Source: Loxodes magnus (taxonomy: Eukaryota > Ciliophora > Karyorelictea > Loxodida > Loxodidae). From it: DNA of 64,000 nucleotides. Each line of letters starts with the position of its first letter. Position 1 is the stretch's first letter. The DNA is taken from assembly GCA_946699065.1 (NCBI GenBank), contig CAMPDV010000139.1, forward strand, positions 124,001-188,000, read 5' to 3'. Under the pieces are notes generated by a model. The model was not told the origin of the DNA, did not search any database, and saw nothing but the letters and a program-made list of their open reading frames with translations. A program made the position numbers and the translations under genes. Shown one piece after another: positions 1 to 64,000 of this stretch.

Positions 1-920
1 TTGCTTTTATTAAATTTTCAAGAGTAGAAATATCAGTGCTATATCTCAGTAATCTAGTTGTAGAAATATCTTAGAGATTAAATAATCTTCTTCAGTATCC
101 TTTTTGAGCTTCTAAGCATAGCTAAGCCATAGATTCATATTTACCGAGTATTTTTAAGTTTGCTAGAATATTGATATTTTCTATTTTATTTAGCTTACTT
201 GATTTTTAACTAAAGCGAAAGAAAAGGATTAATTAAGTCAAACAGCAGCTTACTTAATCATAAAGTGGTAATAAGGTAACTAGATATTAATAACAAGTAG
301 TCTAAAGTTTCTTTTATATCTTTAATAGTTGAGAGGTATTAAATTTCTTGTCCTTTTGCTCATTCATATCTTAGAGAATCATTTATCTATATTTAGATTT
401 AGCATACATTGTCAATGCCAGTAAGCGGGGATAAAGAAACATAGACACATAGTTATAGAACTAATTACTCTAACTTTTAACCTTTAAATTTATTAATATC
501 CTTACATTCTTACTCTCGTATATCTAGCATGCTTGAATTTTAACTTTCGACTTTATATAAACAACAAAAATAAGCTTAGCAACTATTCTATAGACTCAGA
601 TATGAATACTAGCATTTATAATTTATATTTTATAATAAGATAAAATAATTTCTCAATATAAGGTCTATTTATCACTAGATTTATAACCTTCTATAACTTA
701 GTTTAACTATATAGTAATAAGTATTTTTCTTAATTATAGAGTCTTTAGTTAATTCTAAAATAAATAAATTAAAATTTTTTAATAAATATAATAAAAATAA
801 TAGTTAATGGATTTTTAGTAGTTTTAAATTAGTTGGCTGTAAAAGTAAAGGTTAGAGGTAATATTAATAAAAGAATATTGTCATTAAAATTATGCTAAAT
901 GTAATAACCTTACTCATTTT
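1..920. other. A/T-rich stretch, no gene recognised
   Basis: Nothing here matches a motif or another copy in the window. The sequence is A/T-rich with short poly-A and poly-T runs. Open frames exist on both strands only because TAA and TAG are sense codons in this genome. Confidence 0.5.
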
Positions 921-929
921 CTAGGAATT

Positions 930-1440
930 ACAACCTATTTCCCAGTAGTCAATTTTTATCAATGATCGAAGTACTTTACTGTCCACTCAACTCTTCTCTA
1001 CTATTCTAACTTCCGATTAAGTGTCAATTTCTTCTTATATATAATCTCTATGAATAGCAGATCATCTTTCTAAAATATTATGATATTTTCTTTTCTAATA
1101 AGTATCTCTCTTCTCAATAAGTTCTACTTATTATAGAAAAATTAGGACTGTTGATAAAGGTCCTTTTCGCTTCTGCAAGTAATAGCATTTCTTCGCAATT
1201 AACTAAGATAATTTCTTGAGTATATAGGGGCAATATCATATTCTGGATGCATTTTATCTCTTATTTCCTTTTATATGTTGATCGCTATTTTGAGTTTTAA
1301 TTGCATTTTTGCCAATTTTCTTCTACTTTTTCTTGCCTACTTTCCAGTTCTATCAGCTTTTACTGTTAAATTTTAGATTGCTTCTCTTGTCTTGTGATAT
1401 GCTTAAAATGAGTTTAGGTCTCTCTTTTAGACAGATATAT
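930..1440 (-). pseudogene. possible coiled-coil ORF fragment
   Basis: The plus strand is pyrimidine-rich here, and the minus strand reads as a Glu/Lys/Gln-rich heptad-like stretch (IELESRQEKVEEN) followed by a less charged part (EEMLLLAEAKRTF, then EERYLLEKK). The composition is more protein-like than the flanks. No start, stop or domain was found. It may be a remnant of the coiled-coil ORFs common in this window; identity is not established. Confidence 0.3.
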
Positions 1441-1639
1441 TGATTCTTTTTCTACAGCTATATTTAGTCTCTCCATTAACTTATATGACTAAATATCTTT
1501 TTTACCTAAACACCTTCTTTATTAATTCAAATGTCAAATTTGGCTTTTTACATATTATTAGGATTATAGATATTTAAATGCTTGAGCTTTGATAAACTAA
1601 TTATAGGCTCTAATAAAACAGAAGTTAACAACATATTAG

Positions 1640-2460
1640 AAAAGCTAGGACCAGGGAAAGGGTTCTTAAAAAGTTGTCCGTCAAATAGAGAGTCCCATCA
1701 CTGAAGAGAACCTAGGAAATAGGTTAAAAATAATATTCACTCGGGAGGCTCGAATTTCATCACAGAACAGTAAATAAGATATGATTACTGATAAAAATAG
1801 AACTGGACTCCATGAAAAGACCAAAAACTGAAGAAGTACAATAAAAGACTATTTGAAAAACTTGAAATAGTAGAGGAGAAAGAATTGAGAGCAATGACTT
1901 AAGAAAGAAATCTTAAGTCATCTGAAATATTTCACAAGAACAGAACAAGCAATCATAGAACTAGTAATAGAAGTAGAAAGAACTGAAAAAATGATAGAAA
2001 AAATAGAATAAATCAACAAAAATTGAAGCGTTAATGGAAATAAAGGAATAGTAAAATAAACCAATGATAATCGAAGGTTAAAAAACTGCAGGTTTAAATC
2101 TAAACGAGAAATGAAAAGATATTACTACCGTAACTCTAAAACGCGACTATAGAAAAGAAGCTAGAAATGTTATAGCTTTAAATAAGAGTTCTGAAACTAC
2201 TAGAAGAAGCTGGAGAACAAAAAGAAAAGAAATCATCAAATAAAAATAAAAAGAGAAATTTATAATACAACAAATTCGGGAAAATATACTAGAAAATAGG
2301 TACCAAGCACTATCTAGGCAAAAGATGCCTCAAGGATAAAATACACATCAAGGAGAAGAGTTTGAGAGATTTTCAAACTTTAGAATTTAGCCTCTAGGGC
2401 AATTCAGAGGTTGCAGATAAGAGGTTAAAAACCTCCAATAAAGTAAAGTTTAAAATTTTT
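1640..2460 (+). pseudogene. decayed coiled-coil retroelement ORF (zinc knuckle lost)
   Basis: A purine-rich plus-strand region with a coiled-coil section (TEQAIIELVIEVERTEKMIEK) around 1940-2010, then a basic segment containing RRSWRTKRKE near 2200. That segment resembles the RRCWKRKK that ends the zinc knuckle at 20.9 kb. At the expected C-x2-C-x4-H-x4-C spacing the four ligands are read as Val, Leu, Glu and Ser, so the finger is gone. The reading frame also changes at least once. I read it as an old copy of the coiled-coil/CCHC family; the match is short, hence the modest confidence. Confidence 0.35.
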
Positions 2461-2469
2461 TACTTATAT

Positions 2470-3760
2470 TAGTAAGATAAACCAATTTTATATTTGTTTT
2501 CATTAAATTTCTACTTTATGATTTTTATATCGTAATTTGAATTTTAAAGTTAAAAATTCAAATATTAAAGAAAAAAAATTCTATAATTTAAAAATTATTG
2601 AAAGAAAAATAAAATAAAATAAAATGAAGATAAAATATTTTAAATCATAAAATATTAAAATTTTTTTTCTATCAGATTTTATTTAACAAGAACATTTTTT
2701 GAAAAATTAATTGGCTTATTCATAAAAAAATACAAAAAATTAAAAGTATTAAATAATAGTAGAAAAATAATTTTACAATGAAGTAAATTTATATTTATTT
2801 CTTCTTTTAATTTTTCATTATATAAATTATGAAAAACAAGGTTATTCAGTTTTGTTATTTTTTTCAATAAGGTACTAAAATCAAAGCTTTTAGATATGAA
2901 AATGTAAAATAAGAATATTAAATTATTTGGAAGTTATTCTAAAGTGGTTTAATTAGATTTATGCAAATATGCAAGTATTAATGAAGTAAATAAGAGTAAT
3001 AAACCTTAAGAAAACACTAGATTATTTGCAAAAACAAAATAGAATTATATGAAAGAAATAACTGGCGGATCTATTTTCATTATTAAGCATTTCTATTCTC
3101 TTAAACTATAGTTATTAAATACTTAAACATTAGCAGCTAGAATTTAATATTCTTACTTTTCCATCAATTAATAGGAACATTATACTTTATTAAGTACTTG
3201 TTAAGGAAAATCTAATTGTAAGGATTTATTACTCTTTTATTATGTATTATTATTAAAAGAGACATAAAATATTATAAAAATTAGTATATATCTATCACAG
3301 TAAGTATTTTATATATTCAATATAAGCATTTTAAATAAAGTCTAGCAAAGCTTATAAATGAGACATAGAGAATTAATAGTAAAATTAATTTCTGTCTAAA
3401 CAATAAAAGGATATTAACTTCTATTTTTCGATTTATTGTCTGATAAATAAAAGAAACTTTGATAATCTGCTTTTAATATAAAAACTAAAAGCAATACTTA
3501 AATAGACTTTATAACTAATTTAGGAATTAAAATAAAAATATAAATTTAGTATTCTTAGTAAAAGAATATTAGTATAATATACAGTTACTTAATATAAAAT
3601 ATAGTTACTGTTACTTAAATTAAATAAATTAAAAGTAGAATATGCTTATTTAAATTATTATAATATAAATAAGAAAAATTAGAAAATAAGAAAGTTTAAA
3701 CTATAATTATTATAAAAGTTTACCAAATGTAATCCCTAACTTTAGTATTCAATGAAGAAA
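2470..3760. other. A/T-rich stretch, no gene recognised
   Basis: Very A/T-rich, with long poly-A and poly-T runs. I see no motif, no similarity to other parts of the window and no protein-like composition on either strand. Confidence 0.5.
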
Positions 3761-3769
3761 AAGTTTTAA

Positions 3770-4650
3770 GTATGTAACTTCATTAAAATTAATTGAAGAA
3801 AGTAATGCAAGAACAAAAAATTAGGAATCAAATTAAAAAATAATCTAATTATTTGAAGAATGAATTGAAAAGCTAACGAAATTAAAAAAATATAGCGAGA
3901 AAGTAGAAATCTAACTATTAATAATTTATTTATTAAATACTATAGTTTGTTAAATTAATTTAATATCTTCTAACTACTAAAAGGAAGTTAAGCAGCTGTT
4001 CTTGGAATAAATCCCAAAAAAATTAAATAATGGAATTGAATAGGAAAAAACTAAGGATCTTGCTTTATACAGTAGTAAAGATGCAGCAAGAAAATAACTA
4101 ATTAATAAAGGAGATAAGCAGAAATAAAAAAATAAGAGACAAACATGCAAATAAAATTAATAGAAGAGAAGTTTAATTAGTTTTGCTTATAAGAGCAATA
4201 AATATTCCAATAAAGCTAAATAAATGAAGACTCTATTGATATTAAGAAAGAGTAAAAGTTAGTTTACATTTATAATTAGAGACTTATATTAAAATGTTGA
4301 TTCTGCAAAAGGTTAATATACGTGGCAAAACAGTGCAAATAAATTAAAAAATTCGATAAAAGAAGAAAAATACTAGGGAAACAACTTTGCTAGTATCGTA
4401 CTTCGAGAAAGTTAAATTAAAAGAAGAAAAATTCGCTATGAAATGTAATTACATGAATCAAAAAGGAAAGCAAATAATATACCAATGAAGAAAACGATAA
4501 AAAGAGTTACAAGTAGAGTAATCTAAAAAGAACAAGAAAAGAATCAAGTTAAATAGAAAGAATTTAAAAAAAACTATCAACAATTTAGGAATCAACAATA
4601 TCATTTCATAAAAAACTGATTAATTAAACTTAACTAAAACTGTGATGATT
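3770..4650 (+). pseudogene. coiled-coil/CCHC retroelement ORF, zinc ligand His changed to Tyr
   Basis: A lysine/glutamine-rich plus-strand region. At 4295-4336 it reads C-W-F-C-K-R-L-I-Y-V-A-K-Q-C, the exact spacing of the retroviral-type CCHC zinc knuckle, with the third ligand Tyr (TAC) instead of His (CAC). The residue after the first Cys is TGA; the equivalent codon at 7.38 kb is also TGA, giving C-W-x-C in both. Basic residues follow, as in sister copies at 7.4, 20.9 and 41.6 kb. Frame is hard to follow upstream. It is a decaying copy of the family. Confidence 0.5.
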
Positions 4651-5175
4651 CTATTAAAGGTAAATCGATAATTTATTATTATTATTATCCAATATTAAAT
4701 ATTATATTAATAATTATTTTAAAATCACTAGCAAAAGTATATTTATCAAGAATTAAGAATTAAAATAAAATAAATAGCATTTCCAAAACTTAAATAATAC
4801 TAAATTAAAAAGCATAAGAAGATTAAAAAGTACAATTCTTTAACAATTAGATAGAACATAATAATTATTCTAGCAATTAATTTAAACATATATAGAAATG
4901 AGATTAAATAAATTGAAAATGATGAATATTATTATTATTAATTACTATAAAGATAGATAAAGTAACTGTTTAATTAAAACTTTATTACATCAGCATATAT
5001 AAAAAGTTTAAATGATTCAAATATAGCCAAGTTATTAACAACTTAATTGGAATAATCTTTACTTTGATGCATTTTATTATCTAGATTAAGATTAATTTTT
5101 TGTAATTAGATTAAGTTTAAAGGTTTTTTTAAGTTAATATACACAAAAATGAAAAATTAACATTCTTATTAGACA

Positions 5176-5325
5176 AAATTTTAGAAATTTTAGAAATTTT
5201 AGAAATTTTAGAAATTTTAGAAATTTTAGAAATTTTAGAAATTTTAGAAATTTTAGAAATTTTAGAAATTTTAGAAATTTTAGAAATTTTAGAAATTTTA
5301 GAAATTTTAGAAATTTTAGAAATTA
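5176..5325. repeat. 10-bp tandem repeat (TTTTAGAAAT)n
   Basis: About fifteen nearly perfect head-to-tail copies of a 10-bp unit, TTTTAGAAAT. There is almost no divergence between units, unlike the surrounding A/T-rich DNA, so the array is recent or being homogenised. A 10-bp period is close to one DNA helical turn, which would place the A/T tracts in phase; that is inference. Confidence 0.95.
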
Positions 5326-5811
5326 ATTGAATGCTTTTTATAATTATCTGCTAATAAAAAGATATATTTAAAATACCGTTTTAACTACAATTTTTACTCA
5401 ATGGTGAACTTTAAAAAAATTCTTTTTTCTTAAGCTTCATAGAAAATTCCTAAATAATGAAATTATAAAATAAACAAGTCATAAAGCTTAGAAATTGAAA
5501 TGTCATTCTTCCAATTGCTGAATTATTATTTACTCTAAGTTAGATATTCAACTTTTTTATATTTAATTGAAAATTTCAAAAAGACATTCAAAAATTATTT
5601 TATTTTAATTTATTTTAATGCATTTAAAATTATTTTTTATTTTTAAACCTTTAATAAATTTAATATTTATTTAATAGTAACTAATATAGTAAATTTTCTA
5701 TTAATTCAAAGTTGTAATAATAAAAATAATCAATTATAAGTTTTCAATTTATATTTTTGTATACTTTTAATATAATTAAAAAATGCTTTTTATTATAAAT
5801 ATAAAAAAAAT

Positions 5812-6636
5812 TTTTGATGATTTTGACTTGTTTTAGCCCTGTGTCTACAAATCTTTATTGCAAGAATTTAATAAAAAAATTTTATCTTTTTTTCCAAAAT
5901 TTAAGGGTTTGCCTAGTTCTTTTTATAATTAATTTTCAAATTCGTATATATTCCTTTTTTCTTATTGTCTTTTTAGCCATTACATAAAAGCTTTTTATTT
6001 TCCTTATAATTTTTTCAAATTATATTACTTTTTTATCACATTTTTAATTCTAATTTTTTAAGGATAAAAACTTATAGAATTTTATGTATAGATTTTTCAT
6101 CGAAAGCACTAAATTAATTTTTTCTTTCTTTTATTCTTATAATTAATATTTTCTATTTGCTTTCACCTATATATTTAACTTTGACTGTAAAATAATAAGT
6201 TATTCCTTTTAAAGATTAACTATTTGGCCTATTTGTACATTTTAATATTCTCTTTCCTTAAACTAGATTTTAGATTGGTTAGTCTGGTTTTATTGCTAAT
6301 TTCTTTTTAAGTTATAAATTTTGAGTCTGTTTCTTCCTATTTGCAAGATGATTCATAATTATTTCTTATTGAGCTACTGATAGTACTAGCTAAGATTTTC
6401 TTACTTGCGTCAAATTAATAGTTTCAAAAAGCTACGATAAAATTTAAGAAAATAAAATTTGTATACAGGAAAGCAAAGAGTAATTTTATGGCACTTGAGT
6501 TAGATATCTAAATTAAATTAGAGAATTTAACTTTTTTATCCTTGCCATTTTTAATCCTTTTATATAAAACGTGATTTCTTAAAGAATAACACTAATTTTA
6601 AATATTAAAATTATACAGAAAGTTAGTTCTTTAATG
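5812..6636 (-). CDS. unidentified protein with a possible membrane segment
   Basis: One frame stays protein-like for over 800 bp on the minus strand. It begins in A/T-rich DNA without a clear ATG and runs through a charged stretch (KNGKDKKVKFSNLIQ), a hydrophobic stretch that could span a membrane (KLLFAFLYTNFIFLNFIVAF), a Ser-rich stretch (ILASTISSSIRNNYESS), then a long Lys/Gln-rich C-terminal half. TGA codons in frame fall in contexts such as IYRWKQ and CFRWKI. No family was recognised and no in-frame TGA marks the end. It could be a gene with an upstream exon or a decayed one. The evidence is composition only. Confidence 0.4.
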
Positions 6637-6831
6637 AAAATATAATGTTTATTTTAATTTAATATATACTTTTATTAATTTTTAAATAAATTTACTATAT
6701 TGCAGATTAATTTATTTTCTACTTAAGTACTTTAGTTATATATACAAATATTTTATCTTTAATTTTCTTCTTTTCAGTTTGAATTATATTATATAATTAT
6801 AGTCTGACTTTATAATTTTTAATTAACCCAT

Positions 6832-7070
6832 AGGTGAAGAACCAGACAAGAGAAGAGAAGACAAGATGACAAGAACGAAGAGGCATTCAGTAGCATTAAT
6901 GATAAAAGATGCCAGATACTAAGGTCTCTTAGGGTAGCATTCCGATTGCAGCCATATAGAAGACAAATACACAAGGGAATACTAGCACTGTGGAAGACTT
7001 CAGCAAGAATTTTTTTTAACTTTAAAAATCTTTATTAAAGAGCTGCGCACCATTGAGGTGCTACGCGCTA
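6832..7070 (+). mobile_element. 3' end of a LINE-type element, split by a later insertion
   Basis: The plus strand carries a short protein-like run (EEAFSSINDKRCQILRSL, then QIHKGILALW) ending at 7020. It is followed by the GC-rich 3' stem-loop at 7040-7069 that also ends the elements at 16.45, 16.97 and 40.51 kb. The A/T tail that should follow resumes at 7945, because an 844-bp element has inserted into it with a 15-bp target-site duplication. This is the older partner of the nested pair. Confidence 0.6.
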
Positions 7071-7944
7071 TATAATCTTATTTATAATAATAATAGTAAA
7101 CTAAATGTTAAAAAAATGTTTTGGCATATTCTGGACTTTCAACCAGTTCCTGCCGCCATTTTTTTGACTCGGATGGATACCGCGACCATTTTTTTTATGT
7201 GGATGGTTACCACTGATTGCTTTCAAAAGAGCGCACAGGCAGTTTTTATTTGTATATTCCTGTTGGAGTTATCCATAGAAAATTCAATGCTCTTCATGTT
7301 CTTTATTATACCTTTTCATTTAATTTCTTTCATTCTCAGCATCTTCTTAATAAGTGGTAATTGGATTGGCAATATCAACATTATTTTTTAATCTTCTTTT
7401 GACTAATATGTTTTTTAAATAGCTTATTTTCAATATTTTCTAGTCTTTTAATTAAGTTATTATCATATCTAATTTCTTTCTGTTCTTAAACACTTTATAA
7501 TGGAGTGAAAGTTTTTTCAATTTCCATCTTTGATGTACGTTAAGATTTTTATTGCGATTACATTCAAAGTTGTTCTTCCGTTATTACCTTGTTTTCTATT
7601 AGCTGATTCTTAAGGATTTCCATTTCATTATTTTGCACGTCAATGTTTGTTGTAAGTTCCCGCATTAATAAGTCTTAATTATATATTGTTTCTTCGTATC
7701 GGGATATAATTTTTTACATTTGTTCGATCTTTTGTCGTAGTTCCTCTGAAATATCTGATTTAAATTCCTCAGCTTGCAAAGTTCCGATCATTATTTTACC
7801 TTATGAGTCGGAACTTGATTCTTCTTATTGTTTTGCTTTTTATCGAAGTACTTAAGCAGCCTTTTTCCGAGCATTTCTTATTTGATTTTTATTTAATCTA
7901 ATGTTCTGCTCCATCTTTTTTTTTTTTTTTATAATCTTATTTAT
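7071..7944 (-). mobile_element. coiled-coil/CCHC retroelement with 15-bp TSD, nested in a LINE tail
   Basis: The 844-bp insert (7086-7929) is flanked by a perfect 15-bp direct repeat, TATAATCTTATTTAT, at 7071-7085 and 7930-7944. The repeat is part of the A/T tail of the LINE-type element that ends at 7070, so this is an insertion inside an older insertion. The element lies on the minus strand, starts with an A-rich leader and is filled by one ORF. TSD length and A/T-rich tail suit target-primed reverse transcription. No reverse transcriptase is encoded, so it is probably mobilised in trans. Confidence 0.85.
7086..7914 (-). CDS. coiled-coil plus CCHC zinc-knuckle protein (Gag/ORF1-like)
   Basis: The frame opens with ATG at 7914, just after the A-rich 5' leader, and stays open to the end of the element, about 275 codons. 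Order: a basic N-terminus (NIRLNKNQIRNARKK), an acidic Ser-rich patch, a long coiled coil, then a zinc knuckle at 7339-7380 (C-W-Y-C-x4-H-x4-C), then a basic C-terminus rich in Trp. Several in-frame TGA codons fall where Trp is expected (RRCW; the sister at 20.9 kb has TGG there). No TGA stop lies inside the element. The protein probably binds nucleic acid and may coat the element's RNA. The N-terminus matches the copy at 30.3 kb. Confidence 0.7.
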
Positions 7945-7959
7945 TTATAAATTATTTTC

Positions 7960-8740
7960 TAAATATTAAAAAAGTATTATATGGCTAATAAAGTAAAAAT
8001 ATTAGAAAAAATAATATAAAAATCAGATTAAATTTTAAGAAATATTAACTCATTAAGTTAAACAATTTTAAATCTAAAAGTTGATATTAAACATAAAGGT
8101 TTAGCTTATTTTTTAATGCTGTTTTTATGATTATTTAAATTTAAAATTTTAATAGCAGAATATAAGTATTTAAAAATAAATAAATCCATTATATTGAAGA
8201 TTGAAAATTAATATTACTTAACTAGAAAAAATACTAAAAATAAAACTTTTTTGTTATTAATCTGGCTTTATTTTATACCAAACAATAAATTAAGATTAAA
8301 ATTTTTTTAATTAAGTTATTAAATCATAAAATTCTTAATACTATTTAAATAAATAAACAAGGAGGATAAAAAATTTTTATATCGTATAATTAAAAAATTC
8401 CTTTTTCAAAATATTTATTCTGAGTTTACGTCTTAAATATATTTGGAAATAGAAAATTTCATACAAAATGCTGATATCTTTTCTATTTATGTAAATTTAT
8501 TTGAAAATTTCTTTTATTCTTAACTTTTCCAAATTAAATTACTAGTTTTGCTTAAGTCTACTTAATTCTTTTATTCTATTTTTACTTTTCTTGAACTTTA
8601 AAATATTTTGATATCCTCTGCCTCTTATCTTATGGAAATTTATTTAATTTATCATATGATAGATCTATGAAAAGTAACTTTATTACAAAGCTTTCACATT
8701 TTAATGGCTGGTTATTATTATTCTTCTCCTCTACACTCTT
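7960..8740. other. A/T-rich spacer, little support for a gene
   Basis: Mostly A/T-rich. Part of the minus strand between 8440 and 8740 gives a moderately protein-like reading in one frame (KCESFVIKLLFIDLSYDKL), which could be the C-terminal part of the gene at 8977-10089 after a frameshift. This is not strong enough for a separate call. Confidence 0.3.
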
Positions 8741-8976
8741 GTGTTGTTCATTATTATTAATTTTTTGCTTCGCTGCTTTAAACACTATATTATTCCAAAT
8801 TTTTAAAGTATTATCCTTTATAAAGCACTTTAAATAATTTATCAGTTAAAGATTAAACTTTTTAAGATAATTAATCTGTGATTCCCAAAAAGTTTTTAGA
8901 TTGAAATTTACTTTGATCGACTAAGAAATCATTAGAAGGTAACTTCTTTGAGATTTTTATTATTGAGAAAGAGATT

Positions 8977-10089
8977 TCAGAGTATAGTTCTTAAATCTTT
9001 TCTAAAGTCATTTATTTAATCACTGATATGTTATTCACTTTTAAAGAATTTTCTCGCCTGTATTTGCAAAAAAGATCTGAGTAGCTTTATTTACTATTAA
9101 CAGTTAAAGAGCGCAGGAGTTTCTAAATCCTTTTTCAAGAAGGATTAAAAAATCTTTTTAAATAATGCTAATTCTAGGAAATTATAAATGCACTAAATCA
9201 TTAAATTATATTTAAAACCAATATAAGTACATTTGCTTATAGGAATCATTTCTATTTATAAGAATTATTTGCTTATCCTCTTGTTAATTTGATATTCCTT
9301 AGAGATATTTATGTGATAAGATTTCATATTAATTTCTTTCTCCTGCCTGAAAGTTAAATAGTCATCTGAGCTGAATAAGGTAAATTCCTTATCATTTAAG
9401 AGTTTGTTTTAACTAATTTAATGCTTACTTATCTTTATTTAAATTTAATCTTTTATTCCAGTAAGTTGATTTTCAAGTTATACATTTTTCGTTTCAAGAT
9501 AATTAAAGCATAGCATTTATTTATTACATTCTATTTCAGGAACCATGGAATTAATTACTTTTGGATTATCATCATTACATAACAGCTTATTTATTTAATT
9601 TTATGCAGAAATGATATGAGTATCTTACGTTTTAGTACTTATTGTTGGATATTTAACTATAATTTCATTTTGATTTTATGTTTAATATTTTAAAATATTT
9701 TAATTATCCTACTAATTTTCTAAACTGTTTAAATTTTAGCAAGATATTTTTGATACTTTCTGCTAATTTGAGCCGGTAAAAGCACTTTTCTTCCTATAGT
9801 TATGATTTTCAGCTGTCAAATACGCTATAACATTTTCCCACGTTCTAAGGAATTACGAAGTTACTTAAGTGGAATTTGAAAAAATTTATTCTTTTGTTAT
9901 AAACTACAATTTATTAATGACCTTAGTTAACTCAGGATTTAATTTATTTATTTTAGATGTAGTGATCCTGGATCTGTTATTAAGATTTCATATTGCACCT
10001 ACTTTTTCTTTTCATATGAGTTTGAAGCTTCTTTATTGTTAAGTAAAGAAGAGACGATAATAGGTTAATTTAGCGAAATTTTATTAGTT
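8977..10089 (-). CDS. unidentified protein, 371-codon single frame
   Basis: A single minus-strand frame stays protein-like for 1.1 kb without a shift and ends at TGA 8977-8979. The text is unlike A/T noise: KLNPELTKVINKLQFITKEQ, RTWENVIAYLTAENHNYRKK, DDNPKVINSMVPEIECNK, KEFTLFSSDDYLTFRQEKE. Two internal TGAs at the N-terminal end read as Trp (KLIWKEK and GAIWNLNN), and TAA/TAG read as Gln throughout. No ATG lies near the upstream end; the first in-frame ATG is at 9546, so the start may be missing or in another exon. A second frame is also good from 9030 down to TGA 8748-8750, so the true C-terminus is uncertain. No domain was recognised. Confidence 0.5.
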
Positions 10090-10283
10090 TCTTTTTTTAT
10101 TATTTTTAAATTAAAATAATTTTATTTTAATAATTTTAACATCTATAAAAAATAAGTTTAATATCAAAATAAAAATATATATAAATACTAAATTTAAAAA
10201 AATAAGATAATAATTTAAAATAGAAAATTTTTATTAAAAAAAAACAACGTGATTCTTAATTAAAATAATCGTATATTAAATAA

Positions 10284-10580
10284 TCAATACTCTCCGATAA
10301 TTGAAAGATGGAGGGAACTGATATTTGCCTTCTTGACCACACTTTCTGGTTTTATGGCTAGGAACAAGTTCCTTTCCTGTCGCTGAGAAAGTCCCTGGTC
10401 AGAGTCATTTTCTGAAGGGAACGCTGTCTTTGAGATTATCCGCTCTTGGTAGGGGCTTGAAGCCTGGCTACTCATAGCGATGGAGCTCTCTAGCAGCTGT
10501 GCCTAGAGCACAACGAGGTATCCCCATTATTCCATAAAAAAGAGCGTCGGGTCGTGCAATCGGAAAGGAGTTTCCTGTCC
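10284..10580 (-). repeat. GC-richer dispersed repeat A, copy 1
   Basis: About 300 bp of markedly higher G+C than its surroundings. The reverse complement matches 25085-25385, with nearly identical cores (for example CAGGCTTCAAGCCCCTACCA and CCAGGGACTTTCTCAGC). Small open frames exist, but the two copies differ by a one-base indel in the middle, so protein coding is not favoured. It could be a short retroposon or a non-coding RNA gene; no tRNA or known RNA fold was recognised. Confidence 0.75.
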
Positions 10581-10599
10581 AAAAACTCTTATAGTTGAA

Positions 10600-11040
10600 A
10601 TTAATTAATTATTAATAAATACCCTCCATAATTAATAATTTTAATTTAAATCACACTACTTATTTATTTAATATTGTAATTTATTTTAAAATATCAATAT
10701 AATTATTATTTATATATTTATTTATTTAACTTGCATATATAAAAGAAATTAAATCGATTTTTTTCCATAATATAATATTATAAAATGTTTAAATTTTTTT
10801 TAATTAAATTAAATAAACACTTTTAAAATTTTTTTAATTAAATTTAATCAAAAATAAAAAAAATAATAAATAAAATAAATAATTTACGTTAAAATTACTA
10901 TTATATTAACTTTTAGTTTAATTTTATTTTTTTAATTTAATTTTAATTTTTATAATTCATTTAATTATTGAAATAAAATAATTTTTTTATATTTACTTAA
11001 ATAAATAAAATTCGCATATTTTATTATAATTATTATATAT
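10600..11040. other. A/T-rich spacer
   Basis: Extremely A/T-rich with long poly-T and poly-A runs. No coding or structural signal was seen between the repeat at 10.3-10.6 kb and the start of the long retrotransposon. Confidence 0.6.
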
Positions 11041-11159
11041 GTATTAAAAAATTGTTAGCTTTAAGAAGGGTTTCTACACCACCTCCTCAATATAGGAGAG
11101 AAAGCCTGAAGTATTTTCGACTACCACGTCTTCGCTTTAATTATTCCAACCTTCTTTAT

Positions 11160-12900
11160 TAAAAATGGAAACCAGACTTATAATTCAAGCTCTTAAACTA
11201 CATGGAACCATTTTCACTGATCAAAGAAACACGATATAATAATACACTTAAAGGAAAAAGGATACCTATATATCTATGATTGGACGGACTTGACTAAAAG
11301 GAGGAGCATAAAATAAGAAAGGAATGAAGTGGTTAAAAAAGTCACAACCTAAGCTATAATTTAATAAAAGAATGAACAACTAATTTCAGCCAACGTCCCT
11401 AAAGACTAAATGGTAAGAGTCTATTAAAATGCCTATGATAATCTATCAGATATGGTGGTCACAATTTATTTTAACCACTATCTGGAAAATACTGATTTAG
11501 TAGAGAAAAAGGCCATATACTAAGATGATACAAGTTTTTAGAAATCAAATATAGAGCGAATACGGACAAGCAGTGGCCAAATTCATCGTCAAATAAAACG
11601 AAATAGTATATTTAATATTTAACAATGAAGAAAGATACTAGCAATTCGCTTAATTAAGGAAATAAACATTCAAAGGCGTTAGAATTCCTATCTAAGCAAG
11701 AAACTATTTAAAATACTTTGGCATTCGTAACCACCCAGTCTACTTCATAATAAACGAATATTCAAACAAAAGGAAGTAATGAGACAATATGGAAAATCTA
11801 GAGGAGAGTATAGCATGCATACCCAAACACTACAATGCTAGCAGGTGGCAATGTAATGTACTTAGATTTAAAGGATATAGACGAAGCAAAGAGGATACCA
11901 AAAGTAATAGATCTGAACGGAAACAAAATGAGAATACAGCACCCAGTAAATTTTATCTGCTGTCTATGAAAATTGAAAGGGCACACAGATCAACAATGCA
12001 GAAGGGTGGAAGCAGCAAAAAGGAAAAAACTACATACAAGAAAATTAGAGATGCTTGAAGGAGAAGCTAAATCAACAATAAACAAACCAGAATTAAAAGC
12101 AAATCAAGCAAATAAGAGGATAATTGAAGAAGAAGAGTAAATGATTATAGAGGAAGTAAGGAAAGAAGAGAAGGAAATAAAACGAGGAGAATAGGAAAAT
12201 AATTAAAACAACTAAACAATTAAATAATAAAAAGTCTTTTATGCTAAATGAATAAATAAGAATTATTTTTCATCAAAATGGAATTGGACATATGTAAGGC
12301 AGAGAGATAGAGAAATGTTCATAGAACTAAATAAAATAGAAAACAAACAATTATATAATAAGATATAATATATAACAAATCAGAGATAAGGAATAGGATA
12401 AATTATGATAAAAACGCTAAACTCTAACAGAAGAAATTAGAAACAAACAAAATAGCATAATGTAGTATGTAAGGAAAAGCGTAAATTAAGAAAAATAACA
12501 AAAAGGAATAGAGCAATGCTCAAGAAGAAAGGGAATAAAATGCAAGATAAAAGTGAGAAGTAAGTAGCAAACTAAAACAAGCTTCAATTAGAATTTACTA
12601 TTCTAAGAAACCAAAAAACAAAAATGAGCAATTACCCAAAAAAATTTATAGAAAAAGGCAAAAGAAGAAGAATAGAATAGATAAGAAGAAAGGAAAGATA
12701 GATAATAAGTGGAAAAATATAAAAAAGGGGAAATAATTAATAATGAAGAGAATATGGAAGCAGAGAATGATAGATAAGATGAAAGAAAGATAGAGTAGGA
12801 AGATGAATAAAAAGAAGAAAGTGATGAAGAGGAAGTAAAGGAGATGGGTGAAAAAGAAGAATAAGAAAAATCATAAAAATAGAGACAGCAAATTTTAGGG
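11160..12900 (+). pseudogene. LINE ORF1: nucleic-acid-binding protein with CCHC motif
   Basis: The first part reads in one frame (YLIFNNEERYQQFAQLRKQ, then RIPIQARNYLKYFGIRNHP), which looks like an RNA-binding fold. It then shifts to another frame at about 11.85 kb leading into a zinc knuckle at 11958-11999: C-C-L-x-K-L-K-G-H-T-D-Q-Q-C. Ligand spacing is exact except that the second Cys codon is TGA (11967-11969), most easily a decayed TGT or TGC. A long Glu/Lys-rich tail follows to 12.9 kb. ORF1 proteins of LINEs coat the element RNA. Confidence 0.65.
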
Positions 12901-13560
12901 GAGTTAGAAGTGCAAAAGAGGCACTAGCTAAATTCATGACTCAAAAAAGTATCCACATAATGGCAATATAAGAGATTTAGATAGAAACTAAAAAGATATG
13001 TGTAATATAGCAGGATATAAAAACTTAATAAATGTCGGGTAAAAAAAAGGGAAATGAGTAGCATTCTATATTAGAAATGACATATGTAAGGAGATCAGAG
13101 AAATATAGAATGAAGTCAACCAAATGAAGCTTTTAGGAGGAGCGAGAGTGATAATTGAAATAAGGAGTAATAAATATGTATGCACCTGTAGCAAATGATA
13201 ACTAATAATATGAGCCATTCTATAACTTAGTGAACGAATTTAAGCTATAAGCAACAGAAAAAGGACTTAATGTAATTGTCATTGGAGATTGAAATGCGCA
13301 TATAGATTAATGACTACCAAAGAAAACAAACTCAGCTGGTAAGAGAATGCTGGAACAGAATAATTTAATATGCTTTAATCCAATTTAAATAGGTACTTTC
13401 GTTTACTAAAACAATGAATATAAAATAGATTACTTTTTAATTGAAGAGATAATGAGAGAAAAGGTAATAAAAAGTGATTTTTATTACTCATACATAATAG
13501 GGGACCATAGACCTGGTATTATATAGATAAAGATTGGTAAAGAAGTTAGAAAACCATAAA
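12890..13560 (+). pseudogene. LINE ORF2, APE-type endonuclease domain
   Basis: The domain opens with an Asn-containing motif (KIETANFRGVRSAKEALAKF) and the Glu motif MAIQEIQIETK. It continues with INMYAPVAND, then VIVIGDWNAHID, where the Trp codon is TGA at 13290-13292. IDYFLIEE and IIGDHRPGI correspond to the conserved DY and SDH ends of APE endonucleases. This enzyme nicks target DNA so that the 3' end primes reverse transcription. At least one frameshift separates the first motif from the rest. Confidence 0.8.
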
Positions 13561-14159
13561 AGATAGCAAAAATAAATTACCTACTATTAAAGAAAAAGAG
13601 ATCTAAGAAAAATTTGAAAGATTTATACAAGAAAATATATAAGAAGAAGAAATTGAAAACCTAAACGGTACGTAGACTTAAAAAGGATGAAAGAAGAAGA
13701 TATAAGAAGGAACTCAAATGGTATGTGGAACAGTTAAAACATAAAACTTTAAGATATATAAATACTCAGAAACAACAAAATAGTGCAATAAAATTTTCAG
13801 AAAATGCATCAAACAATTAAAATAAAGGATAAAGAGCAGTAAAGAAATAAATGAAAATCAACAAAACGAGAAATATAGAGAATAATAAAGAGAAAGACAA
13901 GAATATATTTAATCAAGAACAAAGATAAAAAAGGCTAACTTAACCTATTTAAGACAATGTAAATAGAGGAAACCTGACAGAAATGTGGAAGAAACTAAAA
14001 AACCTACTTAATAGAAAAAATAATTAGTGAGTATCCTTGTAAAAAGAAGATGTTAAGACTTTCAGGAACGAATGATAGCAGTTATATGAAGATGGCGATA
14101 ATACGATACCAACTAAATTCTTAAGCAAGAGAAAAATAGTGGTAAACGAATATGAAATT

Positions 14160-16480
14160 TGAGAAAACTTTAATTAATTGGCGAAATGAAAAGCAGCAGG
14201 ACCTATGAAATTTAAGTAGGAACAACTTTAGCTGGTGGGAAAATTTAATAAAAGTAACTTGCAAAATGATAGCTAAGATGATTTAAGAGGGAATAATACA
14301 TTAGGAGATGAAACAACAATACATAATGTTAATATACAAAAAAGGAGGATAGATGAACCCGATGAACTATAGACCAATCTCTTTATTGAATCATGCTTTA
14401 AAAATTTTAGACGCATGAATTTTTTTGCAATTGTAAAAATATCTTCATAATGATGAAAGCGAATACTAATATGGTTTCAAAAAAGGAAAATCATGCTCAC
14501 TATAAATCTTTAATCTAATAATAGTATAGAAATGGTCAATGCGGAACAAAAAAGATTTATTTGTAATACTAGTTGATATTAAGAAAGCTTATGACTCAGC
14601 GCAAAGAAAGGATATATAGTAAATCCTAAACGATCTAAAAGTACCGGAATAGATAATTAAACTGCTAGCAAACTTCTACTGTGAAGAAGAAATTAAACTG
14701 AAAATCAACGATTAAATAATAAAATAATTCCCGATAAATAAACGACTAAAACAGGGAAGCATAACGGATCCAAGACTATTTAACTTGATAATAGCAAGAT
14801 TTCTCCATAGTTTGGAAGATTAAAAACTAGGAATTACGATAGACTATAAAGACGAAGAGGGATGAACATAAGAAATATATACAGAATGTTTTGCATATAT
14901 TGATTACCTAGTCTTAATAAGTGAATGGAAATAATTAGAGGAGATAATCGAAAATTTAACCTAATGTGCAGAAAAGTACAAATTGAAAATTTAAGATAAA
15001 ACAGAATGAATGATATGAAAATCAGCAGAAAACAGAAAATATTAGAAATAATATCGAGATGGGAAATTTAAGGATTGAAAGAGTAATGACCTTTTAGTAC
15101 CTAGGTCATATAATAGAAGAGAAAATCAATTTTGAAAAAAACATGGAGAATAAACTATAAGCAGCATAAAAAATACAAACATGAATATTGGGAAAAATAA
15201 CAATGAATAAGGGATTAACACCATATAATGCAGGAATAATGATAAAAACCTTCGTAAGCTCAGTTTTCAGTTATGGGACAAAAATGATACCATATTGCGA
15301 ATAATTTGTAGGAAAATAAGTGATGGAGCAACTAGAAATAATATAGAGAAGATCTTTACGAACAATCATAGATGCCCCTTTTTAAGTGCAAAATGAGATT
15401 TTAGAACACGAATTACAGTTTATGAAATTTAAACATTACCTATGACAAAAAATGTTGAGATTAAGAGGCAAATTAATAGGAAACTAAGGAAAAACAGTAG
15501 ACGGATTATTGTTCGACCTAAGAAATGAAGAGAATTTTATATTTGAATAATATTGCACAGCAATAAAATTAGAATTAAAAATTGAAGACAATGAAATATT
15601 TATAGATGATGGTAATAACAATTAAAAAGGAAAGAAAAATATTATAAAGTACAATATGAGAATATAGAGTATATGTAGAAGATAGAGAAAGAATGGAGTA
15701 AATGATAACAACATTACAATATAGAAAACGTGATTTGATGAATATGTAGTAGGACCACCCAACTACCTGAGATATAATAAAAATAGAAAAGAAGAAATAT
15801 GTTACCTATTTAGAATTAGAACGAGATGTAATGGGAGCTAGGATTGCTTAAAAGAAAGACACCTTGTTATGAAAAGTAAATGCATTTCTATAGCAATCCA
15901 AGAGAAAATGAATGGCATATCTCAGAAAATTTTTCAGAATATTAAGAAAGAAGATAATAATGTATCTGAAATCTTAGAGCAATAGGAGTATAAAGATAAG
16001 GAATAGAACTATTTGATATAATATGAGGTACGGCCAAATTCGAGAAATTCATTAGAAATTAAGAAGAATAAAAAAGAGCTAAATCTGACTTGATAATAAA
16101 AGATTATATAAAAGATATATTAGAAAAAAGGAAAAGAGGATAAATAGAAAAGAAAATTGTTTGAAAAAAAGAAATAACAAAAGACTATAGAGCAGGAAAA
16201 GGATAATTTTTATGAGTGTATAAAAGCTCGATCAAGAAAAAAAAATTTAATGAAAATTAGTAAGATATGAAAGAAAAAATAAATTAAGCTTGAAATAAAG
16301 ATCTAATAAAGTGTAGATAGATAGAAGACAGAAGAATAAGAGATAATATAGAGGAAAATGAGGAAGATATGTAACTAATAAGAGAAGAATTTCTATTACC
16401 TGAAGACTTACTTGAAGAAACGGACATATATTGAGACATGGAAAGAGCAGCAGCCAAACGAGGTGTTATGCGCTCTATAT
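14160..16480 (+). pseudogene. LINE ORF2, reverse transcriptase and C-terminal region
   Basis: Motifs in order: NPMNYRPISLLNHALKI, YGFKKGKSCS, FVILVDIKKAYDSAQRKD (catalytic Asp of motif A), LKQGSITDPRLFNLI (motif B), and CFAYIDYLVLIS. The last is motif C, where the usual Y-A-D-D reads Y-I-D-Y, losing one catalytic Asp. The thumb-like region follows after a one-base shift near 15.05 kb (MTFQYLGHIIEE). The C-terminus carries GPPNYLRYNKNRKEE and several Cys/His. TGA reads as Trp in KTEWMIWKSAEN and EEGWTQEIY. The copy is inactive. Confidence 0.85.
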
Positions 16481-16562
16481 CAAATTTATTTATTTATTTG
16501 TTTATTTATTTATAATGATAAAATTAATAATTTTACTATATATATTTTTTTTAAAAACCGCC

Positions 16563-17029
16563 ATAGTTGTTCGAAGGTGAACAACAAGGGACATCTTCAT
16601 CAGAGGTTGGGGAAATTAAGTACCCATAATCGACTTTATGTCTTCCTCTGCTTTGGCTTGGCCTCTAGACATCTGATAATTTGACCTTCGGCACTGGCTT
16701 ATTTCAGTTTGTAATTCTGGAAATAAAAGGAAATTATTTTTGCGAGCTTCATCTGAGGTGGGGAATTTAAGTACCCATATTTGACACATGTCGTCCTCTA
16801 CCTTCGTGATGCAATGAGACGCAACCCTGCCATATCCTTGAGTTCCCAACAAGTATTAAAGATTACGAGTATTCTGAAATTATATCAGTATTGAACAAGG
16901 TTTATCAGTATCTGATAATTTTATCAGTAAAAAGCATTCTTGCCAGTATGAAAATTTTTAAAAAGCTGCGCACCAACGAGAGTGCTACGCGCTCTATAAT
17001 CAAATTTATTTATTTATTTATTTATTTAT
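16563..17029 (+). mobile_element. SINE-like element sharing the LINE 3' tail
   Basis: About 465 bp. The left end begins ATAGTTGTTCGAAGGTGAAC. The right end is the GC-rich stem-loop at 16964-16995 plus (ATTT)n, as at the end of the LINE just upstream. Inside, two related modules follow each other, each with CTTCATC, GAGGT, TTAAGTACCCATA and TCCTCT in the same order. An inverted copy lies at 40500-40905 and a diverged one at 28.62-28.93 kb. It has no obvious coding capacity; the small frame on the minus strand is not conserved. It is probably moved by LINE enzymes. Confidence 0.75.
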
Positions 17030-17074
17030 GTAATTAGCAAAGCAAATGTAAAATATTTCTTTAATTATTATACT

Positions 17075-18459
17075 TCAAAAATTTAACTAAGATTTAATAC
17101 TAAAAAAGGTTATAATAGATTATATTATTGACTTTATAATAATTTTCTTAATTAATTATAAATGTAATAAATATTATATAAAAAATTTAAATTCAATTAA
17201 AATATTAAAAAATTATATTTTTTTACCTTTATTCCAATTTTGAACTTCTTTTCTTCCATCAGCATAGTAGTAAGTTCCTTTACCTTACTTATGACCTTCT
17301 TAAAATTGACTTTCATATCGAGATCCATCGTTATACTTTTAAACTCCATATCCATGTATCTTCCCCTTGAAATATTAACCCTCATATATTCCTCCATCAT
17401 CATAGTGGTAAGTTCCTTTTCCTTACATAAGATCTTCTACAAATTGGCCTTCATATCTTGATCCATCCCTATTCTTATAAACTCCATATCCATGCATCTT
17501 TCCATTTCTCTTTTCTCCAACATATCCTATCTCATTTTCTTGTACCTTCTCGATCTGTTTTGTTCCTACTTCCTTTTACTATTTTACTTCAAATTTCTTC
17601 ACATTACTTTTTATTATTTCCTACTTTTGTATATCTATTAAATCCTACTTTCTCGTTTCTTACTTTATCTTTTCTAATTTCTTCATTGATGTTTATAAAC
17701 TCATTCTTTGATCTACCTCTTATTTTCAGCTCTCCCTTACTATCTCCTCTATCACACAATTCTCAGGTATTTCCTCTCTTTCACCTCTCTTTATCCCTTC
17801 ACGCAACTCTCCTTCCTCTACTTCCTCAAAAGGTATTTTTCTTGTCACTATCTCCCATAAAACAACTCCATAAGCATATATATCAGAATATATACTATAT
17901 CTTGGCTTTATTCCAAATAACTCAGGAGCCATCCATCTTATTATTCCAACCTAATTTTTAGTGCTCAAGGATTTAGATACCAATTTTACTTTTGCTAATC
18001 CAAAATCGCATATTTTAGCATTTTTACTTTGATTCAAAAGTATATTCGCACTTTTTAGATCCCTATGGATTATGTTGTTAGTGTGTAAGTATAATAATCC
18101 TGCTGCTATTTCCTGAGCTATTTCTAATTTCAGGTATAAACTAATATCCTATTTACTGTGAAGAAATTACATTAGCGAACATTTCATTAACTCCACTATA
18201 ATTCTTGTTGGCTTCAAACTATATCCATAGAATTAAATAATGTTAGGATGCTTTAAATTTTGCATTATTTAAATTTCTTGTAGAATTCACATTCAGTATC
18301 TTCATTTAACATCCTTTGAAAGAAATCTTTAATAGCTACATTTGTAAATTTGTTCCATTTTCCTTTGTATACAGTACCATATGCTCCATGTCCAATTTCC
18401 TTTTCAATTTATAATGCTGATGATTCTATTTTAATATTAAGACTTATACTATTTTCCAT
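17075..18459 (-). CDS. protein kinase fused to MORN repeats
   Basis: ATG at 18459. A tyrosine-kinase-like Ser/Thr kinase domain comes first: Gly-rich loop [15 protein letters not shown] lysine, then LKHPNIIQFYGY, catalytic loop [13 protein letters not shown] in [15 protein letters not shown] activation-segment end, [12 protein letters not shown], and IVRESWKQEVDQR, whose Trp (TGA, 17726-17728) is the conserved subdomain XI Trp. The same frame continues into four MORN repeats at 17225-17500 ([23 protein letters not shown]). MORN repeats often bind membrane lipids or scaffold proteins. One base is missing near 18278, between FYK and EIQIM, otherwise the gene is intact. The first in-frame TGA after the repeats is 17075-17077; the true end may be earlier. 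It may be a recent pseudogene, a frameshifting gene or an assembly error. Confidence 0.85.
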
Positions 18460-18946
18460 TCTAGTTATAATTTTAAATTTGATTAATCTTTATAAAAATA
18501 AATTATAATAAAAGTAAAATTGACATATAAAAATAGAAAAATAATATAACCTAAATAATTAAATACCAATAATCTATAAAAATAATAATAAATGCTAGAA
18601 CTAACTTTTTACTTTTTAACGTATATTGAATATTACCTTATATAATTTTTTTATATTTTTCATAATTAAATTAAAAAATAATTGGCTTTATCATTAGCAA
18701 TTATTTTCTACATATCCAAATCAATTTATCTTAAAATTTATAAAAAAGTAAATATAATAACACTATATGCTAGGTTTAAATAAATAAATTAAAAATATAT
18801 AAAATATCTCAGTTATAAAATTTAAGAAAAATATATATCTAACTTACTTGTGAATTTGTATTTAAAAATATTAAAGTAATTAATTTAAATTCAAAAAAGT
18901 CAAAAATTCTAGAATAAATCATAGATTAAAAAAATAAATTAAATTA

Positions 18947-19549
18947 TCAAAAATTTTAATTGATTGGTCGCTAATGTGAGCTTGCAAAAGGCTTTTAACC
19001 TTAATATGTTTCATAATTAAAATCATCTGTTTTCTCAATACCGTAAATTCTTTTAATTTGCTTAATTTCTCCTCAAGTTAATGAATGAAAATCAACTCAG
19101 TATTATCACTTCTCAAACCATATTATTTCAGCCATAATCTTTGATCTTCTAAACATGGATAAAATCTTTTTTACAATGGAATTTTCAGTTTTGCATTCAA
19201 TAAATCTTGAATAAAATGAATATTCTTTCTGTTTCTTTGTCTTATTTTAATTAAAGAATATAAAAATTTCTTTTCTTATTACCATATTTTTGTCAAATCA
19301 GCTTTTAATTTTTAATTTTTAGTACGCGAAGCCTATAACGAATTCTGCTTTTTTTATCGATTCTGGATTAGTTCATTTGTTGATATAGATTTGCTCGAAT
19401 TGTTTAATTCTCAGATTCAAATTTGTCTAAAATATCTTTTTATTTCATTGAATTGCATTTCAAACTATTAGGAGAAAGGCTAATAATTAACTTCTTATTT
19501 AAGATTTTATTCATTAATCAATTTGCTGATAGTTAGCATAAGAGATTAA
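18947..19549 (-). CDS. unidentified protein
   Basis: A single minus-strand frame of about 200 codons ending at TGA 18947-18949. The text is protein-like: KAEFVIGFAYQKLKIKSWFD, FYSRFIECKTENSIVKK, FRRSKIMAEIIWFEKWQYW, HSLTWGEIKQIKRIYGIEK. Many of its Trp codons are TGA, and the read-through makes sense at each. No start ATG is visible at the upstream end, so the 5' end is open. It follows the gene at 19615-20115 on the same strand after about 70 bp. No family was recognised. Confidence 0.5.
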
Positions 19550-19614
19550 TTTATTTATTTTATATCTTAAGTTTTATTTGTTTGTTTCTAATTAAGCTGA
19601 GAGTTAAATAATTT

Positions 19615-20115
19615 TCAATGATTAATAATAATAATCTATAAAATAGAATAATTTTTATTTTAATTTTATTTCTTTATATATTTAAAGAGCTTTAAATTTT
19701 TTATGTTGCTTATATTTATTGTATAAACAAATTAATTAATTAATTAACGTGGGTCTGTCATTAATAGGCTGTTCACGGATTAATATTTTAATAAAACGGT
19801 CTTGCTTTTCTTTTTTCCTTGTTTTAGCTCACAAATGTGAAGCCTTCTTCTCTTTATTCTTGTAATATTGTCTAATACCGGAGTTTAAATTCTTAAAGAA
19901 TTTCATTCTTGCACAAATATCAACCTTGAGTATCTTGTATAGTTAAAAATCTTAGTTAATTTTTGCCTCAGATTTTCCTAGCTTTCCTCCAAGCTCCTAT
20001 CCAAGATGATAGCATAGTGAATAGGAGAGCTTCTGAGGTGCAGACTACAGAATAAGATTCGCTTGTTCTGATATTGAATCTCAAGCTAGAGACTAGCTTA
20101 AGACTCACCGTCCAT
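19615..20115 (-). CDS. unidentified small basic protein, paralogue at 53.4 kb
   Basis: ATG at 20115 follows an A/T-rich leader and the frame runs to TGA 19615-19617, 166 residues. The text reads MDGESQASLQLEIQYQNK, HLRSSPIHYAIILDRSLE, NLRQKLTKIF, RLIFVQEWNSLRIQ, then a basic RIKRRRLHICELKQGKKK. The Trp in FVQEW is TGA at 19903-19905; the 53.4-kb copy has TGA in the same place. The last 40 residues are A/T-driven, so the natural end may be earlier. Function unknown; the basic C-terminal half might bind nucleic acid. Confidence 0.6.
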
Positions 20116-20559
20116 ATTTTAAATTATATAATAAAAAGTAAGCTATAAACATATTTAAATGTATGAGTTTCACATTTTTGTACTACAAATATTATTTTTT
20201 AATTGTCTAAGAAATTATCGCCTGATTTTGCAAAGTCAAATAAGTAAAATACTTCAAAATATTCCTTTTGTAAAGGGTTAGTTAGTTTCTGTATATTTAT
20301 TTTAAATTTATTCAAAATTTTCATTTTAATTTGTATCAGTTGGATAATCAGATTTTATTAGCATAGTTTTCAATTTTTATAAACTATGATAAATAATTAT
20401 TGATAACATATTTTCTTAAGAAAATTAGATTCAAATTCTTATTGAATCAAAATTAAAATATTTTGTGAATGAGTCAAAAAAAACTTATTGTTATCTTATT
20501 GAATTTTAAATAGTACAATCCTAACTTTCAACGTTTTACTTTATAAACAAATATTATTA

Positions 20560-21167
20560 AATATAAAGAACTTAGCATTAATAGGAAAAATAGAGATTTG
20601 GAAAAACAGATCGAAGAACTAGCTTAAAAACAGCAAGAGCATTTAGAAGATGAGGAAACACATGCTCCTAGAAACTTAAACCAGACTGCAATGAATATCA
20701 GAATTGACGAATTCGATAGGCAGCTGGGACAATTATACGAATCGAATGAAAATATTCATATCAAATTGGAAAAATTAGAGACAAGTTTAAAATAATAGGC
20801 TATGCAATCTATCCCAGTGGAGATCGAATAAGAGAATAATAAGCCAATTGAACAAACTAAAGAGAAATATTTTAGGAAAAAATGTTACATCTGCAGGAGA
20901 ATAGACCACCTATGGAGACGATGCTGGAAGAGAAAGAAGGTTTAATAGAAAATATGGAATGACCTAACCTAATTTTACCCAACCAGGAATGGAGAAATTT
21001 ATAAGAAGAAAGCAAGCTATATGAAGAGACAACCATTCCGAAAACTTGACAGTGAAGGGAGGAGAAGACCACCTAGAGATCAAGTTCCTATTGGTTGGAT
21101 AGGGAAGTAGGAAGCTCTTAAGTAGACGATCCTTCTTTAGCATTTTAATTTAATTTAATATAAAGAA
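20560..21167 (+). mobile_element. 5'-truncated coiled-coil/CCHC retroelement with 11-bp TSD
   Basis: A perfect direct repeat, AATATAAAGAA, at 20560-20570 and 21157-21167 encloses 586 bp ending in a TTTAATTTAAT-type tail. The tail matches that of the element at 41.0-41.8 kb. The insert begins inside the coiled-coil coding part with no 5' leader, as expected for 5' truncation during target-primed reverse transcription. Confidence 0.8.
20585..21156 (+). CDS. coiled-coil/CCHC zinc-knuckle protein, 5'-truncated
   Basis: The frame is continuous. It starts in a coiled coil (RDLEKQIEELAQKQQEHLED, RIDEFDRQLGQLYESNEN), passes the linker TKEKYFRKK and enters the zinc knuckle at 20883-20924: C-Y-I-C-R-R-I-D-H-L-W-R-R-C. 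The Trp after HL is TGG here and TGA in the copies at 37.9 and 41.59 kb. A basic tail follows (KIWNDLTQFY, GRRRPPRDQV). Gln is written with all four codons CAA, CAG, TAA and TAG. There is no start codon, so the copy is not expressed from its own ATG. Confidence 0.75.
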
Positions 21168-21863
21168 ATTGAATATTCTTTTTACTAGGACTAAAATTTG
21201 TATTTTGAATATTTTTAAGATATTTTTAAAATATTTTCTCATTTTATCAGATTACTAAGTTTTATGATATAGTTTGGATATTTCTTTTACAATTGGATAA
21301 ATCATAAAATATCGTTATAATTGTTAATATTTCAAATTTAGTTTTCTACTATCATTATTATTTCAAATTATTAAAATCACTATTTTTCTAAGCATTATTA
21401 GTAATCTTTTTTACTTAAGTTATTTTTTTAATTTAATTTAAATATTTTTAACTAAAGTTCAAATAGATTTATTTATATTTAAATTACGAAAATACTATTT
21501 AAATGGTTTTAATATAAAAAATATATAATTAATAATATAATAAAGCTATTTCTTTATTATTATCATAATATTTTGTTATGCTATTTTTGGTTCCTCCTAT
21601 ATCTTATAATCTTTTATTAACAGTTTGTGCTCTAAATATTTAAATTAATTTACTTACATTCTTATAATCATTTGATTGAATTTGTATCTATATTTAATCT
21701 GTTGTAAACTACTTATTATACTTAAATAGTATTTAGATATTATGCTTCTTTATTCTAAATTTAATTATTTATTCTCTTAGTAAAAAAGATCTCATAGGGA
21801 TTGAGAAAAGGATTTCTCTAAACTTTAAAAAAAAAGCAAATAGTTCTCTAAAAATCTTAAAAA

Positions 21864-22700
21864 ATGGAAAATTAGATCAGAAAAATCATCCAAGAAACTG
21901 TAACTCCTACCTCTGATCTAAAATTCCGAAGATAAGTTAAGTCTGCTTAAAAAAGGTTTAATGATTCTTTTAAACTGAACGAATTAGCTTTGAATAAATG
22001 ATTCTAGTAGTGTTAAACTTGCAAGAAAAGATAAAACGCTTAAAAAAGAGCAACAAAAATTTAATGAAATATTTTAATAAAAAAGAAGTAAATTATTTAG
22101 ACTTATGTCACAGGAATGGGAAAGTAATTCTTTTTTAAGCATTTAGCAAAGTTAAAATAGCTAATCTATTAATAAACTCAATAAATAATAGAATAAAGCG
22201 AATAAATTGAGATTATAAGAAATTAATTGAAAAAAATAAAATGGTAAGCAATTTATTGGACATAAGAAATTGAAAAAATGTAAATATATCAAGTTTAGAC
22301 TGAAAAATCTACAAATTAAATTAAATTAAATTAAGTTATATAATTAATGTAGCTTTACCAATTATCTGTATAAAAATTGCATAAAGTTCAGTTAATTAAA
22401 TTAAATTAAATTATTAGAAGAAAGTAATAAAAAATAAAAGAACTAAAAAATAAATTATTGGAAAAGAATAAGAAAATCAAGAATAATTATAATACTTGTA
22501 TAGGATATATTTATAAACTCAAATGATAATTTTCTTGTAAAAGAGGAATCAATCGATAAGATATCTTGTAAATAAAAAAAAGAAACAATCAAAATTTTAT
22601 AAATATATTTCAGGCCACATTAGAGAAGGATGAATAAAGCGTTAAAACATAAAATTTATAAATAAAAGACTTAGTTCTGATCTTTTTTTCTTATCTATTT
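21864..22700 (+). pseudogene. possible decayed ORF with short (AAATT)n tracts
   Basis: An ATG at 21864 opens a weakly protein-like frame (ENQIRKIIQETVTPTSDL), and a second frame a little further on looks coiled-coil (LQEKIKRLKKSNKNLMKY). Short (AAATT)n tracts sit near 22315-22340 and 22392-22415, like the tails of retroelements elsewhere. No motif was found. It may be another old member of the coiled-coil family. Confidence 0.25.
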
Positions 22701-23129
22701 ACTTCAAAATTTTTTTAATATAAAAATTTAATTTTTCCCTTCGTTCTACTAATTATGCATAGCAGATTTTTTCTTAAAGATTTTCAATTACGGAAAACTA
22801 AAATTTAAATATCCCAAGATCCAGATTATTCCAAAATTTCCGAAATTTGCTACTTAAGATATATAAGATAAGCTAATACAGTGATTTATGCATAAAATTA
22901 AAGTTTTTCAATTAAATTAATAAAATTTTTGTTAATACTTGAATCATACTTTTTTAATTCCAATCATTTATTAATTTAACAATAGTAAATAATTATATAA
23001 GAACTTTGAGATAAAAGATTAATATAAAAAGTAGGAAGTATATTAATAATATACTAATAGCTATAATAGTGATTAATATAGAATCTAGTTATAGATCATA
23101 GATTAATATTAAGTTTGACGATCTTTGAG

Positions 23130-24440
23130 GAATTTCGCCTCTTCCCGCCAATCACTGGATTACTCCGGGATTAAGTAAAAAAGTTTAAAAGTTTCTCCTC
23201 TCACACCCACTTTATCTTGTTATGGCTAGATCCATCTTCCACTCAGCGAAAGTTTCTTCTTATAAATGGTTCAAATTTACGTCATTCATAGTCTTTATTT
23301 TATTCTCCTCTGCTGTAACTGTCTAGCCTTTTTTTTCTGTGTTTATTGCTTTCTCTATTTTTCCCATTATAGGTTCTTGAAGCTCAGGAATTCATTTTAT
23401 TTCTTCACAAGTGTTGCTCTGAATTGCAATAATAGCATCTTTTTACAATATTGATTGTTTTGGTCTTCTTCAATCAGCATTGTCGCCTTTCTGTTCATTT
23501 AGTTTCACTTCTAGTCTCTCAAATCTGATGTAAAATTCAGTCTTTTTTTAATGCTAATTCCGGGATTAGCTAGTTTAATCCTACGATATGTTCCAGAAAG
23601 CATTCAGTTCTCATTCTTAAGACTTAAGTCTTGACTCCATTCCTTCAGCTAGGTTAAGCTTTTCCATTAATTTTTTTTTGTCTTTCTTGAGGTTCCTAAT
23701 CTCTTTCTGGAGGTTTAACACTACTCTGATGAGCTATTCCATGCTCATCTAGCAAGAGGGATTAAATTCCATCACCTCCTGGTGGAGAGCAGACTTCATC
23801 TGCTTTCTCGGTTTCTCAGCCAGATTGGAGTATCTATATGGGCTATCTTCAATACTTGCTTCCGCTTTTCTTGTTAAATTCCGGGTTGTTATTTCAGTAT
23901 AGATTAGGGTTAAGATAGAGAAGATTATTAAGTCTTGGTTTCCTACTTCCTCCCTTCCTTTTTGGCTTAGGAAGAGGTAGCATAGACCATTTCAACTCTT
24001 CCTACTGATACTTCCAGAGAGTGCCAAGCTTCCTTTCCCAATTTGCCATTCGAAGCTCTCTTGAGTTTTGTTGCTCAATTAAATCCATTAGCTTCGTATT
24101 TTCCTCTTGAGCTTCTTAACCTCTTCCTATAGGTTTATGACTACCTTGATTAGTTGTTCTATGGTCAACTAACCGGATGGATAGACTTACGACACCTCCT
24201 AATGTAGATACGACTTAGGCTGCTTCCTTGGCTTTTCCTTCGTTGACGGAGTGAGTTCATGGCTTGTCCTAGCAATTGGGTATTCTTCCCTGGGTAAGGA
24301 AGATTAAAATTACTTCACCGGAGTTTAGTCTTATTAAGAAGAAGATTAGGGTTAAGTGTAAGACGACTGATTAAGAGTGGCTTCTGGCTTCCTCTCTTAT
24401 TTCCTGGAGGTGGTGTAGAAATCTTTCTTTAAGCCTTCCA
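23130..24440 (-). mobile_element. 5' portion of a LINE-like element with a duplicated module
   Basis: On the minus strand the 5' end (ATTTCTACACCACCTCC near 24410) matches the 5' end of the retrotransposon at 11.06 kb. The body is GC-richer than its surroundings. It contains two related coiled-coil modules of roughly 500 bp, read as LTIEQLIKVVINLQEEVKKL and then MSMEQLIRVVLNLQKEIRNL. No endonuclease or reverse transcriptase follows before 23.1 kb, so this is an ORF1 region alone. Frames shift between modules. I infer a head-to-tail duplication of an ORF1 coiled coil. Confidence 0.6.
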
Positions 24441-24449
24441 TATTTTTTC

Positions 24450-25080
24450 TTTTTTTTACCTTCATTATTAATATTTTATTTGAAGTTGAAACTATCATTA
24501 GTCATAAAATTAAGCAAAATGCTTTGTTAAAATTTAGTAAAATAAAATTTTTAATTGAACTTTTCAAATAAATTTGAAAAATGTTTAGAATGCTTATGAG
24601 TCAAAAATGAAGTGCTGCATAATCAAAATTTGTATTTTCTTACTTAGAATTTACAATATTAGTGTAGTAACTAAATAAATAAAGAAAGTTAATATAAAAA
24701 TAATTTTAATAATGGCTTCTATGAGTTAATTATATTCTAAAATCTTTCATTAATATTTTTCTTTATAGTAATAAATGCTTATGATTTCGCAAAATTATTA
24801 ACTTTTTTAATAGTAATTACTGAAAAGATTCATTCAAAAAGTATGAAATATACTAATTTTATTTTTAAAATAGTAATTTATTTAATTCTAGCTAGCATAT
24901 TCATTACTAAATTATGATATAATTTAGTTTCTAACAAAAACATATTTTAAAGATTTTTTCTATTTTTTTATTTCTTAAAAAATTTGCACATTTCCTTGGT
25001 TTATATCTATATTCTTTTTAGGATTTTCTACCTTATATTTAGCAACACTATTTTTAATGCAATAATATAATTAATTTAAT
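24450..25080. other. A/T-rich spacer
   Basis: A/T-rich with no recognisable motif between the LINE-like 5' end at 24.44 kb and the GC-richer repeat at 25.1 kb. Confidence 0.5.
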
Positions 25081-25084
25081 TAAT

Positions 25085-25385
25085 TTTAAACTTAAAGAGT
25101 TTTGGAATGCAACTTCTTGCAGTTTAACGAGTCCAACACTCCCTTCATGGGATAATGGGGATATCCTGTTGCTTTCGAAAAGCAGCTGCCAGGGAGCTCC
25201 ATCGCTATGGGCAGCCAGGCTTCAAGCCCCTACCAGGAGTGGATAATCAAAAGGAAGGCGTTCCCTTGCAAAGGTTGATTTTGACCAGGGACTTTCTCAG
25301 CAATAGGAAAGGAACTTATTCCTAGCCATAAAACCAGAAAATATGATTCAGAAGGTCAATCTCAGCTCCCAGCATCTTTTTAATT
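25085..25385 (+). repeat. GC-richer dispersed repeat A, copy 2
   Basis: Inverted partner of 10284-10580. Its left edge, AACTTAAAGAGTTTTGGA, resembles the AACTAAAAGRGTTTT edge of insertions at 37.5, 39.05 and 57.83 kb. Its right side ends in CTTTTTAATTATT, which could serve as an RNA polymerase III terminator. Differences between the two copies are spread evenly and include indels. Confidence 0.75.
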
Positions 25386-26699
25386 ATTAAACTATATCTT
25401 ATAATTATTAGGAAAGTAATGCTTGGTATTTAATATTTTAATAAATAAATAAATTTAAATTAATCACTTAAGTAATTAAGATTTATAAAGTTTATTTGCA
25501 AATTTTATAAATAAATATAAAATGGTACCTTATTCATTTTCATTATATATCTATTTATTATGCTTTTTAAATGAAAGTATTTTTACTAAAAGCTCAACGA
25601 GTTTTTAAATTTTTACATCAATAACTGCTTAATCAAAATTTAAAAAAATTTGATTTTTTTACTTAAAACTGATAAAAAGATTAAATTGATATTTCTAATC
25701 AGAATTAAATTTCCTATCAATAAAAATTAAATTTTTTAAAGAAAATATAAAAAGATGTTTATAAAATTTCACCAGTAAAACATAAAAACAAGTATAGCAA
25801 TAAAACAAAGTACGATTAAATAATATAATATTTCAATTTATTTGTGTCATAGCTTTAGAAGTTTATTAAAGCTGAATCTTGAAAACATTCTAAGTATATA
25901 AGGTAGATATATTAAAATAATACAGACTTAAAATAAGATATTTAAATTAGTGTGGAAAGTAAAATTGAAATAGATTGAAAATTCCTTAAAATTAGAAAAC
26001 TTAAGTATATACATTTGATAAAATATTTTACTTAACATATTGGACATTTAAAAATATCATTAAATATTTAAGAAATCAATAACGACAAAAGAGAATTTTT
26101 ATTTAAGAAAGTGAACTACTTGAAGGATCTGAAAAATTTAGAAAATATTAATAAATGAGAAAAAAAATGACATGTATTTCGAAACCTTTTCGGATATTTT
26201 GTATTACCCATATGAGAAGATGGAAGTTAATTATAGTAATTAAATATTTTACAAATAATTAATTCTACAATAAAAGTAAACGGCAAGCTTGAGAATTAAT
26301 AAAAATTGGTTTAATTCTCAGCTCTAATTAAAAGTATCCTTCATAGAGAAAAATTAAAGATAAAGAGAAGGATTTCAATGCTACAATTACGTCAAAAAAT
26401 TGGAATTTATTTTGATAAAGACTTAATAAAATAATAATTAACAGAAATTTTGATTTTTTTATTAAGCTCATAAAAAAAAAGAATTTTAAACAAATTAATA
26501 AGGTTGCAGCAGAAAAATTTAACAAATCGACTACTGCTTAAATTCAAAATTTAAAAGTTTAAAAATACAAAATTTAAAATAATTCTAGTAATATAATATG
26601 TAAAGTTAAATAAGAAATATAAATACGAAGATATTTTTATATATCAAATCAAACATATCTTTAAATTTTAAAAGTAGTTATAAGATTGACAGTAACGAA

Positions 26700-27090
26700 T
26701 AAAGAAAGCGAGTATCAAGGTGGTAGATAAGAAAAAGAAGAATGGCAGTTTTTTATTTAAAAACATACAATATCTTTAATTAAAAGAAACAATTTTGAAC
26801 GATCAAAATTCTATAAATATTTAAAAGTCAAAAATAAGGCTTTATTGACTTGAATGAATTCATTGGAGATGATTTTTTTGTTTAACCGCAAAATTACAAA
26901 AAGAAGTTTATTTACTATTATATTAAATTTTCTTTTACCGAACTTTAAATTGAGATTCATTTGAACTTCATAAAATATCTCATATACAAACTATTTTCTT
27001 ACTCTCTTTTATGGTAATTATTTTCCTTATTTTCGAAATATATATTCAAATATTATTGAATATTTGTTTTTAGAATTCTTTTACGCGAAA
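26700..27090 (+). CDS. conserved unknown protein (SFTELQ family), copy 1
   Basis: From 26826 the frame reads QKQGFIDLNEFIGDDFF, then KFSFTELQIEIHLNF and IFKYYWIFVFRILL. The segment SFTELQ-x-EIHLN recurs at 36.9 kb on the other strand, and FKY-x-WI recurs there too. TGA is in the same position in both copies (27057-27059 and 36836-36838), read as Trp. Conservation at protein level across inverted copies supports real coding. Start and stop are not clear. Function unknown. Confidence 0.5.
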
Positions 27091-27099
27091 ATAATACTA

Positions 27100-28600
27100 A
27101 TAAATCCTAAACTACGATAGATTCATAGCATAGATATACGATATAGAAATACTTAAACTTAGTTCATTTATATGATTAAGGATGATTACCTTTTATCAAG
27201 AATCCATTACTTAAACTAGTAATTGGCGTTATGAAACAAAATTTTAACATTATTTAATCAAAATTCTCAACAGTCAATACTTGAGACTTTATAATAATGA
27301 GACACGAGCGTTTGTTGAAACTAAGAATCTTTTTTTATAATAAAACTATAAAATAAAAGCATCTTTATTATTTAATCTAAGTAGTTTAATTATAATGTAA
27401 TCATTATTATATTGTGTTTAGATTGTTTTAGTTATGCTATATGATATAATTATTTCTCATATTAATTTATTATTTATGATAGAATATCATTTATTGATAG
27501 TTATAAAGAGTATCAACTGTTGGCCTAGTTATTAAAAATAAGTAATTGATTTTCTGTAATATTATAGGCCTTTTATTCATAAATTTTGGTAGAAATATTT
27601 TTGATATGTTTATCCAACTAGATTTCATATCTTAGCTTTTTTAAGGTAAATAAATAATACAAACAATAAGTCTAGCAGAACATTTATTTGTAAAATTTAA
27701 TAATTTAGAGAATAGTAAATAAGAAAATTATAACAAGCTGATAGAAAATTATACTACTAGTAGCATAATTAAAAATTGTAAAAAATGAACTAAAATTCTA
27801 TGAAGAAGATAATAACTTTAACTAAATTAATAAAGAGCCAAAGTTTAGTGGAATAACTTAAATAAATTAGTTTTTAAATGCATAAAATTATAAAAATACA
27901 GCATTGAATATCAATCATTAATAGATTATATAAATATACTATTAAAATTATTAAAAAACGTTTCAATAAAGTTCAGGATATAACAAGTAGATATTTCTTT
28001 ATTAGTTTTAAAAGTTCTTTAAGAGATAGAAATAAAATGGTATTTATTAAAAAAATTAATATCAGAAAAAGTATTAAAATAAAGGTAAGAAGTATTGAAA
28101 GTAATTACTAATTTCTAATTTCTGATAATAAACAAAAAGTTCAGAGTTATTTAAAAATTTTATAAATAATTATGAATGATATTTTAAATATATTTAATTA
28201 GAGATATTTAAATTATTCAATTCTTTGCCTCTACTAAGAAAGCTATTAAAATTTGTTTTCTTTCTCTTTCTATTAAAGTTATCTCTATTAAAAAATTAAT
28301 AACCTAATACAGTATAAAAATTATAAAATATATATCTTAAAGATTTTACTAATATATAATTGAATGCTTTTTATAGATAGTTTGAAAATAATTTCTAAGT
28401 ATTAAGAGATTAATAAGTAAATTAAAATTTATTTTCAAAAAGAGTTTATTACTTTGCCTAAAAAAATGAATTTATAAAAAATAATAAATAAAAAAGGTAC
28501 AAAGAAAAATATAAATTATTGTACTAGTTTAGTCATAAAGATTTATATAATTAATAAGCTAATTGTATTAGTAAATATAAGATATTACATTTTTCATATG
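27100..28600. other. A/T-rich stretch with weak coding signal
   Basis: Mostly A/T-rich. A short plus-strand run near 27785-27880 (ELKFYEEDNNFNQINKEP) is protein-like but isolated, so no gene is called. Confidence 0.35.
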
Positions 28601-28619
28601 AGTAAAATAATAAAATTAA

Positions 28620-28930
28620 CGTGGATTCACCATTATTAGTTTAACCACGAGTAAATGAGATAAATCTTGAAAAATGAAGTCATAGCAGGTTGTGTCTCTT
28701 ACGACTACCAAAGTAGTGCTCGCATGTCACCTAAATTCAGATTCCAGGTCAAATAATTGTTACAATTGAAGGTCTTCCGTTCCAGGTTCCAAGAAAAAAC
28801 CAAAGTAGTAGAAGAAATAGTTGATTATGGGAACTTAACTTTCCAATCCTCTGATAAAGCTGCTATTTTATTAACCCCCTATATTCTTGGCTTAAGTTCC
28901 TTCTGAGGTTACACCCACTAAAGCAAGCTA
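28620..28930 (-). repeat. diverged copy of the SINE-like element
   Basis: Plus-strand landmarks match the 40.6-kb copy in the same order: AGCAGGTTGTGTCTC, ACCAAAGTAGTGCTCGC, CCAAAGTAGTAGAAGA, GTTGATTATGG and CCTCTGATAAAGC. The 3' stem-loop and tail are not recognisable, so the copy is old or truncated. Confidence 0.6.
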
Positions 28931-29529
28931 AAACTTGGGAAATTCCATTTTAATATTTTTAATATTAATATATCCTCATTTTATTATTATCCTACTATTA
29001 TAAATAATTATTTGAAAGAATCTTATAATACTAAGTTTTTATTATATCTTAATCCTTAAATAACTATAATTTGCTTTTTACTATTAGAAATTAGAACTTA
29101 TTTTGATGCTTTTCAATTTATTTTTATTTAACTTATAATTATAATATTTTGCTATAAGTTGAAACTATTAAATAATCATAACAATAAGCAAAATATTATA
29201 TTAAATTTAGCAAATAAAAACTGTGAACTAAACATTTTTATGCTATTTATAAATTTATGAATGCTTATGAATCTAAAATTAAGCGCTGTTTTAGTAAATA
29301 TTTATATTTATATTTAGAATTTATAATATTAGTGTAGTAAATAAAAAAATAAGGAAAATTCAAATAATAATATTTTTATATTAACTTCTATTCAAACATC
29401 TTTTTACAGTTTTTTTAATTAATAATTTTTATATTTCGCACTTTATTAATATCAATTTTTTATAGTATTCATGAAAAGATTCGATCAAAAGGTATAGAAT
29501 ATTATAGTTAATAATAAAATTATTAACTA

Positions 29530-30325
29530 GATGTTAAAATTTTTGGAGTTCTCCGGGATTCAAACTTTTCGCTTCGCCTTTTTTTAACGTGGATTTATAT
29601 CACAACCCTTTTTTTGAATTCGGGAAGCTATCATAAATAATTTTTCATGTTTCTATTAAATAACTTCTATTTATAAATTCCAGAATCGGTTATTCAAAGC
29701 ATGTTTATCATCTTTCATCTTTTGACTTCTTCTTTTTTTTCAAATTTTATCGTTTTTAGCATTTTTATAATAAGTGATATTTCGAGTTACATCGATAACA
29801 ATTTTTCACCTATTTTTCCTTAATCCACTAAGGAAAAATAATTTTTCTATTTATTCTATTCTTTGAATTAAACTTTTATCATTATTTTATTCAATAATAA
29901 TTTCTTGATCTTTAGCACAAGAAGTGAGAAATTCAAAACTCATGTTTACTCCTTGCTTGAAATTTTTCTAAGACTGAATATAGAGGTAATGTTCTGTCAC
30001 AACAATTTTTTATATAATTATTGCCTAAGAATTAATAACTCGTTATTTGATATTCAATGCTATTTAAGGGTCCTCTAATTTTTGATTGATTGTATATTTA
30101 TTCTTAATATTTAGAAATTAAATTTTTCTTCTTTTCCATTTCGGTTAAAAGCTAAGTATTTGCATACATTTTTCCAACCAATCTTTACCTTCTGAAGAGG
30201 AACTTGATGATTGTGCTATTGATTTCCTCTTCTTCTCTATAACTTTATTCCCTTTTCTTCTTGCATTCCTAGCCTAACTTTTAGACAGTCGAATATTCTT
30301 TTCATTTCCATCTATTTTTTTAATT
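29530..30325 (-). pseudogene. coiled-coil/CCHC retroelement ORF, frameshifted
   Basis: The N-terminal part (NIRLSKSQARNARRK, then an acidic Ser-rich run SSSSSSEG) matches the intact ORF at 7.9 kb (NIRLNKNQIRNARKK, then ESSSDSQG). The zinc knuckle is intact at 29759-29800: C-Y-R-C-N-S-K-Y-H-L-L-Q-K-C. The coil between them shifts frame. Order and length match the 7.1-7.9 kb copy. No clear target-site duplication was found, consistent with age. Confidence 0.65.
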
Positions 30326-30623
30326 TAATTAAAACATAATAATTTTAATTTGAAAAATATTTATTTATTTACTCTAGCAAATATAATCTCTACTAAATTT
30401 TGATATTATTTAATTTTTAACAAGCGCATATTTTTCATTATTCTATTTTTGCAATTTCTTAACAAAATTGTTCTTCCTTTGTCTATATCTTTGCTATTTT
30501 TAATAATTTCTATAAAATCAAATCAAATATTTATTAAATACTAAAAGTTTACTTTAAATTGTATTTTTAATGCATTGCAGTTTATAAGGCTTTTGCTAAC
30601 TAAATATTCAGAAACCAAATCGA

Positions 30624-31580
30624 ATGCATTCGTTTATTGAAGAAATAAAAGGAAATGACAAACTTAATAAATAAGAAATTGTTTAAAGTAGACCATTGAG
30701 AGTTTTAAAAGACGGGACTTTCTGTGTATAAAATGAATTGATAAAATATGAGATCTAATTCATAAACTGTAACATTACCTATGATAATGTTTAATATTAT
30801 TTAGAATAAAGCTACTCCTAAATTAAAATCTCACGTAAGATGGATGATTGTGTCAGCTAGCAAAAAGTAACAATTTCATTTTTTAATTTTACTCAAAAAA
30901 GGTACTGGAAATTTCATAACTGAGTGATAAAATCATTATCCAAGAAAGCTTTTGTGAAAAAAAAATTAGTAAAAATAAAGAGGTAAAATAAACTTCATAA
31001 TTAAGTAAAAGCCTTAGAACAAGCACAAAATATGTGCACATACTTCAATTATTGTAATGAATGATTGGAAAACTGTATTTAGGGACCGCCGAATTATCTT
31101 AGATATAATAAACATAGAAAATAGGAAAATTACTATTTATTTATATTACTTACTGAATGTTGTAATATAGTGTAAACTCTAAAAGAAAGTCACCTAATTG
31201 AAAATGCAATTTGTAGTCTAAGCTAGTAAGGGAAAGAAGACTTAAATCACATAATAAATTTTTGTGAACAATATAAAGAAGTCAGAAACTTATGCAAATT
31301 TTAACTTTAATAAATCTACATCAGATATAGTTAAAGGGTTAGCATTCTTATGAAATCTGAACCAAGTCGATATCGTGTAAGGAAGTTATAAATTTAAGTA
31401 ATTATCACGGAGTCTATAGGAAATCTCAAGAAAGCATATTGACCAAATAGTAAAAGATTACATATAAAGGAATTTTAGAGATAAAAAGAAGAGTTTATTT
31501 AAGCAAAACTTTACCACAACAAAAAACAATAGGAAAAGACTAAAGAATAAGTACCAATGAACACAAATGATTATTCTGGG
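30624..31580 (+). pseudogene. LINE ORF2 C-terminal fragment
   Basis: One frame runs from ATG 30624 for about 950 bp. Its second half, GPPNYLRYNKHRKQENYYLF at 31.08 kb, matches GPPNYLRYNKNRKEEICYLF of the long LINE at 15.75 kb. A Cys/His pattern follows (TECCNIVQTLKESHLIENAIC). The first half (EEIKGNDKLNKQEIVQSRPL, KDGTFCVQNELIKYE) has no match in the LINE. TGA reads as Trp in KFHNWVIKSL. It is either a 5'-truncated element or a different LINE lineage. Confidence 0.5.
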
Positions 31581-31899
31581 AACTAATTAGAGAGAAGAAG
31601 CAAAAATTAACTAAGAACAATAAGAATATTAAAAAAAATTAAATCTGAGGAAAGTTAAAAAAAGCTCACAGACAGTAAAAAAGCAGAAAGACAATAAAAA
31701 ATTAACAAAAAATTGAAACTCGAAAAAAATTTATATTATAGCAAGAAGATTTAATTCTAGAAATAGATTCGAGCTGAATAGTTATGTAATGATGTAATTA
31801 TTGGAAGAAAAAATCGTAGAAAAAGAAAGAAATCAAGCATATATGATAAAGCAAGAGGTAACATAAAACCTTTCTTAAAGCTAAATAATAGGCTCGTAA

Positions 31900-32080
31900 T
31901 TAACCTAATAATGGTAGAGTCATTTTAATTCATTATTATTATTATTATTATTATAATCATTATTATTTTTCAACTTTTATCTTATAAAATTTAGATTAAC
32001 TTCTAAAGAAAGTTATTATTGATTGTAGTTGTACTATTTTTAATGAATTTATACAGTTATTTTTATATATAATACAAAAC
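31900..32080. other. A/T-rich spacer with (ATT)n
   Basis: Contains a short ATT trinucleotide run at about 31930-31960 and otherwise A/T-rich sequence. Confidence 0.6.
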
Positions 32081-32082
32081 TA

Positions 32083-32500
32083 TCAAATACTTTTCCTTCG
32101 ATTTACTGTTTTTTTATGTTTGTTTTAACGTTCTATTTTTAGACATATTTTCACCTTTTTCACAATAATTAAAGTTCTTGCTGTGATTAGATTTCTCTTT
32201 TCAATATCTATCATATTTACTTTCAATCATCAAAATAATTTCCAAAGTTCTACTTTGTTGATGTTTTTTGTCATATCAACTTCAACTTATTTGAATCGAT
32301 ATCTCAGTAGTATCTTTATAATAACTTAGAAAACAAGAAAATTAAGCAGCTTAAAATTTGGTTTCTCCAAACCATTATTTAATATCAAAACCTTTCTATC
32401 CAAGTTGATTTATTCGATTTTTTAATTTTATAGAACATAATATAAATGCATTAATCCCCAACGAAAAAGCAGTAGCTTATATAAAATTTAACAACTAATT
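32083..32500 (-). pseudogene. decayed coiled-coil/CCHC copy
   Basis: At 32132-32173 the minus strand reads F-N-Y-C-E-K-G-E-N-M-S-K-N-R, the C-x2-C-x4-H-x4-C spacing with only the second Cys kept. Residues KNFNYC resemble KRCNYC of the 37.9-kb copy. Upstream is a charged, coil-like stretch. A different frame gives a longer open reading to TGA 32083-32085, so the frame is ambiguous. Confidence 0.4.
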
Positions 32501-33740
32501 AATAGTATTTTAAGATAAGCTAGAATATTAAATAGATTAATTACGATAATAATGAAGGCAATATTTTATATTTACTAATATAATTAGCTTATTAAATTTA
32601 TAGATGCTTATGATTTAAATAATTATATTATATTAATTTTAAATATCTTCTTTACTAAATATTTCAATCAATTTAATTATTTTATTATATTTGTTTCATT
32701 TTAAATACGTTTATAGTAAAAAGTACGGAAATATTGGAGAAAATATATCATTGATATTTAAATATTAGGCTTATATTAGCACTTTATATATTTATTCAGT
32801 ATTTTATATTCAATCTTAAGAAATTAATGGATGCAGGAAAAATAATATAATCAGAATAAATAAAATAAATTGGAAATAATATAATATTGATGTATATATA
32901 AATTGCTTTAGATTAACATTATTATAATTTATTGTTATAGTTAAATAATTTAAAATATTCCTTAGATTTATGTTTAATTATTGCTTATCTTATTAAAATA
33001 TTAAGTTTTATTCATTTTTGTTTTATTTTTAGAAATTTTATTTTATTTAAAGAGCTAATTTTTTGCTAATATAATTTAAGAGATGTGTCAAATAATTTAA
33101 TTTACTTGATATTATTCTTAGCAAAGTTTTCAAAGTAGCTTCTTATTATAATAAGGTAAACTCGTAAATAGCATACGATATTGTTATTATAATTATACAA
33201 TATTTAAGAATTTTATTATGACTTAGAATAATTCTTTTAGATGCCTTTAATAAAAGCTGAATTTTAAATCTGATTATCTTAAATTTTAATTATTAAAAAG
33301 AATACTAATTTAAATTTTTTTCCAATTAGTTAATATCATTAAGTTTTGTCAGAATGTAAATCTTTATCCCGAATTCATAATTTTCTATGTAATCTAATTT
33401 AATTTTTGGTTATTCAATAGTTAATAATAAAGTATAAATCTAAAAATATTAATCTTCATTATTTGTTTCATTTACTGCTAATTAGGAATAGGGAACATCT
33501 TTTTAATATTACATTGAAATGAGTTCTTCAAATTCTAAATAAAACTTTACACTGAATCTTAAACGGATCAAAACTCTGATGTATCATTTCTTTTTACAAA
33601 AAAAAGAGTAATAACCTTATATATTTAAAGAATTTAAAACAAATGACTTAATATATTCAAATAGACCTTTAAGATGCTAGTAACAGCAAATAATATTTTT
33701 AAAAAAATTTGAAATAAATTAGAATAAAAGTTTTATTAAG
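32500..33740. other. A/T-rich spacer
   Basis: A/T-rich, no coding or repeat signal that I can support. Confidence 0.5.
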
Positions 33741-33744
33741 ATGC

Positions 33745-34329
33745 AATAGGAAGGATGTGTGCGATGCTACTACAAGCATTTATTTTGAAGGATAAGATAA
33801 TAACATTGACTAACAGAAATTTCCAACTTGTGCTTACATAATATTAAACAAGACAATGATTAGAGAAATAGTATCAATTTACAAATTAAGGACTTTTAGT
33901 TACAATTTTTAGTATGATTTGTAATAAAGACACTATTAAATAAAACACTCTGAAATTTGCATTTGTGGAGAATAAGATACCTATTAACATATCTCTTAAT
34001 GAGAAGCTCTGTAAGATTTAATAGAAGAATTTAAAGATTTCAAGAATTACGACTTACTTAAACTTATAACTTACAACCAAGATTACATTAATCTGAACTT
34101 CCCTACTCGAAATTACTTTAATAAATTGACTAAAAAATTTATTATTTTCATTCAAAGTTGCTTCGCAGTAGAAATTAAATTTTAGAGCAAAACGATGAAC
34201 AAGTGTAAGAGATGTTGAAACAATTTGACTAGTGAGCAAGCAAAAAAAAGGAATGAATATAGAAAATTGAATCAAGATTGTTGAAATGGAATTTGTAAAA
34301 ATTTTTTATTCCTATATGAAATATGGTAA
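33745..34329 (+). pseudogene. reverse transcriptase C-terminal region, second LINE lineage
   Basis: A clean plus-strand frame reads TTSIYFEGQDNNIDQQKFPT, IVSIYKLRTFSYNFQYDLQQ, then SEICICGEQDTYQHIS. C-x-C-G-E-x-D-T-x2-H is the pattern found at the C-terminus of many LINE reverse transcriptases. It continues to NKCKRCWNNLTSEQAKKR, a second Cys pair. This Cys/His layout differs from the LINE at 11-16 kb, so a second lineage is likely. The minus-strand frame here is a shadow. The upstream reverse transcriptase core is missing. Confidence 0.5.
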
Positions 34330-35109
34330 CAACATATTAAATTTTAATTTTAATTTTTAAGAATAGGGAATTGCTTCGTTCAATTGGAGTTATTTTCCTA
34401 TAAAGTTAATATTTTTTTACTTCAATTAAATTTTTACATAAACTTTCTATTATCATTGTTTTTTATTTAAATTGAAAGCAACTTCTTACTTTATATCATG
34501 CTTTTAATACAAACATAACATTATTCTCCAATAGGAAATCTCTATGTTAATAGTTGTTGCTTTATATCAATTGAGTCTTTGATTTATTATAGTTGCTCTT
34601 GTTAGAGTTACTAAAATTTTAAATTTTCTTTACGATCTGTTTTGTCTATGAGATTCTTCCTTAAGATTGCCACATGAGCGGGTTATTTACTTCGTATCGT
34701 AATATTAATTTTTGAGATTTAAAGTTTCCTTAGTGTAGATAAATTTTTAATTTAATTGCTAAATCTCAGTAATATAATAAAAATTAAGCATAAATTTCTT
34801 AATTTAATAGTATAAATTACACTTTTATTAATCTTATAACTAAATGAGACTAGTTATCATTACCTTTAATCTTCATTTTAAGTAGTTATTTATTGTAATT
34901 TGTTTTCAGTATCTTTCATTATAAGATATTTATGAATTTCTATTTAGTTTATTTAATCTTTTTGTTCTTATAGTAGACCCTTAAGTTTTAAATAAGTACT
35001 ATATATAAGCTAGTAATTTATATAATTTTATTTTGGTTTGTTAAAGAAACAAAATTAAGAATTATATAATCAAAAAGTTTATCAAATAAACCTAAAAATT
35101 AAACTAAAT

Positions 35110-35440
35110 TAATGAGAAATTAAGTTTCCTCAAAAGTACAGAATTTTTGACTTCCAGAAGTCAATAAGTACAAATAGCAATTTCCTCCCGAGAAATTATG
35201 TTTGAAGATTGATTTTCTTCATCTAATCCTATGTCATAACAACACATCATTGACTTTGCAATCTAATGAATGCATTGCGAAGGATTAGACTATAATCTTT
35301 CTTATCATTGCCACATCTTCCCGAAATAATTAAATAGGTATGTCGACGCGAAAAAATCAAAAGGGCGCAATAACAAAATAATGACTTGAAGTTTGGTTCC
35401 TTGTACTATTCCCCTGGTATCATATTTAATTATTCTTATT
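35110..35440. mobile_element. GC-richer insertion in duplication copy 1
   Basis: A roughly 330-bp block with higher G+C that is absent from the matching place in copy 2. It contains a small perfect inverted repeat, GACTTCCAGAAGTC, at 35150. Flanks share only a short TTTATCAAA, so the exact ends and a target-site duplication are uncertain. No coding potential or known RNA fold was recognised. Confidence 0.45.
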
Positions 35441-36789
35441 AAACAAAGGAAAATAATTTATCAAAAGTAATTTAAATAAATCTATAAATAGTTTTAGTTA
35501 CTTTAAAGCATTATTAGTAAAACAGTTCAATATATTAATTATATTTATACAATACTATTGGATTATATTTTGAATATTTATAAAGTTAGTTAGAGATTAG
35601 TCATTATATATAAAAATAACATTTGCATCTAATAAATATAATTTACTTTAGTGTATAGCTGCTTAACTAAATCTAAATAATTTTTGATTAAAAGTGATTA
35701 CTAATAATATACAATTTTTTAATTAGATTAGAAGAAAAATTAAACAATTTTGATTTTTGAATTTTTTAAATAAAAATATATATTTTTGAGTTTTAATTTT
35801 GAGAATTTAATTAAGTTTTAATAAAAATCCCTTTTGAACTAAAAAATGGCGATTACACTAAAAAGAAATATTCTATTTATGATAGGAAATTTGTTTGATT
35901 AATTAAAAAGCAAAAAATAAAAATTTTCAAACTTTTTGATTATTTCTAAAGTTATTTTTTATGATTTTTTTACTAGAAAATCAGCAAAATTAGATTAAAT
36001 AATTAATAATCAGGTCTAACTAAAACTTGCAAGTGGGCTTTGTATTAATTAATTATGAATACTATGAAAATATTATTTAAAGATTAATATCATAGATGAG
36101 ATAAAATTATATAAAATTAAATGATAAATTCTTAGTAAATTAGAATTTTAAATTGATCTAATTGATAGCAAATTAATATTCACATTTAATGAAAATAAAT
36201 GTAATACTATAAATATATATCTTTTACTAAATTTGAAATAACTTTAAATAATTAACTTTATTGGTTAATTATTATTAATAGTTCTAAATTAAATTTTTTA
36301 CATTTATAAAGAAAAATAATTTTTGACTTTAATAATATAAAAGAAAATCGATTGTTTTTTATAAAATTATATTGCTTCAGTAAAAATAGATAATTTAAGT
36401 ATAGCATTTATCTTTTAAGAAATCAAAAGATAATTATAGTACAAAATAATTTAATATTTTATAATAGAAATTTAAGTAGTTTAATGATGCTAATTTTATT
36501 TTTTGTATAAAATTAACTAAATGCTATTAAAGATTTAATTTCTTAGTCCAGTTTCTTTGATTAACTTATAAAAAATTATCCTTTTTGATTTATCCCAATT
36601 TTTAGTTAGTATATTAGATGATTTATATCTTATATTATAACTACTTATTATAATACTAAAGGATTATTTAGTTTTATATTATTTTAGTTAAATTATTCTT
36701 TGCCTAGTTCAAAACATTATAATTAATCAATAATTATTATTTTAATAGAATTGCTATCTTAATGATTTTTTCAATTATCTATAGTTTTT

Positions 36790-37115
36790 TTAAATTTGAG
36801 TAAAAAGACGTAGAAAAAATTCTATAAGGTATTATTCATTAATATTTGAATGCTAATTCGAAAATAAGGAAAATAGGCTTCATAAAAGTTAGTTAATAAA
36901 TTGTTTAAGGAAATTATATTAAGTTCAAATGAATTTCGTTTTAAAGTTCGGTAAAAGAAACTTTAATAAAATCACCTTTTATATATTCGCTTTGAGATGA
37001 AAACATTCTAACAATTTCTAATAATTTTTTAATGTGCATTTAATCGTAAAGTATCAATCTCATTTCTAGATTTATAACCTTTTACTGAAACCATTCCCTC
37101 AAATAATTAAAGTGA
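36790..37115 (-). pseudogene. SFTELQ-family protein, copy 2 (frameshifted)
   Basis: The minus strand reads FEGMVSVKGYKSR in one frame, then KVSFTELQNEIHLNL in another, then AFKYQWIIPYRI. The first part matches FEEIISVQGQKSRY in the duplication partner at 49.98 kb. The later parts match the 26.9-kb copy, including a shared in-frame TGA. At least one shift is needed, so the copy is probably dead. Function unknown. Confidence 0.5.
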
Positions 37116-37469
37116 GTGCCTACCGCCTTATAATTGTCTATAAGCATAACTTTACATTTGAAATGTGAGTTAACTATTTTAATTCTTATGCCATAATAAT
37201 TGTAAGGCATTTAATATCGTAATTTAAGTATTAAACTTATCTTCTTTTTGTCTGTAGAAAGTTTTCCTATTTCGTAACTAGGATAATAAATAATTTCTTT
37301 TCTGATGTATAAAAGATTTAAAAGAATCTATCAATTCTATAAACTAAAATGAAATAAATACAAATATATGTAATAAATTATGTTTCCGTTGTTTAAAAGC
37401 TTTTCGAATAATAGAACTCAAGCTTGCTGTATATTTTTTATAGTAGAAATAGTTAATTTTAAAATATTT

Positions 37470-38448
37470 AATTACTATATCTAATTAATTAATTTTAACT
37501 AAAAGGGTTTTGGGTCATCTTTAATTAGAGAAAATGTTTCCTCAAGATAAAGACAATAAAAGTTTTTATATTCACTTTCAACTGTACATATCTTCATCTG
37601 AGTCATTTTCAAAATGGAATAATTCTTCTTTCTCTTCAAGGAGCTCTTAGAATTGTTCTTCCATCTTCTTGTAATTTATCTCCAGCTTCTCTAAATAAAT
37701 TCGAAGTTTGTCATTGTTTTTTTGAAGCTATTTTATTATTATTAATTATTAGTTTCTGCTTAAGTAATGTCAAGCTTGATTTAATTAATCCTTTTTTCTT
37801 TCTATAGACTCCTCCATAGCAGTTGTATAACCTTCTCGATGCTCCAAATTCATTTCTGTGCTGCTGAAGCACTCTTTTTCACTTACGACATTATTTTCAT
37901 AAATGTCCAATCCTTTGGCAGTAATTACAACGTTTTATTAAGGGTTTGAAATAAAAATGTTATTGTATTTAAGCATTTTTTTCTAATTCCATCTTATCTG
38001 CTTGAGGTTAGTTTTTTTTTTTATTTTTAATGAACCTTTTCTTTAATTTTTTATGGATTCGTTGCTAGATTTTTTTTCTAATTTGACAGATTGGAAGTTA
38101 AGGCTTCAATTTAAGACTAAATTTAACTTATATAGTCTTGATCTTCCTTTTATTTATCTTAGAAAAGAAGTCGAAGATTCTAATTTTCTTCCTTCAGGAT
38201 CTATATTTCTTCATTTATTTTCTCAATTAATGAATAAAACTATACGATGTCCTGTTCATGGATTTTCTCAAGTTTCTTAATTTTGCTTGGAAATTCATTT
38301 TTTCCAAATTCTTAACATCTATAGTATTATCTTTTTTAAATTCTTGGTTCTTGTTATTTAATTGATTCATAGGATTGATCTATTAGGTTAAGCTTTAAAG
38401 TTTAGATTACCGGTTTTTTCCATTTTTTATTGACAATTACTATATCTA
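37470..38448 (-). mobile_element. coiled-coil/CCHC retroelement with 14-bp TSD
   Basis: A perfect 14-bp direct repeat, AATTACTATATCTA, at 37470-37483 and 38435-38448 encloses 951 bp. Duplication copy 2 (about 51.31-51.36 kb) lacks the element, an independent empty site. The element lies on the minus strand and ends at low coordinates with CTTTTAGTT and an A/T tail. It holds a coil at 38030-38300 (FYSLIEKINEEIQILKEENQ), a zinc knuckle at 37888-37929 (C-N-Y-C-Q-R-I-G-H-L-W-K-Q-C, Trp = TGA at 37897-37899) and a second coil (LEKLEINYKKMEEQFQELLE). Frames shift between parts. Confidence 0.85.
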
Positions 38449-39031
38449 TATTCCATTTTCTCATATGTGTAATACAAAATATCCGCAAATGGTTTTAAAA
38501 TACCAAGATATGTTTTAATATCTCATTATTAAAAAACTACTCTTTCCTCTGTAAAATGCTAATCAGAGATGCTTATTTGACGCATTTTATTAGTTTTTTT
38601 AAGTTAATTGAGAATATTAAGTATGTAATTCACTATTATCTGATTTACTACATTTCATCAACTTTTAAATTATATTTTACTTATTTTATTTTCCTTTTAA
38701 ATATTAATTACTCATATTTATCAATTTTAACTACAATTAGTTTATTTTAATTTACTTAATCCGTTTAATAAAATCTGCATTTTTTCAGATTGATAAAAGA
38801 ATAAATTATCTATCATTCTTCACATAGATACTATGATCATAATTATTAAATATTAATCCAAAAATATTACTTTTACTTTCTGACTTACGAAAGATAGCAT
38901 CTTAATATAGTAAAGCAAGTATAGAAAAAATGATCTTCTATAAGTAATTTTCTATTATTTAAGATTTAACTTGATTATAGAAATGATTATTAATATATGT
39001 CTCTATTAATCAAATCTGGAAATCTACTAAC

Positions 39032-39263
39032 TTTATGATTTAAACTTTATTAAAACTAAAAGAGTCTTGCGACATCTTTTAATTATTGGAATTGCTTCCT
39101 TCAATTAAAGTTTCTATAATATTATTTAAAAACTTTTCAACTCTTCACGCTTTCATCTTCATCCTCTTTTTCAGCTAAATCAATTCATTCACCTCAAATC
39201 TTCCACTAGTTCTTCTTGCTCTTCTTTTCCTTCCTCATTTTCTTGACTCTTATTTATGATTTA
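39032..39263 (-). mobile_element. 210-bp insertion with 11-bp TSD
   Basis: TTTATGATTTA at 39032-39042 and 39253-39263 flanks 210 bp that is missing from duplication copy 2 at 51.90 kb. The plus-strand left edge, AACTAAAAGAGTCTTGCGACATC, resembles the left edge of the 951-bp element at 37.49 kb, and the minus strand keeps an acidic stretch (EDEDESVKSWK) like that element's C-terminus. It is a strongly 5'-truncated copy of the same family. Confidence 0.8.
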
Positions 39264-40499
39264 TTAAAGAAGTTTCTCTTCTTAAAGATAATGATTAGTT
39301 ACTATTGATAGAAATATAATAAATTAACTTTTTAAATAATTAAAAATTTGCTTACTAATTTATTCTTAAGTAATTGATTATTACAATATAATAATTACAA
39401 CTTAATTACCTGTACCTTTGTATATACGTATATGATTATAGCTTAGTTAATTATATAAAGGCCATTTTAATGAATAAATCTTAAATTCTATTAAAATTAT
39501 TATTTTCCAGATTATTTCTAAATTTATAAAAGAGTAATAAAATCTCAAATTTTATAAGTGAATTATCTTAAAACCATTTAAGAAGAATATTTTACAAGTA
39601 ATTTACATAATCTTTAATAAAATAAATTTACATAATTGGCATGCACATGTTAGTTTGATTCTATTTTAACTGCAGTAAATTAATTATAAACTTTCAAGTT
39701 TTCTTTTTCGTTTTCTATAATATTTATTTTATAAATTAACTTACATAACTTTATTTTCCTTAATTTTTAAAATAAAGGAAAATACTTATTTCTTTTTCAT
39801 ATTTCATTAAAAATTAATTAATTCAATTTTCCTTAATAAACTTTATTCTTTTTACAATTTTTTAAAATTCCCTATTATTTCAAGTTTTAGTTAATTGATA
39901 TAAATATAGCTCATTATTAGGCTCCTTATGAATATGAAATTAATTCTCACGAATAGAAATATTTTATTTTTTTATTAATCAATGCTAATTATTAAGAACT
40001 TATTGTTTTTATTATTGAAAGATTTTAGTAAGAATATAAATAAGTTAATTTTTAAATATCTACAAGACATAATTTATACTGATTAATTCACATTATAATT
40101 CAATTAAGTAATGAATACTTTTCATTTACATTATTTTAATAATTAATTAAAATTTTTATTTCTTTTAATAAATTTTCTAAATATCATACTTAATAAAAAT
40201 TATACATTTTTTTAATATACATAGAAGATATCTCTTCTAATCTATTTTTATAAAACCATAAATCAAATATTTTGCTTTCACTAAAAATAAATTATTTTCT
40301 TCTTAATTGTCTTTTAAAATCCACTTCCATTCTTTTTTCAAACAGTAACTATTATTGTTGGTTGTAAAGGTCAATTTTTGAAACTATTAACTCCTTTTAA
40401 CTTTATATTTTAGCTTTAAAAAAGTAAAAATTATTAAATATCACAGTTAAATAAGGAAAGTAATTTCTGATAGTAAATAAGTAATTTAGATATAAATAA

Positions 40500-40905
40500 A
40501 TTTTATTATAGAGCGCGTAGCACTCTCGTTGGTGCGCAGCTCTTTAAAAAATATTTCATACTGACAAGAATGTTCAATACTGATATAATTTCAGAATACT
40601 CATAATCTTTAATACTTGTTGGAAATTCAAGGACATGGCAGGGTTGTGTCTCATTGCATCACCAAAGCAGAGGACGACTTGTGTCAATTATGGGCACTTA
40701 AATTCCCCACCTCTGATGAAGCTCGCAAAAATAATTTCCTTTTATTTCCAGAATTAAAAACTCAAATAAGCCAGTATCGAAGGATGAATTAGCAGATATC
40801 TCGAGGAAAAGCCAAAGCAGAGGAAGATATAAAGTCGATTATGGATACTTAGCTTGCCTAACCTCTGATGAAGATGTCCCTTGTTGTTCACCTTCGAGCA
40901 ACTAT
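40500..40905 (-). mobile_element. SINE-like element, inverted copy
   Basis: Reverse-complement match of 16563-17029 over its full length. The 3' stem-loop is at 40511-40542 (GAGCGCGTAGCAC pairing with GTGCGCAGCTC around a short loop), followed at low coordinates by an A/T tail. The other end, GTTCACCTTCGAGCAACTAT, equals the 5' end of the other copy with one change. Both internal modules are present. Confidence 0.75.
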
Positions 40906-40989
40906 ATTAAAAAATGAATAATAAAGTTATTATATAATAAAAAATTAATTTATCATTAAAAACTTAGCATTTATAGATTTTTTCAGATT

Positions 40990-41820
40990 ATAGTTCACAT
41001 TGCTAAAAAAAAGAGAAAAATGGAGAGTTGGAACAAAGGTTTTCTTATCGAAAAGATTACTCGTAATACTACTGATCAATCTTTCTAAAATTAACAAAAA
41101 CCAACTAAGATTTAAAAGAAAAAATATTGCTAAATATCAGAAGAAAAATAACTACCTGTAAAAATTCCTAAATAGAGGCATACATTTAATCAATAAATGA
41201 ATTTAGAAAAGGAATAACTCGTGGAGATTATTTTCGACTACACTGATAAAGTCGAGAATCTCGAGCATTATGTTATCAGTTAATAACAAGATTTATAAGA
41301 TCATGTGGACGATGAGAAGCCACACACTGAATTTGTAACAAAATAGGATATTGATAACAGATATCAAGAAATAGAATGCGATATTGTTAGACTAGATGAA
41401 AAAATGGGAATAGACTTTTAAAAATATGAAAATGCCTTTTAGCAAGTTAAAGAAAATAAGCAAAGGTTAGAGAAATTAGACTAATAGCCATAAAAAAATC
41501 AAGATTCAATGATAATAGAAGAACAACCCATAATTTAAGAAAAATACTTTAAATAAAAGTGCTACATATGTGGCAGTCAATATCATATTTGAAGAAGATG
41601 CTAGGGAAATAAGGAAATTAGAAAAAAGATTTGAAATGAATTGACCATGCTTTATCCTTCCTCAGATGGTTAATTATGACGTAAGAAGATAACTCCAAGA
41701 CCGTTCGGAAAGCTCGGAAGTGTACTTGGGTGGAGACACCGGGGAGTCCGAGACCCTGTAAAAGGGAACACTCCATTAACCTTAAAATTTTTAATTTAAT
41801 TTAATAGTTCACATTGCTAA
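40990..41820 (+). mobile_element. intact coiled-coil/CCHC retroelement with 17-bp TSD
   Basis: A perfect 17-bp direct repeat, ATAGTTCACATTGCTAA, at 40990-41006 and 41804-41820 flanks 797 bp. The 5' end is an A-rich leader just before the ATG; the 3' end is TTTTTAATTTAATTTA. The ORF is unbroken. The perfect TSD and intact frame make this the youngest insertion in the window. No polymerase is encoded, so it must use one in trans. Confidence 0.9.
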
Positions 41821-41823
41821 TGA
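41020..41823 (+). CDS. coiled-coil plus CCHC zinc-knuckle protein, intact
   Basis: ATG 41020-41022; the frame stays open for 267 codons to a TGA at 41821-41823, just past the target-site duplication. Order: polar N-terminus, coiled coil (NLEKEQLVEIIFDYTDKVEN, RYQEIECDIVRLDEKMG, QVKENKQRLEKLDQQ), linker IQEKYFKQK, zinc knuckle at 41560-41601 (C-Y-I-C-G-S-Q-Y-H-I-W-R-R-C), basic tail. Three internal TGAs (41590, 41632, 41677) align with Trp or aromatic residues of the 20.9-kb copy (HLWRRC, KIWNDL, EIYKKK). The only TGA that could stop it lies in host DNA, so a TAA near 41799 may be the real stop. Probably an RNA-binding ORF1/Gag-like protein. Confidence 0.8.
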
Positions 41824-41829
41824 AAAAAA

Positions 41830-42170
41830 ATATTGATTAGTAAATTTTAATAAAAACATTTAACAATATAAGAAATTATTATTTATTATAGCATAATTTA
41901 TATATTAATTTCTAGATTATTCAAAATAAAATTATTAAGTAAGTATATTATAAAAAGTTTATCTATTTTCTTCCATTTTTATTTTTAAAAAACATTAAAT
42001 AGCAATTTCTAGTTTTTCCACAATTAATCAAAAATTCAGTTTCAGTTCACTATATTACTCATCTACCATTTTAGCCATCTAAAGAAATCTTAAACAACTC
42101 AAAATAATCAAACAATATTTTTTATTTTCTTTATATTATTTATTCTGAAGATAAAGAATTTATATAATTC
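41830..42170. other. A/T-rich spacer
   Basis: A/T-rich, no motif recognised. Confidence 0.5.
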
Positions 42171-42479
42171 ACTTTTTGAAAATTAATTATATTAAATTTA
42201 ACTATGTAATCAAAATTTGTTTCATATTATTAAGATGCTTATTTTATGTATTAAGCAACAAATTTATTTCGTTAAAAATAATTTCTAAGAACGTCAATTA
42301 ATTTTTATGCTTGATAACTAATTTCTTAATTTTTTATCCATTTTTTATAAAATAATCTAAATTTTTTTATTTATAAAATATGCTTTGTTTGACCTAATAT
42401 ATGGTCATTATTTTAAAACCAAAATAAAAAGTTAAAATATTAAAACTAAAAAAATTGTTAAATTTACGTTCCTTTTTTT

Positions 42480-42949
42480 GATATTTAAAAAATGCTAAAA
42501 TTACCTCATCTTATTCGATTTCCGCTGGGTTAAGTTTTTATCCTTGATATTGTTTTTCTAAATAATTATTAAAGTAGGTTACTCCTACTCATTTCGCTAT
42601 GTTTATTTGCGCATTTTCAAAAACCTTTTGTGTCATTTGTTCTTTTCGATTTCCAACTACTGAGAGAATTTGTTCGTATTCATTTCTGGGGATAATGGCT
42701 TGCAACATTTGTTTTTTCTTATAGATGTTTTCGTTTTGGGACTTATTTCTCTTGTTTTTTCTCATCATTTCTCCGAGAAGTTTGCTTTATCTTTCTAAAA
42801 GCGTTTTTTTGGTTATTAAAGTTATGCAAATTTTCACTGTTTGGTAAACTCTTACATGACTTTAGAATTCCTTGCCTGCAATCCCGTTCCAGGTATGGCG
42901 GCATGTAGGAAGTGGGACTGCTATATTTCTTTAGAGCTAAAGTATCCAT
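42480..42949 (-). pseudogene. unidentified protein, frameshifted
   Basis: ATG 42949 opens MDTLALKKYSSPTSYMPPYL followed by RDCRQGILKSCKSLPNSENL. Around 42815 the better reading moves to another frame: LLERQSKLLGEMMRKNKR, MLQAIIPRNEYEQILSVVGN, NAQINIAKWVGVTYFNNYLE, LNPAEIEQDEVILAFF. Both parts look like genuine protein; Trp in IAKWVG is TGA. The shift could be a short intron, a deletion or an assembly error. The end is uncertain, since the frame stays open into A/T-rich DNA until TGA 42169-42171. No domain was recognised. Confidence 0.5.
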
Positions 42950-42959
42950 ATTTTTTATT

Positions 42960-45480
42960 GAAAATTATTATAATATTTATCCATTTAAATTAGTAAAATT
43001 ATAAATTTTAGTAATTCTATACTAATATACATAGCTTAAACTAGTTTAGATTTTTAAACTTTGAATACAGTTTAAGTTAAAATATTTACTAAATATAAAA
43101 ATTAAAAGCTATAAATGTTTTTATTTTTAATAATTCTTATAATTGATAAAATTAAATTTTCTAATAGTAAGACATTTAATTCTATTTTACAAAATACTTA
43201 TATTAGCATTATTTTACCCTTAAGATCTCCCCCGATAATTATAAGTTATCTGTTTCTAAATAACTTTTAAGTAAAGAATCTTAATAATTTTGCCTATCTT
43301 TTACTTCTTACAGCATAATTTTATATTTCATTTGAGTTAAACTATTTCTAATAGATAATAGAATTAGAGAAAAAATTGGTAGTAATCAAAATATAATCAG
43401 CGAATAAACTATTTTTGCGATAAATGAAATTTACAAATTAATTTATACTCAAATAGTAGCTTTTATGGTATAATCATTATAATACTTTTTTTGTTCCTTT
43501 AGTATATTTATATTAACTTTACTATTATTCACTACCTCAATGTCATTTTATAATTAAAATCTTATATTCTATAGGTATTATCATTAGTGTTTTCAGATTT
43601 CTCTCAAATCCTTTATAAGGGATTGAAGTCTCTCATCAATATACAAAGGTTATTATTAGTCAATCAAATTAATAATGAAATAAGTTAAAAATAAACTAAT
43701 ATTATTAATTTTAATAGCTCATAGAATCATCATTTTTCTGATCTTTACAGCACACAACTTTAAACCTAAACTATTGCTTTATAATTATAATATAAAATTA
43801 GGTAACTCAAAATTAGTTATATGAAAAGTTTCTTAATTCAGGAATTAGAGTATCTAAAATACAGCATAAATAGACTAATAAATAAGCACAAATTTTTAAA
43901 TGAAAGGTTTATTAGTGCAAAGCGAATTATTACTCTGATATTTAGACCTAAATAAGTAACCTTAGAAGCATTTAAAATATATTATAAACATTATAATAAT
44001 AAAACTTATTAGAAACACAAAAAATATGAAATGAGTTAATAAATTTAAATATATAATAATAAAAGAAAAAGCTACAGTAAAACTCAATATTTAACTGATA
44101 AACAATAATTTTTAAATATTATTTATTGAAGATTACTCATCCCTTTTTACAAGCTTTAATTTTACAAACTAAGTAAATTAAAATTTTCTTAATTTACTTT
44201 CTAATATACTACAGCTTATTTAATATAACTTATTATTTTTTTGATGCAAATAAAAAATCATAATTTTATTTCTTGAGATCAAACTAACACTATTTTATAT
44301 TATTATAGATAATAACTAGACTTAAAGGGTTATATTTTAATTCCAATTGGAAAAAGATATTTAATAGGCTTTATTAAAGTATATTAAAAGTATATATTGT
44401 TAATATAACTAAGTAATAATTATTTATTATAATAGTAAAATAGAAACTAAATATTAAAGAAATAGTAAAAATAGCAAATTAAATAAATATATTATTATTT
44501 ACTATTATTCTATATGTTTAGTATAGCAGATTATTATTAAATATTTGTTAATAAAATATGTTATTTTTTATTCTCATTAAAAATAGAAAGGTTTAAACCT
44601 TAATAATTTTCAAAAGAAGACTACACAGAAAAAAGAGTTTAAAAGTTATAATATTAAGAATTTGAATATTATTTAAATATCTTAAATGTGTTAGTTTTTT
44701 ACTTAAAACTAGTAAGTATTTTAAATAATATATCCTATTCATTCTTGGAATTTCGTTTTAAAAAATTAAAAAATATATGAAAAAAATTAATCTAAATTTT
44801 AGATATTATACTTATAATATTTAATAGAAAATATATAAATTTATATTAAGAAAATTCTAACATTAGATTTAAATTTTATAATTACGTATACTAAGTAAAA
44901 TCTATAAAAAGATAGTAAAAAAGAAATAAAATTGCAATTTATTTTTATTTACAAAAAATAATCTTATAAAATGATAAATTTCTAATTTAATTATAAAAGT
45001 ACTCATAAAAAATAAATATTTGAGATAATATTTTATTATAAAATGATTAAAATCATTCTGTTACTTGGTTAGTTATTATTGATAATTAAAGATGAACAAA
45101 TAAAGTTTATGAAGTGAATTAAAAGTAATGATTTATATATAAAAGTAGATATAATTATTATTTCTTATAGTAAATATATAAACTAAGTAAAATATAATAA
45201 TTATTAAATAAAGAGGTAAATATATTATGAATTACTATATCATTAAATAATATAAATTAAAATAATTTAACCACTTTTAGGATATTTCTTAAATTATCAA
45301 GGCATATTAAAACTATTTTTATTTCTTTTTATCATTATTTCGTATCGTCAGTACAAAATATTTAGATAATTTAGTATTATTATTCAGTATATTAGATGAT
45401 GAGTATCTTACACTATCATTTATTTCTTGAAATTTATCTTATTATATTAATTAAAGAATTATTTAATAGTTTTCTCTAAG
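42960..45480. other. A/T-rich stretch, part of an older duplicated segment
   Basis: No gene recognised. The right part (about 45.3-45.75 kb) resembles 36.59-36.95 kb, for example AGTATATTAGATGATnnnTATCTTA, suggesting a third and older copy of the duplicated segment. Confidence 0.4.
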
Positions 45481-45979
45481 ATAATTCTTTACATATTTTA
45501 AATAATTCAATCTATTTAGAAATCTTATTCTTTTTCCAGAAATTGACTAATTTAGTGAATTTTTCAAATATCTATAAACTTTTTAGTAATTAAAGTGTAA
45601 GAAAGAATTGGATTTAATTAAGTGGACATTCAGTTGATTTTAATATATATCTACGAAAATAGAATAAATAGGCATATATTTTGGTGGTAAGATAATTAAA
45701 AGATAATCGAACCGTAAGTAATTTCAAAGGAATTTCATTTTAGTTTGTCAAGCAAGAACTTCGATAGAATTAATAATATAAATTTTCCTTCTGCAAGTTT
45801 GCTATTGATTTAAAGAAAAAAGTTTCTTACATATTTAAGAAAAAAAATTATCAATAATAAATGTTATTCTTGCGGGAATTTCATCCTGTACCATTGACTT
45901 AATAATCAAAAGAAAAAATAAATATTTAAATGTCTTTTCCCATTATTTTCAAATCTTGTACAGTTTACTTAATGATTAA

Positions 45980-46420
45980 CTTCTCTTTGCCAATAATCCT
46001 TTCTTTTTTCCTAAAAATTTCTCCTAAGCCTTCGCAGCTAAGCTTTCAAATTAATTCTTGATATTTCCCTAGTATTATCTTTTTATTTTTGTTATTTTTT
46101 TCAAGTCGCTTTTCGGTACTATCTAAGGATATATATAAATTTTTAACATATTTTCAGTAGTTTTTTGACAAATTGCAATAATGAAACTGTTTCTTCCTAT
46201 TTTCCTAATTTTTAATCTGAACATCTTCTACTTGTATTCGATCAGATTTTTAACCCTGTTTTTAAAGTTTGTAGTTAAATTCTCTTTACTACTTAAACAT
46301 CTAATCTGTTTATAGATTTTGCTTATCTATTTTCTTAGACTGGGTGCTAGGTTTCTACTCTTGTTTTTTCCAAATTTTAGAAGGATTTAGATCTCTTCTT
46401 AAGACATAAATCTTGAGTAA
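45980..46420 (-). pseudogene. decayed coiled-coil/CCHC copy
   Basis: At about 46145-46186 the minus strand reads F-H-Y-C-N-L-S-K-N-Y-W-K-Y-V, the zinc-knuckle spacing with three ligands changed. Its TGA codon lies exactly where H-L-W-R-R-C copies have Trp. The surrounding text is Lys/Arg/Gln-rich like the family. Confidence 0.4.
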
Positions 46421-46429
46421 TTTTTTTAA

Positions 46430-47550
46430 ATTTTTTAAATTACTCCAAAATATTTCGAAGTTTATTACTTTTTAAGATTTTACAAACAGTTTCCAATTAA
46501 TAAATTTATGATATCTATATATATGAAAAAGATGATTTTCTCATTAGTTTAATATTATAAATATTTAATAGAAATTTTATAAAAAAGTAAATATGAATGT
46601 TTTTTCTTCATATTAATAATTGAATAATGTTCTATTTTAAAAAGCATTTTAAGTTAATTCTAATAATTTTTAACTTTTAATAGAGTTGCTGATTGGAATT
46701 TTATTATTACTATTTAATTTAAAAATTACTTTTTATTCTTTTATTTGATAAAAAATGTAAAATAAATTTAATATTATTTAAATATTTTATTATTAAATTA
46801 TTTATTATCTTATACTATTTCTTAACTTTAAAGTATTTATTTTATTTTATTAAAATGTTCTATAACATTTTAATTTTCCAAAATTTTCAATTATATATTT
46901 ATAATAATTAACATTAAGCCTATCAATTTTTAATATGTTTTCCAATTTCTAATTATAACGATAAAATAAATATTGTATAGGTTTTATTCTATTAACATAT
47001 TTATTTAAAAAATTAATGTCTTTACTATCTTAAAATAAGTAATTAATGGTAAGAATTCTTAATATTCTAATTTAGAAATGTTTGATTTTCCAATATAAAG
47101 TTAAATGATATTTAGTAATTTTACTAAAACTAAACTATTTTCTTATAAATTTACTTATTTTTCTTATATTAAGATATTAAATTACTATTCACATTTACAT
47201 TATATTTCATTCTATATTATAGTTATTTCTTATTTCTTATTCATAGTTTAAAATAATAAAGATAATAAAATATTTTAATTTAATAAATTATAGTTAATAC
47301 TAGATATTGTAATTTAACTAAGTAATATATCAGCATCAATCTTTTAATTAGCTTTAAAACTATTTATATTTATAGTATAAAGTCAAATAATAATTAAATA
47401 TATATTTATGCTAAATTTATAATTATTGATGCTTTCTTATAACTTTATCTTTCTTTAGTTTTACTCTAAAAATATTAAATTTAATTATATGGTTTCCAAT
47501 TTCTTCAGTCTATAGTACTTTCATCTATCGATAGATCCTATAGTTTGTCG
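46430..47550. other. A/T-rich stretch, no gene recognised
   Basis: Very A/T-rich with no supported feature. Confidence 0.5.
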
Positions 47551-47559
47551 ATTTTATAA

Positions 47560-48153
47560 AGTAATCACTATTACCTCGGAATACTTTTACTTACTTCTAA
47601 GTTAGCGTTATAAAGATAGATATGATTGGTAATTAGTTTATCATAATAGGTCAAATAGTTATTTAGATAATCAATTTTAAGATGTTAAGTAGTTAGCAAG
47701 AAGGATATGAGCATTTTGGAGAAATACATTAAATATTTCGTTAAGAAATTCATAGTCTTCAGTTGCTTTACGATTGTTTTATTATTATCTGGCATGTAGC
47801 AGGAAATAATAAGTATATCGTCAAGTTTGATCGTACAAAAGTAAGCAAAGAATCCTTATAATCTATTTTAATAATATTTAAAGTATATTTAGCCAGAATA
47901 TAAGCATCACCTTTTCCATATAAGCTTCTTTATAATAAATACAAAATTTCTACACGAAAGTATTTTTTCAATGATTTTTATTCTAGTAAAATATTTGATA
48001 AATAAAGTGAAATTCCTTTAGCAGCACATTTTCAAAGCCTCTAATCATGATCATTTTAACTGTAGAACTGTTAATCTATCCTTTTTAGAGTTCTAAATAA
48101 AGTTCAACGTAGCTATTATAAACTAATTTTTCATTTTCAAGCATTTTACTCAT
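47560..48153 (-). pseudogene. unidentified protein, probably frameshifted
   Basis: ATG 48153 opens MSKMLENEKLVYNSYVELYL and TVKMIMIRGFENV. Near 48035 the better reading changes frame to KGISLYLSNILLEQKSLKKY, RVEILYLLQRSLYGKGDAYI and DYKDSLLTFVRSNLTIYLL. A single missing base explains the change. Composition is unlike A/T noise. No domain or relative was recognised. Confidence 0.35.
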
Positions 48154-49689
48154 ATTTCGGAATAAGTTACATTTTTGACTTGTATTAATGAATTATAAAG
48201 TTATTTGAGCAACTCTTATTATTTTGTTAATCTACTTTTAACTACAACTTTATAATAGTTATCTTATTAACTTTAATATTTCGCTAACTTATTCTAATTA
48301 TAATTAATTCAAATCTATTAATTGAAAATTTTTAAAGCATCTGCTTATTCTTTTCATTTTTGTTGACAGCTTCTTTACCTAAGATACAGAAGAGTTCGCA
48401 AAGTTAATATTAGCGAATTTTACAACTGAAACCATTTTTTAATCAACTTACCTTTCGATCTCCTGCATTTTATGATTTTTATGAATTTCTATTTAATCCA
48501 TTTAATCTTTTAAGTTCTAACAGTATTTTAATTAATTGTATATAATTACTAGATCTAAGCTAGTAATTTATATAATATTATTTTTGGCTTATTTAAATGA
48601 AAAAAAGTAAGAATCATATAACAAATAGTAGATTAAATGAATCTAAAAATAAATATATAAATATTGTAGTTTCTTTATGCTTATATTAGTTAAACAGTTT
48701 AATATATAATAGTATTTATGCAATACTATTATATTAGTTATAGTGTATTTTATAAAGTTAGTAAGAGAATAGTCATTATATTAGAATATCATTTTCTTCT
48801 AGAAATAATTATATATTTATATGTATATTTGCTTTATTAATACTATCTATTAAATATTAAAAATGATTACCAAAAAAGGAAGTTTTTAGATAAGATTAGA
48901 AAAAAAGTAAACAAATTTTAATATAGAATTTAGTTATTAACATTATAAAAAATTGATTTTAGTTTTTTAATCATATGAATTTTATTAAGTTTTGAGTAAA
49001 ATATGTTCTTTTATTAAAAAGTTGGCAGTTACACTAAATTAAACATACTATTTATGATTTTTTAAATAGTAATTAGCAAAAATAGATAAAATAATTTGTA
49101 ATAAGGTATAGCTAAAGCTAGTAAATAAATTTAAATAAAGCAATTATGTATAATAAAAATTGATACTTAAAAATTAATAAAACATAAATTAGTTAAAGAT
49201 ATATTAACTTAATATTTATTAATTTTATATTTTAAATTGATGCTATTAGAGTCTTTTAATTACTCACATTTAATTAAAATATTTAAATTACTAGAGAAAC
49301 TAATATTTTATTAGAAAAATTTAAAATAATTCTTTTAAGAGACTATATATTATGTTGTATAAAATTAAATAATTTAAGATTGTAAAAAGATGTATTATTT
49401 TTGAATTAATCATATGAAAGAAAATCAATAATTTATTTAAATTTAATTTTCTTATAGTAAAGATGGGTAATTATAATATCAATTAACTTTTTAGGAATCA
49501 AAAGATAATATAATTATACAATGGAATTTAATATTTGATAATATTAATTTTAGTAGTTTAATAATGTAAATTTTTTTACTGATATAAAGTAAACTAAATG
49601 CTAGTATAGATTTAATTTCCTTAGACTAGTTTCTTTGAATTTTATCTTTTAAAATTACTTCTTTTAATTAAAGATATTTCTGTTCTTAA

Positions 49690-50065
49690 GAAATAAAAGC
49701 TTTATTCTTCCTTTTCCTTGTCTACCACACTCATTGCAATCTTCTCTAATCTTAATAACTTAACAATTATAAGATAAAATTAAGGTAAACGATTCAAGTC
49801 TATCTTTCTTCAAACAAAACTTGTTAAATTCAAGATGTACATATTTTCATCTTCCCAGCCTCTAATATTTAGCATCTTAATATTCTACCAACTTTCTAAA
49901 AAATTATTTATGTACATTAACAGCAAGCATCAATTTCTTATATCTAGATTTCTAACCTTATACTGAAATGATTTCCTCAAATCTTTATAATATATTTCAC
50001 CATATAATTGAATATAATTATTCTTTACATTTAAAATATAGATTTTGAACTAGATATTTAGAGTT
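49690..50065 (-). CDS. SFTELQ-family protein, copy 3
   Basis: The minus-strand frame reads RFEEIISVQGQKSRYKKL, NVHKQFFRKLVEYQDAKY, QRLGRWKYVHLEFNKFCLKK and KIREDCNECGRQGKGR. The Trp in LGRWKY is TGA (49847-49849). FEEIISVQGQKSR matches FEGMVSVKGYKSR of copy 2. A C-x2-C pair near the end may be half of a zinc site. No start codon is evident. Function unknown. Confidence 0.5.
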
Positions 50066-50279
50066 TTATAATTACTTTTGGAAATTATAAGAAATGTTCT
50101 TATTTTATATTAATAATACTATTTTCTATATTGTTTATTTAACTTTACATATTATATTACTGGAATATAATATTTAAAAAGTTATATTTTAGAAATTACA
50201 AATCTTTCCAGCAAAACTTTAAAATTCTTCATGACCAATGATCTTCTTTTTAAGATGGGGAAGTAAAAGTTAACAAAGG

Positions 50280-50945
50280 CAGTGATATTTATATTCTTAA
50301 AATTAAATTAATTCTATGGAAATTTTAAAATCAGAAAGCTTTATATTACGAAAGGAATTAGATCTAAATACATAGTTTTAGAAAATTTAATGGATAATTT
50401 TATAGAAAGAATATATCGAAAGTGAAATTTAAAGCACTAGAAACTGTAAGTTAGAATAATTCTAAATACTAAACGGCTCAATGGAAATAGAGCAAAAACC
50501 TATAAAATAATACATTACCTACGAAGAGTAACATTTGAAGATATTGTAAGCAGCTAGGACATAAAAAACGAGCTTGTTATCAATTTAGAAAAAAGAAAAG
50601 AGAATAATAGATAAATATTTATTCATATTTATTGCATTAAAGAAGGTTTGTTTTATAGGAAAAAATACTCTGAGTAAATAAAGTAGCTCCCTATATCTAA
50701 TAAGCAATTAATGAATTCAATAGAGGATTATTATTATTTTACCTATAGGAATAAATCAAGAAAAATAATCTTAAATTCATCAAGACTAATGAAAGTGAAG
50801 ATTTCAGAAAACTTTAGGCTGCCACTATTTTTAAGCAATAAAATAATATGTGGTAAACCTATAAAAGGTAGTACAGAAATAATAAACTGTGTTATGTTAT
50901 ATACTTTAAAATTATTAAATATAAATTTATACCGTAGCTAATATG
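50280..50945 (+). pseudogene. decayed coiled-coil/CCHC copy
   Basis: At 50536-50577: x-R-Y-C-K-Q-L-G-H-K-K-R-A-C, where the first Cys position is TGA. Basic RKKKREQQ follows, as in family members. Another frame through the same DNA (IYCIKEGLFYRKKYSEQIKQ) weakly resembles an integrase zinc-binding region, but its key His residues are absent and I prefer the zinc-knuckle reading. Confidence 0.45.
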
Positions 50946-53349
50946 CTAAATCTTTCTTTTAAAGTCTTATAAAGATATTGTTGTTTTCTTTATTTGATAA
51001 GCTTAATAAAAATCAAATCTGCTGCAAATTACTTTTTTCTTAATTCTTTATCATAGAATGTAGCTATTTATTGATTTTATTGTAGTATATTTTCTCTTCA
51101 AAAATTGCAAAAAATGTTATTTCTGATTTAATATATAAAATAATTTCTTTCTGATTTCTAACAAATTTTAAAGTATTTGCATTATTTTAACTTAAAATGA
51201 AATAAATTTAAAAATATGTAATAAATTATGTTTCCGCTATTTAAATCTTCATAATTAATAAAACTTAAGCTTGCCATATATTTTTATTTGTAGGAATAAT
51301 AATTTGCAAAGCATTTCATTATTCTAATTATTCTCCACTTTCTTATTTGGACAATAAATATATCCGCAAATGGTTTTGAAATACCAGGTGTTCACATTTT
51401 AATGTCTCATAAATGAAAAAAAAAATTAATATATTATTATTTAAAGGCTGGCTCTTTTCAATGTTTTATATTATTTTTTTAATCTAATTGAGAATATTAA
51501 GTATTTGATTTGAAATTTCCTAACTCATGGCATTTCATCAATTTTTAAATTAAATTAAATTAAATTTATTTTTCAAAAAATTAAATTACTCATATTTAGT
51601 TTATTCTAAGATTTTACTTGATTTTCTTAATAAAATCTATATTTTTCAGTCTTAGATAAAAGAATAAAATATTTATCATTTTTTGCATATTTTGATCATA
51701 ATTATTTTCCTTTAATCTAAAAATATTACTTTTACTTTGTGAGTAACGATCGATAATATAAGAATATATAAGGCAAGAGTATTCCAAAATGAATAACCAT
51801 GCGTTAATTTGCTATTATCTTAGATTTAATTTGATAATAGATATGATTATTAAAAAATTTATCTATTAATTAAATCTTACAATCTACTAATTTTATAATT
51901 TATTAAAGGAATTTCTCTTCTTAAAGAAAATTGTTAGTTATTGGGCTAAGATTGATGGAAATATGATCGTAAATATACATTTTTACGAATTTATAAATTT
52001 GCAAATTAGTTATTGCTTAAATAATTGATTATAATTATAATAATAGCAACATAATTATCTGTATATTTTAGTATTCTCTATTATAATCTACATTGTTAAC
52101 TATATTAAGGTCATTTTATAAAAGTTTTTAAATCTAACTGTATTATAATTAATATCTTTAGGAATATTTTCGTAATTTAAAAAAAATTTTAAATCTTCAA
52201 TCGTTAAGAGTGAATTATCTGCTAAATATTTAGAAGAATATTATAAAAATCATATACTTAATCTTTACCATTGAATTTTTTATTATTTTTCATATAGTAT
52301 TTGTAATTAATTTAATCTATCTTAACTGTGAAAATTTATAGAAAGCTTCTGAATTCATTTCTCCTTTTCGTTACTAATTACCCTAATTCTTAAATTAAAT
52401 TGTACGACCTTCTTTGCCTGTATTTTAAAATAAGTAATATAGTCTTATATTCATATTGAAGATAGTTCTTACTTTTTCATGTTTCATTAATAGAAAAAAT
52501 GTCTATTCTATTTTCTTTAATAAATTCTTCTACCTTTAATATTATCTATAATCCTGTAAATAATCCTTATTTTGGTTAATTTATTATATATATCTCATTT
52601 TATATTAAGATACCACAAGAAATCCGCTCTCATAAATACATAAATTTTTTTTAAATTATTTGCTCTTTTTGCATGAGATTTTCCCATATTCTTTGTGTTA
52701 TTTAAAAAATGAGTAATACTATAAATTATCCATTATTTTAAAAATAGCAATAAGATATAATTCTAACTAATTAAATTATCTAATTCATTTTAGTTCTAAT
52801 TAATACAACAAAACAATATTTTTTAATTTATTTTCTTACCATCAGAAATTTTTTCTTTTGTATAATTATTTTTTAAATGTTTTTAATTAATTTAAATATC
52901 AAATAAATTATTCAAAAATAGCGTTTATTTATTTTAATTATATGTAAAGTAATCACTTCTAATCTATTTTTATAATAAGATATCATATATATAATTTACT
53001 AAAAAGCAGTAAATAAAATCTATTTTCTTTCTTATCTATCTTTAATAATCAAATGAATATTCTATTTCTAAATTCTAACATGTTTATTCTAATTCTAGTG
53101 ACCTTTTACTTTTGGTTGATAACTGCTTTCTTCTGATTTTAATCAACATAATTTTCTACGAATTAAAAAATTCCATTTTACTTAAGTTAAATTTTTTTTA
53201 ATTAAGTTATTAAATGTGATAATGTAAAATATTGAATTTTAATAATTGAAATATATGAGTTATCACTTAAATATTTTATAAATATTTAAGATATATAATA
53301 ACTATTATATTATTAACATATCTTCTTCTATCATTAGGATAATAAGATA

Positions 53350-53560
53350 AATGCTTAAATTAAAAAAATCCTTGAACTTCTTTACTTCTTGCTTTAATTT
53401 AAAAATTTCTAACCCTCTTCTCTTGATTCTGAGGAATTGTTAAAGGCTGGAGTTGAAATTCTTATAGAATTCTCATTCTTGTACAAATATCAGTCTTTAA
53501 TAGTCATCTATTATTAAAAATCTTAGTTAATTTTTAATTTAAGAATCTATGCAATATCTT
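53350..53560 (-). pseudogene. truncated paralogue of the 19.6-20.1 kb gene
   Basis: The minus strand reads NQKLTKIFNN, then after a shift RLIFVQEWEFYKNFNSS and LRIKRRGLEIFKLKQEVKKF. These match QKLTKIFNYT, RLIFVQEWNSLRIQ and RIKRRRLHICELKQGKKK at 19.8 kb. TGA for the Trp of VQEW (53473-53475) is shared. The N-terminal part is missing. Confidence 0.6.
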
Positions 53561-53569
53561 TATTTCACT

Positions 53570-56040
53570 ATTTTAGTATAAATAATATCTCTAAAGTATT
53601 CAAATTGGATTCCTAGTATTTATAAAATATATTTAGACATTAATTTTCATGTTTCACTCTTTATAATTATGCACTAGTTAGATACTTTATAATATGCTTC
53701 ATTTTTCTAATTCTAATTCTAATAATAAAGATAAAGATAGAGTTTTAGAAAGATTTATAATAGTAACTTCTTATAGAATATAGTTAGAAATGGTTAATTT
53801 TCCTATAAAAAGCAGAATGGTATCAAGCTATATTACTAAAGCTATAATATTTCCTCAGTATAACCGTTTGTTCTAAGAAATGAGAATTATAAGCTTGTTT
53901 TCTTATATATAATATACTCATTTTTATGGAATCCAGTAATTTTTAGTTTAAATCTTAAAATAGGTAAGATAAAATTACGAAATATCTAATAATTTAACCA
54001 ACTTAAGGTTAACAGTAATTGTTGTAATTAAATAAATCCAAATTTAATATTAAAATAATTACTAATTTGCTAATTATATTTAGTGAATTTTTATGTATGA
54101 TAGTAAATCAAATTTGTCGTTTTATATCTTATTGCAAAGTCTTTAATTATAATTGTTTTTCAATTGATTTTATATTTCTTTTGCTTTTACTCAAAAAAGT
54201 ACTATTTTCGCTTATATAGTTTCTACTATTCTTCAAACTGTAATTAGTTTTACAATTTTATAAATTTATATTATTTATTATAAAATGGCTTTAATTATAG
54301 TAATCCAATTTATCAATTTTCAAAATAAATTTTGTAATTCTAAAATTTAGTAATTTTTGATAAAATGCCTTTTATCTTTACAATAGTTGCATCTTTTATT
54401 TCTTACTCATTCTTGGAAATAACTTTTAATAAGGTTTGCTTATTTAATTCTTGAAATATTATTCTTAAATTCAATTTAAAAGAAATTTCATTTAGATCGC
54501 TGAATAATTTTTTTATTAATCACTACCCTTAATATTTTTTAATTATTATATTATGTCGTTAGCTCCCGGAGATTTCACAATCATAATAAATTTTCTAATG
54601 ATTATTAGGCGTATAATTTTATATCGCATAATTTAAAAGCTTTTAAATTTTTCTTTCGTAGTTCAAAAGCTTTATCCTTAAGCTTATCCATTTTTCCTCA
54701 GATTTCTTAGCTTTTCTTTTTTTTAATATAACAATTTCTTCTTTTTAGCAAATTATAGTAATATTTGAAAAATTTAAACCATTTTTCCCACAATTCAACT
54801 GTTTACTTTTTCAAACTTAATTATTATAAAACATTTTATGTTTTACCTTTCTCAAAAATTGCTGGTTTATGAGAAATTATTTATAATTTTTCTTTTTTAT
54901 AGTTAACTTCATATTATCATCTCTAACATTTATAATTAAAGAATAACTTGCTTCAAAAACTAAAATATTTTATAAATTTTAGATAACTATCTTTTTCATT
55001 TTTTCCATTTAATAATTCTATTTAAATGCCAAATAATGCAAAATTTATTATCTTATTTATAAATTTAAATATAGTAAAAAACACAAAAAGTTAGAAAAGA
55101 GATTTAATAAAATATTTTTCTAAAATAAATTAGTTGTAAAAAGGCTATCATTTATAATAATAAGCATTAAATCAAAAATTAGAAAAAGTAATATTTTTAT
55201 CACTTTTTATAAATAGATAAAAAATCAATTTTTAGGAATCGTCATTATTTAAATTTGAGCAGTTAATAAAAACGCAAATATACTTATTATATAAGTAAAT
55301 TTATCTATATTTATAGTATATAAATAGAAACTTTAGAAATATGTTTTTATGTAGATAAATTATAATTATAAAAGAGTCTTCTTAAAGATTAAGAAAATAG
55401 ACTGATGAAAATTTATAAGAAAGTAATAAAAAAGCGAAAAAAAATAATTTTTTTAGCTAAACATTATAAGAAATCAGTTTAAGCAAATCAAATTTCGAAA
55501 TCATAGCAATAAGAGATTGTGAAAAAGTTTTTACGTGAGTAAAATATAAGTATAATTTTATATTAACTGAATAAATAATTTTGTTCTGTCTATTAAAGCT
55601 GAAAATATATTTTGAAAGATAAAAAATTTACAAAATTTGGTAGTAAAATCTCATACAATTTGATTTAAACAATTTCATTCTCTTAATTTGTTTGTGAAGA
55701 AAATTTCAAAATTAAAGTAGCTAATTATTTCTCTATTGAATCTTTTATCTTCACTATATTGAGTAAATTAGAAAAAAATTATATAGGATTTTACTATTCT
55801 AAGAGTAATGTAGCAACAATTAAAGAGTAAAACACTAAATTATACGTAAAAATATTTAATATTAGTAGAAAAATATTTGGCTATATCAAAAACTATTAAT
55901 CATATGATATTAAAACGATTTATATATTTCATCATGATTTAATTTTAAAACTTATTCAAAATATTTTAACATTTAATAGTCAAATTTAAGTGAATAAATA
56001 AATCATATTTATTTTAAATTTTTGGAAAAGGATATCCCTC
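53570..56040. other. A/T-rich stretch, no gene recognised
   Basis: A/T-rich with poly-A and poly-T runs. No reading resembles a protein convincingly. Confidence 0.45.
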
Positions 56041-56052
56041 TAATAGCTCTAC

Positions 56053-57402
56053 TCAATGCATTTTTGTTTCAATTTATATTTCTTCGGTCATCTTCTCTAC
56101 TATTTCTAGCTTCTCTACATCTTTAATTATTCCTATAGCAACCGTTTGCCACATATCTCTTACTATGAATCTTCCTAGAGGAGGATATTATTATACTGAT
56201 TCAACACATATTGGTTTACTTGGAACTAATTTTACAATAGCAATATCTCCTTTTTTCAAAAATTAAGGCTCTTCTTCTATGACTGCACCTGTACGTCTAT
56301 CTATAGTTTATCTAAGTTCTTAAAATGTGCAAGCTACATTATTATTATGGCATTCTATAACAGGACAATAACCCTATCTAATTTAACCGGGATGATTTAA
56401 AATTATCACTTAAGCTAAGAATGATATTGCTCTTTTTGGTGGATCATCTTAAGTATTTCCACAAACAAAGCCTCTCCTTAATTCTTTGACTTTTAAATCT
56501 TTTACGTTAAATCTCACATTATCTCCAGGATAGGTTTCTTCGAGCATTTCATGATTTATATCAATGGAAGTCACTTCAGTTGTCAAACCTACGGGAGCAA
56601 AAGTTACCATCATACCAGTTTTCATAACTCCAGTTTCTACTCTTCCTAATGCAACTGTACCAATACCTCTAATCTTAAATACATCCTAAAGAAGAAGACG
56701 AAGAGGCTTATCAATGAATCTTTTTGGCGGAATAATAGAATCTAAACATTAAAGAAGAGTCGGTCCTTTATATCAATCCATATTTTTTGAAGGCTCTGTT
56801 AAGTTATCTCCTTTCCAACCTGAAATAGGGATAAATGGAATTTTATCTGGATTATATCCTATTTTCCTTAATTGTTGCTTCACTTCTATCTATATTTCCT
56901 AAAACCTATTCATATCATAATTTACTGTTATATCATCCATTTTATTTACTCCTACAATAATTTATTTTACTCCTAAAGTATAAGCAAGAAGTGCATGTAA
57001 TCTTGTTTAACCTTATTGGCAAATACCTGCTTCGAATTCTCCAATACTAGCTGCAACTATTAATAGAGCTATATCAGCTTGATTTATTCCTGCCATTATA
57101 TTTTTAATAAAGTCACGATATCCTGAGGAATCAATAATCGTATAATCATATTTGGGAGTTTCTATTTTTCATTTAGTTATATTAACTGCCATACCTCGTT
57201 AACGATCCGGTTATAGTCTTTAACATATTAAAAGAAACTTTAAAGAATCTCTGTTAAATTATTCAGCTTCTTTTCCAATTCGCTCAATCATACGTTAATC
57301 AATACCTCCACATTTACAAATCAAATGTCCTGTCGTAGTAGACTTTCCCGAATCTACATGACCAATTACAATTAAATTGATATATGGTTTTACTTTAGGC
57401 AT
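56053..57402 (-). CDS. translation elongation factor 1-alpha-like GTPase
   Basis: ATG 57402 to TGA 56053-56055, 449 residues, no intron; family length is about 450. It would deliver aminoacyl-tRNA to the ribosome. G1 [15 protein letters not shown] and G4 NKMD are intact, as are [43 protein letters not shown] and [11 protein letters not shown]2 is altered (DRQRGMAVNI), and G3 reads D-S-S-G-Y instead of D-A-P-G-H, so the catalytic His is Tyr. Two TGAs occupy invariant Trp sites (TKWKIETPKY, codon 78; DWYKGP, codon 210); two other Trp are TGG. A divergent paralogue rather than the main housekeeping copy is likely, but the frame is fully intact. Confidence 0.95.
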
Positions 57403-57404
57403 CT

Positions 57405-57805
57405 TTAACTTTAAAGAAAATTTAAATATTTATTGATGAATGAGACTTTTATAACTAAACCTTAAAAATTTAACTTTATATCTTTCACTATTATTTTAAC
57501 TATAAAAGCCTAAATAAATTTAGTCTAAGCTTATATCCTAATATAGTTAATCTCAATATAATTAGTAGTGGCTATTCTATTCTTTAATAAATCATAGAGA
57601 TTAAAGCAAAGACTTTTAATTAAATTTTATTTTATTAACTTCCTAATAAAAATGTAAGAATCATCATTTAATCAATCCTTTTTATTTTAATTATTTTATA
57701 TTTTTATGTCTACTATATCAAAATTTTATTACTCTCAAAATGATTAAACAATTATATTTTATATTTATCTTAAGCGAAACTAAGAAAGGATAATTAAAAG
57801 AATGA
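57405..57805. other. A/T-rich region upstream of the EF-1-alpha-like gene
   Basis: Short A/T-rich 5' flank of the gene, presumably with its promoter. No specific promoter element was recognised. Confidence 0.4.
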
Positions 57806-57819
57806 TATTAAATTAATTA

Positions 57820-58900
57820 ATTAATTTTAAACTAAAAGAGTTTTCTTTAGATGCAAGAATTGATTTCTTCAATTATAACGTTGATAAATACTTTTTAAAT
57901 TATTTTTAAATATCTTCTTGATCTCCTCATTTTTTATTACATTACATTTACTTTCTTCATATCTTTTACTTCTTTCTTTATTGTATTCTTCATTCTAATA
58001 ACTAAAATCTTCTTGACATTAACTTCTTGGAAATATTTTTATTTGTAAATCTAAACATTCAAATTAATACCTTGGAAATGAGTTTATATATCTTTGGTCA
58101 TTTAGTTCAAGGTGTTTAATGTCATAATTCCCTATCTTTTACGAAAGTCAAATCATTATACTAAAATAGAATATAAATATAAAGATGTACTAAAATATTT
58201 CATCCTCTCCTCACATATAATAAAGCTTATCAATGGAATTATGACGATTTTGAAGATCCTTCCGAAAAATTTTTGATTAAGTTCTAAATTTATGTGTAAA
58301 GATTATTTCTCATCTATATTATTTCTTCGACTTCGTATAAGTAATTTTTGGGAATTGTTAAAGATTACTAAATTGCTCAGTATATAATTTAGCTGTTTTA
58401 ATTCTTTTAAATTTAAATGTAGCAACATTATAGAAATAATTTTGTATTTTTCCACTTATATACTTTGTAATGCTTTTAAGTTAGTGCTGCTCTAGATTTT
58501 TTGCAGATCAATATTATAAAGATTTTATAACTGTTAAACTTAATCATAATAGTGAAATCCTCTTTTCCAACTATTAAAGAAAGCTTATCTACTGTCAATC
58601 TAGGAAAATCAATGTTTTCTTATCTCATTTTATAATGGAATTTAAAGAACTTTATAGTTATAATGTTCCTGAAGGTAACTAGTTTAAATCTATATAGCAT
58701 GACTAATCAAATGTTGAAATTGCTACTTAAAAGGCTTTCCTTAAATCATTCTCATACTTGATTTGATTCTATTCATAACTCCCGTTAATTCTTTTTGAAT
58801 ACTCCATGGTACTAATTCTTCTCCATATTCTGCTTTAGATAACGTAAAAATCCGCCTTCTGTTTTATCTTATAAACTCTGGTTCTTTTATCGTAATATAT
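57820..58900 (-). pseudogene. unidentified leucine-rich ORF ending in a retroelement-like tail
   Basis: Minus-strand frames are protein-like over about 1 kb: SKAEYGEELVPWSIQKELTG, NRIKSSMRMIQGKPFKQQFQ, SSTNLKALQSIQ, LNLKELKQLNYILSNLVIFN, then after a shift NDQRYINSFPRYQFECLDLQ. The Leu/Asn spacing of the middle could be leucine-rich repeats, but this is uncertain. At the low end the plus-strand motif AACTAAAAGAGTTTTC with A/T tail resembles the edge of the 37.5- and 39.05-kb insertions. More than one frame is open throughout, so details are unsure. Confidence 0.35.
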
Positions 58901-59526
58901 ATTTTAGGTTTAGTTTCTTAATTTTGACCAAAATAGATTTTTTGTATCTTGAATATTTAAAAGTCAAAATGTTAATTTTAACCCAAATTTTTTCTTACGT
59001 TCTAGGATTTTTTACATATATTTTCTAAACTTATTTATTCCAATATTAGCAATCTAATTTATAGGTTCATTCTATAAAATCAAGTAGTTTCTTAATTTCT
59101 ATTTTTAATTTTTCCTGCAAATTGATTTAAAGAAGAATGTTCAAATTAAAACAGCATCTTTTCTTCAATCTACGGTTTATATTCTTAGAGTTTGTATTTA
59201 TTGACTATTAAATTTATTTATTTGGTTCTTCTAAATATTTTTAAAATATTTGAGTTCCTTCCTGTCCCACAAATCCTAAGAAATATCCACATAAATAACC
59301 TTAAGAATATGATAAAATAAATAAGATAAAAATAGTGAAATAGGATAAATAAAGCATGATAGAAATGTGAAACTATATAAAAGTAATTTAACCTAATAAT
59401 ATATGATAGCTTTAGTTGCCTTTTGTAATATTTATTTTCATTAAGACATAAGATAAAAATAAGTATCTATTTTTGTATTCTGGCATATAACCATAATTTT
59501 AATTTTTTCTTGCTTATACAGAATAA

Positions 59527-61490
59527 ATGAAATCTAGCACTGACAAAGATTTCATAATTTTAAGTAAAAATTTGGAATGAGGTGAAAATAAAGCTAGTGG
59601 AACATTTAGAACAGTATATAAAGGAAACTACTAAAAAGAGTCTAAGTGACTATAAAGCAGTTGTCAGTGTAAAATAACTCAAAAAATATGAGCAGCTAGT
59701 TTCTGTAAGAGTTTTCTATGTAAAGAAATTAAATCATCCGAATGTTCTGTAGTTATATGGATATTGTCCATAACAATTGAGTTTGGTAATGGACTTAATG
59801 TAGCGTTCTTTGTATGATATGCTACATAGTAATGAGGAGATAAAATGGGAATTGAGATATAAGATAGCTTAGAGTATCGCACTTGGATTATAGTATATTC
59901 ATAAATAAAATTTATTGCATAGAGATCTAAAAAGTAGTAATATCTCTATTGAGCAGCTAAAATAATGTGAAAAAATAACTAATTTTGGATTAGCGAAGAC
60001 TAAATTTGAGACTAGATTGAAACAAACTCAAAAGTAGATATATAAAAATCTCGTTAGAAATAAGAAGAAGAGGAAATTATAAATAAAACAGTAGAATTGG
60101 AATTAAATGGTTCTTCAGTTTAATATTAGACAATTGATTTTAGTAATATAAATAAGGAATAATTAGAGATATTTTTAGAATAGTTTAAAAAGTAGTCGTT
60201 AAAAGTAGAAACCTTAGTGTAAAATGTTTTAAATAAAGGTAGTTTAACTGAAAAAGTTGATATATTGTTGTAGATGAATGAATAAAAGATACTATAGTAG
60301 AATAGAAATTTTAAAAAATTGTGGATTTATCTAAAAATTTTAAAGAGATAAATTAAGCGTCATCCAATGCAATAACTTGCCTAAACTACATGAATTATGA
60401 ATTTAGGAAGTTAATTTATTTGGAATAATAATAGTAGGAGCAGATTTATCAGATACAATTTTTACCGAATGCAATCTATTTCATTCATATTTAAAAAATT
60501 ACAATATCCGAAACGCCAAATTTATAAACTATAATCTCTTTAGCGCAAATCTAACCAATATTTTAACCGAATAGGTTCATTTAATATAAGGTCATTCTAA
60601 TTCAATATTTGCGTTGGCAATATCAAGTGCAATAAATGAATAGTATCAGGAAGTGAAGATGAAACAATTAAGGTATGAAATTTTCAAACTAATGAGTTAA
60701 AAATGAAATTGACTGATCATAAATTTCCTGTATAATAAGTGGTAATCTCTTGTGACAAAAAGGGAATAGTATCAGGAAGTTTCCAGGAAATCAAAATATG
60801 GGATTCAAAAATTTACAAGTTAAAGAGTAAATTAACTGGTCATACATCTGGTGTATGTCATTAGCAATTTAAAGTGAAAATAAATGATTAGTATCTGGAA
60901 GTGGCGATAAAACATTTAGAAATGAAACTTCCAAACAGATGAGTTAAAGAGTACATTGATTGGCCATACATCTTTAATAAATACTGTAGCAATATCAAGT
61001 AACAATAAATGGATAGTATCTTGAAGTTATGATGAGACGATAAAGATATGTGATATTTAAAACAATGAGTTAAAAATATCAATAAGCGGAAATAAAAGTA
61101 CCATATATTCTGTAGTAATCTCAAGTGATAATAGTGGATGGTATCAGGGAGTGATGCCAATCTGATAAAAATATAGGATTTCCATACTTAAGAGTTAAAA
61201 AATACATTTACTGGTCATACAGATTCTGTATATTCAGTAGTAATATCAAGTTATGATTAATGACTAGTTCAGGAAGCTTGGATAAAAAAATAAAGATATG
61301 GCTAATTAAAACTGGTTAATGCTTGGCAACTTTGTAAGGTCATAAGGGAGGAGTAGGAAGTGTTCAGATAGCATAAAATAATAAGTGGATAGTATCAGGA
61401 GGTGGATATGGTAAAACAAGAAGATGGAATGTGCAGAGGTTATTACAATCTTATAATTATAGCTAATAGTAACAAATAAGTAATGATTTA
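59527..61490 (+). pseudogene. protein kinase with pentapeptide and WD40 repeats, degenerate
   Basis: ATG 59527. The kinase part shows GENKASGTFRTVYKGNY, then after a shift VTIKQ, KKLNHPNVLQLYGY, LVMDLMQRSLYDML, catalytic loop LLHRDLKSSNIS, and ITNFGLAK, where the DFG Asp is Asn. The activation segment and C-lobe are missing. Pentapeptide-like repeats follow (VGADLSDTIFTECNLFHSYL, NAKFINYNLFSANLTN), then five or six WD40-like units (IQGHSNSIFALAISS, SKLTGHTSG, STLIGHTSLINTVAISSNN, TGHTDSVYSVVISS). Many shifts interrupt it. It resembles the 18-kb kinase in its LxHPNxxQxYGY and HRDLKSxNI text. Loss of DFG Asp and the C-lobe make catalysis impossible. Confidence 0.8.
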
Positions 61491-61499
61491 AATTATAAT

Positions 61500-62480
61500 T
61501 AAGTAGGTATATTGGAATTTAATTTATTCCTACTATAACTTAAAGTTTGAGAATTGTAATACAAACAAAATATTGATGAATGAAAGCGATAAATAGAGAT
61601 TCTTAAGTAAATGTGAAAGCTGAGAATAAAGTATAAACTATTAAAAATAATTTAATTTAGCTAATAGCTCTATATTTATATAAATAATTATAAATGTAAA
61701 TAAATCAATTAAAGTGTAAAGCAAGTGTTTAGTTATGAAGTTATAAGTATTTAAAGATAAATTAGTAATTTTCAATTCACATAAGAAATTACAAAGTGTA
61801 AAGATAATTTTGGATAGAGTTGATGATTAGAAGAGTAGCTGGAAGGAAAATGTTGTCAAAAGATTTGAAAATAAAAGTTGGTTGAAAAATTAAAAGTAAA
61901 GATATACATCTGTTTATTAAATAAAAAGAAATTAGAGTAAATAAACTTGCTTAAAAGGGATATTTTTTTAATTATTTAGAAATATTTAAAATATTAAATA
62001 AGTTAGATGATTTGAATTTATGGATATATGTGATAAAACAGATTTTATTGATCCAAGAAAAAAGTTATTTGCAAATAAAGTAAAACAAATAATTTCTGCG
62101 TATACCTTAGATAAAACAGCTAAATAAGAAACTTCATCTGGTCTCTTTCAAAACCTTTAAAAGAAATATTATAAGCACTTATATTAATATATCAACATTT
62201 ATTTGATAATATGCTCATTTATACATAAAAATTAAGGTATCTTAATTACCTGAAAAATATGAGATCCTGTTTAAATAAAGTATTGATAATCCAACTTTAC
62301 AACTGCATTTACTTAATGTGAAAAATTAAAAATAATCTTCAAGCTAATTGAAAAAAAGCAAAAAGATAATAAGAAAGAAAGTAATAAGAAATAGAAGATT
62401 AAAAGAGATAAATCTTTAATTTAAAAAAAACTCTAAAAGAACTTGAAAACATTATATAATCAAAGTATTTGAACAAACGA
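61500..62480 (+). pseudogene. weak coding signal downstream of the WD40 region
   Basis: Plus-strand readings such as DRVDDQKSSWKENVVKRFEN, DFIDPRKKLFANKVKQIIS and DKTAKQETSSGLFQNLQKKY are protein-like but in different frames. They could be a C-terminal extension of the kinase/WD40 gene or a separate decayed gene. Confidence 0.3.
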
Positions 62481-63033
62481 TTTAGGATTAAAAATGTTTT
62501 GGTCCAAAGCTTTTTATTAATTTTATTTTAGAAACTGTAATTTGAGTCTTTTAACTATATTCGTAATTTTTAGATTGAATTTTTGTAAAAATTAAAATTG
62601 ACTGAATTATTTTCAGCTTTAATTATTATTTCACAGCAACTAGATTGTAAGTAGTTGAATTGAAAGGTTTTAGCAAGAATACTATAATAAAAAATATAAC
62701 GCTTTTTTCAAAATTATTAAGTTTCTTGCTTACAATCGGCTAATTTAGCTTTCCATAAAGGTTAAAACAAACTTGAGAGTTCCAAATAATTTTTTGCGTC
62801 ATTGAGATTCTCTGAAGACATGTAACTGACAAGGAAGCACTTATTCGAATTAAAAATAGATTTGTAATTCTTTGTCTTTGAGATTAAATCCATTTTTTAT
62901 TCTCCCTGGAATCTTCTTATTTTCTTATAAAATGTGTGTCTTGAATTTTAATTACACCTAGACTATGAAAATATCTTGTCATGTAAAAAATGATAACTAA
63001 CTCTTAATAGAAATTTTTTATACTATATAAAAT

Positions 63034-64000
63034 ATGGATGATAGCCATGATTGGGAGAACTTTTAGGTAACCTGGATCAGTGTATATTGCATTGCGAATT
63101 ATCTATCTCCATATATCTCCACAGATAAGGGTGGATTAGTTCGGAAGTTGCATGCCTAACTTTTTTAGGTTATTATTCTGGTAATAATTGTTAAAATACT
63201 TAAATAAAAAGCCTAAATAGAGACATTATGTTAAAATTTAAATTATACAGACTTTGTGTCATTAAACTTAGTAAGAAGTAGTCAAATAATCTAATTATCA
63301 AAACATGTAATTTTATTTAATTAATTTGAAGGAAAAATTAGGTCTAAAGCCTAGCGATAATGTTAGAGTTTAATAGAGATTATTATATAAATAGTAACAT
63401 ATCAAATACATTTTAAGCATTAAAGTATATAGAGAAGTATAGCTTGGATAGGTACTTAAATGTAGAGATTTAATTAATATCATTTACTAAAAGATAAAGC
63501 TAAAATAAAAAGTGGCAGATATTTCTGGTTTATTTAAAACTTAAGTTTCTTAAGTCATTTAATAGAGAATCATTCAAATAATCTAACTTAAAAATTAAAA
63601 CCTTTTTGATATTTTAGAAGATGGTTCTTATGAACTGAGATATTTATGACTAAAATTCGAAAAGGAAAAAATCTTCTTAGCTTTCTATTAAGCTATAATT
63701 CAAACTGATAAAGTTTCTAATTAATTATAAACTTAGGATATGTTTAAATAAAGATTTACACTCTCAGTAAAAAGGAGAGTAACAAATGTAAAATTAACTT
63801 ACTCAAACTGCTATAAGACCAATTATAAGATAAGCAAGATACCTACTTAAAAATAAAGAGCATACATTAGGAAATTGGATTGAGTTAAAATAATCGAAAT
63901 TAGAAAAGAAGGATGAAAAGACTCTTAAAAAGTCTATCGAAAATTAAATTTTCAAAAATTGCTTTTTAAGATATTTTTTAATTAAAAAAGGTATCTTTTC
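63034..64000 (+). CDS. possible partial gene running off the window
   Basis: ATG 63034 opens MDDSHDWENFQVTWISVYCI followed by NYLSPYISTDKGGLVRKL, a protein-like start in slightly GC-richer DNA. Beyond about 63180 the reading is less convincing. No motif was recognised and the window ends before any clear stop. Confidence 0.3.

Follow-up and report, generated by a model that had tools for sequence, protein, structure and literature searches.

Genes and repeats in the window

The window, i.e., the whole 64-kb stretch of DNA that was analysed, contains an eEF1A-like gene, a kinase–MORN gene, a gene combining kinase, pentapeptide and WD40 parts, a non-LTR retrotransposon (LINE) remnant and three copies of a CCHC knuckle family (Table 1). 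Several of these genes are decayed copies and contribute weaker evidence on the genetic code. No tRNA genes were found within the window. Pfam searches of both strands of 19.5–24.5, 27.5–32.5 and 37.4–42.4 kb revealed nothing above the curated cut-off. Overall, the Pfam scans covered 11.7–19.0, 19.5–24.5, 27.5–32.5, 37.4–42.4 and 55.9–63.4 kb, with only the plus strand scanned for 11.7–16 kb, only the minus strand for 16.7–19 kb and only one frame for 55.9–58.3 kb.

Table 1. Coordinates of genes, repeats and diagnostic TGA codons in the window
Feature	Position	Strand	Details
Non-LTR retrotransposon (LINE) remnant	12852..15063	+	Pfam PF14529, PF00078 and own profile; frame of the endonuclease differs from that of the reverse transcriptase
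TKL-type kinase + MORN gene, limits approximate	17219..18453	-	Coding measure; Pfam PF07714, PF00069, PF02493
TGA at kinase subdomain XI Trp	17726..17728	-	Trp in 24/26 homologues used
CCHC knuckle copy, TGG at Trp positions	20567..21133	+	Coding measure and family alignment
CCHC knuckle third copy	37782..38064	-	TGA 37897-37899 faces Trp; 37879-37881 faces Arg
CCHC knuckle copy	41002..41736	+	TGA 41590, 41632 face Trp; 41677 faces Tyr
eEF1A-like gene, diverged paralogue	56053..57402	-	449 codons + stop, single open frame, table 27
TGA read as stop	56053..56055	-	Expected eEF1A C-terminus
TGA at eEF1A Trp column 210	56773..56775	-	Trp in 102/102 homologues used; TGG in canonical L007
TGA at eEF1A Trp column 78	57169..57171	-	Trp in 102/102 homologues used; TGG in canonical L007
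Kinase, pentapeptide + WD40 gene	59654..61440	+	Pfam matches in three frames

The phmmer search clearly indicated the relationship of the eEF1A-like gene to human eEF1A2 (E-value 7e-180), and the gene product contains the Pfam domains PF00009, PF22594, PF03143 and PF03144. An earlier note on this DNA, made from the letters alone, had called the gene intact; its frame is indeed open throughout, but the gene has diverged from the canonical copies, of which it is a paralogue. The dN/dS ratio is 0.28–0.29 against the nearest fetched paralogues (L016/L017) and 0.28–0.41 against L009 and L014–L018. The gene has only two internal TGA codons, and both fall on Trp columns of a profile using 102 of the 120 listed homologue matches, as that note had proposed; for this gene alone, the chance of such a placement is p = 0.022. 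The free use of TAA and TAG as Gln, noticed earlier, was confirmed as well: among 10 Gln positions of human eEF1A2 aligned to the window gene, six are TAA/TAG, two are CAA and two are not Gln. The gene ends with ETKMH-TGA, and its same-contig paralogues L016/L017 with ETKMQ-TGA.

The TGA of the kinase–MORN gene stands at the subdomain XI Trp, as claimed (profile using 26 of 120 listed matches), but the gene does not lie in one frame; the N-lobe occupies one frame and the remainder another, with the switch near position 18275, and the gene is probably broken. An intron was considered as an explanation for the switch and rejected: the nearby GT-AG stretches are 14, 16, 34 and 40 nt long, and only the 16-nt one, located about 55 bases past the switch, is of the usual Loxodes size. 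Three TGA codons at 18289–18304 were dropped from the kinase count because the profile match crosses the frame switch there and the other frame covers these columns better. The gene at 59654–61440 is read, short of proof, as a decayed pseudogene because its WD40 repeats are disturbed at the frame switches, although candidates of intron size do exist. In its WD40 part, where frames were followed by eye, five of six TGA codons stand at Trp positions (60637, 60676, 60885, 60923 and 61261) and one, at 61022, at a Gly position; the count is confined to this part and does not take in the TGA codons at 60275 and 60398, which belong to the linker and the pentapeptide region. Those at 60676 and 60923 occupy family-wide Trp sites, and those at 60637, 60885 and 61261 occupy sites where other repeats of this protein have Trp (TGG) and the PDB homologues shown do not.

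In the LINE remnant, one of 12 aligned TGA codons stands at a column where Trp is the commonest residue (profile using 26 of 27 matches; one further TGA in an insert was uncounted). Loxodes magnus, as described, has an intron mode of 17 bp and abundant copies of PF00078/PF14529. In the CCHC family, the TGA codons at 41590 and 41632 are aligned with Trp at 20913 and 20955, and that at 37897–37899 (minus strand) with Trp at 20913; the earlier statement that these three face Trp was correct, but it omitted the TGA codons that do not (41677 and 37881). Counting all of them, three of five TGA codons are at Trp in the knuckle part, and three of seven over the two whole best alignments, where two more off-Trp cases come in, 20466 opposite Thr and 41821 opposite Tyr. 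The TGA codons common to the pairs at 19.9/53.47 kb and 27.06/36.84 kb had also been taken as support for the code and have to be set aside; both pairs match in several frames and on both strands with similar scores and look non-coding and repeat-like, and the shared TGA is no evidence of translation because such matching is that of non-coding repeats. A Tetrahymena germline origin, considered in view of the AT content and of gene decay, was rejected; the Tetrahymena chromosome breakage motif was absent from both strands of the window, and the size of the assembly was decisive.

The eEF1A and actin families across the genome

Paralogues were searched for in the assembly of 705,730,643 bases. 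The search for eEF1A gave 195 candidates, of which 71 were scored; all 15 listed with TGA and five without were taken. A count of TGA against conserved Trp columns, proposed earlier as a check, was made on 15 diverged paralogues (L009–L018, L020, L024, L026–L028) and the window copy, and 31 of the 38 TGA codons fell on the four Trp columns of the canonical copy (32/42 when L019, L021, L022, L023 and L025, regarded as partial or as different GTPases, are included). Random mutation at the rates observed within the family would place about 15–16% of new TGA codons there. When TGA codons were grouped into events by eye, at least 10 of 14 were on Trp columns (p = 3e-6). At the same four columns TGA outnumbers TAA and TAG together by 31 to 3, with TAA at one Trp column in L026–L028. 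Frames some 440 codons long are preserved in the TGA-bearing copies. Trp columns are written TGA in 31 of 64 cases, in a sample picked largely for its TGA content; this choice inflates the ratio of TGA to TGG but not the placement of TGA. The canonical copies L005, L007 and L008 contain no internal TGA, and every Trp in them is TGG.

The actin sample comprised 17 TGA-bearing places and three without TGA, of 96 matches, and excluded TGA-bearing places on contigs C81, C708 and C31. Canonical actin (L029) carries seven TAG and two TAA codons in frame; internal TGA is absent from it, and every Trp is TGG. Ten of the TGA-bearing copies align in one frame for 340 residues or more, and 8 of their 15 TGA codons stand at Trp; in five copies split over several frames, none of nine does (Fisher p 0.009 on the raw counts and 0.028 with near-copies collapsed by eye). 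This test was made without L054 (two frames, one of three TGA codons at Trp) and L056 (one frame, 22.8% identity, one of three); with L054, the broken copies have 1 of 12. Five of the seven off-Trp TGA codons in the single-frame copies represent one common site, Phe339, in copies that have Phe in place of Trp342. The evidence for UGA as Trp thus comes from diverged copies, because the canonical L005, L007, L008 and L029, which belong to families with many near-identical copies, have no internal TGA.

UGA at gene ends and the choice between codes

The ends shown, of 14 eEF1A-like genes and one actin gene, are all TGA, including the natural ends of genes with internal TGA at Trp, and several have a sense TAA or TAG close upstream. 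Canonical eEF1A L005/L007 end with ...KKK-TGA, and canonical actin with RKCF-TGA. No TGA occurs in the last 20 codons at any of these 15 ends, but the ends were picked as the first downstream TGA and the test of stop usage is therefore not independent. Where Trp lies within the last 20 codons (L014, L015, L020 and actin), it is written TGG; L014 and L015 have TGA at three internal Trp sites and TGG at the Trp seven codons before the stop, and L020 combines TGA at a single internal Trp with TGG at a Trp six codons before the stop.

Under an ordinary ciliate code, with UAA and UAG as Gln and UGA only as stop, the in-frame TGA codons would be nonsense in decaying or germline-limited copies, TGG to TGA being the easiest change. 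The breakage of several window genes, the lack of internal TGA in those canonical copies of eEF1A and actin that were examined and the off-Trp TGA codons of the LINE and of actin copies with broken frames agree with this, but the concentration of TGA on Trp columns, with some 10 of 14 events, is far from the share expected by random mutation, and the excess over TAA and TAG is not expected either, given that G-to-A changes at the second and third bases of TGG should be similarly frequent. The long frames of the TGA-bearing copies, with their dN/dS of 0.28–0.41, the TGA kept near the natural end in most of them (not in L012) and the published use of table 27 by L. magnus also argue against such a code, which is very improbable. 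A code of the Condylostoma type (NCBI table 28), in which UAA, UAG and UGA would all be able to terminate, predicts identical internal readings; the TAG located directly before TGA at seven eEF1A-like ends (L009, L014–L018, L024) and the absence of the homologous-end TGA in 4 of 19 eEF1A-like genes (L012, L026–L028) are in its favour. It is scarcely credible in view of the TGA ends with sense TAA/TAG upstream, allowing for the way in which they were picked, and of the L. magnus paper, where UGA is the only stop (PMC11441545).

The window is almost certainly macronuclear DNA of L. magnus, or of a very close karyorelict, to be read with NCBI table 27, the code used by this karyorelict, where UAA/UAG are Gln and UGA is Trp or stop; the macronuclear assembly has been published (706 Mbp) (PMC11441545). 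TAA and TAG occur at columns of Gln, and TGA, within open frames, at columns of Trp; the reassigned code is real in this DNA and already described, not new. The earlier guess, which included a karyorelict source such as Loxodes, agrees with the eEF1A and actin families of the genome, and an undescribed relative is not needed. The same families support UAA/UAG as Gln and UGA as Trp, but not as a plain reassignment; the code is the ambiguous table 27, because UGA also terminates these same genes. TGA codons off Trp, which count against this reading, make up 7/38 in eEF1A, 7/15 in actin, 11/12 in the LINE and 4/7 in the CCHC alignments.

Related codes and the ambiguity of UGA

As inferred partly from the literature, the meaning of UGA would be set by its position within the mRNA: internal UGA may be decoded by tRNA-Trp, either one with a UCA anticodon or one with a CCA anticodon and an anticodon stem of 4 bp, and eRF1 would take UGA as a stop near the mRNA 3' end with a short 3'-UTR. 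In Blepharisma, UGA is Trp and UAA/UAG are stops; UGA as Trp is common to both, but UAA/UAG are Gln here. The genes described above agree with the karyorelict code of table 27 in placing UAA/UAG at Gln sites, UGA at Trp sites and UGA at gene ends, and none of the features tested differs, the absence of UGA from the last 20 codons being partly by construction. A 4-bp-stem tRNA-Trp(CCA) is apparently present in Loxodes, as cited in PMC12005148. Table 28 of Condylostoma magnum has the same three internal codon meanings (PMC4967479), but UAA/UAG can terminate there, whereas the ends shown here are TGA. In the syndinean Amoebophrya ex Karlodinium, UAA/UAG are Gln and UGA is Trp, all three stops being sense codons (PMC6394959, PMC12005148); its genome has 127 Mb and 65.2% AT (PMC12005148), versus 706 Mb for the present assembly and 77% AT in the window, and such a source was rejected on these two grounds as extremely improbable.

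The window represents an independent recovery, from sequence only, of the known Loxodes code, with single genes where UGA must serve as both Trp and stop. Standard annotation would call such genes broken in the L. magnus genome; a UGA in itself does not mark the truly broken copies beside them, which have to be recognised by their frames and by the alignment columns on which UGA falls. Where no codon is reserved for termination, what a codon means can hinge on its place in the message. Tentatively, and with considerable doubt, the use of UGA for Trp may be sorted by gene status, with canonical eEF1A and actin using TGG throughout and diverged constrained paralogues, the eEF1A-like gene of the window among them, having about half of their Trp as TGA, three of these paralogues changing to TGG close to the stop. 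If this were true proteome-wide, ambiguous UGA would carry a cost of premature termination and strongly expressed genes would avoid it; the UGA share at Trp sites would then be a read-out of expression and relaxed constraint, and enlarged families of paralogues such as that of eEF1A would serve as a natural experiment for the spread of such a codon.

Reassigned codons in the genes of the window

The reassigned code is real and is already known for Loxodes magnus: the description of its 706-Mbp macronuclear assembly assigns the species to the karyorelict nuclear code (table 27), in which UGA is the only stop and also encodes Trp (PMC11441545). The eEF1A-like gene of the window (Table) provides the clearest local case, its product matching human eEF1A2 with an E-value of 7e-180. 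The alignment was made with TGA masked as X to keep it from influencing the placement; both internal TGA codons (57169-57171 and 56773-56775), which the earlier note had placed at invariant Trp sites, do face Trp in 102 of the 102 homologues used, and a third TGA (56055-56053) is placed at the usual C-terminal end of eEF1A proteins. Of the two TGG codons, one stands at a conserved Trp and the other in an Arg column. The proposed reading of TAA and TAG as Gln was borne out as well, human eEF1A2 having ten aligned Gln residues, which here correspond to TAA/TAG (six), CAA (two) and codons for other residues (two). Compared with its nearest fetched relatives on the same contig (L016 and L017), the copy has a dN/dS of 0.28–0.29, and compared with the canonical copy L007 it differs at 101 first, 62 second and 222 third codon positions, with dS near saturation; judged from sequence, it looks to be under constraint.

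Features located in the window
Feature	Coordinates	Strand	Remarks
eEF1A-like gene	57402-56053	minus	uninterrupted 449-residue protein when translated with table 28 (Condylostoma nuclear code)
Kinase, pentapeptide and WD40 gene	59654-61440		spread over three frames; near the eEF1A-like gene; absent from the earlier note
Retrotransposon remnant	12.85-15.06 kb		
Repeat of ~500 bp	16508-17069; 40450-40963	inverse orientation	61–72% alike in several frames; non-coding; perhaps a short mobile element
Dispersed repeat pair	38564-39034; 51444-51878		alike in several frames
Dispersed repeat pair	10205-10612; 25067-25468		alike in several frames
Possible second fragment of LINE C-terminal part	15311-15883; 30651-31214		27% identity
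Perfect 9-bp tandem repeat	5176-5324		AAATTTTAG, 16.6 copies

Over the window as a whole, the evidence on TGA is uneven with a lean toward Trp, a picture to be expected given that some of the copies are dead. The TGA ascribed to the subdomain XI Trp of the kinase-MORN gene faces Trp in 24 of the 26 homologues used, but the N-lobe lies in another frame, and the frame switch itself has no GT-AG stretch of the length normal for introns; published introns of L. magnus have a mean of 19.3 bp and a mode of 17 bp (PMC11441545). The CCHC family had been cited for TGA facing Trp; the coordinates are correct and three of five knuckle TGA codons are at Trp, but that at 41677 faces Tyr and that at 37881 Arg, and with two more outside the knuckle part (facing Thr and Tyr) the count becomes 3/7. 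Two supposed paralogue pairs sharing a TGA do not bear on the code: both align in several frames and on both strands with similar scores and so look like non-coding repeats. The kinase parts of the kinase, pentapeptide and WD40 gene and of the kinase-MORN gene share 44% identity; in the WD40 part of the former, five of six TGA codons are at Trp positions, two of them at the family-wide Trp and three where other repeats of the same protein carry Trp. The retrotransposon remnant, compared against distant homologues, has 1 of 12 TGA at Trp. The window LINE with PF00078 and PF14529 fits the reported retrotransposon content of L. magnus, with ~2,700 RVT_1 and ~1,200 PF14529 copies and mostly fragmentary repeats (PMC11441545). 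The window has a GC content of 22.8% and one standard open frame of more than 150 codons; ARAGORN found no tRNA in it, and no Rfam match reached the gathering score.

The eEF1A and actin families across the assembly

The assembly searched comprises 705,730,643 bases in 7843 contigs, and the window occupies C139:124001-188000. Its eEF1A/EF-Tu family is strongly expanded, with 71 scored matches, as seen on contigs C256, C232, C61 and C373; tandem arrays occur, such as one with ~1.64-kb spacing on C256 and one of six copies 2.8 kb apart on C61. From the 71, all 15 EF-Tu matches listed with TGA and five without were fetched. In the comparison of TGA with conserved Trp columns, suggested in the earlier note, 32 of 42 TGA codons in the 20 loci plus the window copy, and 31 of 38 in a subset of 15 diverged eEF1A-like copies plus the window copy, lie on four Trp columns, against ~15–16% of new TGA expected from random mutation at substitution rates estimated within the family (p = 3e-6 for ~10 Trp versus 4 other events, grouped by eye; p = 0.022 from the window copy alone). 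These columns hold 31 TGA versus three TAA or TAG, the three being TAA at one site in L026–L028. The canonical copies L005, L007 and L008 contain no internal TGA, and the four Trp of L007 are all TGG.

Canonical actin (L029), which ends in RKCF-TGA, has four Trp, all TGG. The actin search gave a total of 96 matches, some thirty of which have one and the same score; many copies with equal or nearly equal scores lie on C266, C711, C437, C707 and C524. Among the 20 loci fetched, 10 of 30 TGA are at Trp; ten TGA-bearing copies that align without a frame change over 340 residues or more have 8/15, versus 0/9 in five copies broken across frames (Fisher p 0.009, or 0.028 once near-copies were collapsed by eye, without L054 and L056, each with 1/3). 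Though the numbers are small, such a contrast would follow from UGA encoding Trp in genes that are translated and falling at random in those that are dead. Five of the seven non-Trp TGA in one-frame copies share one site, Phe339, and Trp342 is changed to Phe in the same copies (L043–L047), an apparent swap of aromatic residues; TGA at Phe339 is consistent with an aromatic residue.

Terminal UGA in the eEF1A family

The same codon closes these genes, the C-terminal ends being KKK-TGA in L005 and L007, ETKMH-TGA in the window copy and ETKMQ-TGA in L016 and L017. In L014 and L015, three internal Trp are TGA and the Trp seven codons upstream of the stop is TGG. TGA is missing at the homologous end in 4 of 19 eEF1A-like genes (L012, L026–L028). 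The last 20 codons contain no TGA; the ends were chosen by the first downstream TGA, so this lends weak support to the published depletion.

While the Trp-column and gene-end statistics of TGA are observed here, the literature suggests a position-dependent decoding in which UGA near the poly-A tail would act as stop and UGA farther upstream would be read as Trp (PMC11441545; PMC4967479); a tRNA-Trp(CCA) with a 4-bp stem is said to appear in Loxodes (preprint cited in PMC12005148). A possibly new point is the difference between gene copies: UGA at Trp is avoided by those canonical copies of eEF1A and actin that were examined, and used by their diverged paralogues.
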